Positions 1 to 64,000 of a DNA stretch of 64,000 bases are shown here, piece after piece. The stretch is from Chrysogorgia sp. JL179-B06 (taxonomy: Eukaryota > Cnidaria > Anthozoa > Scleralcyonacea > Chrysogorgiidae): NCBI GenBank assembly GCA_035772405.1, contig JAYKKM010000009.1:2148001-2212000 (forward strand), given 5' to 3'. Each line of letters starts with the position of its first letter. The first letter of the stretch is position 1. A program made the position numbers and the translations under genes. The notes beneath the pieces were generated by a model, which saw only the letters and a list, made by a program, of their open reading frames with translations, searched no databases and was not told the DNA's origin.

Positions 1-1780
1 GAAGCGTACTCTGTAACATCAGTTTTTTATTTTATGCACTGAAGTTGATTTGAGGTGGCTCCATACACTGATACAGTTTCTTGAAAAGTGTTAAGAACAT
101 CAATATTAAATTCCTAAATATCTGGCTATTTAAAAAGGATTAAACAGTAATCGGAACCCATTTCGAAACGTCACTGTTGCCATGGCAACCATTGGTAAAC
201 ATTACTGACTGGTTTTTAGCTCTTATAATGTTTACTAATAAATCACATCTAGTTTTACTTCTCTATTTAGGCATTTAATTTTACTGTTTGACATTTCAAG
301 AAACTGTGTTGAGCCACCTTAAGTGAGTAACAAAAACTGTTGACAGAATTAGTTCGGATAGTACCTGTTCACTTGAAGGGTCTGAAAAATACTTCAATAC
401 TTTGTACAAAAGCTGTATATCATACAAAAACTGTATATCATATCAAAGGAAGTTATGACTAATTTACTCAAAACATCTCTGGAAGATCAGTCTTCCTTAT
501 GTAAATACAGTAAAAACAAGGGCCAAAAAAAGCCAATATTTCACATATACAAACCTTCACCAATTCTTTAATATTTACCATGGACAATCCATTTAAACAC
601 TTTTGGAATGCTTATTTTAAGGCCTTTCCAATGGTTTTATTTATTTTTGCACTAGATGAGATCTGAATTTTTTTTTATGCTCTTGACCTGTGAGAAAGAT
701 CTTACAGACACTCTTAACATTGAAACAGTCACAAGAAGGTGGAGCAATTTGAAAAAGAGACGAGTTGTCTTACACTAAACATTTCGTTTGATTAAATGTT
801 ATAATAAAAAAAGTAGCGAACCCTGCGAACGTCTCGTTTGTCGTTTATGTAACTATCATTTTACTCTTAATAGTTTTACTTTTGATATCAAGTATTATCA
901 ACTCTCAGTTCTGTATATACAAGAAACTATTTGCACTTCGGAAAAAAGTCGGCATATTAAGTTATTTTTACTCGGCAATTCGGCCTCCCCCGCCAATCCA
1001 CACCCTTTCGCAACGGCCCTGCCAACAACAATCTACAACGACCCAAAAACATACTAACAACGAGCCAAGCGAAACTTCGTTTTCATTTATTGAAAATTTC
1101 TTGAATTTCTTATTTTCCTGAAGCGATATTGACACCATTTGATGTGTGTGCTATCAAAATCTTGAAAAAATGAGCATAGTTATACTCCCCAACCGTGTAG
1201 GATATGCGAATTGAAGCTAAAAACAATACCGGTGGTCGGGTGTCCGGGGATATAGGGTTACAGTGAACACAGACGGTTGTTTTGAGAACTGTGAACGGTG
1301 TCTTATAACGTAGTTTTGATTAAAGAATTGATTATCCTAGTTGTTGTACGTTGTATCACAGCAGGAATACGTTAATTTTGGGTGATCCGTCTGAAATTAT
1401 TATTCTTAATATTTGGGCGTTCATTGACAGACAACTCAATATGGCGATTTCGGTGATCTGACGAACCATATAAACAGGTTTTTACGAAGGGTATACAAGT
1501 TTGTGTAATATAATAGGCATGTATGTTATGTACTTACACTTGGTAATTCCAAATCTGGTTCAGAATTGAAAACGGTTAAATATTGGCCGAGATAACGTTC
1601 AAAATCTACAAATATATGGCGTTCGGGTGCAAGGTCTGGGGACCATGGATGGGGAAAATCCTGCACGGTGATAGAACAGGCAGGCCAGGGGTTATTGCAG
1701 AACGTATTTCTAGTGACTGTTATAATGATCTAATACATCGTTACAGGTCGTTGTAGGTCATTCCTTCTTTTAGTACTTAC
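1..1780. other. No gene recognised
   Basis: AT-rich sequence. The only open frames are short (89 and 79 residues, plus strand, 788-1121) and overlap each other, with low-complexity composition and no recognisable motif. A G-rich stretch near 1230-1260 and scattered A/T runs are the only landmarks. Nothing here supports a gene call. Confidence 0.5.
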
Positions 1781-1789
1781 ATTTATATT

Positions 1790-2600
1790 GTTGCACATTT
1801 CTTTTATGTACCTTTCTCCTGGTGTTGAAGGTTCTTCCTGTCTCACCAATGTAGTTCCATGAGCAATCTGAGCAAGTAATTTGATAAACAACATTGGTTT
1901 GATCTTCAGGAGATGGTCTGTCTTTGACTGGTGGAAATATTTGTTCTAGTGTGCGGAGAGGTTTTGGTGTGACTTCGATGTCGTATGGCTTAAAGAGTCG
2001 CTTTAATGATTCTGTTAGTCCTTTGGTGTAGGGAAGAACGGCATAATCATTGTTCGGCTTTGGTTCCACATCAAAAAACAATTTTACCAATTCTTCGGGC
2101 GATGGTATTTTATCTTGTTTCATATTTCGTTTGCGTTCAACTTCCTCCAGAAATTTATTTGGATATTCATTTGACATTAAGGCATTAGTTATATATTTGC
2201 GTTCTAGTTTTCCTTCGTTTGTGTTTGGCAATGTAGCTGCTCTGTGTAAAAGGGTTCGTGCAGTGCTAATTTTGTGTTGTTTGTCGTGGTGTGAGTTATA
2301 GTCTAAGTATCTGTCAGTGTGTGTAGGTTTGCGGTAAACATTAATGCAAAGAGTTCTGTTGTTGCGTGTGACTAAGGAATCTAAAAATGAAAGTTTTCCG
2401 TCGAGTTCTTGTTCTCTGGTGAAGTTTAATGTGTGGGTCTATATAGTTGAGTAAATTGTAGAAAATGGTCAACACGTGTTTTTTGATGATGGAAAAGACA
2501 TCAACATAACGAAACCATTTCTTAGGTGACGATGTTGATTGTGTATTGTGCCGATTCCTCAATTTCCTCCATGCAAAGGTGTGAACGCAAAACATTACGC
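1790..2600 (-). pseudogene. Penelope-like element, RT C-terminus plus GIY-YIG endonuclease
   Basis: Minus-strand remnant of a Penelope-like retroelement. From high to low coordinate it reads the RT catalytic block (PKKWFRYVD-VFSI, about 2495-2520), the thumb region with YRKPTHTDRYLDYNSHH, a linker (KLERKYITNALM...), and a GIY-YIG domain (VVYQITCSDCSWNYIGETGR, RKVHKRN, about 1800-1900). That order is the Penelope architecture. The normal RYVDDV motif has lost one aspartate codon and there is a frameshift near 2430, so the RT is dead. The last 153 residues remain open. Only the 3' part of the element is present, as is usual for 5'-truncated copies. Confidence 0.85.
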
Positions 2601-3075
2601 ATCCATGAGATGTCCTTGCTATACAATAACCAGGATGGCTGTCACAATGGTTGCTCGTGCAAACAATGCGAAAACCGTTTTGGTAAACGTGAAGTCTAGT
2701 CTAAATGCCCGTTTGCTATGTCGTCAGGATCCCCAAGGAAAAGGATAAAGCACTCCTTTTCAACAAAACCTACTTCTGGCAAAGAATTCATGGAGCAAAT
2801 GGATACAAAAAATCGAGAGACATTGGACTCCGACAGAAGTACTCATTTTTGAAATCCTTGTTCAGTTGTTCGCAGCCTGCAAATAACAGTTACGGCAGAT
2901 AATGTTAGACGGTACTTTAACGAGTTGGTCAGTCGAATAATCCATCTTGGCTTTAATTTTGATGTATTTCAAAAAAGCATGAAAGATATATCACGGATAA
3001 AATTGCACGAAAAACACTAAAGGCTTGGTTGAATGGGTATTTTAGAAAGCAGATGACTGAAGCTGGTGTACAAAC
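2590..3075 (+). pseudogene. Cysteine-rich (CXC/tesmin-like) fragment
   Basis: A short plus-strand frame around 2620-2690 reads NNQDGCHNGCSCKQCENRFGKR. This resembles one half of a CXC (tesmin/TSO1-like) cysteine cluster that ends in C-x-C-K-x-C-x-N-x-F-G. Downstream frames (RRYFNELVSRIIHLGFNF near 2915, DKIARKTLKAWLNGYF near 3000) may belong to the same protein, but stops and frame changes intervene. I do not recognise the parent gene. CXC repeats occur in host chromatin proteins and also in some transposon proteins. Confidence 0.3.
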
Positions 3076-3196
3076 TAAAATACTAGTGTATTAAAAAAAC
3101 GTTCCGGTTTGTTTAGGATATATTAGAAACATTTAAGGTTTCCTTTGTTTTGTATAAATGAAATCGCTCGCCGTTTTTCCTATTAACGAACTGTTA

Positions 3197-3221
3197 TATA
3201 TATATATATATATATATATCG
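3197..3221. repeat. (TA)n microsatellite
   Basis: Uninterrupted TA dinucleotide run just upstream of the plus-strand Penelope fragment. Confidence 0.9.
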
Positions 3222-3243
3222 AGTACCACTGGTTGTTACTTTT

Positions 3244-3890
3244 CATCCCCATCTCAATGGTTTAAGTAGTCTGTGGCTTTATGCAGATGAGGAGGTGAAA
3301 AGGGTATTTACACCAGCACCATGTGTGTCTTTCCGGTTGGGCTATAATTTGCGTAATCGTTTGGTGAGAGCTAAAGTATATCCCATAGAACGAGAAAGGG
3401 TTTCGTCTAAGTGCGGAAAAATAGCTTGTAAGACCCGTCTTAATGTCTGTGAAACTAGTATCTTTGAGGGTTTTGTTGATAAAAAGAAATACAAGATTAA
3501 TCATGACCTTACCTTTGTTGTGATAGTCAGTGTATTGTCTATTTGCTGACCTGCAAAATATGTGGTATACAATATGTTGGGCAAACTGTTAACAAGTTTA
3601 TATTGCGGTGGAATAATTACAGGTCATGCAACAAAAAAGCCCTCGAGGGTGGCGATCCGCCACAGAAAGAACTACATCTTCATTTCCAAGGCGAAGGTCA
3701 TAATGGATTATTAAACGATTGTTATATTACTTTTATTGACAAGACCGACGCTAATGATCCCACTAGGAGGGAACTCTTTTGGATACGCCGGTTAAAAACG
3801 CTTTTCCTTTGGGACTTAATAGAACAGATGATGTTTAGTATTGCCTATTTCTATGGCATTTGTTATTTTATTTTAATTAAACTAGGTTAA
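3244..3890 (+). pseudogene. Penelope-like element, C-terminal GIY-YIG part
   Basis: Two adjacent plus-strand frames form the end of a second Penelope-type polyprotein from a different lineage than the copy at 1.8-2.6 kb. The first (3295-3549) carries FRLGYNLRNRLVRAKVYPIER and KCGKIACKTRLNVCET. The second (3543-3890) carries YLLTCKICGIQYVGQTVNKF, RWNNYRSCNKKAL, HLHFQGEGHNG, and FIDKTDANDPTRRELFW. The GIY-YIG signature appears here as GIQYVGQT. A frameshift near 3540 separates the zinc-like cysteine segment from the nuclease. The fragment faces away from the minus-strand Penelope remnant. Confidence 0.85.
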
Positions 3891-5280
3891 TATTCGGTTA
3901 TGTAAAGTAGCTATGACTGAAGGTATAAAATCTTGTCTATTTTGTACTTTGGGTTTATATTGTGATAAAGACGAAAGTCGAAACGTCAAATGATGTAGTT
4001 GTTGACTAAATTATATATATATATAAATTTGGATATCTAAATGTAAACAATGTCGAACCGTGTAGCTTGTTTCAATAGAAACTAATGTCACATCCACTTT
4101 AACTTTTGAAATACCAGCTACAGACATTAAATATGTATTGGTAATAAGTGTTGAGTCGGCTGAACGTTTTTGGAAACTGTATGAGCATGTAGAAGTACTT
4201 TTAAAATTTAAATTTCTGATGTAATAACGAATGTTTTCGAAGCGCTCCATGGAAATCCTGTGCTTGATCATGATACAACATACACGAATATGACATATCA
4301 CAAATATCAAGGAATTACGGTCCACTTAGCAACTCGGCCCAGATCAAAAACCAACTCGTCCCTCTGTTATTTATTCTTTGCCTGGATGGCTAGAATTGAA
4401 GCCAATAATTTCTAACAAAAACTGTTTTCCTTTCTTTCATACATATACTCATACAGTACCGCGGGAAGTGAGCCAGAAGAAAATTTATACGCGCTCGCGA
4501 TATTTATGGCGGATGCGCCTAACGAGTGATGATAGTATTCGCTCGAACGTTTATAGTAAAACATTTACCAAAAGTTTTGTTAGCAGTAATCCTAAAAACT
4601 TAGAAGAAATCGTAGTCCTCTTTACTATAGTTTCTCCTACACCCATGATGAGGAATTAAAGAAAAAAACATCTTAAAACCTGAGTCATTGAGTGTTGACA
4701 TCGTGAATCCTGTTGTTTTGCGACCAAGAATTATCGAACGCAAGAATTCTTGAGTGAAAACCGACCCAAACGTTCCAATATTAACCATATTTTGTAGAAG
4801 TTATTCATATAGCAATGTTCGAATTTCCTATAGAAGCCTTTAGGCACCTATAGGCATCTATAGGCGAATAGGTTTCATTATAGGTCGCCTATAGAAAATG
4901 TTCCAATATTGCCGATATGTTCGATATGTAAGGCATGTTCGATATTGCACTTTTTTAAAAAACTAAGTAAGGTAGCACAATAACATATGCGTATATTTTA
5001 GACAGATCAATTTGTTTTAAGGTATACAAGAGCTTGTAGGGCTGATGATTTGTCAAGAAAACGTTCTACGTATTCTGCTTAAATTACGATACTGTTTTTG
5101 AAGATGGCGGCCAAATTATATAATAAAGGCGCTCCTTAATTCGAACGTTTTGTTGAGAAAAGGTAAACTTTACTTACAACTCACAGACGAATTTACAATG
5201 TTAGAAGACCTCTGTCACTGTGGCACATGGATGGCCACCATAAACTGATAAGGTGAAGAATATATACCATACTGTACATG
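3891..5280. other. No gene recognised
   Basis: AT-rich sequence with a short TA run at about 4012-4024. Near 4835-4895 there is a cluster of short imperfect repeats of the word TATAGGC in both orientations. The 104- and 93-residue frames here have no motif and look spurious. Confidence 0.5.
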
Positions 5281-5423
5281 TATTCATAAGTGGCCGCTGA
5301 TTTAATATTATTTTATATACATATAAATTAGCCCTTATGACATAGTTATTGTACAAGAAAAAGGTCATAAGGACTATTTTATATGCATATAAAAAAATAT
5401 TAAATTGATGGCCATTTTTGAAT
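5281..5423. repeat. Fold-back (MITE-like) inverted repeat
   Basis: The left arm 5281-5341 and right arm 5364-5423 are imperfect reverse complements (shared words ATTCA, TGGCC, TTTAATATT, TTTTATAT-CATATAAA, CCTTATGAC) around a 22-nt loop. The arms are about 60 nt with scattered mismatches. No transposase is present. A non-autonomous DNA transposon relic is the likeliest reading, but I could not confirm a target duplication. Confidence 0.7.
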
Positions 5424-6117
5424 AAGGTCTATTAGTAATGCATGGATCAATTAATTATTTCTGCAACCTGGGATGTGTAATTTTTATGAAGCTATTCACA
5501 AACCCCCGGGACTTTGAAATTTAACAATTCCCTAATCCATACCTGGGGCAAGGCTGAAAAACTAATACAAAATGCACACAAATTTTAACATCAAACAAAT
5601 GTATAATTAAACACATTTTAACATCACATTTTAACTGCTTCCTTTGAGCTCTAGTTTTCTTTGCTTTTTCAGCACCCCTGAAAATGGCTGAAATCTTTCA
5701 ATTTGTTGCCATTTTGAATAAGAATACTTTATAGTTACCAGACTCCCCGCACTCCTTGCATCCTTGCCCTATACCCCCGGGACAAAATTAATAAAACAAT
5801 TCCCCACCCCCGGGTTACCCAGGGGGGGGGTGGTGGTTACAGGAATAATTGAATTCATGCATAAGCACACATAATACAAAAAAATGAGGCATATACTGTA
5901 TTACTACACTTAAGAAATAGAGAACATTTTATGTGTTGTTTCTAAAGTAATACAAACATAACTTAAAATGTGCGAGTATTAAAAGTTCCCCACTTCTACA
6001 CCCCAATGGAAAAATAAATTATTTCATTCAACCAATCAATGTTCTATATCATCATTAGATTACTGGTAGGTTTCTATAATCAATAAGCTTCTAACCCAAA
6101 AATAATTTATTTGTTAC
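5424..6117. other. No gene; CCCCCGGGAC-bearing repeat
   Basis: Two related segments, near 5503-5545 and 5775-5815, both carry CCCCCGGGAC followed by an A/T-rich run and ACAATTCCC. A run of G follows at about 5821-5830. This looks like a decayed short repeat rather than a gene. Confidence 0.4.
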
Positions 6118-7005
6118 AGATGGAAGTTGGTGGTCCACGGCTGCATAGATGGATTTTCACGAAAGATTATGTATTTGGCTTGTAATAGTAACAACAGAGC
6201 CACTACTGTTCTCAGTTTGTTTTTGAAAGCAGTTGAAACACATGGCTTGCCTTCAAGAGTTAGAGGAGACCATGGTGGAGAAAATGTGGAAGTAGCTTGG
6301 CACATGTTCAATCATCCAATGAGGGGATCAGGGCGTGGCAGTTATATAACAGGCCCAAGTGTACACAATCAACGCATAGAGAGATTATGGAGAGACTTAT
6401 TTGTTGCCTGTGTATACATATATTATTCTGTTTTCTACTACCTAGAAGAGAGAAGATATTTGGATTTGAACAATGAAGTTCACATGTTTTGCTTGCATCA
6501 CATTTTTAAGCCACGAATAAACCAACACCTTCAGCATTTTGTCAATGGATGGGACAATCATCCATTGAGAACCGAAAACAACAGGACACCTAACAGATTG
6601 TGGATAAGCGGACTGCATGATATTTCACCAGAACATAACCTGCAGGTAACTACAGTATAATACATGTACAGTATACTATATTATACCTGTTGTGTGAGCT
6701 GTATATTCCTTAAAGTATCTTAATATTCATAATTGTAATTAAAAATAATATGCAAACTACATGTAACTACTGTATTTAATTGGGTGCTTTTAATTGACAG
6801 AATTGGCATGAATATGGAATTGATGCTGGTGCACCATGCCCTGCACCAGAGCAAGAAGAAAATAACTTTGAGGATGTTTTGTCCATTACAGCAAAGAGAC
6901 TTAGAAGAAACGAGACAACAAATAGATCCCCTACAGGATACTGATGATTATGGTATTGGGGTCTATCTACAGGCATGTTCTTTTGTATCCTCAAGAGTAC
7001 AATGA
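6118..7005 (+). pseudogene. rve_3-type integrase gene fragment, two exons
   Basis: Integrase-core family widespread in invertebrate and fish genomes. Exon 1 follows an acceptor-like TTGTTACAG at 6119 and encodes [46 protein letters not shown], and [19 protein letters not shown] (HGCID), D (RGDHG) and E (RIERLW) fit a DDE core. A donor-like CTGCAG/GTAACT at about 6642 and an acceptor TTGACAG at about 6800 join to NWHEYGIDAGAPCPAPEQ. A frameshift near 6895 then leads to RQQIDPLQDTDDYGIGVYLQA. The N-terminal helix-turn-helix part is missing. Retained intron borders suggest the family carries introns. The function may be transposition; this copy is broken. Confidence 0.8.
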
Positions 7006-7880
7006 ACAGAGTTTCCTGAATTAAACATGGTTACTTAAAATTTTATTAAAAATAAAACCCTAATGTTAAAATAACTGCAACTGTTTCTTTGGCAACTTTT
7101 TTCTTCTTTTACTATGTTATTCCATGTCATTAAAACTGCCAAACTTATAGATACTAGTAAGCAACTTAATGCTAAATAAAATGTTAAAATACCCTATACA
7201 ATATACATTGTAACACAACTTTTGTTGTAAGTACTCGATCAGCCATAACTTTTACAATAATAAGCAATACAATCATGCCTAAAGTAAATAAATTAAGATA
7301 TATTTTACCTTTACGAACTATAAACTACCTGAGGGATTCATCAAGTGGAAGATACTTGAAATCATTGGTGCTCAATGCTTTGCCATGTTCAATGTGCAAC
7401 TATAAAACATACAGTCGGGTCAAATAACAATCTTTAGTGTACTGTACAATGTACATGCAGACTCAAAGGGTGCACTGGAACCATTAACTAAATTAGAAAG
7501 ATCAGAATTCTGGTCAAAACCAACTTCCGGTACATCCCTATCGATAGCTAAATTAGCATGTTCTAAACTGCAAGGCTACACTATGAAGAGGGCCACTGCG
7601 TAATTTAAACAGAAAATTGCAATAAAACAGTAGAATACACTTTAGAAGACAGTTAATTTATGACAAAAATACTGTATTCTGATTGGATAAGACGAGTTCA
7701 ATTACTTTTGTGATTGCACTGCAGACTGCAATTACAAAACAAACAAAATGGCAGAACGCTTTTTAAACACATATACAAGTATTAAAGATTTACACTATGT
7801 ACTCGTGATATTTGAAAATTGTAAAGTTTTTCTTGTGCAAAACTCGCAATCATATGATTACCTATACTTATACCATTGCT
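7006..7880. other. No gene recognised
   Basis: AT-rich sequence without a meaningful open frame or repeat structure that I can see. Confidence 0.5.
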
Positions 7881-9490
7881 AATTTATATTATTGATATGA
7901 AAAAGGAATCCAGATACCATGGATTAATTCTGAACTTAACAGCGCAATGCAGGATCGCGATTACCACCACCGTAAGGCAATCAAGTCTAATTCTAGATTT
8001 CACTGGGAAATGTACAAAAAGATAAAATCCATCCTTCATCGAAGCAGATGGTGTATCATATACAAAACCTACGTCTATTGCTGAAATTCTAAACAATCAC
8101 TTTTCAACAATTGGAACCAAACTAGCAACTAGAATAAAAGAAAAACTTGGCCTTTTTATTCAATCTCTCGACCATTCATTCCTGCAATTTCTACCTAATC
8201 CTGCAAAAACAAATTTACTTTCCATGAAGAAGATGAAAGTTTCATATCTAACCAAATTCAACAGCTAAAAACTAACAAAGCAATCGGACTAGATCGTATT
8301 AGTGCCAGATTATTAAAAGATTCTTCTAGTGTCATCTCTCCTGTTCTAACAAAGATATTCAACCGCTCACTTCAACATTATTCAACATTCCCATCATACT
8401 AGAAATTAGGAAAAGTAACTGCTATTTTCAAAACGGGTGATCGATGTAATGCCAATAACTACAGACCAATCACTATTCTTCCAACTGTTAGTAAAATCCT
8501 TAAAAAAACGGCACATACAAGTTTACAACTATCTTACCAGTAGTAACTTTCTATCTCCGCAGCAGTTTGGATTTCGACCTAAGCTTTCAAGCGAAATAGC
8601 ATGAGCCGGTTTTACAGACATATGGGGCAATCTAGACAAAGGTTTAGCAACTGGAGCCGTTTTCCTTGACTTACAGTACCTAAAGCATTCGATACGGTTG
8701 ACCACTCCGTTTTGTTTCAAAAATTTACCATAGCTGGTTTCTCTGACGAATCTACTGGTTGGTTCAAATCTTACCTATCAAACAAAAGCCAAGTGACCAC
8801 TTTGTCAAATGCCTGCTCTCTCAAACCTGTTCCTGTTGGCGTTCCCCAAGGAAGCATTTTAGGACCATTATTTTTCTCATTTATATCGATGATTTATCAA
8901 CCTGTATTAATTACTGCAATATTTCTCTATATGCTGATGATACAGTTGTTTACTATTCCTCTAACAATGCCCACGATCTTGAAGAAAAGCTTAATTCTGA
9001 CCTTGAACGATTGTGTGGTTGGTTTAACCTTCTTACACTAAATGTTTCTAAATGTAAATTGTAATATACGGCAGCACTCGCAAACTTTCGAATTTTAGTC
9101 ATGTTTCAGTAAAAGCTATGACCAACCATTTGAGAGAACCGATTCATTTAAACACTTAGGAGTAACAATAAATCAAAACATGTGCTGGTCAGACCATATT
9201 GATTCCATTTGCAAGAAAGTAAATCAACGCCTTGGCATCATCCGTCATGTGAAACACTTACTACCTCTCCATGCTAGACTCAGCCTTGTACTTCCTTTAT
9301 TTGATTACAGTGACATAGTGTGGGGAGACAAAAATAATTCCACTCATGTAACGCCTACAAGTTCTACAGAACAATGCCACCAGACTTATCCTCGATCTTC
9401 CTAACTACGCCTCTGCTACTATGTAATTAAAATCTCTTAACTGGAAACCACTATCTCTTCGTCGTCGCTACCATCGTTGTCTCAATTTTT
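7880..9490 (+). pseudogene. CR1/jockey-type LINE ORF2, decayed
   Basis: Read across frames, the plus strand gives the end of the linker (PWINSELNSAMQDRDYHHRK), RT fingers (NYRPITILPTVSKILKK), motif A (AVFLDL.PKAFDTVDHSVL), motif B (VGVPQGSILGPLFFLIYIDD), and motif C (SLYADDTVVYY, about 8930). The thumb (WSDHIDSICKKVNQRLGIIRH, LLPLHARLSLVLPLFDYSDIVW) and the final segment NIHHYNTRRRDNF near 9540 follow. The endonuclease domain and everything 5' of 7880 are absent, which is consistent with 5' truncation. Many stops and frame changes show that the copy is old. Confidence 0.85.
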
Positions 9491-9757
9491 AAGCATGTCA
9501 ACCATATCGCAGATTTTGAACTTCTGAAGACTTCCAACATTCACCACTACAACACACGTCGACGAGACAATTTTATCGACCGCGACCACATAACAACTGA
9601 GGTAAACAACAAATGAAGTATCATTCTGTGTGCGATTGGAATTTATTGTTAACCGACCTAAGGGAATCCTCATGTGTAGAATATTCTAACCACACCAATT
9701 TTCAAATTACTTTGTTTGTTTGAGCGTAACGTTTCTCTTATAGTTTTATAATCTATC

Positions 9758-10292
9758 CAGTGGCGTGGCAACTGGGGGATGTGCGACACCCCCAATAATT
9801 CTAAATAGCAAAAAGTTGGTCACACAAGGGATTGCTGCTGGCCAAAATAAAAATGGTGAGACAGAAAAAAAGCTAAAATTTGTTTTTTTGATCAATTGTC
9901 GGTCAACAGTTAGTGAATAGCGCTCAAACATCCCCAGCAAAAATTGTATTCAAGTGAGTACAGTTGATGTATTCCGTAGTGAAGTATTTCCGATCTGGAG
10001 ACCGCAGACTATTGAAATCTGAGGCTCAATTGTTTGAAGGAGTGATACGAATCAATGGTTTTGAACTTCATCACAAGCTCGCATGTCATTTGGCTGATTT
10101 ACAAACCTTAAGTAAGTCAGTTGTGCAATTTAATGTTGTGATGCATTTATACATTACAATTTTTTCGATCAATTCTCGCTTTTCCCCCTTCATGTGTCTG
10201 ATTCGAAAATTTTCACAAAAACGCAAAAAATTGGTCACTATCATATGACACCCCCCCCCCCCCCCAATCGTGATTCCTTCGCCACGTCCCTG
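9758..10292. mobile_element. hAT-like non-autonomous element with 8-bp TSD
   Basis: The element starts CAGTGGCGTGGC and ends with the reverse complement of CAGGGACGTGGC. It is flanked by a perfect 8-bp direct repeat AATCTATC at 9750-9757 and 10293-10300. CAG-starting inverted ends with an 8-bp duplication are the hAT signature. A homopolymer C run of about 16 occupies 10249-10265. The 94-residue frame inside (9964-10248) has no recognisable motif. Confidence 0.85.
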
Positions 10293-10449
10293 AATCTATC
10301 ATGTATTTACATTACTTATATATATTTACGACAGGATCTCCTTGAAAACCACCATTGGTGAGTGGAGCATCCTTAAATAAAATAGCAAAACATAGTTAAA
10401 ATCATATTCATTTGCAGTTTCCTGGATGTTTGGATAGTTCTCTGAGACA

Positions 10450-11450
10450 TCCTGGCATTGTCACTCACTTACAACTTGTATACAATCTTCAGCATTGTGC
10501 ATTTCAAGCAGATGAAATAGTTCATCAGGTCTCCCAGGAACTATGTCATGCATTGATCTGAGAATGTAATGTGTATTCCAGTGGTCTTTAACATTATCCA
10601 AATCCTGCTGAATTAGATTGGAAAAACAGAACCATAAACACTCCATCTCAAGCTCATTTGCACTGGTACACACCACACATTCAAATGAATCTTTGAAAAA
10701 ATTCATCCACCAGGTGCTTCTGCTTTGCCTCAAATATGACCACCAGCCTTCAATTCATTGGTTATGTTGAGAAGTACGATACATATGGGCTTCGTTGTTA
10801 TCTGTAAAATAACACTGTGCAGCTGCAGCGAGGGCATTCTCTGTACCATAGTCAGTTCTTGGTTTCTTGGGACACCCCCATACTCTCTAACAGTTTCCAA
10901 ATAGAATTTCAATATAACCTGAGGGTTGTTATTAGATCTTGATAACTTTAACCACAACATTATCTTACGACTAAAACCATCGATACAGCCATGAACAGAA
11001 ACCCATATGGTTTGAGTTTGTCGTATCTGTCTAAGTGCCAACAGTAGTTCCCACCTTGGTTAATATAAGCTCTTTTCAAACGATGTGCACGTCTGGTTTC
11101 ACAACCTTCAGGATCTAATTATTTCAACAAACTCTCGACTTTTCCTCTCAGTATCATGTAACCTTCCCTTCGATACCGGTCATACAACCCGGACCATCTA
11201 TTTCTTGTTGAATCCGTGTCCGAACTTCTTGTTCATCAAAATCTGCGGATTTTCGGTGAAGACCAAGCATCTTGAATCGGTTCTTCAGCGTCCTCAGACA
11301 CATAGAAATACCGTGAAACTTGGACATAAATTCCAAGATCACGTTGTATTCGTAGCCCTGTTTAAAATAGTATTTCAGAGTAGCTGTCTCACGAGAAAGC
11401 CGAGTACCACAAGAGAAAGTTATCATCCAATTATGTTTTGCAAATCTCAC
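10450..11450 (-). pseudogene. rve_3-type integrase gene, near full length but broken
   Basis: Minus-strand copy of the same integrase family as at 6.1-7.0 kb. The N-terminal part (11450-11154) has the helix-turn-helix-like YYFKQGYEYNVILEFMSKFH followed by ISMCLRTLKNRFKMLGLHRK. The core (11041-10730) has [13 protein letters not shown] and LETVREYGGVPR, where the usual RGD-like second aspartate region is disrupted. The C-terminus (10733-10461) has STWWMNFFKDSFE, MECLWFCFSNLIQQDLD, HWNTHYILRSMHD and PGRPDELFHLLE. Frameshifts separate the three blocks. Together the two copies define the whole protein order: HTH, integrase core, WW/DxVxxHWNTHxI tail. Confidence 0.85.
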
Positions 11451-11504
11451 AATTCAATACAGCCGCCATGTTTGATAGTTGATACTAATAAAACTATTAC
11501 ATGA

Positions 11505-12590
11505 ATTACTTGCGATGACAACCGCTGACCAACAAACTGAACTTAAATTTATATTGTCGCGAATTGTAATTGTATTAAGGTTTTCTTTTAATTTTACGTG
11601 TTGCACTTGTGTGCCACCGTATCATTGTCACAGATATTACCCATTCAAGTTATTCAGAAATGTGTTGGTAACAACTTGATAAGTGCAAAGTCAATCTTGC
11701 TACAACAAGCAATGTGAACACATTGTGCATGATATTGGCTGGATGACTGACTTGTTACAATGTTACGGATATGTCTATCTAGAGACATATTAATTAACTA
11801 GACGTTATTTGATCACTGAACATTTGAAACGTTTAGTATAGGAAATAAACACTTGTAACCCGAGTTAACAAATACTTACATGTATGACTTTATGGCATGA
11901 CTCAGCTATATGATGTCATTTAGTAGTTACATAAATACATTATAAATAGAATGAAGTATGTTACTATAATTATACACTCTAGAAACTATATAAGTAACGA
12001 TCATACAATTCTCAGTCATGCATATGTATGAGAGTGAACTATATGTATCAAAGTGGTTACAAAGTCAGTCGTGTAGTTCGCTGCCGCTGGTCGTTATTAT
12101 TCCTTCCTTAGTCAAGCCATATCGATTGTTAACCTGTTGTCGGAATCTCCTATTGACTGTTGTTGTGTACAGACAGATAAGTTCTGAACTGTTTAGTTTA
12201 GTCTTTAATCTTTATAGACATTTTAATATCTACCTTAAGTTCTTTGTTTATAAATAAACAGTATTAAAAGCCAAATAGTTGAAGTCACACTTCTTGTTGC
12301 GTTATAAAAGCGTGTCACGTAACAACAAATTGCGTGCAGGTCTATAATAACTTCCACGTTTTTATGTATTTAACTTGGATGATATTTATATACATACATA
12401 TTTATATATGCATACTAAGGACTTGCTGACTTTGCCCTCGATCTGTCTCCTAGTACGTCTCAACTACACGATAGAATGACTCTGCCTCTGTGCCGGTTTT
12501 CGCATACATGGTGTCGAATATAAGACAGAATTCGCGTCCCACGGAAGAGTTAAACGACTAATCCTCATACAGGGCCTTTTAATACCTTCT
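11505..12590. other. No gene recognised
   Basis: AT-rich sequence upstream of the B2 repeat of the DIRS element. Short frames only (66 and 79 residues), with no recognisable motif. Confidence 0.5.
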
Positions 12591-12591
12591 C

Positions 12592-12885
12592 TTAATAACT
12601 CACGCAAATCTGTGTGGGAGAAATGGGTGGCGGAAAGTGCGGTTTTCTGGAGGTAAGGGCCCCCAGAAAAGCTGGAGAAACAAGATCAGAGTGAGAGTAA
12701 GGGCCCTCACTGTTATGGACCTTGCTCTCATGTCCCGGCCGGGCTTCCCCGTTGGCAGAAATTACTGAAAGAAACGAGATCAGGGTGAACGTAAGGGCCA
12801 TCACCGTTATGGACCTTGCTCTTCTTAGCCAGTGTGTGCTTCTCCGTGGGCCAAGTGTGGCCGATGGGACACCACTTACCGCCCC
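12592..12885. repeat. DIRS split repeat B2
   Basis: Nearly identical to 13233-13526. Inside each B repeat, a roughly 110-nt block (GAGATCAGGGTGAA..., CTTGCTCTC) is itself duplicated once, with about 10% divergence. Confidence 0.9.
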
Positions 12886-13011
12886 GTTTGTATTTATTTA
12901 TTTTCAGTAGATGCTTTACATAAAATTCTCTATTCTTAAATCTATATACAATAGTATGGATACTTAAGTGATTATGTGCTTAATGCTTTTGCCTTAAGGG
13001 AGGTGGGTGGG

Positions 13012-13232
13012 AAAGCTTGTTTGCTTGCTGAACGCCAAGGGCAGAGTGACCAGAAATGAGATTGCGTGTTTCAGTATACTAGGAGAAGTTTCCGGCTGAC
13101 AGATCGCGAGAATGATATTGCCAAAGTTTTACGTAAACACTTGACTAACCGGTAACGTCTGACAGACCGTAAATTAAGTTTTGTCAGATGTTGCTTTTAT
13201 TAATCCCAATTTATAAATATATAAATTGGCGT
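13012..13232. repeat. DIRS split repeat A2
   Basis: Matches 17253-17473 over 221 nt with one or two differences, from AAAGCTTGTTTGCTTGCTG to AATTGGCGT. Confidence 0.9.
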
Positions 13233-13526
13233 TTAATAACTCACGCAAATCTGTGTGGGAGAAATGGGTGGCGGAAAGTGCGGTTTTCTGGAGGTAAGGG
13301 CCCCCAGAAAAGCTGGAGAAACAAGATCAGAGTGAGAGTAAGGGCCCTCACTGTTATGGACCTTGCTCTCATGTCCCGGCCGGGCTTCCCCGTTGGCAGA
13401 AGTTACTGAGAGAAACGAGATCAGGGTGAAGGTAAGGGCCATCACCGTTATGGACCTTGCTCTCCTTAGCCAGTGTGTGCTTCTCCGTGGGCCAAGTGTG
13501 GCCGATGGGACAGCACTTACCACCAC
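13233..13526. repeat. DIRS split repeat B1
   Basis: Directly abuts A2, as expected for the B1-A2 junction. It is a near-perfect copy of B2. Confidence 0.9.
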
Positions 13527-13647
13527 AGATTGAATCGAAGATGAGAATCTCCCACGGAAAAGCGGAACTAGCTAGAAAAATTTAATTACTTATGAGTTAT
13601 GGATTAAGAACGGAAGCCAAGCGTGTAGGTACTGTTTCTAAAATCGA

Positions 13648-14454
13648 TCATGGCGTCTTAATATAAATTTCGTAACAGTCAGAGCGCCAACGACCTAATG
13701 TTTTGATTAACCAAGGCGGTAGGTTTGCGGCAGCGGCTGTAGTCGCTGCTCCTATTCTAAAGCTATGTGGCGCGTATTCTAGGTCTGGATAACCTAATAA
13801 TTTAAGTAGTTCTCTCAGATTAGAGGTCAACACTGTTCGAGAGAATGGTTCGCCGTTTTTAAGGATAAATAAAGGTTCGTGTAGATTCTTGGGATTGCGC
13901 TGAAGGAGGTAATCCCGTAGAGCTTCGACTGCGCAAACTGTTGAGTTGCTCCTTGAAATTGTGAGTGTTGTTCCTTGGCGGAAAGGATCTGTTTTGGATT
14001 GTTTAATATGTAAAAGGCTAGAAGTCGGACAATGTATATTAGGGACGAACGTAACGTCGTTCACGGCAAGGAAATACGAGTTGTGGTTGTAGGTAAATTC
14101 GCTGACTCTGAGGAAACCAAAGAAAGCTAGCGTGAAGGCTGACCAAAGCATCACGGTATCTAGGTCGTTGGAGAAAGACGGGCGTAATTTTGAGGCGATT
14201 TTGGAAAGAATAGAGATTGTCATTGGGCGACGAACGCGAAGCGATGTACTAGATGTGCGTTGAATACCTTTTAAAATACGGCGTAATTGCAGCATGAGAG
14301 CGGTTGCGATAGGTTGGTTGTTTTCGGTATAGAAGTTGCTGACTGCGGCCAAATAAAGCTTTATAGTTTGGTACTGAACTTGCCCTTGAAGTGACGCGAC
14401 GAAATAAACCAGGGTTTGCTCGGTTGGTGGTGGGAGAAGATTATCATGTGACAC
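13648..14454 (-). CDS. DIRS tyrosine recombinase
   Basis: A 268-residue frame with the catalytic pattern of a tyrosine recombinase: the first arginine in GFLRVSEFTYN, the H-x-x-R box in PHSFRIGAAT, and the final tyrosine in RWRSDCYEIYI. The active site looks complete. The frame opens on GTG and lacks an ATG, so it is probably the last domain of a pol fusion. The protein continues upstream in the same frame as GVKKYLDFCFAHYLVSHDN while the RNase H frame ends beside it, giving a one-base frame change near an A run at about 14480-14486. It would catalyse integration of a circular intermediate. It stops 120 nt before B1. Confidence 0.93.
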   Translation of the reverse strand: MSHDNLLPPPTEQTLVYFVASLQGQVQYQTIKLYLAAVSNFYTENNQPIATALMLQLRRILKGIQRTSSTSLRVRRPMTISILSKIASKLRPSFSNDLDTVMLWSAFTLAFFGFLRVSEFTYNHNSYFLAVNDVTFVPNIHCPTSSLLHIKQSKTDPFRQGTTLTISRSNSTVCAVEALRDYLLQRNPKNLHEPLFILKNGEPFSRTVLTSNLRELLKLLGYPDLEYAPHSFRIGAATTAAAANLPPWLIKTLGRWRSDCYEIYIKTP

Positions 14455-15830
14455 TAGGTAGTGAGCGAAACAAAAGTCAAGATATTTTTTAACGCCAGTA
14501 GGTTCATCTGAAATCGAGATAAGGCATCCGCGACTGAGTTATGTAGACCAGGGACGTGTTTGGCGGTCAGAGTAAAATTGTGGGATAGTGTTGAGATGGT
14601 AATTTTTCTGACTAGGTCCATAATTTTTGAAATTTTTGAGGATTTTTTATTTAAAATTTGCGTGACGGAAACGTTATCGCACCAAAGAAGAATACGTTTT
14701 CCTGACCAGAGATGACCCCAAACGGCGCATGCAAGGTAGACAGGGAAAAGTTCTTTCCAGGCAATGCTTATTTGTTCTTTGTGGCAATGATGTTGTGGCG
14801 ACCATTGGCCTTGGAACCATTGGTCATTAAAGACGGCGCCATGGCTCAAGGTCCCGGAAGCGTCGGTAAAAAATTGAAAATCGGGGAATCTGTTGTGGTA
14901 GTGTTGAGAAAGATGTTTGTGCCATTCCAGTGGTCAAGAAATAGTTGCCACACGGTTACGTATTTTCGGAAGGACGAAGTGAGTTTAATGTGGTGGTGAG
15001 GTTGCGATTACCCCCTTGGTAAGGTTCATCATTCTTTGGAGAAAAACTCTGCCCGGAACGACAACGCGACACGCAAATTGAAGGGTACCGATTAAAGATT
15101 GTAACTCTCTTAGCGTACACGCCTTTTTTGTTAGCCAGTTACGAAGGTCTAATTGAGCGCGCTCTAGCTTATCTTGAGGGAGACGCGCCATTATTAGTTC
15201 CGAATCGAGAAGTATGCCAAGAAATTATAGCCTAGTTGAAGCTGCATATGTGTTTTTGTGAGCTATCGGGACGTTAAGATTTGTTAGCAATGTAAGTAAT
15301 TTACAGAGCGAAGTCATGCACTTGGACCGCGGGGGTGCCTCGACTAAGAAAAAATCGTCTAGAATATGTAATATGTGATTGACGTCATAATTGCGTTTTA
15401 CGATCCATTCGATAGCCTCAGAAAATTGGTTAAAAATATTCGGAGCGCTACGTAACCCGAATGGCAAAACTTTATCGAAATAATAAAGGCCATTCCAATG
15501 CATGCCTAAAAGTTCCCAATCGTTTGGGTGAACTGGAATGTTGCGAAAAGCGGAGCAGATGTCGGTTTTTGCCATGAACGAACCTTTGCCGAGTTGAATT
15601 AATGGATTGATAGCGTCGTCAATTTTGACATATTGAAGTGAATAATCCGATTTGGAAATATAAGCGTTGACGCTATTTCCGGCAGACTTTGGGTGTGATA
15701 AATGGAAAATAGTGCGCCAATCAGAGGAATGTTTTTTGGGAACCACGCCAATCGGATAGATTTGAAGATTTTGAAAAGGCGGAAAAAAGAATGGGCCTGC
15801 AGTATGGCCGAGAGAAACTTCTTTAAACAT
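14454..15830 (-). pseudogene. DIRS reverse transcriptase and RNase H
   Basis: The RT block (15830-15225) has IYPIGVVPKKHSSDWRTIFH, a motif A-like FMAKTDICSAFRNIPVHP, LPFGLRSAPNIFNQF, and the catalytic LDDFFLV. A TAA at about 15223 interrupts a frame that continues FLGILLDSELIMARLPQDKL (15191-14985). Motif HHIKLTSSFRKYVTVWQLFL then runs in a shifted frame. RNase H follows in the original frame (FFTDASGTLSHGAVF, ISIAWKELFPVYLACAVWG, LLWCDNVSVTQILNK, GLHNSVADALSRF). One stop and two compensating frame changes make the copy non-functional, although the catalytic residues (DD of RT, D/E/D of RNase H) survive. Confidence 0.9.
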
Positions 15831-15988
15831 GTTACTGTCAACTATATCCGGATGCTGGTTTGCCGAAATTAGGTTTTTTGAATTGCGTGCAGTGCGTGGA
15901 CCTTCAAAACCGATAGAAAAACCTGTGCGAAAACCGTGCGAAAGATAATTACGAAATGCTAGGTTAGGATGTGACGAAAGTTCGAATT

Positions 15989-17308
15989 CTAAGTGATCAA
16001 CGTTAACAGGGGTAACCGGTGTAAGGTTTTGGAGGTAATTATCGACGAGATCGTTTGGAATGGTCTTGACTCTGAGGTTTGTCGACGTGCTCGACTGCTG
16101 GGTGGGTTACAGCGGTGTTTGAAGGGACAGGGGTTGGTGACGCACGGCTGGTTTCGGTTGAAATTTCGACAGATGCCGCTGGAGGTAGGTGGTGGTCTAG
16201 GGAATCTAGGTGGAGCAATAGGGCACGAATTAGCGAAGTGTTCGGCACTGCCACATGTATGACAGGCAGTCTTTGTGAGGCCAGTAAACTTTTCTAAGTA
16301 AAGCTGAGTGTCGCGGTGTGCCCAAGACAGCGACTTATCGATGGCTGCGCGTTTACGAAACGCGATGTCGTACGCGTACCATGCCAAGCCGGAGAATTTT
16401 CTTTGTGACTGGCGAATGAGTTGCTGGTAAGCAAATAACTCTGAGGCCTTGTAAGGGGAGAAATGCACCACGGCGCTCGCAAAAATGTTAAAGGCTGTAA
16501 GCCAACGTTCGATTGAGTCGATTTTTAGTCTCTTTTGGTGGAAGATGGACACGGGAATAGACAGACTAGAACCACCCACGGTATCGAGCGAAATGCGGAG
16601 GTTATCGTCGTGACCATCGACATTTTCTGGGAGCAAACAATTTAAGTCGACGTACTCACCATTTCTGATTGCCGTCGCGACTTTACTGGGTAAGTGAGTA
16701 GCGAGTGAAGTGACTGGGGGTGAGACATCAAGCTCTGTCAGCTGCGGGGGTGGAGGAAGTTCTTGAGGATTGGTGGGTGAAGTAAGGAGAGGGATGACTT
16801 CTTGCAAGGACGAGGTTATTAAGGATTTCAGGGTGCTCAGTTGTTCGGGCGTGAAGGCGGCTGAAGGAGGTATTTCGTTGGCGAGTGAGGCGTGGTGGTC
16901 GTCTGAGCTATCGGTGTTGGCGTTATCTTGGGAAGTAGGAACGTGAGGGCCAGGTTGAGAGCTTGGGGAAGGAGCTTCTGGTTGATTGGCTTGTTTGGAG
17001 AGGGCTGCTTTCAGGCGTGCGAGGAGGACGGAACGAGGGCCAGTTGAAACCAACTTAAGCTGATCGAGGCGGAGGCGAAGGACAAAGGAGGTAAGGCTAT
17101 TGAGATGAACATTGGTTGGTGGACTTTGTGGTGAGGAACGTTGGCGACAGGAGGCATGGCTCGGAAAGACGTTAAATCGAAAAATTTCGCTTGTAAGGAA
17201 AAAAGCTTGTTTGCTTGCAAAGCTTGTTTGGTTGCAAAGCTTGTTTGCTTGCAAAGCTTGTTTGCTTGCTGAACGCCAAGGGCAGAGTGACCAGAAATGA
17301 GATTGCAT
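15989..17308 (-). CDS. DIRS gag-like protein
   Basis: An open frame of 439 residues. The N-terminal part is partly encoded by the A1 repeat and a local KQA/CKA-type tandem, so the true start may be downstream. A SAP-like helix pair (LRLDQLKLVSTGPRSVLLAR) lies at about residue 75-100, followed by a Pro/Ser-rich linker. The conserved gag body (SIERWLTAFNIFASAVVHF, WYAYDIAFRKRAA) comes next, then a CCHC knuckle (CHTCGSAEHFANSCP), then a CCCH-like finger (CRNFNRNQPC..NPCPFKHRC). These two fingers are typical of DIRS/Ngaro gag and would bind element RNA. Confidence 0.88.
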   Translation of the reverse strand: MQSHFWSLCPWRSASKQALQANKLCNQTSFASKQAFFLTSEIFRFNVFPSHASCRQRSSPQSPPTNVHLNSLTSFVLRLRLDQLKLVSTGPRSVLLARLKAALSKQANQPEAPSPSSQPGPHVPTSQDNANTDSSDDHHASLANEIPPSAAFTPEQLSTLKSLITSSLQEVIPLLTSPTNPQELPPPPQLTELDVSPPVTSLATHLPSKVATAIRNGEYVDLNCLLPENVDGHDDNLRISLDTVGGSSLSIPVSIFHQKRLKIDSIERWLTAFNIFASAVVHFSPYKASELFAYQQLIRQSQRKFSGLAWYAYDIAFRKRAAIDKSLSWAHRDTQLYLEKFTGLTKTACHTCGSAEHFANSCPIAPPRFPRPPPTSSGICRNFNRNQPCVTNPCPFKHRCNPPSSRARRQTSESRPFQTISSIITSKTLHRLPLLTLIT

Positions 17309-17473
17309 GTTTCAGTATACTAGGAGAAGTTTCCGGCTGACAGATCGCGAGAATGATATTGCCAAAGTTTTACGTAAACACTTGACTAACCGGTAACGTC
17401 TGACAGACCGTAAATTAAGTTTTGTCAGATGTTGCTTTTATTAATCCCAATTTATAAATATATAAATTGGCGT
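17253..17473. repeat. DIRS split repeat A1
   Basis: Left-hand copy of the A repeat at the 5' end of the element (minus orientation). Just inside it, 17205-17272 holds a short tandem repeat built on GCAAAGCTTGTTTGCTT. Confidence 0.9.
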
Positions 17474-17691
17474 GTTCTGAAAAACGACCTGAATTTCTTC
17501 CCCATGGCTAAGTGTGACTTGGAAGACCTCGGCCAGACAGAACTTTTTTGGTGAGCACTTTGCAAACTCGGTTACGTGTACATCATGGGAATGTAATTTG
17601 ATGCAATTTGATCCTGCTGTCTTACGTCTTCAACTTCTTTGAAATATTTTTGAAAATGCAAGACAAACAAACCCCCCCAGATGACATGGTT

Positions 17692-18370
17692 TTAAGTCGC
17701 CCAATAAACTGCAGGTGCTAACTGAGTTCCCAATTCCATGTTTAGATCTTTGACATGTGGCAACTGGGAGACAAATTGGACACATTGCAGAAATTCCGGT
17801 GCTCCAAGCTGCGAATATGCATTCTTATCGACTGGCGCTTTCCCATCACATTGAGTCCCACACAAGGCAGAGAAAAGATTACCAAAGTCTAAGCAGTTAT
17901 GAAGTACCTTATTTAGATCTGAATAGCTTGTTTGAAAGAGCTCATCTAACTCGGTGATGATATTTCTGCCAAGGTCTTGCAAGTCAGACAAAGAATCTTT
18001 CAGCTCTCGTGCTTCCCAAGCAACTGGTAGTTGTCCATCACCTCCTTCAACGGCCAACCATCCCATAACCAAGGAACATCTCTTTGATCTCATTGAGATG
18101 ACAGAAAATTCTTGGACAGACGTTACCGTTGGGAAGATCTTTACTCAGCTCAACAACGAATCTATTTATATGTGCTTTTACTAAAGGTATGTATTGAACT
18201 AGTTTCCAACGAGGACACCGGGAAGCTTGAGATTGGAGCATCAGCACCACCAGAGGCCTAAGCAAAATTAATAACACCCAGTAAATCAAGAACAAAGACT
18301 TGACCATAAAGTTTATACCCAAGATCAGGACGGTTGTCGTGGTTTTGAATGTCTCACTGTACACCTCCAA
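17692..18370 (-). pseudogene. Unrecognised protein fragment, two frames
   Basis: Two overlapping minus frames (18370-18047 and 18093-17692) read like a continuous helical protein with one frameshift near 18060. Landmarks are IYWVLLILLRPLVVLMLQSQ, VKAHINRFVVELSKDL, and LKDSLSDLQDLGRNIITELD. A stretch enriched in Leu and acidic residues suggests a coiled segment. I do not recognise the family with certainty. The position among TE relics and the decay suggest a transposon accessory or hAT-type C-terminal region. Confidence 0.35.
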
Positions 18371-18397
18371 GCTTTCTTCAAGGAAATATAACTGGAA

Positions 18398-18720
18398 CTA
18401 ATAAACCGTTGATATGAGCATATGCATTTGTGACACGAAAGGGAATTTTAGATCTTTCGATGTTGCTGCAGCCACATTTTTCCAAATCGGAAAAGCTGGT
18501 GATAAAGTGCTGTTATCTTCAGCAATTGGTCGAATAGCATTTGAAATGCGGTCCACGATCTTATTGTCGCGACGAGTGATGTTTATCATATTCGGTGGGC
18601 TCGGTGGATAAAATGCCAATCCACACTGTTCAGCAGAATGCAGTTAAGCTGGGCTCGGTGGATAAAATGCCAATCCCTGAACCGTAAGTTAAAGCCGTTG
18701 TATTGCCATGAGACAGCTGA
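18398..18720 (-). pseudogene. REL-endonuclease LINE fragment
   Basis: Minus frames give LRFRDWHFIHRAQLNCILLN and then PPNMINITRRDNKIVDRISN. They align with the thumb-to-endonuclease region of the elements at 25.9-29.7 and 47.6-49.3 kb (FKDWRFIHKAQLNCLSLN, RERHDKIINRITNAV). The segment encoding DWHFIHRA is duplicated in tandem within this fragment (two copies of GTGGATAAAATGCCAATCC). Only about 320 nt survive. Confidence 0.7.
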
Positions 18721-18941
18721 GAGCAAAACTACAATTGAAAAAGACGGGAATAAAGAAACCGGTAAGGTCACAGATATGGATTTGTCAAAACACAACAAAC
18801 GCGAGAGACAACACCAGCCTCCCAGTCCGGACAAAAACAAGAAAAAAAAGAAGTGCTGTCAAGGTTTCTCACGCCAAATAATGACTCCCTTTTGGGAAGA
18901 AGTGACTCAAAATTACAATATAGACAAACTTTGCATTATTC

Positions 18942-19660
18942 AATGGCTAAAACAATTAAACTAGCAACACTAAACGTGAACGGAATGGCAGAACACAAGA
19001 AAAGAAAACTGATCTACGATTACATAAGACAAATAAAAGCGGATATATACCTCATACTATAAACACACAACATGCATGACGAGAAAGAGTGGTCAAAAGA
19101 ATGGGGTGCAAAAGCTTTTGGAGCCGTGGGTCAAACGGTAGCTGTGGCATGGCAATCTTATTCAATAAGAAATGCGACGTCGACATTGGTACGACAAAGA
19201 CAGACAACGAGGGGAGAGTAGTAAGCGCTCAGATAAACATTGAGGAAACCGAACTAAATATTATGTCATTATATGCACCAAATACGCCACCAAAACAACA
19301 AAAACAATTTTTAAATAATCTGTGGCAATTTAGAACTGGTAATCACAACACCCTGATCGCAGGAGATTTCAATTGCGTGGAATCTCCGGATATTGACAAA
19401 CTCGGGGGAAACCCCAACAGCGCTACAGTAGGGGTATGTGAACTCCTAGACGTTACAGGACAACACAACCCTACATACCCAAGATCGAGTATATGCATAG
19501 CACAACAAAGACTTTTCACAAAGATCACAGCTAGATAGGTGGTATGTCCCGAGTCCGTGACTGGGGGGGGGGGCGGCACATGCCCACATTAGGGCCTGCC
19601 CTTACTCAGACCACAGCCTTGCGGAAATAGACATTACAACCTCTCTGCCTACGATGTCGG
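18942..19660 (+). pseudogene. L1/Tx1-like LINE endonuclease fragment
   Basis: Plus-strand start of an ORF2. MAKTIKLATLNVNGMAEHKK opens an APE-type endonuclease, followed by SNGSCGMAILFNKK, LNIMSLYAPNTPPKQQ, the catalytic AGDFNCV, and YSDHSLAEIDI. Frame breaks fall near 19060, 19500 and 19560, and a G run at 19563-19573 marks one of them. The segment before 18942 (KHNKRERQHQ...KNKKKKKCC) is lysine-rich and may be the end of ORF1. No RT follows. Confidence 0.75.
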
Positions 19661-20559
19661 CTATCATTTTTCCATCCCAGTGGATAGTCAAGGGATGATT
19701 AAGGGAGAAATCAGCTTTGATGCGTTCTGCAGCGATCTTTCTGAACTTCATTCTACTCCTGTGTCGATTCAGGGTCATTTTGCTGACATCATGACCTAGA
19801 ACCTGACCAGTACTTGCCAGAACATAAGTTGCGCTGCGGTCACTCGTTCACTCGTTTTTGTGCGGTCAAGGGAAGCTGCAACACTCTGTGATATAATAAC
19901 TGACTTTGTTTTTTTCTGCTTACTACGTGGTGTATCTACCAACCACGGTTTTGGAATGAATTCAGGTTCTGGAATCAAGGACGTCAATCCATCCCAAAAA
20001 GTGGGGGGAAAGGTCCGGAGGTATGCTACCCGAATTATTTTTTTGAATTTTGGTACACTGAAACGGCATTTCCAGCGTTTTGGAGGCACTTATAAAGTTA
20101 TAGTACAATGTGCATGATCTTAAATCCGCTAAAAAACAAGGTTGTGCAAGTGGGATAAAGCACGTCAAAAGTTGTTAATGATATATTTACTAGATTAGTT
20201 TGAGCTTGAATATGTATTATTTTTGATAAAACAAAGATGTGACTCGCAAAATGAAATGATTTCTGTAACAATTATATCAATTGTACATAGCCTACATACA
20301 ATGATCGATAAAAAGCGAAAGCAAATGTGAATAAGTTTATAGCAAATGATCAATGTGTATGAGGCACAATGTTGTGATCATCGACTTGAGTCCGTTTGTT
20401 GCCTTTTCAATTAGGTTTTCATTCCCAGAACTATTCGAAGGCTCCAAATTAATGAAGTATAATATAATACAAAGATAAAAATATTGTTAATAAAAAGGGC
20501 TCATAAAAAATGTCAAGAAACAAGATTATTAAAACAATTGTTCAAAAACAAAATAATGT
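19661..20559. other. No gene recognised
   Basis: The 97-residue minus frame at 20089-19796 (MPPKRWKCRFSVPKF...) has no motif that I can name. The remainder is AT-rich and featureless. Confidence 0.4.
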
Positions 20560-21640
20560 TTAAAAAACAGTACGTGATCCCCTTAAACATAGAAGGGAAG
20601 ATCTAATTAAACAAAAAGAAAGTTTTGTGCGTATCCGAGACATGACAATTGAGTAAGGCTTGTCCTGCTTCTCTGCATTCTTCAAGGCAAGTAACTTGTG
20701 GAATCTTGTACATTCCTTGCCCATTGCTCCATTGAATCCAAAAACCAGGGGCGTGAAAACTCCGTGCTCGATTTCTAATACTCTTCTGTTGTACGCTCTC
20801 TTCTTTTCGTGTTCGTGTTTCAGGAGTACTTTCTCTGTAGGTTGTGATTTGTTTGATTCTGCATTGAGATGTACAATTCTAACATCAAAAAAGGCGACTT
20901 GACCTTGCCAATAAAAGCCTCTGGCTTTAACGTCGAGCCTTGAATCATCTTCGATGTTGGATGATCTTAATTCAAAAGTTTCTCCGGTGACAGGAATCAA
21001 TCTTGGTTCGATAGCGACATCTTTGCAAACTTCAGAAAGAAGGGAGGCTTCCAAATTTCTAACATTATCATGACGGGCATGAATGAAGCCACCCTTTTTA
21101 CAATCCATCGCATGAGTCAGATTGAACTGCTTACCACATGGGCAGAAGCTTGGAAGATTTGATATACATTTATCATATCTCATGGCGAGAGCATCGCGGA
21201 ATTCTTCTTTGTTCAAAACGTACCCTTCATCTTCCAAAGGGAGCACGTTCAGCCAACCGGAAGCACCTTTGTCTCGAGCGAGTGAGATAGTCCTAAGTTG
21301 TTCCTGGCACAAACGTTGGTCTAGGGTATCGGCTGTATACTTTAATCTTGTTGTTCGTAGAATCTTCAAGGATGATCTTGTATTTTCCAAGACTTGTTCG
21401 TCTGGAACCAAGGAATTTGATTGTTGAATAATTAAATCAACAAGTTGCGTACTGAGCGTTTTCGAATTTTCAAGTTCAAAAGCAGACTCATTTTGAAGGC
21501 AGGGAATACCAAGGCCACCATGACGCGTTGGGAGAGCAAATATTTCCCTGTCCAAATCTGAGATTCCTTGATCAAAGAGGGTAGGCAACAAAACTTCTTG
21601 AATAGATTTCTTCTAATTTCGGATTGTTGAAGAAACAATT
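20560..21640 (-). pseudogene. Retroelement C-terminus with CCHC and nuclease-like domain
   Basis: An intact 343-residue frame (21591-20560) plus an upstream piece in another frame. It shows LPTRHGGLGIPC, GASGWLNVLPLEDEGYVLNK, FRDALAMRYDKCI, a cysteine/histidine cluster CPCGKQFNLTHAMDCKKGGF with IHARHDNVR, and DDSRLDVKARGFYWQGQVAF followed by FDVRIV. It ends KRAYNRRVLEIEHGVFTPL and MSRIRTKLSFCLIRSS. This C-terminal module is abundant in invertebrate genomes after a reverse transcriptase. The D..D-V-K pattern after a zinc cluster resembles the CCHC plus restriction-like endonuclease order of early-branching LINEs, but that equation is my inference. No RT core is present here. Confidence 0.6.
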
Positions 21641-21649
21641 TTGCTAGTT

Positions 21650-23400
21650 CATGTTCATTGACGTTAGGTGTATATGGCAGATGGAAATATGATTAAGTCT
21701 ACGCTGGGTCATGGTGGTTCGGAGCCACGTTTTCAGTCGTCACAATGCAGAAAAGCTGCGTTCACACTCGCATGACGAAACTGGACACACCAGTAGAAGT
21801 TTCAGAAGAACCAGCACTTGGGGAAACAATAAGCGCACCGCATGTTTCATACTCCGATAAGCAACGTTTGCCTCATGCAACGATTCGGCCTTGTATGTTT
21901 GCTTGAACATTTCCAGCTGAATTGGCAAAGTAAGACTATCAAGTTCAGGATACTTTTACATCACATCTTCGTCAACTTTCCCAGATGTTAACATCGTCTC
22001 TAGCTTCAAGTACTGTGCTAGGCCAGATTTGTCAGGGCCATACCTGTCTGACAGACCTGTGACTATGACATTGATGAACTCGAAATACTGCTTCCGGTAG
22101 TATTCTTCAGAGCTGTCAGGCCGATACTCAGCTGCTTCACCTGTGTATCTTCTTGGGGGGACTCGTATCCGAGGTACTTCCAGTGGATCAAGTTGGTATT
22201 TTTCACATTTTTCTTCAGCAGCAGCAGAATAATTGATGGCATGCTTCATCTGTGCGCTGAGCGCTAATGTGTTGATGATATCTTAACAGCTTCTACCATT
22301 CCAGAGACATTTGCTGACTTTGCTTGAAGTGTGCTATTCAACTGTTCCAGGATCGCGACTGGCTTAGCTGCTATTTTCAATCCAAGAAACTTTCCCCTTC
22401 TGAAACCGATCAAGTAAACCGTTTGCTTTCGTTGCAGTGTCCGTTTCACCACGTGCCATTTCTTCCAAACTTTGGAGAATAGCAGGGTACTGATCGAATA
22501 CTGACTGTATGGCTGCTAGTCTGCATAACCACCTGGTGGCACAAAGGGGCTTGATCGCTGTAGGATGCAGATTGTCATCTTCGGTTGATTAACAAATTGC
22601 CAGGAATATCGCTTTGTACTTGCCAGATCTCTTCATAAGCACACCTAGCTCATTCAGCCACTGCAGGGAATCTCGAATTAATTGACAGGATATTACAGCA
22701 TGTTGCATTACAAGATTGGAAGCATGTGATCCGCAGTGGGAAAAGAGTGCTAGTGGTTGTCGTTCTTGCACCCTTGCCTTACATCCAGAGTAACAACCAC
22801 TCATGTTAGCGGCACCATCATATGTTTGAGCACGCATATTGCTTATGGATAATCCATTCCGAGCAAGGACATCAAAGAGCGTTTCGATCAAGAACGTCAC
22901 CGGTAGCACTGGGAACTTCATACAGACCGATAAAATCTTCGTGTACATATAGATCTGAGTCCACGTGCCTCAGACAGAAGGACTCTTGCTCTTGACTGCA
23001 TATGTCCGGTGTTCCATCAGAAGTTACAGCGTAAAATTCATTCTGTTGAATGTCACTGACAATCTTCCATAAAATTTGGTGACTGAACATTTCTACCATC
23101 TCGTTCTGTGCACAAGGCGAAGTAAAATTTGTTGTATTTCTCAAATACATCTGCAGATCAGGAACATCTTCCGTTCTAAGCTTTAGGAGCTGTGAATAAC
23201 TTCCATAACTTTCGTCGTGGCCACGAAATGCTGAGCCTTGTCGCAGCAAATATCTTACCGAAATTAAACAATTTCAAAAGGCAGTTTCTTGCTATTGCTT
23301 GTTCCTTTTGTTTCTGCATGTGTATTTGCGCACTTACCGATGGCCTTTTCACTGCTGCGATTTGATTGACGGACAAAACGTGTGTATGAGATGTCTGGTA
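21650..23400 (-). pseudogene. hAT-superfamily (ZMYM1-like) transposase
   Basis: Read through frame changes on the minus strand: AQIHMQKQKEQAIARNCLLK, LRQGSAFRGHDESYGSYSQL, the RNase H-like core (AVTSDGTPDICSQEQESFCL, EDFIGLYEVPSATGD, RAQTYDGAANMSGCYSGCKA, LFSHCGSHASNLVMQHAV), and a helical insertion domain (WLNELGVLMKRSGKYKAIF). The C-terminal dimerisation domain (LLLVCPVSSCECERSFSAL, then LKTWLRTTMTQRRLNH) ends near 21650. This is the hAT order, closest in style to ZMYM1/DUF4371-containing proteins. At least four frameshifts or stops are present. Its 5' edge abruptly joins a LINE endonuclease fragment at about 23400. Confidence 0.88.
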
Positions 23401-23404
23401 TTGA

Positions 23405-24385
23405 TAACCGATCAATATATGGATCAACTACCGTGTTGAAATCCCCACATAATAACGCAGGGATATCTGGGTCTATGGCTTGATAAAAGGACTAAAAAAA
23501 TTGAGCCCCAGCATCCTTCTGATTTGGCGCGTGGAGACACGCCACCTGGAAGTTAAAATTATCGCGAGCGAACTCGACAATAATCAAACGACCAGAGCTG
23601 TCACGCCACCGTTTCACCACTTCGAGATCAGGCCGGAAGAGGATGGCAACCCCGGAGGAACGTACAGCTCCCGGGGACGAGACAGTCCTATAACTAAATT
23701 TGTTAGTCGGGGATGAGGGGGGAACCACCCTGCGAATTCACCCTACGAGGTCGAGTGAGTGTCCTGTAGGGACACGATGTCCGGGCCTACACAATTCAAC
23801 CAAGCCATTAAGGTCTGGCGAGCGTCGAGGGCCCGAAGACCCTGGACGTTAAGGGTAAGGAGACTAAACATTGAGACCTCCGACAGCGGCCTGCGCTGAA
23901 GGGTTCGATGGTTCTGAACCAGGAGGAGCCGATGTGTCAGAATCGACCATCAGCGGGTTGGGGATCGTGGAACCGGGTGGGGGTCCAGGGGACGCAAATT
24001 GCCTGACTCGGTGAGGAGGGGCGCTTTTTCCGTGTCGTCAGTGTCCGATTCATCGGACAACATGCTGAACCGATTTTTGGTGACAATTGCAGCACAGGAC
24101 TTTCCCGCATACAAGGGTTTCGGCCGTGTGGTGGTCCTCTTGAACTGGTCGAGTCGCTGCTGTTACTTCTCAGAGGCATCCTGGTGCATCTTATTCCGAG
24201 GTGGTGAGTCATCCACATGAGGAGGAATGAAGTCGGGTTGACTGGCCCCCTTTCCCGAGGGAGTAGAGCCACCAGTCGGATGAAGTACATGGTCGCCAAC
24301 AGTTAACTCCGAAGTGGAGGAGGTCGACGACGAGGAGGATGTAGACAAGCTGTCCCGAGAGGAGTCCACAGGAAGCGCCATGACT
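23405..24385 (-). pseudogene. Tx1-like LINE fragment: ORF1 tail and endonuclease
   Basis: Minus strand. The end of an ORF1-like Ser/Thr-rich protein (SELTVGDHVLHPTGG; KNRFSMLSDESDTDDTEK) is followed by the start of ORF2, MFSLLTLNVQGLRALDARQ. The APE endonuclease carries NCVGPDIVSLQDTHS, SSGVAILFRPDLEVVKRW, NFQVACLHAPNQKDA and CGDFNTVVDPYIDR. It is over 85% similar in protein to the copy at 46.3-46.8 kb that is embedded in the U1/5S/U2 array. It stops abruptly at 23405, where hAT sequence begins. Confidence 0.8.
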
Positions 24386-24519
24386 GCGCTTAGAAAACCC
24401 GATTAGAAAATAAAAGTGAATTAAAATGTTGCTTTTCATAGGGCCGTGTCTTTCATTATTAAAATACTAACATTAAAATGGCTATTAAGTAATTATATTA
24501 CAGAGATAAAGTCTAATAA

Positions 24520-25865
24520 TCTAAATTAACTAAAAGTTCACTATCTAAGTTCATCTTTAATTTCGATTTAAAATCATCAACAGAGATAGATTCGTGTTTT
24601 AGTGATAGTGTTCCAGACCTTAGCAGCTTTATAACTGAAGCTGCGCTTCATGGCGTTTGTCCTAGGCTTAGACAACATCAGCATGTTATTATTACTACGG
24701 AGATTATACCTTAAGTTTTCAGAAGCTTGAAATTGACTAATCATTGTTTCCGGGGCTCTTTATTTAATATTTTATGAACCAATACAAGAAGCTGTTCTAA
24801 CCGCCTATAATTAAGCGGTTTCCAATTTAGCTTATGTAGTATGTCTTTTGAACGAATTTCATAGTTATCGCCACTAATCACCCTTGCTTTCTCGATTTTG
24901 GAGTTTTAATTGTAATGTTTTGTTATAATTCCCCCAGACTAATGAGCAGTATTCAAATTAGGGTTTCACGATTGCTTGTATACATCACTTAATTTATCTT
25001 TTGGTACATAAGGCTTCAGAAGTTTTATTCCTCCAATACCCATAGATACTTTTTTGCTGATGTTGTCTATATGTTGCTCCAATTTTAGTTTCTCATCAAT
25101 TATAACTCCTAGGCTCTTAGTGGCGTGCACTCGTTTTATGCGTTGTCCACCAACACTAATTTCAGGGTCTTCTACAATGCTAGCTAACTGCTGTCTAGAC
25201 CCTATAAACATATATTCAGTCTTGGATACATTCAACGCCAACTTGTTAGCAACAAGCCATGCATGAAGTTTTAGATAAATCAGAATTTAGTTTTAATTCC
25301 GTCTTATCAACACTATCTGCAGCAATAGTAATATTAGTGTCATCTGCAAACATAGATGGTGCCGAAAATTCCAAGCAATTAGGCAAATCATTTATATATA
25401 GGAGAAAAAGGAGAGATCCCAAATTCGATCCCTGAGGCACACCACATTCAATAGTTTTACTTGTAGAAATTGTATTATTGATTTTACAAGTTTGTATACG
25501 ATACGCAAGATAAGATTTAAACCATTCCAAGGCAGTTCCTATTATACCGTACATTTCAAGCTTACCGATAAGGATTTGATGATCAACGGTGTCAAAAGCC
25601 TTTCGAAGGTCAAGAAATACAACACCATTTATCAAACCCTTATCGATATTTACAAGCCAATTATTTGTAGCATTAAGAAGTGATGTTACAGTAGAATGCA
25701 TCTTTCTAAACCCAAATTGATATTTGGTTAAAATTCCATTTTCTTCTAAATAAGTTGACAACTGTTGAACGGTCAACCTTTCAAAAATCTTTGCAATTAC
25801 AGAAAGAACAGATATAGGTCGGTAATTTGTGCAATTTGTCTTATCTCCTGATTTATAAATTGGAT
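24520..25865 (-). pseudogene. CR1-type LINE, RT and C-terminus
   Basis: Minus strand: YKSGDKTNCTNYRPISVLSV (about 25850), RYQFGFRKMHSTVTSLLNA, motif A GVVFLDLRKAFDTVDHQILI, motif B ECGVPQGSNLGSLLFLLYIN, and motif C SMFADDTNITI. It continues with NVSKTEYMFIGSRQQL and VHATKSLGVIIDEKLKLEQH. A decayed tail (NAMKRSFSYKAAKVWNTLS) ends near 24530. The 5' end is cut at about 25866, at the boundary with the REL-type LINE, so this looks like a 5'-truncated insertion adjacent to that element's 3' end. Confidence 0.87.
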
Positions 25866-25998
25866 CTAGGGAGAGGGGCCAAAGTAATCGCTTGCTCGAG
25901 GACGGTGAGTGTTAGGTCGCAGGAGCGGAGGTTGAGGGGTAGGTGAAACAGCACGGTCATCGGCTACCACTGTCAAGAGATTGGAGGAGGGTGTCGGC

Positions 25999-26500
25999 CT
26001 AGGGGTGTCTTGGAGAAGCTCGCGGATGAGTTGGGAAGGAGGAGGACTTCACTCTCGCGGGAGGAAAAGGTGGGTGATGGTGCGTCAGTGGGAGAAGGGT
26101 GTCGGGGATCCCAAACGGATTGGTCATTCGGGCCGGTATGTAATACGAAGCTGTCACTAACTTCGCCAAACGAGTACCATCTCGGATAGGCTGGTATTTA
26201 GTTAATTTTCGGAGTTCAGCGTCTGCGAGGGCGTCTTGGTCCTTGTCGAAGGGGCACGTTACATCGATAATGGTGACACGGTTCTCATCTTCGATTACAA
26301 TGTCTGGGCAAAGTCTGCTGTGGGACTCAGGAACGCAGCTGTCGGTGGTGACGGTTCCAGACCTTGCTGCATTTGTGAGGCAGTCCACGATGCTGTTGTG
26401 GCGTTGCGTGATTGCTACCTGCAGGTTCTTCACTTCTTTGGGCAATGGTTAAGTACGTGTGGCAGCGTTTCGGCGTCGGCGCAGTGGCGGCAGGTGGGCG
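25999..26500 (-). pseudogene. REL LINE CCHC cluster and endonuclease
   Basis: CRHCADAETLPHVLNHC (about 26455-26505) is a CCHC cluster. A frame change is followed by QRHNSIVDCLTNAARSGTVT, DSCVPESHSRLCPDIVIEDE, and VTIIDVTCPFDKDQDALADA. The PD..(x)n..IIDV spacing is the restriction-like endonuclease active site (PD-D/E-x-K type) that nicks target DNA in this LINE class. The open part is 148 residues. Confidence 0.83.
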
Positions 26501-28768
26501 AGCAGGCGGACCAGCGGCCAGCCAGGCGGAGCCATTGGCGTAGAGGTCAGCGGAGAGAGCGCGGGCAACTTTTCCTTGATCGGGAGGGCCATCAGGTCTT
26601 TGGCGTTGCTGTTCAGAACATGGGCGTGCAGGTATTTGCAGGCTGGGACGGGCTCGGTGTCGTCGATGGTGGGAGGGTTGGTGTTGGAGAAATTGAATTT
26701 GATGCCAAGCCTTTTCGTGCTTTGGCGGGCACGTATCCAAACCGAGGAGGCGCGGTAGCACATGTTGTCCAGGCGGCTGTCTTGGGCGGAGGACAGGAAG
26801 TTGGACACCAGTGCCGGGGTCGGGTTACTGCTGGAGGCATGGCGGACAGTCTGGAGAAGTTCGGCACGGGCGATGGAGGAAACGGTGTGGTCTTCGGAAG
26901 AGAGCATTTTGATGGCCTGGACGATGGTTTGGACGTCTACCTTTGCGGTTGCGTCTTGTAGGCCAAGGCCACCTACTCTCTTGTGGGCGATGGGGACGGT
27001 TGATACCAGCTTAGTTCGGAGGGCTTCTAGGGTCTTCTTGAGCGGAAAACCGGCTCGGATGGCGAATGTGAGGCTCGGTTGGATAAATGTACGGATCATA
27101 TCCAGCTTCTGCCATGGCGCCAGGAGGGATTCCTGGATCTTCTCTAGGTCGTCGACGAGAGGTTGTATCATGTCATCGACGTTATTAAAATTATGAATAA
27201 CAACGATGGAGACGCCGAGGTAGCGGTAGTGGTCCTCCTCCTCCATGATGGGCATTGGTTGGCCTTGGACGTTGAACACATTGTGCTCGATTCGGTCCGG
27301 GAATCTGGAGGTTTTGTTGGAGTTGGTAAAGGAGAGGGCGGCGGATTTGTCTGGGCAGAAGGAGAGACCAATGGTGTTGGCGGCTTCCGAAACGGCGTCC
27401 AGGATCTTCTGGAGGCGGTCTTTGTGGCGGGAGATAACCACGAGATCATCGGCATAGGCGAGGACGGACAACGGGATCTCGTGGTGGAGTGCTGGACCAG
27501 ACGCGGTAGCAGTGTCTTTGGCAAACCGGAGGATTAGTGCGATGGATAGGTTGAACAATATCGGACTTAGTGGGCATCCCTGCTTCACACCAGCATAGCA
27601 GGAGGATGTGGTCGGTAAGGTCTGATCCAGCACGGATTTGGGTGAACGAATTGGTTTGGTGATTAATTGGACAAGGTCGGGTGGGGCACCAATATGTGTC
27701 AGGGTGGTGCTTAGAGCATCATGGGGGATGCTGCCAAAGGCGTTTCGGAGGTCGAGCCAGGCGAGAAGATATTTTTCTGGTTCCTTCGGGCATCACCAAC
27801 CAGGGACTGGAGCAGGAATGTGTGCTCATAGCAGCCTTCGGCGGGACGGCGCTCTTCTGTTCTGGATATAGGATGTCATTCTCGATGGACCACCGTGTCA
27901 ATCTCTTCGCCAAAACCCCCATTAGCAGGGCAATGGGTCGGAAATTGGATGGGTCATCGGTGGTCGTCGGTGCTGTGGATCGGACGGTTATCGCTGATTT
28001 CCAGGCGTCGGGAACGTCGCGGTGGGCCAGGCAGTGCTGGTAAATCAGGGACAGTATCTCACAGGTGGGGTCAATCGACTTGAGGTGACGGTACTCGATT
28101 CGGTCTGAACCAGGTGAAGTGTTGGCACAGGAACGGATCTTGGTGCGGATTTCCTCAGGTTTTGGGCCGTGGAAGAGGCTTTCGTCTAGTGGAGCGGTCG
28201 GGACGTGTGCGTCGAGGGCACGTTTCAGTACGGTGGTGTCGCATTCTTGATGCGCGAAGACTTGTTTGTAGAAGTCTTCCACGTTATGGGTGGGGCCAGT
28301 GTAAAAGTGGTTGTTGGGTTGGATGATCTGGCGGGCAGCTCTCTTCTTCGCATTCTTATACAGACTCTGGATTCTTTGAGCGTCGGCTCTGTTGAAACGA
28401 GGGCGGAAGTTGCAATGCGGAGGGCGTTCGCATGGACGGTCTTGGCGGCGAGGTTGTGGTCTTGTGGAGTTCTTGCGGTGGAGAGACTGACCCAATTCAT
28501 GGCCGCGTTCATCGAACTCTAAACATAGGTCAGAGAACACCTCCAACGAGAGCTCTTGGTCAAACTGTGCCACCCAGTGTTCGCGGAACTCTTTCCGCTG
28601 GTTGGTGTCATGGGTACCGTCGGTGGTTGGTGGGGTATCGGGGTAAGGCCCATCGGAGAGCGACCGCTGAATGGTCTCCATGTCGGAGGGCGGTTCCAAA
28701 TCAGCGGGAGGTTGCGGTTCGGGTGGTCGCTGTTCGGGTGCGGTGGAAGGTACCACGGTGGGAGGCAA
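26449..28768 (-). pseudogene. REL LINE reverse transcriptase
   Basis: Two frames joined by a frameshift near 27770. The first (28768-27719) carries the linker (FNRADAQRIQSLYKNAKKRA), SCANTSPGSDRIEYRHLKSI, and FRPIALLMGVLAKRLTRWSI. Motif A (AWLDLRNAFGSIPHDAL) bridges the shift. The second frame (27633-26449) carries motif B (AGVKQGCPLSPILFNLSIAL), motif C (VLAYADDLVVISR), YRYLGVSI, and a thumb (LAPWQKLDMIRTFIQPSLTF). YADD is intact, and the protein resembles NeSL/R2-type RTs. The region ends in frame-shifted CCHC sequence. Confidence 0.88.
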
Positions 28769-29339
28769 TACTGGGCGAGGTGGAGTCCAGATCTGGATCG
28801 GTCTCGGAGAGGAAGCGTTCGAATGGGTCGGCCTCGCTCTCGCGGGAGCAGAAGGTGGGAGATGGTGCTTCGGTGGGAGAAGGTAGACGTGGTTCCCAGA
28901 CGGATTGGTCGTTCAGGCCGGTGTGGAGGATGAAGCTGTCGCTAACTTCGCAGTGGGGCTCGGTGGGCGACGGGGAGACAGGTCGGAAGGTGAACTTGAG
29001 TCGGGAGTGATATAGGGAGGTTATCGGTCATCGGTGGGAGGTCGTGGATGGTCGGGACGTCTTCGTCAGGGGTCGGGCAAACTTCGGAAGTGCTCGGGCC
29101 ATCTTCTGAAGGCGTCGGAACACCCTCGGAAGTTGTCGTGTACGGTCGGGAAGTCATCGTTGGACAACTCGAAGTGGTCGGGGTCGGTCGGGTGGTGTCG
29201 GTGTCCATCGGGACACGGTCGGTGGGGTGTCAGGTCGGTGGGTCGTGGTGGGTAGAACCAAGGTCTTATGGCTGGACGGAGGTTTTTTGGTGGTGGGTGA
29301 CGGTAGGTCAATAGGTGGGTAGTCAGTGGCGGCTTCCTC

Positions 29340-29684
29340 TTTGATGGTTGATGTGGGGTACTGTTTCGGCAGTGCGAAGCACGTGCGGTAGTGGTGTGCG
29401 GCATTCTTGTAGTGCTCGAAGTGGCGATTACATTTGGAGCAGGTGGTGGGGGTGTGGAGGTCTTAGTGGTTGTGCACTCGTCTGGCATGGGCCTTTAGCT
29501 GGGTGGTGGTGCTGAAGGTCTTATGACACACGGGGCAGACCAAACTCTTGGTCTCCACAGGTATCCGGCAGGCCACACTAGAGACCTTAAGCACAGCTAA
29601 CATGTAGTACGGGGACGTGACTAAATAACCGAGGAGAACTGGTGCGTGAAATTTTTCTCCTGTCAAAAAAACGTAAACAAACAA
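29340..29684 (-). pseudogene. REL LINE N-terminal zinc fingers
   Basis: Minus strand. LVCPVCHKTFSTTTQLKAHA then RRVHNH is a C2H2 finger. After an in-frame TAA (about 29463) comes CSKCNRHFEHYKNAAHHYRT with a final C, a second CCHC/CCHH-like finger. Paired N-terminal fingers of this kind bind target DNA in R2-like elements. The stop between them disables the polyprotein. A Pro/Ser/Thr-rich linker follows toward the RT. Confidence 0.75.
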
Positions 29685-29730
29685 TTAAGTCAAACCGATT
29701 TTACGACGGGAGCAGGATATTTCATACTAT

Positions 29731-30907
29731 ATGGCTTCATTCAGGGAGGCTAGAAATGTTTTAGTGAATAGTTTCTACGAAGGTCTTATTGACGACGAGG
29801 AATTCCTGCTTCTGTACGACTTTTGATTTTTGCTTTGGGTTGAGAAAAATGACTTGCCTCTACTTGCTGAAGCTCTTGGAATACCTGATGTCTTCAGATG
29901 TGACCAGAGAAGTGTCTGTGATGGTATGGAAGGTCTATGTATGATGTTGCGAAGATTTGCCTACCCTTGTCGTTATAGTGACCTCATCCCAAGATTTGGC
30001 AGACCAGTACCAGAAATCAGCATGTTCACAACGAAAGTGGTTGATTTCGTGTATGAAACCCATCATCATCGGATTACCGAGTGGAATGATTCACTATTGA
30101 ATCCAGCGTGTATCCAGCGTTACGCAGAAGCAATACATCAGAAAGGTGCTGCTTTAGAAAATTGTTTTGGCTTTGTGGATGGCACTGTTCGTCCCATTTG
30201 TCGTCCTTAGCATAACCAAAGGCTTGTATACGACGGACATAAGAGAGTTCATGCCCTCAAATTTCAATCTGCCATACCAAACGGAATTATTGCCCATTTG
30301 TATGGTCCTGTAGGTGAGTTTTAAATAAACTCTAATAGGTACACTGTTATTTTATTTTAACACAAAAATAAAGGTACATTTGCATGATGGGGACTAATTT
30401 AAGGTATCCAAATGTCCAAGATATATTTTTACCTATAGAATGTTTATTTAATTTAATAAAGTCAAGATGAAATTATTAATGTAAACAATTATCTCTGATT
30501 TGTAGAGGGTAAAAGGCATGATGCTGCCATGCTTGTGGAGTAACAATTGCTTGGTCTCCTGGAACAGAATGCCCATTCACCAACAGGCCAACCAATGTGT
30601 ATCCTGCTTATCCACACCGTGTGCATCTTCAAGCACCTTACCGAAATGTTCTCATAACACCACAGATGCAACTATTTAATTCGTGTATGAGCTCTGTGCG
30701 AATTTCTGTTGAATGGCTTTTTGGGGATATTACAAATTATTTTAAATTTGTCGACTTTAAAAAGAACCTAAAGATTGGTTTAAGTTCTATTGGCAAGATG
30801 TATGTAGTGTGTGCTATTTTACGCAACGCCCTCACATTTCTCTATCAGAATCAGACAAGTCGGTTTTTCAACCTGGAGCCACCTACTTTGCCGGAATACT
30901 TTGCATA
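29731..30907 (+). pseudogene. PIF/Harbinger transposase (HARBI1-like), two exons
   Basis: Starts MASFREARNVLVNSFYEGLI (ATG at 29731). A TGA at about 29824 follows where the family normally continues, apparently after an internal deletion. The main frame has KNDLPLLAEALGIPD, MLRRFAYPCRYSDLI, ENCFGFVDGTVRPICRP (first Asp), and GHKRVHALKFQSAIPNGIIA. A donor GTGAGTT (30313) and an acceptor ...TTTGTAG (30506) bound an intron. Exon 2 has GKRHDAAML (second catalytic region), VEWLFGDITNYFKFVDFKKN (Glu), and TSRFFNLEPPTLPEYFA. A stop and a frameshift lie in exon 2. It would cut and paste the element together with its Myb-like partner downstream. Confidence 0.9.
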
Positions 30908-31234
30908 AAAATGAAAAATAATTTTACATGCTTAATGAAAATTTAGACACAAGTATAAGCAATCAGTTTTTATTTTTAATGAATGATGTTTCAACACCAT
31001 CATTAGTTTATACAGTCATGATGAAATAGGGAGTGATGGGTGGGGCTATAGCCTGCTCTTCCTAATATTTTTGTTAATTAGCTCAAACTTGACTAAAATG
31101 TCTTAAAGGGGGGTCTCAATGTACCTTGACTTGCCACAATGTTATTCATTAAAAATAAAGGTTTTATCACTTAACCAGCTTGTGCTAAGTTTATTTTAAT
31201 GACTTTTTGTAATGTATTCCAATTAGTCTTGTTC
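30908..31234. other. Spacer inside the Harbinger element
   Basis: AT-rich sequence between the transposase and the small inverted-repeat insertion. No gene seen. Confidence 0.5.
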
Positions 31235-31331
31235 TTAACCCTTTCACTACTGAATTACAAAGGAGCTCTCCCACTGACACTAGGTAAAATCGTCTGGCAT
31301 TAGACAGAGTGTTCTGGGGTGAAAGGGTTAA
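31235..31331. mobile_element. 97-bp MITE with 13-bp perfect TIRs
   Basis: Bounded by TTAACCCTTTCAC and its exact reverse complement GTGAAAGGGTTAA. It sits between the two convergent Harbinger genes. Its internal word ATCGTCTGGCATTAG recurs at 32594-32608, so at least one related copy lies nearby. Confidence 0.75.
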
Positions 31332-31679
31332 TTAATTTATTTAATTGACTTTCGTACAAATGTTTTAAACATCTAATTAAAATCAATAAATATTTAATCA
31401 ATAAATAATAAGATGTAGGAACCATATTATTAATTGTTTTAAACATTAGAATTTTAATGTGCCTAAAAATATGTAAATACTACAACATGTACATATTTTT
31501 GACATTAATTCATAACATTTTATAAATTATTTGAATAATTATTTATACAAATTTCAGTGATTATTTTTAAAATAATATTAAATAATATAATTTAATTTAA
31601 TTTAAGTTAATTTAATTTAAGTTAATTTAATTTAACAACTGATTATTATAACATTTTGAAAATTGTACATATTAAAAAA
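31332..31679. other. AT-rich intergenic sequence
   Basis: Very AT-rich, with a simple repeat built on TTAATTTAATTTAAG near 31585-31635. No gene. Confidence 0.6.
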
Positions 31680-32430
31680 TTATTTGTTTGCAAACATGCT
31701 AACAAGCTTTAGCATAACATCTGCTTGTTGTGCCTGCTGCTTCTGTATTTGCTGCTGATGCTGTGTCATCATCATTTGAAAGCTTTGCATTTGTTGTTGC
31801 TGTTGTTGCATTAGCGTGATTAGGTCATCATGCCTTTTATTGTCTGCCTCCTGCTTCTTTTCTTCCATTTCCATCTTTCTCTTTTCCAAACTCATTATCT
31901 GCTCATGCTTCTCTTTTAGGTATGTCACTGTGTCATTGCCATTTCTTTGCCTTTTTTTCCCCTTCTCGTTATCTTCTCCTGCCTTTCTCTTTTGTGTTTC
32001 GCCCAATTTCTCTATTGCCTTCCTTCGAATGTCTTCTGCCCCAACTCGATCAGCCACTGTTGTTTGTTTCTTTTGCAGGCCTTCGTGGCGAATTTCTTCT
32101 GCAGCATCTTCTTCATCTGTAATAAATTCTAGAGCCTGTTCACATTCTGACATCTCAACTTCTATTCCGCTTTCTTTTACCTCTTTTTAAAATTATTTTC
32201 GAAGACTGTTTGCCAACAGAGTATAGCGATCCCGAACTGCTCTGTTGTCCACTTTAAAATATAAAGTTTGGACCTCAGACAAGTTTTCAACAATTTCAGT
32301 CCATTTTGTACTTCTCTTAGTCGTTCCCTTTTTGGTGTCTGTGAATGGATCCACTGCAATTATTTCTCTGCAAAGCAACACATCATGAGCTTCTGTCCAA
32401 ACCATTACAGGTGTTTTCTTTGAACTAGAA
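31680..32430 (-). pseudogene. Harbinger Myb/SANT-like DNA-binding protein
   Basis: Minus-strand partner of the Harbinger transposase. After an acceptor-like TTTTGTTCTAG at about 32428 it encodes a Myb/SANT-like domain (MVWTEAHDVLLCREIIAVDP, RSTKWTEIVENLSEV, VDNRAVRDRYTLLANSL). Two in-frame TAA codons at about 32187-32195 precede KEVKESGIEVEMSECEQALE. A long charged coiled coil (KEKHEQIMSLEKRKMEMEEK) and a Gln-rich tail (QQQQQMQSFQMMMTQHQQQI) follow. In this superfamily the Myb-like protein binds the ends of the element and helps the transposase enter the nucleus. The two genes are convergent, tail to tail. Confidence 0.88.
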
Positions 32431-32574
32431 CAAAAGAATACGTATGAAAATATTATTTCGAAACCGTGTATGTTTAGTATTTTACTTAAAGGGTTTTGCA
32501 GAAAGAAATACAAATGTGAAAATACAATATACCAAGTCATTGTACAGATGGCTTTTTCGTACATTAGACAGGGT

Positions 32575-32625
32575 TTCCCCAGAGCTAAATGTAATCGTCT
32601 GGCATTAGTCAGAATAATATACGGT
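32575..32625. repeat. Partial copy of the 31.2-kb MITE
   Basis: CGTCTGGCATTAGTCAGA here matches CGTCTGGCATTAGACAGA inside the 97-bp element at 31235-31331. The ends are decayed. It lies within the presumed intron or 5' region of the Myb-like gene. Confidence 0.55.
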
Positions 32626-32699
32626 ACAAAATACTTTCTCTGTCCTAAACAGAATAAAGTATAAAACATACTTCGGACGAGAAGACGTTAAAACTCATC

Positions 32700-33725
32700 G
32701 TTTTGTCGTTTTGCAAACAAAAACATGCAAGGTGGTCATGTGGGGTTTTCCTAGCCTCTTCCAGGCAACTCTGTGGGTTTTCCCATAGCCATGCATAAAA
32801 CATTGAACTTTGCGAAAAATACAAACAATTTCCGACAGGTAAATATTTGTATAGTAGAGATGAATTTTCCATAAACTTACAATACGATGTACAGCCCCCA
32901 TTTGTTTATGATTATACTTACAAGGCAATTAAGTATTACATTGGTATACGAGGTGAATTACTAATTTAATATGACGTTTTTCAGCACCACAACAATATTC
33001 CGACCTAATTAGCAAGATACCAAAGTAATATAAAATTGTTTATAGTACTAGTGCTCTTACCAGGAAGGTGTATTTTGTGTCATCTCCATCGGCTCGAATA
33101 AAAGTCGCACTATGCACGAGTATACCTTGTCTATTAAATAGCAAAAAATATATTAAACTACAAACAATGGGCACAAATCATAAATAACATTGCAACTACG
33201 TTATATTTTACACTTACTTGAGTTATTTGGGCAAAATTTTCACACAAAAACAGCCTCCAAAGCTAGCGTTTCATCTAGGACGGCAAAACCTACAAACTCC
33301 CGTCGTAGAACAGTAAGGGTACGTGATATAAACAAAGAAAGACCAGTTTCCAGTCCCAAACTGAAGTTTGGCCACTTCCGGTTGTACGTTCACGTCCTAG
33401 ATCTTGGTGTGCTTAAGGTCTCTACTGTATCCACCAGGAGGCGGCGGTGCGGCGAAGGTGCTATTCGGAGTAGCCGACCCCCGCCCAGATGCAGAGGGGT
33501 CCCACGTGGACCAGAGGAGGTGGAGGCGACCGAGTCGTCCCCTCCAGGAGCCTTGGCCCTTGGCCACCCTGAGGGTTAGACCACGGTGCATGCTTTTGAG
33601 ACATGCGCAGTTCAATGTAGGTCCTGCAAACCAGGAATCCAAGTTGCGCAAACAACTCAGAACCAGCCTACGAGAACTGGAACCTTCACAACCTTTGACA
33701 ATCAGTGCAGCAACCGTTCCAGTCA
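32700..33725. other. No gene recognised
   Basis: The first half is AT-rich and probably the right flank of the Harbinger element. From 33360 the base composition changes to GC-rich. The 206-residue minus frame here is open but featureless, and partly continues into element 3' UTR. I see no supported gene. Confidence 0.4.
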
Positions 33726-33740
33726 CTACACTTGATCTTG
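33726..33740 (-). ncRNA. U2 snRNA fragment (nt about 22-36), 3' flank of a LINE
   Basis: On the minus strand, AAGATCAAGTGTAGT matches U2 positions about 22-36, which include the branch-site recognition GUAGUA region. Similarity fades beyond it. It sits immediately after the 3' end of the half-LINE whose 5' flank is U2 nt 1-22, so it marks the downstream side of the split gene. Confidence 0.75.
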
Positions 33741-36473
33741 TTTTGAAAATCACATACCTGACATTCTCATGATCACCCCACAGTGCAATGGGCCCCTGCG
33801 ACTTGTGTGCTAACAGGAATGACCTCACGGAGGTACCAACATAGATACTAAGACCAGGATAAGGGTTGCGACCACCTCTCCGTACGCCATGACACTGTCT
33901 CGTGATACGGTCGATCGAAAGTGAGGCTCTGTTGGGCCCCACCCACTCCCGACTAATGGGCGTATGGTTCGAATATCCAAGCAATAATGAAAAATGAATC
34001 GTGAATGACCGCGCCAAAATAAATGGCGCGAGGCAACATGATTTACCGTCAGGTTCTGACCGACGACTACCGAGCCGAGAACGATTACAGTAGACTTTTT
34101 AATAAGGCAGGGGACCTGAATCGTCTTCAAGTGAAGAGTCTCCAGAGTCACCCCACCGGAAGTCGAACGAACAAACAAAACGAAACAAACGAGATACGGG
34201 GGCAGATAGAGCTCAAAGAACCCAAACCGAAGTATTGGGTTACCTCAGGCCGCACCAAGTCTCCACCGGAGGGCAGAAGCTGGTAGCTAAGATGTCTCGC
34301 TTTCCAGGCAACCGAGGCCTCTAAGCCTATGCTGCTACGGACGGGTTAAGGACGGCGCTTCTTCCCCTTTTTCTTCTTACTGAGCCCCTTCTTAGGAGGA
34401 GGAAGACCCCTTTTTGGCGCAGGACCCCGCGGTGGAGATGGACCCTTCTTTGAACTAGAACCCAGAGGCGGGAAGTCGTCCTCAACCCCGGATGGAACAG
34501 CTGCACTGTCTTGACGGACCAGTGCAGGGGAGAACGACCGTCGAAACTGCCACAGGAAGAACTGGTGGCAGAGTCCAAGAGATCGAGATCCTCCCGTGGA
34601 TGGGCGAGAGGGATTGGGCGAGGGTCACCAAGGAGGAGTAGGGGAAATTGGGGTATCGAATGAGCACAGAAGGATGCCCAGCTCGTCGTCGTCGGAGTAG
34701 GGAAGTCGCTGTAGAGGAAGGTGAGGTTAGTCGGGTCTGGGTTGGAGGGTGTGTAAACCGTCCAACATTTGCGATCGGTCGAACGCCGCCATTGCTGCAG
34801 CCTCTTCCTCTTCCATGTCCTGGTAAAGGACCAATACGTCGGTGATCTCTGGCTCACAAGAAGACGATATCACAGTTAATACCTGATGCACAGGCCCCGA
34901 GCGAGGGTCAATCCCACCAACCGGGTCTGATGCACAGGCCCCGAGCGAGGGTCAATCCCACCCGAGCGAGGGTCAATCCCACCAACCGGGTCAATCCCAC
35001 CAACAGGGGGAACTGGGTCCGAGGACCCGGAAACCTCAACGGAGGGAAGAGACGGCAATAGAGACAGGGGATGACTCGTAAAGGTGAACGGTCCCGATCG
35101 CCAGGGACCAGGAGGGAACTCTCTACAGGGCCTTCCAAGGCAAGACACAACTTGGGGACCCCGGAGAGCTCAACCTCTGTTGTTCCAGTACCGACCACCA
35201 TGGGCGGACAGGGTTCGGTAGAACCACTACCTCCGCAATGGAAGGAGGAGCAAAGGGAAGGACAAGCTTGTTCTGTGCGCGGCGGTTTGTATTGACACTA
35301 GCAGTCGAGGCACGAGGGGCATGGAGCGGCGGCTACACAAGGGCAGGCGAGGAAGAGGACACCTTGCTGCGGTCAACCCCCCCCCCCCATGATACCATCA
35401 ATGGTAGCCAAACCAGCGAAGGGGTTGGCAGTGTCGAAAGTGTCAACTAAAGGATTGATTGTCGGCGGAGAACGATGGCCAGGGACCACTGTGCAACCGC
35501 TGCTTCGGTCCCTTACGAGCTCAAGGTCTCAGCCGCACGATCGGGGGAACGCACCACTGAGGCCGAGAACAGCGGCAGTGGCTCATCGGGCATAGGCGCC
35601 AGGTTGGCATCTATGGCCGGGACCGAAACAGTCCCCAAAGCTGGTCGATGGCGTGATGGGCAGTTAACAAATTCATGCCCAGGTTTGCCGCAGCCAAAAC
35701 AGGTGCGGGTCTGACCCCTATAAAATATGTTGCAGGGGAAACCCTGCACCCGGAGGCGAGATGGAATAGGCCTCTTGACGTCCATTAATACCTTGCGGAC
35801 GGCGGACCGGAGACCCAAATGGGTCTCATACTGGATTTTGAAGACCTCGCCGAAGTCGCGCAAACAAGTACGGACAAGGCCGTTGGAGATACCGTACGGC
35901 AGCCTAGCTACCGTTACCAATTTCTTAGAGGAAATAGGCGTCAACCCAATGGGATGGCCTCGCAAGGAAAGGCCCGAACTAATAACATCCTCGAGCACAT
36001 TGCCCGAGGAAAATGTTAAACATACCTTGTTCAGCGCGAACAAGTCGACGCAATCGAACGTCTTAAGGTAGTCAGCTGGGAGCTGACGTTTCAGCTCCGC
36101 CGCTAACTCCTTGAAGGTAACGCGTGGCCTGTTTGCGAGAGCCAACGCCGGGAAAACACGAATGGCTTTCCGGTTTGAGAAAGGGGTGGCCATTCTCCAA
36201 ACCACACACGAAAAACAAAAACAACTTACGAACCAAGCCCTTGACAGCAGCCAAGGGCACACACCACCGACCAACGAAACCACTGGACGGCAAACACAGG
36301 CAAGCGCTGACCAAGCGCCCAAACCACAAACGGAAGGAGGACCAAACGTTGATAGCACGAGCAGTGGTGTATGAGCATTAGAGGGTTAGCAACTCCTCAG
36401 CATGGATCCGCCCAATTCACCACAAAGCAAGAACCATCTTCTTGTAGACCACGGTATCACTTACTACCTTCTC
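33741..36473 (-). mobile_element. U2-inserted half-LINE, copy 1 (ORF1 only)
   Basis: Minus-strand element about 2.7 kb long, bounded by U2 snRNA on both sides: nt 1-22 upstream at 36474-36495 and nt 22-36 downstream at 33726-33740. It has a 5' UTR of about 280 nt containing the shared block GGATCCATGCT, a single ORF1, and about 600 nt of 3' UTR. There is no endonuclease or RT. The copy at 49.3-52.2 kb has the same ORF1-plus-UTR structure, so this is a HAL1-like non-autonomous LINE rather than a chance deletion. The 3' UTR block GGAGGTACCAACAT is also found in the larger U2-inserted LINE at 41.07 kb. Confidence 0.85.
34345..36195 (-). pseudogene. Half-LINE ORF1 protein
   Basis: Starts MATPFSNRKAIRVFPALALA (36195). 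The N-terminal region continues FKELAAELKRQLPADYLKTF, then an RRM-like part (VTVARLPYGISNGLVRTCLR, FGEVFKIQYETHLGLRS). A CCHC knuckle, CFGCGKPGHEFVNCP, follows in a frame open to 35513. The rest is Pro/Ser/Gly-rich and frame-shifted. It ends DDFPPLGSSSKKGPSPPRG and a lysine-rich tail (LSKKKKGKKRRP) near 34345, matching copy 2. RRM plus CCHC is the ORF1 plan of Tx1/L1 elements, which package element RNA. Several frameshifts occur between 34.3 and 35.5 kb. Confidence 0.82.
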
Positions 36474-36495
36474 AGCCAAAAGGCCGAGAAGCGAT
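36474..36495 (-). ncRNA. U2 snRNA 5' end (nt 1-22), split by LINE
   Basis: ATCGCTTCTCGGCC followed by TTTTGGCT is the invariant U2 stem-loop I sequence. Right after GGCT the sequence departs into the LINE 5' UTR. About 30-35 nt upstream is TTTATACTTTC, shared by the other units, at the position of a TATA-like or proximal snRNA promoter element. Confidence 0.88.
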
Positions 36496-36600
36496 ACAGA
36501 CCCTTATTTTGAAAGTATAAACGCGAAAAACGGCGTGAAAACACTAGCGGTTCTGCTGACCCCCATCCGCCGAGCGCGGGCGCCAGTTCAGCGTTCGTTA

Positions 36601-36620
36601 ATTCGACCAAAAGGTCGACG
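36601..36620 (-). terminator. Pol III terminator downstream of 5S copy 1
   Basis: Just 3' of the 5S gene the minus strand reads TCGACCTTTTGGTCGA: a T4 run inside a perfect palindrome. RNA polymerase III stops at runs of four or more T. The other 5S copies also have TTTTGGT here. Confidence 0.65.
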
Positions 36621-36626
36621 ACGGTT

Positions 36627-36745
36627 GGTCTACGACACGGAGTATTCCCAGGCGGTCAGCCATTCAAGTACTAACTCCGCCCGACCAGACTTAACTGCGG
36701 TGATCGGACGAGCACCGGTGTTTTCCTGGTGGTGTGGTCGTAGAC
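36627..36745 (-). rRNA. 5S rRNA, copy 1
   Basis: 119 nt from GTCTACGACCA to CGTCGTAGACC-type ends that pair as the terminal stem. It contains TCCGATCACCGCAGT and the C-box region, here TACTTGAATGGCTGACC instead of the consensus TACTTGGATGGGTGACC seen in copy 3. Those two changes in the internal promoter, plus GTGCTCG for GTTCTCG, suggest this copy may be poorly transcribed. It lies 494 nt downstream of U1 and 132 nt upstream of U2. Confidence 0.96.
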
Positions 36746-37238
36746 ATTTGCTACGGCGAATTACGAAGTGTTGTGGGAGATGAATTCGCAAGAGTAGTTT
36801 GCATGCATGCGAATCAATGTTGCGTGGGTGCGACGCGTGCAGCCGTGGAATTGGGGAGACTTTGTGAGGGAAGGATGCATGTTGGACAAACGTCCGCCGT
36901 AAGCGATCGATGTGAGTTGGGTGGCAAGGATGACATGTCGAGGTTCGTGTGTGGATGGGATGGATTCAGGATGTGATGAATGACTGGATGTCAGGCAGGC
37001 GGTGTGTGATATTCGATAGGATCGAGATGATGTTGGTCGGTGTCGTCTGGGTTCGTGATTGCTGCTTTTTCGTCGACTTTATGACTTTGGGATTGTTGTG
37101 GAACGATTTTGTATAAGATGTGAGATGGATTTCATTCGATGGTCGGCTTCTTAATGATCTTGTTCGACAGATCGAATGATGTTTGTGCGGCGGCAGTGTG
37201 AATTTCAAGTGGATTGTTGAGTTTGATTTGTGCACGAA
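36746..37238 (-). repeat. U1-5S spacer, type I
   Basis: A spacer of 493 nt also present at 45214-45700 (type I, near-identical apart from small indels). A related but clearly distinct type II version is at 52496-52988 and, in part, at 47118-47560. All share the 5S-proximal segment CACAACACTTCG on the minus strand. This defines the repeat unit of the RNA-gene array. Confidence 0.85.
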
Positions 37239-37399
37239 GGGGACAAGCGCGAACGCAGGTCCCCACTACAAGAAATTATACGCTCGAGTTGCCCACATTT
37301 GGGGCAATCGCAGGAGTCAACCCAGTCGAAGTGCAATGAGAGGGCCTCATCCTGAGAGGACTCCCTATCTGATCAGAGTGCCTCTCCCGTCAGGTAAGT
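37239..37399 (-). ncRNA. U1 snRNA, full length from nt 3
   Basis: Minus strand from ACTTACCTGACGG, where ACTTACCTG is the 5'-splice-site recognition sequence, through CATTGCACTTCG (stem II) and GCGATTGCCCCAAATGTGGG. A Sm-site region TATAATTTCTTG follows, then the 3' stem GGGGACCTGCGTTCGCGC-TTGTCCCC. The 3' stem pairs well. Nucleotides 1-2 and everything upstream have been replaced by the LINE 3' end, so the normal snRNA promoter is missing from this copy. Length is 161 nt, against about 164 in vertebrates. Confidence 0.95.
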
Positions 37400-37722
37400 T
37401 TTATTTTTAATAGAATATTCGTACATTCCGAGGACGTACCTGCAAAGAATATTCTAAACAGGGGGAGGCTACAAAGCTGCTAACCGTGCTGAGAGCATGA
37501 CTCTCACCCCCGAAGCTGGAAACCTAGAATCCTTTTGATGCGAGAGCCAGCAGTGATCCTAGATAAAGAAAGAAGAAAGAAGGAAAAAGGAACTAAAATA
37601 GTTACTTCACCCAGTACAGACCAATTAAGGAGAGACCAGGGAAGGGGTTAAATTTATCCTACATTAACTATTTTATCCCAACGCCGAGGTGAAGGGTGGT
37701 TTAAGTTAAAAAGGGTAAAAGG
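37400..37722 (-). other. LINE 3' UTR with paired GAATATTC hairpin
   Basis: From the ORF2 stop (GEKLDFSF) the 3' UTR includes GGCTCTCGCATCA, which is nearly the reverse complement of the U1 5' region. A G-rich hairpin segment (GGGGGTGAGAGTCATGCTCT) follows, then two GAATATTC words enclosing about 25 nt, then AAAATAAA. The same order is found at 57783-58110. A young copy could use these structures for RT recognition. Confidence 0.7.
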
Positions 37723-40476
37723 TTAAAAAGAGAAGTCAAGCTTCTCGCCATTAAAAACACCCAAGTACTCCCCAGCAAGCCATTCTTTTTCAAAAATGGC
37801 CCGACGGTGTGGAGAAGAATGTTTTTTCGCGTGCAGACACAGCAGGAATTTAGAACGTGCAATGACTACTTTGAGGCAGTTACTCTTGACTGGTTGAATA
37901 TCGCGGAAGCGGAAGTCGCAGTGGGCAATCCAGATACGATGTTTCACCAGCTGCAACAGCCACATGATAATTTTAGGGATGGAATCCTTCCGTGCACCGT
38001 AAAGCCAAAAAGAAGCTCTTGGACTGTAAAGGGTGTGGCGTTCGGTACCGATAGGGTCAACTAGTAAAGTACCCAGTTGATGAGCAGCTGAGCGAAAGAG
38101 CAATGAAAAAAGAGGTGCTCCAGTGTCTCTTCGTCAGCACTGCAAAAGAACATTATCTCTATACGGCGATAGCCGAATGATCGCAACATCCTAACCGCAG
38201 TGTAAAGAACACCGTGGGCGATCTTCCAATTTAGATCAATTGCCCCACGTTCTAGTGGGAGCATATGTACTTGCTGCAAGGTATCTGGCCAGTAGAGATC
38301 GCCATAGACAGGGCGAAACTTTTCCTCGCAGTGAGGAGGTTTGTGCGATAGAGCTATTGCGATACGGTAGACCTTCTGTGTCGTGAAGGCCTCGATGTTC
38401 AGAGGCACATCGCGCGAAGTATCGATTGCAAGCTCACCGTTATTTGTCCCAGGTTTTCAGTAACTGTTGGTAAAAAGGCGGGAGGCTTTGGAGCGATGTC
38501 CGCTTGAAAGACCGAAGCCTTAGCAGGGCATCAAGCCTTAAATTGAAGCCTTTGCCTAGAAGGTAGCGAAAAAGTAACTTCCATTTCGCCCCAGAATCAG
38601 AGTGAACCCTTTTCAGCCATTGTAGCCGTTGGGCATTCGCTTTCAGTCGAAAGTCAACCACACCAAAACCGCCTGCCGAACATACTGTGGTCACAGTTCG
38701 ACGACCAACCAGATCCTTTTTGCCTGCCCAGAAGAAAGGCCAAATGGCTTTGTCAAGTCTGGATGCCACCCATCCAGGCATGACAAAGACCGTGCATAAA
38801 TGCCATATTTGCGATAATCCAAGTACTGGAACATCTCCGTGGGGGGTATCTGTGCGATGTTTCCAAGCCCCTAGCCACAGTCCTTTGGACTTGCCACGGT
38901 TTAACTTAGCACCGGTGACTTTTTCGTAGTTTTCGTACACTGCAGGAAGCGAGGACTCAGATGTGACAACAACGGTCATGTCGTCTGCGCAGCATGAGCA
39001 TCGCAGTTCTTGGAGCGAGTCCGGCAATCTCAGGCCGGAAATTCCAGGGTCAGTACGAAGGTTGCATGCAAGAACTTCTGCACACAGGACGTAAAGAAGG
39101 GGTGACTGAGGGCAACCCTGTCGTACTCCCCGAGATGGATGGAAGAAGGGTGATATCCAGCCATTTATAATGACAGAGGATTCAACATCCATATAAAAAA
39201 GTTGGATCCATTTCCGAAAGCTGGGACCAAAGCCCATACAAGGTACATGTCAGAAAACCCCAATCGACACGGTCGAAGGCTTTTTCCTGGTCGAGAGAAA
39301 GGAGCGCCACTGGGAGATGGTGTGTTTCAGCCAAATCGATGACGTCCCGCAAAACGCTAAGGTTTTCGCTGATTGTTCTGCCTGGGATTCCACACGTTTG
39401 GTCGGGCGATACCACCGAGGATATGACACCAAGGAGGCGACCGGAAATAGCACGAGTTGCAATGTTGTAGTCCGTGTTAAGAAGGCTAATGGGGCGCCAA
39501 TTTTTGGTCTCAAGACGATCCCTTTTTTATACAGAACAATAATCCGCCCCCGTCTCTGTGAGGTAGATAATGAGCCCGTGGAGTAGGCATAGTTTAAGAC
39601 TTCAACCAGGTCCGAACCGAGAAAATCCCAGAAAGTGGAATAAAACTCAATCGAAAACCCGTCCGAACCTGGCGTCTCACCAGTTGCTATACCGGCAACA
39701 GCTGCAAACACTCCTCCGGAGTGAGAAGGCCCTTGCAACTTGGTTGACCCTCCACAGAAAGTTGCTTCACAAGTTTCGATAGAAGTATATCTTGCACAGC
39801 GGTATCACAGTCCTCGGCAGAGAACATATTTTTATACTACTCTTGCCATATATGCAGAATGGCAAGAGAATCGTGGTGTACAACAGAGGTGGAAGGGTCT
39901 TTGATGGCAGACATGGTCTTTTTTTCTCGGTGTTTCTTTTCCAAGCAAAAGAAATAAGCAGTAGACTTTTCACCCTATTCCGCCCATAGACACCTGGCAC
40001 GCACTTGAGAAACCCGAGCTTCTCTAATCTCGTAGGCGCGCAAGTCTTCCTGAATGGCACAGAGTTCAGCGAAGACAGAAGAGTCCCCAGCGTCAAACAG
40101 AAGCTGTAAGTTTAGCAGCCGACAATTTAACACGACTTTCAAGGCTGATGCTGCAAGAGCTTTCGCCTTGCAAAAACTCCTAGTAACTGCACGCAGATAA
40201 AATTTCCCCAAGTCCCACCAGTCGAGAGGGTTAGAGAAATCTTACTTTTGCGAGCGCCAGAAGGTCCAAAAAGATTTAATTAAAGTACAATACTCCATGT
40301 CCTGGAGCACGGAAGTATTTAATTTCCAATACCCCGGTCCAATACCAACAGATGGGAGTGTGAACGTGACCAGAAGATAACGATACACTCTCTGGAACTA
40401 GGTTCGGTGTTGCACGCTGGTACGACGGCGGGTGGCGCCGGTCCAGAGTGGGATCCAGTACAGCGTTAAAATCCAT
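37723..40476 (-). pseudogene. LINE ORF2 (endonuclease remnant, RT, C-terminus)
   Basis: The endonuclease survives only as DFNAVLDPTLDRRHPPSYQR (about 40450), fused to the post-EN linker. The RT is broken into several frames: ETPGSDGFSIEFYSTFWDFL, SPDQTCGIPGRTISENL, HHLPVALLSLDQEKAFDRVDW, and PSRGVRQGCPQSPLLYVLCA. Motif C has become CADDMTVVV (Tyr to Cys). The C-terminus has WKIAHGVLYTAVRMLRSF and a CCHC cluster (MFFCSADEETLEHLFFHCSF), ending GEKLDFSF. There are at least five frame breaks. SPDQTCG-VPGRTI and the C-terminal knuckle point to the Tx1/L1 lineage. Confidence 0.87.
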
Positions 40477-40874
40477 TCCTGATCAGATGGAATATCGAGA
40501 AGCTGTCGTTTAGGCTCGTCATCATCACTAAAGTGAAGGAGCCGTTTTGTCCCCTTTGGCGCCATCGCCTCTAATGAAACCTCAGTGGAGGAATTGCATG
40601 GCGGAAGATGGCTCGCGATGGTGATCAAAAGGGTGTCATCCTCAACCCTGGAGGTCCGATCAACAGAGGGTACCTCTGAGAACAAGGACAATGAATCATC
40701 ACCACTCCAAGGTGGATGTGGTGGTGGTGGAGGAAGAGGTGGTGGCCTCGTGTCCGACCTGGCAGCAGGAGGAAGGTCAACAACAACCACAGTTGCAGGA
40801 GCAGCGGCAGGATCAGCAGCTGCAATAGAGGCATAAGTCTGCCCAGGACAGCGTTTGACGGTGTGGCCTAATTA

Positions 40875-40966
40875 ACAACCCGTGGCCAGGGCGAAGCAAG
40901 CTTCACAATCCCATGGCCAGGCAATGCCTAGCATACCAGATATTAAGCTGATAAGAACAGATACTA
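40875..40966 (-). ncRNA. U2 snRNA 3' portion, downstream of a LINE
   Basis: Minus strand begins TAGTATCTGTTCTTATCAG then CTTAATATCTGGTATG, which matches U2 from about nt 34 (branch-point recognition loop, stem II). It later has GCTTGCTTCGCCC, similar to U2 stem III (GGCTTGCTCCGTCC). The Sm-site segment and stem IV are missing or degenerate. It follows directly on the 3' end of the LINE at 41.0-44.9 kb, which therefore sits inside U2. Confidence 0.8.
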
Positions 40967-41525
40967 TTTTTGAAAAAATATATTCCTAACAGTCTTAGGA
41001 GACTCAACGGTGCAATGGGCCTCTGAACTGCGTTACAATAGGAATAATTCCCCGGAGGTACCAACATGGGTACTCGATCAGAAAGGGGCGTGCACGACCC
41101 CTTCTCCGTACGCCTGAAGAATCTGATTGTACAACCATTCGGAAGTGGCGCCTCTGTTCAAGGCACCACCAACTCATGGGTAATGCGTAGGTGGATCGAA
41201 GATGTCGGAGATGCGCAGATGAATTTGCGTAAGATCGAAGAAGGAAAAGACAGAGGTAGAAAAAGAACTGGGAAAAGAGTCCAGCATTTAAAACAAAAAT
41301 GAAGAGGGGAAAACCAAGGATGACGACAGAAAAGAGCTGGAAAAGATTCCAGCAGCATTCGTTATTTGGAATCAAGACAATTAGAATAAACAAGCTGCCC
41401 AGTAGGTGTGACAGCTCCAAAAGTCACGAAGGCCAACCACGCCGAGATGAAGTTAATGGAGGAACAATGCCGTTGCTGAACGCTAAGGCAGAATCTGTGG
41501 GCCGCTTTAACACGATGTAGCACCA

Positions 41526-43983
41526 TCACGTGATCCACGGGATCGGAGTCAAAACGAACAGCGTTGCCGTGAAGCCACAGTGATGTTTGATGAGATGTAG
41601 GACTTGAAAACCGGAAGGAACGGCGGAACGGCGAGGAAAGCCGAACAGGACGTCTCCGATGGTGACAATGGGAGCATCACTACGATACGAAGACAGCAGT
41701 GACGAAAACCAAAATAAAACTTGTGAAGCAACGGGACAGGAAAACAATAAGTGTTCAGTAGTTTCTCGTGCAAAACAGAAACAGCGCGGAGATACGTTCA
41801 TGTGAAACCGCAATAGACGATCACAGGTCGGTAAAACCCCATGGGCAATCTTCCATGCAGTATCTAAGGAGGGACGAATGTACTTGCAAAGGTGAATGGA
41901 TGACCAAACAGCTGACCAGGATAAAATAGAGAAATGTTGAAATTTCGCCAAACAGTGCGCGCTGGAGTGGCGTTGGCGGCGATAAGCAATAGACGCTGTT
42001 AAAAGATCGATGGGGACACACGGACGATCAGGATGTGGATGAACCACGATGGATCCGTCAGCGATTCAGGTGCCACCAATCTTCGCCAAGAGGTCAACAC
42101 ACTTGCATAAAAAGGCATCATACATCGGAGTGAGGACGGAGAAAAACTGGAAAAGGCGAAACAACGAGTAACAGGTTCAGCTAGGAAAGCACGGCGCAGA
42201 TAGTAACGGAAGAAATGAATCCATTTACCAGCGGTGGGATGGACAGAACGCCGGATCCACAGTGAATGGAGCGCTTGTACCTTCAAAGCGATGTTAGTTA
42301 TGCCAAAACCACCTTTATGTCGAGGAAGCTGAAGAGTCGCCTGATTTACCAAGTGCATCTTCCCGCTCCAAAAAAAGTTACCAATAAGACGAGTGAGAAG
42401 AGAAAGCACCGACGCTGGAATACAAAAAACCGAAGCCAAAAACCAAAGATGAGACACGACGAGATTGTTGATCACCATCGACTTTCCTGTAAAGGATAGC
42501 GTATGCTTCGACCATAAGGATAGAGAATGCTCAATCCTATAAACAATCGGCTCCCAGAGTTTTTTGGGTGACACACCCGGACCGCGGGTGCACCCAAGGA
42601 TCTTTAGCTCGGTAGAGGACCACTGAATTTGGGCCACAGGATCAACACGATGAGCCCAGCGGCCTAACCACAAACCATGGCATTTTGTTGGATTAAGTTT
42701 GGCGCCACTAGCAAGACCATAAGAATGAAACAATTCAAACAGACGCATGATGGAATAGTCTGTTGCAACGATGACCGTCGTATCATCAGCATACTAGTTG
42801 GTAGATGTAAACCCACGATGATTGGGTCAGCCCGGATGGTACACGCTAATGATTCAGCGACAAGAATGTACAGTAACGGTGAGAGGGCAGCTTTGGCGGA
42901 CACCACGACTAACAGGGAAAAAACCTGATAGAAAACCATTCACTTGGACGGCACTTCGAACATTAGTATACAATAAAGTAATCCAATATCGGAAAGAAGG
43001 TCCAAAAGCCATAACTTGCAAAACACGATGGAGGTAAAACCATTCCACTCGATCGAATGCCTTCTCCTGATCAAAAGAGACGACAGCCGCAGATTTGTCA
43101 CAATCATTGCAATATTGGATAACGTCACGAACCAGGTCAATATTTTCCCCAATAAAGCGACCCGGAACACCACAGGACTTGTCGGGCGAGACGACGGAAC
43201 CAATAACAGCTAGCAGCCGTTTGGCCAAGGCACGGGCAATAATTTTATAGTCAACACAAAGCGATATGGGTCGCCAATTTGAGGCTTCGAAATGATCTCC
43301 TTTTTTATACAGCAACGAGATTACTCCTTGACGCTGTGTAGGAGAGAGGGAACCAGAAGCATAACAAAAGTTCGCCACATTGATAAAATCATCACCGAGC
43401 AAATCCCAAAAGCACAGGTAGAATTCACATGGTAAGCCATCTATTCCAGAAGTGTTACCTGTAATACAGTTTTACCGAGTCATCCCTTCCAAGGCCGCAA
43501 GACACTCCTCCTTGCTAAGCAAGCCCTTGCAAGAGGCCGCTTGTTCCGGAAGGAGCCGACGCTCACACGAGGCAGTAAAAAAAGTCCATCTGGACAGGAT
43601 CAAGAGGTTGGCTGCTGAAAAGAGTTTTGTAATAATCCGCAAATAGGGATGACGTCCGAAATGTTGGTAGGAAGGCTGCCATCAGGGCGATAAACACCGG
43701 ATATAAGTTTTTGTTGTTGCCGCTTTCGCTCCAACGAAAAGAAGAAGCGAGAAGGTTTCTCTCCTTCTTCAGCCCATTGTAAACGGGCGCGAAGGCGAAT
43801 ACGACTTTGCAAATAATCGAAACGCGCTCGATTACTTTGGGCTTCGTTGCGGGAAAACTGTTGTAATAACTTTCCGCCCTCCCACCAAATACCAAGGTTC
43901 TGGAAGGAATGCTTTTTAAGTTGACAATCTTTCCAAAAGGCAGTGACTTTGGAACGAAGAGTAGTTGGAAACGACGACGACAA
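41526..43983 (-). pseudogene. LINE ORF2 (RT and C-terminus), U2-inserted element
   Basis: Order: linker (RARLQWAEEGEKPSRFFFSL), SASGSLSPTQRQGVISLLYK-like fingers, NWRPISLCVDYKIIARALAK, SPDKSCGVPGRFIGENIDLV, motif A (SAAVVSFDQEKAFDRVEWFY), and motif B (SRGVRQSCPL). Motif C (YADDTTVIVATDYSI) lies just after a TAG. The C-terminal domain follows: GAKLNPTKCHGLWLGRWAHR, LVNQATLQLPRHKGGFGITN, and a CCHC-like FCFARETTEHLLFSCPVA. Frame breaks occur at about 43570, 42930 and 42040. The RT is related to, but distinct from, the U1-inserted family. Confidence 0.86.
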
Positions 43984-44116
43984 CGATGTAGCTGTCCGTT
44001 TCCGGGACGTCCGATCTTCTTCGGGTGAAACAGGGATAGAGCCAGCTTTCTTGCGCGGCCGCAGATGGGTTACGACAGTCCAGGAACCATCAGTGGGAGG
44101 TGGAAGATCACGAGTA

Positions 44117-44815
44117 TCAGGTGTGAGATTTCACCAGGTGGAGGGTCATCCAATGAGGAAATCGATGACTAGGGAGAAATGACGAGATCCAATGCTGGAT
44201 CATCAACAATTTCTGATGGGTCACAAGGTGGGACAACTTCAGAGGGTGGAACGAGGTGTCAACAGCGGGGGGCGGAACTCGGGTAGGACAAGAACGATTT
44301 TCATGGCCAGTCTGACCACAAGTAAAACAAGTGCGTATTTGGCCGCGATACACAACGATCGCCGCTTGGCCACGCACAACAATGCGAAAAGGAATAGGAG
44401 TATGTATCTCCATGTTAACTATTAAAATACCAGAATAAATTTCATCAAACTCACGTTCGATGCTTTCTGCTGTACCGTAGGGTGCCAGAGCTTGAGAAAC
44501 GTGTTGCAGGTCCATTTCAAAAGGTAGGCGATGAACGCGAACAACGCGCTTAAAACGGGCTCGTGACAATTCCACCGGAAATTCACGAAAAGACAGGCCA
44601 GTAGACACCAGTCTAACAGCGGCTTCATCATCAGGACAGGTAATCCTAACCCGATGACCAGGGAGAAGTTGCACACAGGAAAACACAGCCGCAATGGCTG
44701 GATACTGCACACGGAAATCCGCTTTGACCATTCGAAAAGTATACTTCGGTCAGTTTGCCACTGCATGAGGAGAAAACTTCCCATAGATAGTGCGACTGGC
44801 GAACTCTTGATTCAT
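44117..44815 (-). pseudogene. LINE ORF1 (RRM-like plus CCHC), U2-inserted element
   Basis: An ATG at 44815 (MNQEFASRTIYGKFSPHAVA) meets a stop after 21 codons. The main frame (44731-44117) has FPVELSRARFKRVVRVHRLP, SQALAPYGTAESIEREFDEI and a CCHC knuckle CFTCGQTGHENRSCP. The order and spacing match the half-LINE ORF1 (LPYG, FGEV, CFGCGKPGHEFVNCP), so the two are relatives. The C-terminus is lost at the endonuclease deletion. Confidence 0.8.
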
Positions 44816-45094
44816 CTTCCAAATTCGTTGTCCAATTCCAGGCTAGGTCCAAAAATCCAATAAATCCAATAAAAGTCGTTGCAAATCTCGTAGATACTGT
44901 GTAGCAGCATTAATAGGTAGCACCTAAAGCATGGATCCGCCACAGTCACAGTTTAGAACTTGATTTAAATCTTGTTTTGAAAGTATAAACGCGAAAAACG
45001 GCGTGAAAACACTAGCGGTTCCGCTGACCTGCATCCGCCGAGCGCGGGCGCCAGTTCAGCGTTCGTTAATTCTACCAAAAGGTCGATGACGGTT

Positions 45095-45213
45095 GGTCAA
45101 CAACACAGAGTATTCCCAGGCTGTCACCCATCCAAGTACTAACTCCGCCCGACCAGACTTAACTGCGGTGATCGGACGAGAACCAGTGTTTTCCTGGTGG
45201 TGTGGTCGTAGAC
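45095..45213 (-). rRNA. 5S rRNA, copy 2
   Basis: 119 nt. The C-box region TACTTGGATGGGTGAC is intact. The 3' strand of the terminal stem is altered (GTTGTTGACC against GTCGTAGACC), so the end helix pairs poorly, and CTGGTTCTCG replaces CCGGTTCTCG. A T4 run follows in CGACCTTTTGGT. Confidence 0.95.
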
Positions 45214-45700
45214 ATTTCCTACAGCGAATTACGAAGTATTGTGGGAGATGAATTCGCAAGAGTAGTTCGCATGCATGCGAATCAATGTGGCGTGGGTGCG
45301 ACGCATGCGGCCATGAAATTGGGGAGACTTTGTGAGGGAAGGATGCATGTTGGACAAACGTCCGCCGTAAGCGATCGGTGTGAGTTGGGTGGCAAGAATG
45401 ACACGTCGAGGTTCGTCTGTGGATGGATTCAGGATGTGCTGAACGACGGGATGTCAGGCAGGCGGTGTGTGATATTCGATAGGATCGAGATGTTGTTGGT
45501 CGGTGTCATCTGGATTCGTGATTGCAGCTTTTTCGTCGGCTTTGATGACTTTTGGATTGTTGTGGAACGATTTTGTATGAGATGTGAGATGGATTTCGTT
45601 CGATTGTCGGCTTCTTAATGATCTTGTTCGACAGCTCGACGATCGAATGATGTTTGTGCGGTGGCAGTGTGAATTTCAAGTGGATTGTTGAGTTTGATTT

Positions 45701-45834
45701 GGGGACGAGCGCGAACGCAGGTCCCCACTACGAGAAATCATACGCTCGAGTTGCCCACATTTGGGGCAATAGCAGGAGTCAACCCAGTCGAAGTGCAATG
45801 AGAGGGACTCATCCTGAGAGGACTCCCTATGTGA
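45701..45834 (-). ncRNA. U1 snRNA, nt about 29 to 3' end
   Basis: Begins TCACATAGGGAGTCC, corresponding to the region after TGATCA of the intact copies, and continues through stems II-IV to GCGCTCGTCCCC. The Sm-site region is TATGATTTCTCG, weaker than copy 1. The first about 28 nt, including the splice-site recognition sequence, are replaced by the A-rich tail of another LINE. Confidence 0.93.
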
Positions 45835-47010
45835 GTTTGTTTTTTTTCTTTTTAAATAATCTTTATTTACAATTCAGATTACATTTTTTTTCTTAAATCG
45901 TCGATCACTGTTCTTATTCTTTTAGTTCTACTGTTCTAAACTAAGATGTTAATCTGTCCGTTTGTGTCATCTGCGAAAACTTTCTCATGGGTCCATATTG
46001 TTGCAATGTTGGTGAGCTTGTTGTTGATAATGTCGTTCTTTATCCGTTGAGTCATTACTCATCAAAATCGTTCGATTTCGGCGCAGAACGCTTCGTCGTG
46101 GAGAAGCGAGGAATTGAACTTCCACAGACCCTTGCCCTGTTCGACCCCGAATGGAAGGTCAATCTGCAGATACACATAACTGTGATTAATTTCAACCGAC
46201 GTGACAAGCCCAAGATATCTCTGGGGCAGCCATACCATATCAATGCGGGATCCCTGTTTGCCATTTGGTCGCCTCCAAGTGAACTCTGCGCCATCTGGGT
46301 GACGAGCACGCCAAACGTCGCAGAGATCAAATGTACCCATTAGATCTTTCAGGGTTGAGGACCAATTGTACGCCCAGTGTGATTTCGGGTTACACCCAAC
46401 CGATCGACATATGGATCAACTACCGTGTTGAAATCCCCACATAACAACGCAGGGATATCTGGGTCTATGGCTTGATAAAAGGACTCAAAAAATTGAGCCC
46501 CAGCATCCTTTTGATTTGGCGCGTAAAGACACGCCACCTCGAAGTTAAAATTATCACGAGCGAACTCGACAATAATCAAACGAGCAGAGCTGTCACGCCA
46601 CCATTTCACCGCTTCGAGATCAAGCCAGAAGAGGATGGCAACCCCGCAGAAACGTACAGCTCCCGGGGGGGCCGAAGGGGGGAACCACCCTGCGAATTCA
46701 CCCTCTGAGGTCGAGTGAGTCTCCTGTAGGCACACGATGTCCGGGCCTACACAATTCAAACAGGCCATTAAGGTCTGTCCGCAAGTCTGTCCATTAAGGT
46801 CTGGACGCAAGTTGCCGGACGCGGTCAGGAGGGACATGGGTGGATTGACCCTGACGGAGCAGAGTCATGTTGACTAGTGGAAACAGCGCCCACTAGGGGG
46901 AAGACAGGTGGAACGGACCCGGGACCGGGTGGAGGAGGGTCCAGTTGAAGTGCATGGGGACGTGCCCCGCATCTAAAGCAGGTGTGTGTCTGTCCGCTAG
47001 CAGCGCCAGA
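45835..47010 (-). mobile_element. LINE fragment ending at U1 nt 29
   Basis: Minus-strand sequence with the shared block GGATCCATGCT at about 47010, a partial CCHC knuckle (GQTHTCFRCGARPHALQ), and then the APE endonuclease of ORF2. It ends in an A-rich 3' tail (AATAAAG, A-runs, 45840-45890) that abuts U1 internally. No RT is present. Its 5' side looks like the U2-inserted group while its 3' end lies in U1 at a different position from the main U1 family, so it is either a third target preference or a recombinant. Confidence 0.72.
46050..46837 (-). pseudogene. LINE APE endonuclease domain
   Basis: SLLTASGNLRP, NCVGPDIVCLQETHSTSEGE (catalytic Glu in QETH), GVAILFWLDLEAVKWWRDS, NFEVACLYAPNQKDAGAQ, and CGDFNTVVDPYVDRLG. 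After a frameshift near 46345 come RHPDGAEFTWRRPNGKQGSR, IDMVWLPQRYLGL, and HSYVYLQIDLPFG. The core catalytic residues of an AP-endonuclease fold are visible (E, D/N, RID). It belongs to the same family as 23405-24385. Confidence 0.82.
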
Positions 47011-47029
47011 GCATGGATCCACCCGCAGC

Positions 47030-47117
47030 AACTTTGTAGATCACTGTAGACTTCTTGAGAACTCTCCAAGGCTCGAGTATCACTTCTGCCAGAAGGTAGA
47101 GAAGCGTGGTCGTAGAC
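47030..47117 (-). ncRNA. Fused 5S (nt 1-12) / U2 5' remnant
   Basis: Minus strand reads GTCTACGACCA, which is 5S nt 1-11, then directly CGCTTCTCTACCTTCTGGC, a diverged U2 nt 3-21. About 107 nt of 5S and the 5S-U2 spacer are therefore deleted. The following GAAGTGATAC matches the leader found after U2 in the two half-LINEs. This is a scar of recombination between array units. Confidence 0.75.
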
Positions 47118-47560
47118 ATTTTCTACGTCGAGATGCGAAGTGTTGTGGGAGACGAATTCGCAGTGGCGCTGAGTTCGTATATGTAAATCAATCGGACGTG
47201 GGAGTGCACTCAGTATTGATGAATTCGTCAGTGAAGATGTGTGAGGGAATGTTGTTTTGTGAATGTGCTGCATAAAGCATGGGATAAGCGAGAGTTGGAT
47301 GGGTGGCAGAAGTGACAGCTCGAAGTTGCAGGCAGGCAGGCAGGCGGTGGTTTTGTTGCGATCGCTGTCGACGAGTTGAACGATGGGATGTGATATTCGA
47401 TAGATCGAGGTGTTGTTGATGATCGGTGTCTGTGATTGTAGCTTTTTTGTCGTCCTCAGTAGTTTTCGGATTCTTGTGAAAGGAGATGGAGAACGGATGG
47501 GATGGATTCTGTTTGACATATGCATTTGTTGCTTGCTCGGTGCTACTGGCTTCCTATTCT
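47118..47560 (-). repeat. U1-5S spacer, type II (partial)
   Basis: Closely matches 52496-52935, including ATGCATATGTCGAACAGAATCC-like and CACGTCCGATTGATTTAC words. Its U1-proximal end is cut at about 47560, where the 3' part of a REL-type LINE begins. Confidence 0.85.
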
Positions 47561-47599
47561 TGTACCTGAGGTTTGGTGTGTGCATTTATGAAATGACGT

Positions 47600-49255
47600 A
47601 GTTACGCTTATGGAATATCATAACTCCTGTCTAAGGCATGAGTCCTGGTGACTTCCTAATGGATCTTATATCGATCCTGTATGATAAAAAAATTGGGAAT
47701 TCAAAACATAAAAGGTAGAAAATATAAGTATAAGTGTCTGTTATTCATGTCCCTCAAGGTGCCTACGATATATGTTTGTTGATCCTTGGATCACATCTGA
47801 GCAGCACAGCTTTCGGAAAAGTGATTTGTATGACTTGGACATGCCTAACCGTCTGAGGACCTTTTCGTTGTTGACGTGCCATGTACTGAGTGCGCCAATA
47901 ACGAAACCGAAGACCTCGCAGTTGAACCCCTGGGAGAGAAAGTGTTGTTTTATTCCATCATGCGTTGCTCTGCCTCCGCGAGGGCTTCTGCACCATTCTC
48001 GAACGGGCAGCAAACGTCGATAATTGAGACCGTGTCTCCTTCCTTGATGACAATGTCCGGTCGTAAAAGGGAATTGGTGTTGGGCACACAGCGATCGATT
48101 GTTATTTCTCCAAAACACACGGCATTTGTAATACGGTTTATGATTTTGTCATGACGTTCACGGATCAGTAACATATTCGGTGGGCAATGACCAAACACGT
48201 GCAGGAGAGTCTCGTTGTCCATGGGGTGACGCGTCGGACCATCGGCTCTTTACGGAGTTAAGACTTAGGCAGTTCAGTTGTGCTTTGTGTATGAACCTCC
48301 AGTCTTTAAATCGGATGTTCATGCCAGTGAACTGCCAATGGGAGCCATTGATGTACGGATCGGCCTCTAGGGCCTGGGCTACTTTCCCCTGATCGTTGAG
48401 TTCAGCTAGATTTTTGGCATATCTGCCTCTACACACGTTGTGTAAGAATCGGCATACCGCGGGTGCTTTGGCTGGGCCGGAGTCGTCGGTGGACACGGTT
48501 GGCTCGCCGATCTCTGGAATTTTGATGATTATTTTGAGGTTCCGAGTGGCTTTTCTTGTTCTTGTCCAAAGGGACTGGTAACGGTAACGCGGGCTTTGCA
48601 ATCGTTCATCTGGAAGCGAGGAGAGGTAGGCTGTTACGAGTGCAGGCGTTGGGTTGTGCTGGGCAGCGAAACGGACAGTCTGTAGGAGTTCGGTGCGGGC
48701 GATAGCTGCTACCGCAGGGTCGGAGGAGGCCAGCATCTTCGCTGCTTGTATTATGGTTTGCACGTCGCATTCCTGTAACGGATCTTGGAAGCCCAGACTG
48801 CCTGCTTGACGGGATGCGAAGATGTAGTTCGTTGTTGCGCGATTGGCAGATCACATATTTTCCTCACAACTCTGGTTAGGGTGGAACGATACTTCTCCAG
48901 GGACTGTTTGAGCGGGTTGCCAGCTCGGAGTGCGTATGTTAGACTTGGCTGCACGAACGTACGGATTGCATCAAGTTTCTGCCACGGAGACAGTAACGAG
49001 CCTTCAATGCTGATCAGGTCGGGGATGAGACGGTCAACAAGCTCTGGAAGGTTGTTCACGTTGTGGACGAGTCCTATCGGAACCCCGAGGTATCGATAGT
49101 TTTCCTGGGCTGTCATTGAAGGGATGGCTTGGCCTTGGATAAGAAAATTGTTGGTGTCTACCACCATCTCCCCTTGCTCAACTCCGCGGATGCTGAGTGA
49201 CGCACATTTGTCTTGACACTTCTTCTGCATGACACTGGCTTGGTGGTTTTCACCG
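47600..49255 (-). pseudogene. REL-endonuclease LINE, 5'-truncated copy
   Basis: Starts within the RT thumb (AQENYRYLGVPIGLVHNVNN, LSPWQKLDAIRTFVQPSLTY). It continues through ARTELLQTVRFAAQHNPTPA, FKDWRFIHKAQLNCLSLN, a frame-shifted CCHC (ETLLHVFGHC), and the endonuclease (RERHDKIINRITNAVCFGEI, NSLLRPDIVIKEGDTVSIID, CCPFENGAEALAEAE). After another shift come GFVIGALSTWHVNNEKVLRR and the stop at 47741. About 140 nt of 3' UTR follow. It lies in the U1-5S spacer (3' side) and against a half-LINE (5' side). Confidence 0.88.
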
Positions 49256-49269
49256 CGGCTGCTGGTGTG

Positions 49270-52231
49270 GAAGTGGTATCCAAGCAAGAATGGAAAGTGA
49301 ATCGTGAACGACCGTGCCAAAATAAATGGCACGAGACAACATGATTTAACGTCAGGTTCTGACCGACGACTACCGAGCCGAAAACGACTACGGTAGACTT
49401 TTTCGTGGTGGGGGACCTGAATCGTCTTCAAGAGAAGAGTCTCCAGGAACACCCCACCGGAAGTCAAACAGACAAACAAAACGAGACAAACATAATACCG
49501 GGGCAGATAGAGCTCAAAGAACCCAAACCGAAGTATGGGGTTACCTCAGGCCGCACCAAGCCTCCACCGGAGGGCAGAAGCTGGTTGCTAAGAAGTCGCG
49601 CTTTCCAGGCGACCGAGGCCTCTAAGCCTATGCTGCTACGGACGGTTCACGGGTGGTTTTTCCCATTATTTTTCTTCTTCCCCTTTTTCTTCCCACTGGG
49701 CCCCTTCTTGGGGGGAGGAAGACACCTTTTCGGTGCGGGCGCACGCGGCGGAGATGGACCTTTTGGAGAACAAGAACCCAGGGGCGGGAAATCATCCACG
49801 ACCTCAGGTACCTTGTCCAGGCGGATGGGAGCCGGGGGAGAATGACCCGCAAAATCGCCACAGGAATAACCAGTGGCAGAGGCTAAAAGAGCGAGATCCT
49901 CGGGTGGATGAGGGAGAGGGATGGGGCGAGGGACACCCACGGGTGAGGAAGGGGGAGGAGGGGAAAAGGGGGAGGCCAAATCGCAGACAATGTAGCCCAG
50001 CTGATCCACTTCAGTGTCGGGGGGGAATTCATAATTATAAAGGAAGGTGAGGTTGCATGGGTCAGGATTGGGGGGCTGGAAGGTGTGAAAACCTTCCTGC
50101 AGTTGCCATTTGTCAAAGTAGGCCATTTCAGCCGCCTCCTCATCATCCATATCTTCGTAAAAAACCGAGGTATCATCAATCCCAGGATCATGATACGATG
50201 ACAGCACCGTGACCAGCCGATGTATTGGCCCTGAACGAGGGTCAGCGGAACCCACAACCGACGCAGGCAAAGGAACCAAAGTGGGCGAAGGTAACCCCAA
50301 GACCACCACCTCCCCAGGGGGAACAGGGTCCGAGGACCCGGGATCCACCACAGGGGGAAGAGTCAACGAAAGAGACAGGGGGGCGGACTGCACCGGAGAG
50401 GGATCAGAGAGGGAACTCGCAACGGAGTTCACTTTTGTCAGAGCAACTTTTTTTTTGTTTGGGAACCATGGACAGCTTACCCCCCGGTACATGGGCACTC
50501 CCTCAATCTGCAAAGGAAGGAGGGCGTCCGACTCAGAATCAAGAGGTGGAACAGGGAGGGAACCGTCGACGGAGTCCACCGGGGCAAAGGACAACCCGGG
50601 GACCACGGAGAGATCCACCAACAGGGGATCAGATTGGGGCCGACAGGGAAACAGTAGATGGAACAGGGAGGGAACTCTCGACGGAGTCCACCGGGGCAAA
50701 AGACAACCCGGGGACCACGGAGAGTTCAACCTCCGCAGCCGGGTCAATCCCACCAGCAAGAGGGACTGAACAAGACGGCAGTAAGGACGGGGGGTGGTGC
50801 GGAGGGGAGACCGGACGCGATCTTCAGCGATCAAGAGGGAACTCTCGACAGAGTCCACCACGGCAGACAACACCGTGGAGACCCCGGAGAGCTCAACCGA
50901 ACCCACCACCACGGGGGGACAGAGATGGAAAAGCCCCCACCCAGAGGGGCAGTTTTCCGCGCACGACTGCGCGGAGAGCGGTCACGATGGTCATAGGACT
51001 TATTAGTAAACGAGCCCTCGATCAGAATGACCGAGGCTAAATCATCGGCCCCCAAGGGCTCCACCACCTGACTGCCAAGGTCCAAACACCCAAACGAGTT
51101 GGACGTGACAGCAGGGGCGATGAGGGGTGAAACAGTGATCAAGGGCGATCGATGGCCGGGGACCACAGACCACGCGCCGGCCCAGGGGCGGGAGGCAACA
51201 GGAGATGTCAACCCCTCGTCATCGTCAGATGACAAGACCAGGTCATCCACCAACCGAAGGTCAGCGGTAATAGCGGCCTCAGCCGCGCGGTCCTGATTAC
51301 GTTGTAACTCCTCCGCCAACAACGGCAGTGGAGCATTGGGCATAGGTTCCAGATTGGCTGCAACATCCGGGACCGTACCAGTCCCCGAAACTGGACGATG
51401 GCGAGACGGGCAGTTCACGAACTCATGCCCAGGTCCGCCGCAGCCAAAACAGGTGCGAGTCTGACCCCTACAAAATGTTACAGGGGAAACCCTGCACCCG
51501 GAGGCGAGATGGAATAGGCCTCTTGATGTCCATTAATACCTGGCGCACGGCGGACCGAAGACCCAAATGGGTCTCATACTGAATTTTGAAGACCTCGCCG
51601 TAAGCTGACAATAAAGCCCGGACGAGGTCAGTGGCGACACCATAAGGAAGTCGAGCCACTGTAACCCATTTCTTCGATGAAATAGGCGTGAGAGTCATCG
51701 GGTGACCCCGCAAAGACAAACCCGAACGAATGACATCCTCGAGCACATTGCCCGAGGAGAACGTGAGGCAGACCTTGTTCACGGCGAACAGGTCTACGCA
51801 GTCAAACGTATGCAGATAGTTTGCAGGGAGCTGACGTTTCAGCTCACCTGCCAATTCCTTGAAAGTAACGCGTGGCCTGTTAACCAGAGCCAGCGCCGGA
51901 AAAAACCCAATGGCTTTCCTGTTTGAAAATGGAGTAGCCATTCCCACACACAATAAACAAAAAAACGTACGAACCAAGCCCTTGACACCAGTCAAGGGCA
52001 CACACCACCGACCAACGAAACCACTGGACGGCAAACACAGGCAAGCGCAGGATCACCTCCCACGAACAAAAAGCGCTGACCAAGCGCCCAAACCACAAGT
52101 GGAAGGAGGACCAAGCGTTGATAGAAACGAGGAGTGGTGTATAAGCGTTAGCGGGTTAGCAACTCCTCAGCATGGATCTGCCGAATTCACCACAAACACA
52201 GTCTTCTTCTAGACCACGGTATCACTTACTG
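49270..52231 (-). mobile_element. U2-inserted half-LINE, copy 2 (ORF1 only)
   Basis: Same structure as copy 1 at 33.7-36.5 kb. U2 nt 1-25 lie immediately upstream (52232-52257), followed by a leader with AAGTGATACCGTGGTCTA and GATCCATGCT, one ORF1, then a 3' UTR matching 33960-34330 almost word for word (GACCGACGACTACCGAGCCG and others). The last about 200 nt of 3' UTR and the downstream U2 flank are missing, replaced by a REL LINE fragment at about 49260. No endonuclease or RT. Confidence 0.85.
49649..51950 (-). pseudogene. Half-LINE ORF1 protein, copy 2
   Basis: Starts MATPFSNRKAIGFFPALALV (about 51950) and is open to the end of the RRM-like region (VTVARLPYGVATDLVRALLS). A frameshift at about 51475 falls just before the CCHC knuckle, which reads on as MNCPSRHRPVSGTGTVPDVA. 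A 421-residue frame (50912-49647) carries acidic and Pro-rich sequence (SVFYEDMDDEEAAEMAYFDK) and ends VVDDFPPLGSCSPKGPSPPR with a Lys-rich tail GKKKGKKKNNGKNHP. It is longer than copy 1 by tandem-like expansion of DSVESSL-type segments near 50.6-50.9 kb. About 760 codons in all. Confidence 0.82.
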
Positions 52232-52257
52232 CCTTAGCCAAAAGGCCGAGAAGCGAT
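52232..52257 (-). ncRNA. U2 snRNA 5' end (nt 1-25), split by LINE
   Basis: ATCGCTTCTCGGCC then TTTTGGCTAAGG, identical to U2 through nt 25. It is preceded by the same promoter-like TTTATACTTTCAAAAC as the unit at 36.5 kb and followed by half-LINE leader. Confidence 0.9.
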
Positions 52258-52376
52258 ACCGACCCTTGTTTTGAAAGTATAAACGCGAAAAACGGTGTGC
52301 AAAAACAAGCGGTTCCGCTGGCCGTCCCTTGGCGAGCGCGGGCGCTATTTGAGCGCGTTCAAACCAAAAGGCGGTT

Positions 52377-52495
52377 GGTCTACGACACGGAGTATTCCCA
52401 GGCGGTCACCCATCCAAGTACTAACTCCGCCCGACGAGACTTGACTGCGGTGATCGGACGAGAACCGGTGTTTTCCTGGTGGTATGGTCGTAGAC
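52377..52495 (-). rRNA. 5S rRNA, copy 3 (best preserved)
   Basis: 119 nt with a fully complementary terminal stem (GTCTACGAC with GTCGTAGAC), an intact C-box TACTTGGATGGGTGACC, and GGTTCTCGTCCGATCACC. TTTT follows 12 nt after the 3' end. Of the three copies this is the likeliest to be transcribed. It lies 494 nt after U1 and 120 nt before U2. Confidence 0.97.
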
Positions 52496-52988
52496 ATTTT
52501 CTACGTCGAAATGCGAAGTGTTGTGGGAGACGAATTCGCAGTGGCGCCGAGTTCGTATATGTAAATCAATCGGACGTGGGAGTGCACTCAGTATTGATGA
52601 ATTCGTCAGTGAAGATGTGTGAGGGAATGTTGTTTTGTGAACGTGCCGCATAAAGGATGGGTGCGAGAGTTGGATGGGTGGCAGAAGTTGCAGGCAGACA
52701 GGCGGTGGTTTTCTTGCGATCGCTGCCGACGAGTTGAACGACGGGATGTGATATTCGATAGATCGAGGTGTTGTTGATGATCGGTGTCTGTAATTGTAGC
52801 TTTTTTGTCGTCGTCAGTAGTTTTCGGATTCTTGTGAAAGGAGATGGAGAACGGATGGGATGGATTCTGTTCGACATATGCATTTGTTGCTTGCTCGGTG
52901 CTACTGTCGATCGAATGTTGATTCGGCGACACCGTGAACTTCGCATAGTTTGTTAGATTTGGTCTGAGTGTTTTGTTTTGGGAATGAA
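52496..52988 (-). repeat. U1-5S spacer, type II (complete)
   Basis: 493 nt between U1 and 5S, the same length as the type I spacer at 36746-37238 but only partly similar in sequence. The partial copy is at 47118-47560. Two spacer lineages with conserved length suggest a once larger array with concerted evolution. Confidence 0.85.
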
Positions 52989-53026
52989 GGGGATGAGCGC
53001 GAACGCAGGTCCCCACTACCAGAAAT

Positions 53027-53313
53027 TATTATTCATTGTACTATATTCTCGTATTCTCATTGGTTGAGAGCCTACATATAATTATTCGTATTTCGGCGCA
53101 GACAAAATAAATCTCGTATTTGTCATGTGAAAAATTTGGACATGACAAATAAATGTCGTATTTGTCATGTCCATACAGTGCCGCATATTTTTTTCAGCGG
53201 TATCTCGCATGAATTGCAAAAGTGCGGGAAATTTTGTAAAAACTATTTTGTTTTGAGTGTTGACAATGGCTACTGCTCGTTTCGCTTACGAGAATATAGT
53301 ACAATGAATAATA
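53027..53313. mobile_element. Fold-back element with 27-bp perfect TIRs
   Basis: 53027-53053 (from TATTATTCATTG to ATTCTCGTA) is the exact reverse complement of 53287-53313. Inside, 53117-53165 carries further short palindromes around TGTCATGTC and CATGACA. No coding capacity. Confidence 0.85.
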
Positions 53314-53461
53314 AAATAATTATTGAATTCGGCTTACGCAGGATATCAGAATTATTCAGACCTCGGTCAGTATTATCTGCCTCAGCCTCGCTTCGGCAGA
53401 TAACGCTGACCTCGGTCTGAATAATTCTGATATCCTGCTCAGCCTCATCCAATAATTCTTT
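53314..53461. mobile_element. Hairpin MITE (GATATCAGAATTATTCAGACC)
   Basis: Two arms of about 60-70 nt share AGGATATCAGAATTATTCAG in inverted orientation around a short loop at about 53380-53390. It is immediately next to the fold-back at 53027-53313. The pair together fill the interruption in U1, so one may have inserted beside or into the other. Confidence 0.8.
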
Positions 53462-53650
53462 ATTATACGCTCGAGTTGCCCACATTTGGGGTAATCGCAG
53501 GAGTCAACCCAGTCGAAGTGCAATGAGAGGGCCTCATCCTGAGAGGACTCCCTATGTGATCAGAGTGCCGCTCGCGTCAGGTAAGTTTTATTTTGACGCG
53601 AGAGGCAACAATGATCCTAGATAAAGAAAGAAGGAAAAAAGGGAACTAAA

Positions 53651-53930
53651 ATGGTTACTTCACCCAGTACAGACCAATTAAGGAGAGACCGGGGAAGGTG
53701 TTAAATTCATCCTAAATTAACTATTTTATCCCAACGTCAAGGCGAAGGGAGGTTTAAACTAAAAAGGATAAAAGGTTAAAAAGACAGACAATGGTTACTT
53801 CACCCAGTACAGACCAATTAAGGAGAGACCGGGGAAGGTGTTAAATTCATCCTAAATTAACTATTTTATCCCAACGCCAAAGCGAAAGGAGGTTTAAACT
53901 AAAAAGGATAAAAGGTTAAAAAGAGAAGTC
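53651..53930 (-). repeat. 140-bp tandem duplication in LINE 3' UTR
   Basis: 53651-53790 and 53791-53930 are near-identical, from ATGGTTACTTCACCCAGTAC through GGTTAAAAAG. The corresponding 3' UTRs of the other U1-inserted copies have this block once. Confidence 0.88.
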
Positions 53931-55300
53931 AAGCTTCTCCCCATTAAAAACACCCAAGGACCCCCAGCAAGCCATTCTTTTTTCAAAAATGGGCCGTCGG
54001 CGTGGCGAAGAATGTTTTTTTGCGTGCAGACGCAAGAGAAATTGGATACGTGCAATCGCCGCCTTGAGGCACTTTCCTTCATCAGGCGGAATATCTCGGA
54101 AACGAAAATCACATCTAGCAAGCCATATGCGATGTTTTATGATGTGCAACATCCACATTATGATTTTGGGCGTAGAACGTTTCTGCGCCCCAGTGAAACC
54201 AAAGAGAAGCTCTTGCACAGTGAAGGGTGTGGCGTTTGGCACCGAAAGGGTGAGTTGGAAAAACACCCAGTTAATTAGAATCTGGGCAAAGGAACAGGAG
54301 AAAAAGAGGTGTTCAAGTGTTTCTTCGTCCAATCCACAAAAACACATAACATCAATACGTCGGTTGCCAAAAGAGCGGACAAGTCTAAACGCAGTATAGA
54401 GCACCCCATGGGCTATCTTCCAATTAAGGTCGATAGCACCACGTTCAAGGGTAACCGCATGTATCTGCTGCCATGTTTCCGGCCAGTAGAGGGCACCATA
54501 CACAGGGCGGAATTTGTCCACACAGTGTGGGGCTGTAGAGCGTAAGGTTGTACCTATTCTATACACTTTCTGAGTGGAGAAATCTGTAATATCCAGTGGC
54601 ACATCCAGTGAGATGCCAATCACTAGTTTGGCTCCATCAAAGCCACCCTGGAATTGGCGCCAAGCCGACAAGAGCTGCTGATAAAATGCCGGAAGACTTT
54701 GCATTGACACCCTGTTGAATGTCCGTAATGGTCCGTAAAAAATGATGGATAGTAATCACTATCCTGGATGTGTTCTTGGAAACTGATGGGTGCCCACACC
54801 ATATCTATGCGGGAGGAGCACTCGCCAGAATCGTGGTCCCAAGAAAAGGAACGGTCAGCTGGGTGTTGCGTCCGCCAGACTGGGAAAGTGTTCGTAGCCG
54901 ATAAAAGCGACTGCAAAGCCGTAACTCTCAGCAGCCAAATTAGGTGTTGCCCGCTGGTACGGTACGGAATTAAAATCACCACATATAAAGGTGGGAAAAG
55001 CAAGGTCGATAAAATCCAGCAAGGAAGCCAAAAAGTTGTTCCTAGCCTGGTTCCTACTGGGGGCGTAGAGTGAAACAAAGTGTCTCATCATCCAAGATCA
55101 ACTCCGCTTGAACGAAGCGACCTTCTTCGTCACGCCGCACCTGCTCAAGCTGATGACGGGAGTGGACGAGGATGGCGGTGCCTAGCGTGAGAACTAGCAT
55201 GCGTCTCTTGAAGACACACAATATCTGCCTTTACACACTGGAGCCAGTGTATAAAGGTAATTCGTTTTGTTCTATCATTCAGGCCATTAATATTCAGAGT
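53916..55300 (-). pseudogene. LINE ORF2 without RT (endonuclease + C-terminus)
   Basis: The endonuclease has FVSLYAPSRNQARNNFLASL, CGDFNSVPYQRATPNLAAES, FPVWRTQHPADRSFSWDHDS, and the catalytic SRIDMVWAPISFQ with FTDHYGH near its end. It then passes directly to SMQSLPAFYQQLLSAWRQFQ and WKIAHGVLYTAFRLVRSFGN, with a CCHC cluster (CFCGLDEETLEHLFFSCSF). It ends NGEKLDFSF (53916). About 1.5 kb of RT sequence is missing. Confidence 0.87.
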
Positions 55301-55341
55301 AAACAGCTTGAACGTGGAATTATATTGTTGGGGTAAAGAAT

Positions 55342-57222
55342 TTATGAGGAAGGATGCTCCCCTTCCACATCAAGCAAATTGAATTCGTTTTCTACTAAAC
55401 GATCCAGAAAGGCCTCAATCTCTGAACGGCAAACGGCTGAGTCGTTGCTGGTCAGAGAAATATTATCAAGCGGGTCGGGCGTATCAAGCGCCGGGGAACC
55501 AGGAGGTGTATCATCCGTAGCATCCGGGTTCAAGAGCGAACCATTTGGGCTACTACACCCATCACATTCCCAAGGTTCAAGAACTGGAGGGTTGATCCCA
55601 TCTACAACAGAATCAGCAACCCCAGTGTCATTGGTTGCGATTAAGGATCCCTGCGAGTCGACCGGTAACTCTAGATGTAGAGACGGCTCTGATTCAGTGG
55701 AAACAGAAGGATCGACTGGTGGATGCTTTCCAATGGACTCTGAAACAGTATTTAACGGAGTGGGAGGTACAACCCCAGAATCAGAAAGACTTTGCTGCGT
55801 GGGTGTTTCGAGCGCGGCAGAATCAAAATGGCGACATTTCGGTGTTAACAACGGCTGGTGTTATTGTCGCGACCGTAATTGTAGGAGGACCGGATGACTC
55901 AGTGACTGTAGATGGATTCGCCGGAGTTGTATGGTTTAAAGAGTCCTCCTCAGCGATCGTTGTATGGGGCAAGACGCTCTCGAAATCAGAGAATGACTCA
56001 CCATCCGGACAGCGGCGTCGCCAGGCCTGGTAGAGTGGGGTGGACAAAAGCACGAGGAAGTCTAGGGGGACTGGGGGTATGTATAACATACATTGTCACA
56101 AGTCACTATTCATTACCCCCCCCCAACAATTTTCTCCACGGATTTGAACAAACTAAAAAATCGGTCCTGATGATAATTGGGGTGGACAAGTCCACCCCAG
56201 TCCACCCCGAGGTGACGCCACTGATCCTGATTGATTGGGACAGATATGGTCGTATCCAGGATAGAGTCCTCGTCCGAGGACTCGTTCAGCAAAGGACGTT
56301 TGGATTGATTCTCCTCACTGGCAGTATCCAAGAGGCGCTTTGTACCCTTGGGTGCCATCTCTTCAAGGGAGCTCTCACCCGCAGAATTGCAAGGTGGAAG
56401 AGCCAGAGAATTGGTTTCCACAGTAACCACTATTGTTTCTCCTACAATAGTGGAAGTCCGATCTGGATGATCGATACTTCGTGTATGAGGAGGTGGTGCT
56501 GGCAGGGGAGGCAGTGGACTAAGAGGCGATAGACTGGGACGCACGTCGTCTAAAGCAGCCACACGAGCCAGGGTAGTGGATACCACATCATTCCACATTC
56601 TGGAAGAAGTACTAGCTATAGTACGTGGAGGAGCAGCTGCCTTACGTGGAGGAGCAACTGCCTTGGCGGCGTAGGATCGCCGCGGACAACGTTGCACCAC
56701 AGCCGTAACAGGATGTGGGCTGGTCTTTATAATTAATATGGCAGCGAAAGCCCGCAATCCGTATAAATGTCGGAATGTGGCGAATGATGTGCATGGTTAT
56801 CATCCGTGTGCCCGACTGGATATGGGGGAAGCCCTTCACTGGTAGGTGCTTGACCGTAGCCACGCGACCATACTGCTCTAGGGCTATAGAAAAATCCTTA
56901 TTAGGGAACTGCAATGGCGCCTGTTCCACAAAAACAGGCGTAAGATTTTCGTAGGCCGGAGCCTGGGTAAGGTGGACACCCCGAAAATCAATACCTTGGA
57001 TATCAAAGGAGCGGCGCAACTCAATATCCTTGAATTGCACACGGAGTTGCAGTTGAGGAAGGATCTGTATGCCCGCTAGTTTTTCAGGGCCAAGTAGCTT
57101 CAAAATTCGGTACGCACTACTTTTAATGGATCCGTACCAACGATTTGCTTAGGAAGAGTCACGACCGAGGTCGTGCTATTCCACGCACTGTAATCTAGGT
57201 CGCTGTATGACTGTTGCGCCAT
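55342..57222 (-). pseudogene. LINE ORF1, U1-inserted copy 2
   Basis: The ATG at 57222 starts MAQQSYSDLDYSAWNSTTSV and reaches VVTLPKQIVGTDPLKVVRTE before a frameshift. The next frame carries LGPEKLAGIQILPQLQLRVQ, FRGVHLTQAPAYENLTPVFV, the RRM-like LEQYGRVATVKHLPVKGFPH, and INYKDQPTSCYGCGATLSAA, where the CCHC is broken after CYGCG. The second half has LEEMAPKGTKRLLDTASEEN and a Ser/Asp-rich tail to 55342. A 214-bp MITE interrupts it. Confidence 0.83.
56010..56223. mobile_element. hAT-like MITE inside LINE ORF1
   Basis: Ends CAGCGGCGTCGCC and the reverse complement of CAGTGGCGTCACC, followed inside by inverted GTGGGGTGGAC words. Flanks ATCCGGA and ATCCTGA suggest a 7-bp target duplication with one mismatch. 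The CAG-start ends resemble those of the hAT-type element at 9758-10292. A C run lies near 56117-56126. Confidence 0.72.
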
Positions 57223-57764
57223 AGTAACGAATTAGATTCAATTAGTTTAGTATGTATAATTCCATTTACGATAATGTAATGGAATTTATTTAAGTATAGT
57301 GTAATTAATTATATAATATTAGTATATAATGTGTGGTATCAAATATTTAATATAATACAATTATATTAAATATGCAAGAAAGAAAGCGTCTGCACGCGAG
57401 GAAAAAAATGCCGGCGACAAAAGTCCCCCACACACAAACAGGTACTACGCGCCTGTACGCAGGGGTAAACCCAGCAGGAGGGAGGACGCCTGCTCGTCAG
57501 GGACAAACAACCCCCAAACCACCTAGCAGGAAAGGCGCCTGCTCGCCGAGAACCCGAAGGTTCGCAGGTTAAGCCTGCCTAACTAACTTAACTAACTACA
57601 GATAAAGATGGAAAGAAGGACGCAGCAAGGGCGCCCGAAAACGAAGTTGTTCTATCTACAGAGATAGCTCGTTGTGCACAGTATTTAGGTTATGGCCTTA
57701 GCAAGGTCCAAGCATGGATCCCTCAATACTGCGAGACAGATACTTATGAGACACTCGAGCGTAA

Positions 57765-57782
57765 CTCTCGCGTCAGGTAAGT
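57765..57782 (-). ncRNA. U1 snRNA 5' fragment between two LINEs
   Basis: ACTTACCTGACGCGAGAG, the first 18 nt of the U1 match, lies between the 3' end of one U1-inserted LINE (AAAATAAA) and the 5' UTR of the next. It is the upstream half of a target duplication whose other half begins the U1 gene at 53586. Confidence 0.9.
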
Positions 57783-58110
57783 TTTATTTTGAAAAGAATA
57801 TTCCTATGTCATAAGACATTCGTGCTGTGAATATTCTTGACAGGGGGAGCCTACAAGGCTGCTAACTGTGCTGAGAGCATGACTCTCACCCCCAAAGTTG
57901 GAAACCTAGAATCCTTATGACGCGAGAGCCAGCAGTGATCCTAGATAAAGACAGAAGGAAAAAGGAACCTAAAAATGGTTACTTCACCCAGTGCAGACCA
58001 ATTAAGGAGAGACCAGGGAAGGGGTTAAATTTATCCTATATTAATTAATTTATCCCAACGCCAAAGCGATGGGAGGTTTAAGGTTAAAAAGTTTAAAAAG
58101 GTTAAAAAGG
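57783..58110 (-). other. LINE 3' UTR with U1-complementary segment
   Basis: On the minus (RNA-like) strand the order is: a (GGTTAAAAA)n run after the stop (58123-58081), GGCTCTCGCGTCA (57930-57918) which is exactly complementary to U1 TGACGCGAGAG, a G-rich hairpin (GGGGGTGAGAGTCATGCTCT), GAATATTC twice enclosing about 25 nt, and AAAATAAA at the junction. The same order is conserved at 37400-37722. Confidence 0.75.
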
Positions 58111-61100
58111 TTAAAAAGAGAAGTCGAGCTTCTCCCCGTTAAAAACACCCAAAGACCCACCAGCTAGCCAATCTTTCACAAAAAGTTCACGGCGGAGAGA
58201 AGTGGTGTATTTGGTAGCCTCGGTCCGCAAAAGAAATTTTATGCGAGCGGATGAAGCCTTAATACATTTAGCTTCATCCGGAAAGACATTCCGGAAGCGG
58301 AAATCACACCGAGCCACCCAAATGCGATGTTTTACCACCAGCAGCATCCACTTAATGACAGCAGGGATGGACTGCTTGCGAGTCCCAGTGAAGCCAAAAA
58401 GGACTTCAAGCACCGAGAATGGATTGGCACCTGGGACCGCTTGCAGGAGCTGGAAGTACACCCAGTTGATGACAAACTGAGCAAAGGAACAGTGAAAGAA
58501 AAGATGCTCGAGCGATTCCTCATCTTGTTGACAGAAGCACATAGGGTCTATATTGTGGTACCCGAAGGAATGCACCAATCGGGTTGCAGTGTACAGAACA
58601 CCATGTGCAATTTTCCAGTTTAGATCAACTACAGCCCGATCCAATCTGATCGAGTGCAATTGATCCCAAGTGGATGACCAATAGAGGTCACCATAGGTCG
58701 GTCGGAATTTCTCGACACAATGAGGCGGCTTATGCTGGATGGATAAACCAAGGCGATAAGTCGTCAAGGTGGATATTGCAGGCACGTTAAGGGGAACGTC
58801 ACGACTTGCTCCAAGGACCAAATGGTGTCCAATAATCCCGCCATCGAAGCGCCGCCATGCGGACAAAAGTTGTTTATAGAAGAGGGGAAGACGACTGACC
58901 TGTCGTCTGTTAAAAGAACTCTGCGACAGCAGCTTGTACACTTCAGTGTAGAACTGGCGGGAGAGCATAAGGTGGAACATCGCTTTCCACTTTGCGTCAG
59001 GATCCATAAAAAAGCGACGGAACCATTGCAAACGGAGTGCGTCGGCACTATACCGAATCCCCCACGCTGTTTGGTACACACGACGGTACGACGAGCGACG
59101 AGGTCCCGCTTGCCCCCCCAAAAGAAGTGCCAGATGGCTTTGTCGAGCCTAGTCTCCGCCCAACGAGGCATGACGAAAACAGTACACAGGTGCCATATTT
59201 GCACAAGAGCCAGAGTATTGATAATCAAGGCCTTGCCTTGGTAAGTAAGATTCCTACCCTTCCATGACGCCAACCTCTTCTCCACCTTCGCGATCCGAGG
59301 TGTCCATGTTTCCGTGGAAGAGTCGGAAGCGCTAAAAACGGCTCCAAGGATCGTGACATGTTTGACCCAGTCAAGACCAAGCGGAGTATCGCTACGATCT
59401 TGCCATGCACCGATCCAGAGTCCTTTAGATTTAGAAGTATTAAGTTTAGCGCCCGTGCCGAGCTCAAACTTGCTGTAAACGTTCAGGACCGCTTGAAGTG
59501 ATGAATCCTTAGAAATCACCACGGTGGTGTCATCAGCGTATCCCAAAACGCGTAGTTCATGCGCTGGACCTGGTATCTTCACTCCACAGATATCAGGGGC
59601 TGACCGGATGCTACATGCCAGCACCTCCGCACACAGAACATACAACAAGGGTGACAACGGGCAACCCTGGCGCACCCCGCGAGTAGGGCGGAAAAAAGAC
59701 GACGTCCAGCCATTAACAATGACTGCCGACTCAATATCTGTATAAAAAAGAGTGACCCATTGACGGAAACTAGGGCCGAAGCCCATAGATTCAAGAGTAC
59801 GAGAGAGGAAATGCCAATCTACTCGATCAAAAGCCTTCTCCTGATCAAGAGAGAGAATAGCAACAGGGAGATTTTCCTCTCCCGCATAGTCAATAAGGTC
59901 ACAAAGAGTGGCTAGATTGGCGGAGATGGTACGCCCAGGGACACCGCACGTTTGATCTGGCGACACGACGGACGCGATGACCTTCAACAAACGCCCCGTA
60001 ATAGCACGGGTAGCCACTTTATAATCAACATTTAAAAGACTGATAGGACGCCAATTCTTTGTGACAAGTCGGTCGTCCTTCCTATGTAATAAAATAATGA
60101 GTCCCCGGCCCTGTGACGTGGACATGCTGCCGTGAGAGTAAGAAAAGTTGAGTACCCGAACAAGATCGCTGCCCAGAATACTCCAAAATAACCGGTAGAA
60201 TTCCGCGGGGAAGCCATCAGATCCAAAAGTGCCACCTCGCACTCCTCAAAGGACAGGACTCCCTCACAAAAAGCCGACTCCCCGGGCGTGAGAACCCGCT
60301 CGAGGCCACCAAGTAGTTCATCTTGAGTAGAAGGATCACACGAGCAGGCAGTAAAGAGCTCATTATAGTAGCAGCGCCATACACTTAGGACCTCCAGTGG
60401 ATCATGGTGAACGACACCAGTTGAAGGATCCTTAATCCCGCTCATGGTCTTTTTCCGTTGGTGCTTTCCTTCTAAGGCGAAAAAATATTTGGATGATATT
60501 TCTCCTTGTTCAACCCATTGACAGCGAGCTCGGACTTGAGCAGCTTGGGCAGTTCTAATTTCATGGGCACGCAGGTCCTCCTGGATTGCACAGAACTCTG
60601 CAAAAACAGAAGAGTCTCCGGCATCTAATAATCGCTGAAGCTCCCGAAGCCGTAGTGCTAAACGCTGCTGGGTAGCGGAATGGCCGACAGCTTTTGTTTT
60701 ACAATAAGACCGCGTGACCTCACGCATGTAGAATTTACCCAAATCCCACCAATCGAGCGGGTTTGGGAAATCCTCAGCGGCTTCCTGCGCCTGCCAATAT
60801 GCCCAAAAAGACTGTATAAGCTCGCGATATTCAAGATCCTGAAGAACAGAAGCATTGAACTTCCAATACCCAGGACCACGATTCCCTGATGACGGAAGGG
60901 AAAAGGAAGTCATGAGACAACGATGGTCAGAAAAAGTAGAAGTATGATATTGGCTATCCTTTACGTGATGTTGGAGAGCAATAGGCGCCCAGATCATATG
61001 GTCCCAAGAGAAGGTACGCTCACCAGGATGTTGAGTGCGCCACACTGGAAATGTACTGGTGGCGGAGAGAAGTGATTGGAGAGCTGTTACACTCTCAGCG

Positions 61101-61605
61101 GACATGTTAGGTATTGTGCGTTGGTAGGATGGCGGATGACGTCGATCCAAATCAACATCCAGAACCGAATTAAAATCACCGCAAAGAAAGGTAGGATAGG
61201 CCAGATCGACATAATCTGGTAGAGAAGCTAAAAAGAGGTTCCGGGAGGGGTTGCGTGATGGGGCGTAAAGTGACGTAAACCTTACGCGCTCTCCCTCCAT
61301 GAGAACCTGAGCTTGGGTAAAACGTCCAGCGTCATCTCGCCAAACCTTTTCCAGTTCATGTTTCGTTGAAACAAGAATAGCTGTCCCGACACGTTTGTTT
61401 GAAGTCGAGGACGAAGCAACAGCATACCCTGAACCGGAGAACCAGGATCGTAATGTAGAATGAGAAGCGGCATGCGTTTCCTGGAGACATACGATGTCCG
61501 CCTTCAGACATTTTAACCAATGAATGAAGGTGACACGCTTAGTTTTATTATTTAGGCCATTGACATTTAAAGTTATTAAATTGAAGGCTAAATCGTAATA
61601 GACGT
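58111..61605 (-). pseudogene. LINE ORF2: endonuclease, RT, C-terminal zinc cluster
   Basis: Starts around AFNLITLNVNGLNNKTKRVT. The APE endonuclease has CLKADIVCLQETHA, FTSLYAPSRNPSRN and CGDFNSVLDVDLDRR. A ten-codon in-frame deletion at about 60998 turns the expected FSWDHDSG..SRIDMVWAP into FSWDHMIWAP, losing the catalytic RID. A frameshift lies at about 60235. The RT has NWRPISLLNVDYKVATRAIT, SPDQTCGVPGRTISANLATL, AILSLDQEKAFDRVDWHFLS, TRGVRQGCPLSPLLYVLCAE, and an intact LGYADDTTVVISK. A second frameshift lies at about 59060. The C-terminus has MCFCQQDEESLEHLFFHCSF and ends NGEKLDFSF. Confidence 0.92.
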
Positions 61606-61659
61606 TAAAAAATTACTAATGTGGAAGGACACATTAGGAATAGAAACAAAGCAAAAAGC

Positions 61660-63557
61660 TTAGTTACTGGCATTGCCAGAAAGCGCCAACGAACGTTTCG
61701 CAAGGGCGTCTTCAATTTCACTTCGAATGCCCTCAACATCGAAATCGTTCGACAGAACAGAAGACGATGATGAGTCACTATCCGACTCGGAGAGGGGCAC
61801 CCGACCATCGGCTGGCGCCTCAGATTTTCTAGAAGGGGATGGTGGAGCGGAATCAGACTCTCCATCATACCATACTTCATGACCCGGAATATCAAGCTCA
61901 AGCTCCGTGTCAGGCAGCTTAGGATCAGCAACTGATCTAGCATTGACCGGCAGATCGATATTTGCACGTTGTGGTGTTGGGGGAACCACATCCGGGCTTA
62001 CGGTGTGCTGTTGCGGTGTTGATATAGTCGCGACAGCACCATCACCAGAGGGATCTGATGATGAAATACCATCAGGGTTTGCCATAGGCGATTCCCTGAT
62101 GGTAACCGGAGGAACTGGAACAGGCGATGGAGAGAACTCCTCAATATGGTCTGAGGGGTCCGGCCTAGTAGACTCCGGGAGTGTGGCATCTACTACCACA
62201 GTAAAAGAATCATCCCGCACCGGATCCGCCACAGCAGCGGGATCACCGGGAGTGGATTTAACCACCGAGGGATGCAAGGAGGGAGGTGAAAGATTGCTCA
62301 CATCGGGAGCGATCTCAACCCCTATAGTGGGAGGGATGACAGCGGTGGATGGAATAGCGGCGTTCACATCAGGATTAATGTGAACCGCAATCGTGGTGTC
62401 ATGTAGGGTGTCATCATCCGGCTCAGATGGCACCAAAGCGTCTGAGCGTTGTCCATTCGGTTCCAAAAGAGTGCGCTTGGCATCAATTTTTTGGGTATCA
62501 CCGTTAATGGTGCCAGTGCGGCCTCGCTTTCGGGCCTTCAGTGGCATGTCCTCCTGTCCATTATCATGGACAGAGTCGAGGGGCGGAAGATCAAGGTCTT
62601 CAAGCAGCAAAGGCAATGGAATTTGGGGAAATGATGCACGGTCAAAGGGAAGCGGGGGCTTCCAAGCACCATTAGTCACTCCAAACATCATGTGCAGATT
62701 GCCCTTGGAGCCTTCAAAGACACTACGGGAAGGCCAAGGGTCAAGCTGAGGCGGGCCATCAGACAGAGACACGTCCACGGTGGTTTTGGACGGTGATTCC
62801 TTGGTAAGATGTATCGAAGAGCTAACTTGCTCTTTCGAGACCATACCTCCTGGCGAGTGTCTGAAGCTGGAAGAACGGCAGTGCCAGTGAGGGCAGCAAT
62901 GGCTGCGTAGGTACTGCGGTTAGTGGTGGCTGTTTTAGTGTCAGGTGTGGTAGTGATACTGGAACTAGCACCACTCTTGACACTATTTTTACTGGGTGGC
63001 TTGTTTTTAGACGGGCAGCGTTGGACCCTATGGCCAAGCTGTCCACATCCATAACATTTGGTCGGCTGACCAGAATAATTGGCTTTGCAGCGGATGCCGT
63101 GAATAGCCACAAAGGACGGCAGCGTATCTTTGATGGTCATAGTCACCATTCGGGTGCCCGACTGGATGTGCGGGTAACCCTTGACCGGAAGATGTTTGAC
63201 GGCGGTGACGATACCAAATGGTGCAAAAGCCTCGAAAAAAGATGTATTAGGGAGTTGGAGCGGCGCCCCCTCGACGAACACCTGATGTACGGCGGTATAA
63301 GCAGGTGCGGGGGTTAAATGGACACCCCGAAAGTCGAGCCCCTTGATGTCGAAATTGCGACGAAGATCTATCGAAGCAAATTCAACGCGAAGTTGGAGCC
63401 GTGGCAGGATCTGAAGACCCTTAACATTTTTCGGCCCAAGAGCTTGTAAAAAATCACCCCTGACTTTGTTGAGCTGCTGAGTACCAACGATGTGCTTTGG
63501 TAAGGAAAACACCGATGTTGTGGTGTTCCAGAGCTCAAATTGTTTGTAGAGGGCCAT
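61660..63557 (-). pseudogene. LINE ORF1: RRM-like and CCHC RNA-binding protein
   Basis: ATG at 63557 (MALYKQFELWNTTTSVFSLP). KHIVGTQQLNKVRGDFLQAL leads to an RRM-like region (VFVEGAPLQLPNTSFFEAFA, FGIVTAVKHLPVKGYPHIQS) and a CCHC knuckle CYGCGQLGHRVQRCP at about residue 170. A frameshift near 62840 is followed by a second frame (62844-61660). That frame holds a nuclear-localisation-like KARKRGRTGTINGDTQKIDA, a Pro/Asp/Ser-rich region and an acidic C-terminus (SESDSDSSSSSVLSNDFDVE). It would bind LINE RNA in a ribonucleoprotein particle. Confidence 0.87.
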
Positions 63558-63640
63558 GATAGGAAGATAAAGTTAGCCAAAAAACACTGAAAAAACACTT
63601 GGCGAACTTTTCCCTATGCAACAGAGAAAACACACTCACA

Positions 63641-63935
63641 TATATGGAGATATATGCGTTTAGATATATGTAATTGTATAAATATGTATATGGACATACA
63701 TATATATAGATAAAGATGATAATAGTAGTTAATATTTATAGATACATATATAGTATATAGCTATTTGCGATATATAGGTATATATGTATATGGTATATAT
63801 AGTATTATAAATATGGCAGCAAATATAATATATATATATATGGTGTTATATATATATGCTATAATATATATGTATATGCGATGATATAGATATATAGGTA
63901 TATTTAATAATATATATATATATATACGTGAAAGA
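63641..63935. repeat. AT-rich TATA-type microsatellite
   Basis: About 300 nt of imperfect TATA/TATG/TATG dinucleotide repeats upstream of LINE ORF1. No coding potential: the 67-residue frame is YIYIY repeat. Confidence 0.85.
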
Positions 63936-64000
63936 TCACGAACACACGCAGGGAAAGCCTGCAACAGTCACAATAAGATGCGACGAAATCCCAGCAGGAA
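63936..64000. other. End of window, possible LINE 5' UTR
   Basis: CGACGAAATCCCAGCAGGAA and CACGCAGGGAAAGCCTGCA resemble the 5' UTR of U1-inserted copy 2 (CGCAGGGGTAAACCCAGCAG at 57457-57476). The element may therefore continue beyond the window. Confidence 0.45.

Follow-up and report, generated by a model that had tools for sequence, protein, structure and literature searches.

In the excerpted part of a 2015 paper (PMC4640811), the only mobile elements reported for small nuclear RNA (snRNA) genes are Keno and Utopia, both U2-specific, together with Dada-U1 and Dada-U6. Keno is an APE-type LINE of the Tx1 clade. Utopia is an RLE-type element with the same 3' flank as Keno, at U2 nt 39, and makes a 20-bp duplication in reptiles. 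Dada-U1 is a DDE transposon with duplications of 6–8 bp. A LINE specific to 5S genes, Mutsu, has been described from zebrafish, and the site-specific LINE R2 carries a structured RNA at its 5' end, an HDV-like ribozyme in which the 28S target sequence can supply one strand of P1 (PMC3774820). Tandem units that join the RNA genes in question are also on record: a unit with U1, U2 and 5S occurs in the coral Acropora (PMC8167085), and the same source cites Solea senegalensis, in which 5S is linked with U1, U2 and also U5.

The U1-5S-U2 array and its intact unit

The window, i.e. the whole stretch of 64,000 nucleotides that was analysed, comes from Chrysogorgia sp. JL179-B06 (contig C9:2148001-2212000; genome of 781 Mb in 522 contigs). 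A sequence-only reading had proposed that it holds a [U1-5S-U2]n array turned into a LINE reservoir, a proposal that failing covariance models for the three RNAs would have refuted; the Rfam models for U1, U2 and 5S all scored above cut-off. All gathering-level matches lie on the minus strand, as do all features given below for the window, and follow the one order U1-5S-U2. The order claimed at 37.4–36.5 kb was borne out by a full-length U1 gene (37238..37401, 142.7 bits), whose promoter side is replaced in the sequence by the 3' end of a LINE, a 5S gene (36627..36745, 102.1 bits) and U2 nt 1–22 (36474..36495), after which a LINE 5' end follows. The same order at 53.6–52.2 kb is represented by a 5' part of U1 (53460..53588, 94.8 bits), which has a LINE 3' end before it and is then interrupted by an insert of about 430 bp with inverted repeats (53030..53461; one of them 28 nt), a 3' part of U1 that stays below the Rfam threshold (53085-52988, 37.3 bits), a 5S gene (52377..52495, 108.3 bits) and again U2 nt 1–22 (52236..52257) followed by a LINE 5' end. 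Both U2 starts are exact matches to a 22-nt pattern, which was found twice in the window and never in 100 shuffles.

At 45.8–45.1 kb, where U1 and 5S had been read, Rfam recognised a U1 gene that has lost part of its 5' half and has an A-rich tail before it (45700..45838, 80.4 bits) and a 5S gene (45095..45213, 96.1 bits). The stretch at 47.55–47.03 kb is a spacer with a 5S/U2 fusion, as had been stated, the start of 5S being joined to a degenerate U2 start at 47088..47120. Of two U2 pieces claimed further downstream, the one at 40.9 kb held (U2 middle and 3' part behind a LINE 3' end, 40858..40983; 47.4 bits, cut-off 46); the one at 33.7 kb amounts to about 15 nt recognised by eye behind a LINE 3' end (33725..33739), which received no Rfam score and was missed by a longer U2 pattern allowing up to three mismatches. 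U1 nt 3–20 also lies between two tandem-inserted LINEs (57765..57782; sequence and pattern search). U1-5S spacers measure 492, 486 and 492 nt and 5S-U2 spacers 131 and 119 nt; the spacers fall into two subtypes, with 95–97% identity within and 60–62% between them. A LINE 3' end stands before each of the three U1 5' ends that pattern search located, and after each of the two U2 5' ends comes the 5' end of an element; no U1 copy has its own promoter side and no U2 copy is whole, while Rfam found three full-length 5S genes. The window is a decayed, insert-ridden part of a [U1-5S-U2] array.

A search of the assembly for uninterrupted units, which the earlier reading had suggested, recovered an intact U1-5S-U2 unit of 1,494 bp in the same genome, on contig C164. 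Forty-two of 10,520 U1 candidates were scored, and the counts are therefore lower bounds: C164 carries 32 of the 42, spaced by about 1,494 bp and with 152 bits each, C181 nine and C382 one. The first 10 kb of C164 contain seven U1, seven 5S and six U2 matches as regular units with all three genes, U2 scores being low because the 5' part of U2 is given as N. The 5S start at position 685 of the unit implies a U1-5S spacer of about 520 nt, slightly above that of the window. Like units on C181 are interrupted by LINEs at fixed sites. An assembly chimera is a very improbable source of the window's array: C164 and C181 both repeat its order, and its U1 junctions are found again on C181.

As in Acropora and Solea senegalensis, 5S is found here with U1 and U2 in tandem units; this array differs in its order, U1-5S-U2, and in the unit length of 1,494 bp, and the excerpt of PMC8167085 mentions no site-specific inserts. 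The earlier view that all three genes in one unit, with a LINE in nearly every snRNA copy, appear unusual needs correction as to the linkage, which is already published from coral and fish; it is known in kind and not new.

Retrotransposon families at exact positions in U1 and U2

The unit was mapped over 200 kb of C181, where many unit pieces are 99–100% identical to it and those at 1067–1080k, with some near 497–536k, have diverged. In C181:950-1080k, U1 starts uninterrupted in 33 of 38 pieces, the other five starting at nt 3 behind inserts of 5.9–6.5 kb; U2 is at native or near-native spacing (60–76) in 21 of 38 and has inserts in 17; and 5S is spanned whole in all 38. The stretch C181:490-560k has five pieces that run across 5S and one that begins within the gene, at about nt 16, next to a truncated LINE. 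Accumulation of LINEs with no preference for a target, as would be seen in any repeat region poor in genes, is a conceivable alternative, and nested and truncated elements of other types do occur in the window; however, the junctions repeat to the base on C181 and 5S is left whole throughout C181:950-1080k, which makes this explanation scarcely credible. The inserts belong to several target-specific non-LTR retrotransposon families at exact positions.

The following sites were observed: (i) in U1, an APE-type LINE has a 5' flank ending at nt 20 or 18 and a 3' flank from nt 3, with a duplication of 16–18 bp; nine unit pieces on C181 begin at nt 3, and among the 11 U1-type 5' ends there that carry the RNA motif described below, eight join nt 20 (two of these between tandem LINEs), two join nt 18 and one has no U1 leader. 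Window copies of this type are a LINE with APE and RT domains whose 5' end lies beyond the window (57783..64000), one that is internally deleted (53587..57764) and one that is 5'-truncated (37400..40857); (ii) at U2 nt 23–25, an APE-type LINE with ORF2 and an ORF1 of 458 aa is accompanied by ORF1-only elements (gaps of 3,204 and 3,358 bp) and by SINE-like elements without the motif (8 places, gaps of 532–776 bp), the latter also beginning some compound inserts; (iii) at U2 nt 39–58, two R2-like elements (C181 inserts 1011029 and 967647) occur with a 20-bp duplication, together with short derivatives (gaps of about 1.83–1.85 kb), among which 1059949 lacks an exact motif core; and (iv) a poly-A-tailed APE LINE (1000474) joins U2 near nt 35–36. 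Elements of the U2 site in the window comprise a LINE with ORF1 and RT (40984..44971), two related elements with ORF1 in which no RT was found (33740..36473 and 49277..52235), and a U2-type piece in which the 5' motif is fused to remains of ORF1 and APE (46080..47087).

Mutsu is comparable in that the LINE target is an RNA gene of this unit; no 5S-specific insertion was found here. A 5S-targeting LINE at 47.1 kb was considered and rejected: because its 5' part is U2-like, we take the place for a fusion of 5S and U2 with an element of U2 type. Cuts near nt 14–16, beside rearranged elements, were seen in two 5S genes, one at 47.1 kb of the window and one at C181:536426.

The U1 LINE at C181:952105-958399 appears to be near-intact, having a single frame of 1,699 aa with APE and RT above cut-off and CCHC just below, and its last residues differ from those of its relatives as if frameshifted. 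The best solved relative of the U1 LINE is LINE-1 ORF2 (9e-78). In the U2 nt-25 LINE, RVT_1 is above cut-off and APE was recognised by tblastn likeness to the U1 LINE alone. An APE endonuclease with RT, as in Keno, was hence found in the U1 LINE (APE and RVT_1) and in the U2 nt-25 LINE, and like Keno the latter is an APE-type LINE within U2 genes. Their 3' flanks do not start at U2 nt 39 as in Keno, but at nt 3 of U1 for the one and at nt 23–24 of U2 for the other; the poly-A-tailed APE LINE likewise departs from Keno, with its 3' flank near U2 nt 35–36.

The R2-like ORF spans 1,416 aa from stop to stop, and the best solved relative of the nt-39 element is R2Tg (3e-58); Pfam reports only RT, a CCHC-type endonuclease motif being visible by eye. 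It resembles Utopia in its R2-like protein, in a 3' flank from U2 nt 39 (inserts 1011029 and 967647) and in a duplication as long as that of reptile Utopia, and differs in carrying the 5' motif common to the APE LINEs, which the excerpted description of Utopia does not mention. Where they can be aligned, the APE-type and R2-like RTs are about 25% identical. Dada-U1 shares the choice of U1 genes as target with the U1 element, which is a LINE and not a DDE transposon. No later U1-specific LINE was found in the open-licence PMC literature searched; the U1-site element may thus be the first U1-specific LINE, and, as far as searched, this LINE and the cross-clade 5' motif look new.

As a description, "LINE reservoir" understates the situation, since the families are target-specific and many C181 copies are uninterrupted. 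With these amendments, the interpretation of the sequence-only reading is supported.

An RNA motif common to the 5' ends

The U1 APE, U2 nt-25 APE and R2-like elements have in common a 5' RNA motif of about 45 nt, composed of a helix, a loop that faces UAA and reads GAUCCAUGCU (or GAUCCAUGCG), and a hairpin with a GCU loop cap. In the window it was located by pattern and covariance model at 36364..36423, 44896..44952, 52134..52193, 57679..57731 and, as the weakest copy (21.8 bits), 46978..47032. The pattern GATCCATGCT-N4-9-TGCTA has five occurrences in the window and none in 100 shuffles. With relaxed criteria, 24 candidates were obtained on C181, of which three on the other strand were set aside and 21 on the array strand were kept, some with one or two mismatches. 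By eye, U1 or U2 sequence lies directly upstream in 21 of the 26 copies from window and C181; in the rest the leader is masked (two), degenerate or lost (two, in the window) or absent (one).

Fourteen distinct copies were picked by hand for alignment, the 12 omitted being further copies from families already represented, along with the fused one of the window. Of 70 cells in the helix beside the loop 97.1% are paired, a fraction favoured by the drawing of the structure from the same 14 sequences. Double changes number 26, compared with 7.5 in shuffles, and the covariation score is 1.053, whereas shuffles give 0.311 and slid controls never exceed 0.231; the second pair alone occurs as CG (4), GC (4), UA (4) and AU (2). 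Two of the five helix measures fell within the shuffles, namely the number of pairs showing a double change (168/500) and that of additional pair types (111/500). The hairpin was supported in ten copies of equal length, with 98.3% of cells paired and a score for the whole of 0.727 versus 0.238. The covariance model built from these ten found 25 places in 287 kb at E ≤0.0045, ten of them the training copies, and nothing further up to E 1, one known copy being cut by the end of a stretch; the poly-A-tailed APE LINE in U2 (1000474) gave no match.

The first 500 nt of a U2 APE LINE and of two R2-like elements have their best local alignment on the motif, with scores of 54 and 52 against a largest value of 34 in 100 shuffles. 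The likeness of the U1 LINE 5' end to other families, with scores of 20–28, stays within the shuffle range beyond a 10-mer, its own relative being the exception. A search of three motif copies against Rfam with E up to 10 returned nothing above cut-off; the best sub-threshold match, with 20.1 bits at a cut-off of 46, was to U2 itself and covered the leader. Folding energies proved unexceptional and a weak support for the motif: for six copies, between 10 and 131 of 200 shuffles did as well. An outer stem from the window copies alone was weak as well, shuffles being as good in 37–249 of 2000 for four copies and in 1803 of 2000 for the fifth; C181 copies gave it a stronger test. The motif pattern, 15 bases in length, also occurs in viral and prokaryote contigs, with at least 120 stretches in each, which we take as chance.

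Proposed origin and possible role of the motif

Upstream of fresh inserts, the promoter side of the host gene and the initial 18–58 nt of the snRNA gene are left in place, and the side directly upstream of inserts in U1 is that of the native promoter. We infer that the snRNA promoter just upstream of an insert would start the element RNA, which would open with an snRNA leader and present the motif early, some 50–150 nt in. The motif may then act in a host-facing step, such as escape from snRNA-type 3' processing, export or translation. This role is suggested because the proteins of two clades use one RNA motif; judged from sequence, it is the reading that we prefer, though tentatively. Points against this explanation are one motif copy without an snRNA leader, the poly-A-tailed APE LINE that lives in U2 without the motif, the two helix measures that fell within the shuffles, the unexceptional folding energies and the limited 5' likeness of the U1 LINE to other families. 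The motif would have spread by the exchange of 5' ends between elements lying side by side in the array.

The main rival reads the motif as a self-cleaving ribozyme which, by itself or together with the snRNA leader, would release the RNA of the element. R2 provides the precedent (PMC3774820): in that site-specific LINE, too, the RNA is structured at its 5' end, and the target sequence contributes to the structure. Complements to the leader exist in several elements and are strongest in the R2-like ones, with 12 bp in R2-like f (0/3000 shuffles as long with Watson-Crick pairs only, 49/3000 with GU) and 15 bp with GU in R2-like a (23/3000), followed by 11 bp with GU in the U2 nt-25 family (123 and 220/3000) and 8 bp in U1 h and g (43 and 131/3000). 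However, the pairing is not significant in U1 b, c and c2 and the window U1 copy with GU (1154–1340/3000) or in U2 e (2414 and 2718/3000), and none of the five window copies passes by duplex energy. Pairing of leader and 5'-UTR was accordingly rejected as a general feature, given this failure in the window and a longest helix that is significant in some families only. A crude descriptor of the HDV double pseudoknot (P1, P2, P3, L3, J4/2) matched two of five window 5' ends, both closely related and weak in P2, and 10 of 200 control windows. If the RNA were cleaved within the motif, its first 30–85 nt would be lost, yet the insertions retain them. The motif also differs from the R2 ribozyme in fold and in conserved letters. 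We consider a ribozyme improbable.

Binding of the elements' own proteins, as a packaging or reverse-transcription signal, would suit the position of the motif, since R2 RNA also has structured protein-binding parts at its 5' end (PMC12222951). One and the same motif occurs, however, with both APE-type and R2-like proteins, despite their distant RTs, and own-protein binding seems unlikely.

Taken as a whole, tandem units, site-specific LINE families, a shared 5' RNA motif, snRNA-started RNA and 5'-end exchange probably account for the locus. More tentatively, and from sequence comparison, the array may be a niche in which APE-type and R2-like elements swapped a structured 5' RNA that makes snRNA-promoter transcripts usable; with its leader, this would be a new 5'-end RNA device, present also on the U1 LINE, possibly the first with that specificity.

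Genes for 28S, 5S and U2 are known targets of site-specific retrotransposons, and a U1 LINE would extend this list by one more gene, again with a precise site of its own. That two distant clades in one array share a covarying motif suggests a host step, at the front end of the RNA, which is important for both; the motif offers a 45-nt object with which to test that step. As intact units, fresh inserts and decayed stretches are all present in one genome, the tolerance of an essential RNA-gene array for its parasites can be traced.

Units and interrupted genes

On C181, another contig of the same genome, a diverged subtype of the U1-5S-U2 unit occupies positions 1067000-1080000, where its pieces are 80-98% identical and large inserts are absent; near-identical, insert-rich units adjoin it. 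The APE-type LINE inserted in U1 is covered, across both ORF1 and ORF2, by a single frame of 1,699 aa (L264:2753-7852, in the stretch of DNA bearing this LINE). In the window, a U1 gene is interrupted at 53030-53461 by a 430-bp insert carrying inverted repeats. The breaks in two 5S genes, at window position 47106 and at C181:536426, almost coincide (nt 14-16), and the surroundings are rearranged; this near-coincidence may reflect a weak target site or chance.

Further transposons in the window

The R2-like LINE type is represented by two more copies, at 26000-29800 and at 47560-49270, which share approximately 50% protein identity; the latter is flanked by a U2-site element on one side and spacer on the other. 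Open frames at 29827-32687 are candidates for two proteins: on the + strand a transposase of the Harbinger type, and on the - strand the Myb-like partner that accompanies it. A DIRS-like element at 12592-17473 was observed to possess both repeats and frames; its RVT_1 match was above the cut-off and its phage-integrase match only below it.

SINE-like elements in U2

SINE-like elements occur at nt 23-25 of U2 genes on C181, as exemplified by L252:4480-5125 and L252:8085-8620 in the stretch containing these genes. Their 3' ends are similar to that of the LINE inserted at the same site, a resemblance that would be expected if the SINE-like elements borrow the LINE machinery.
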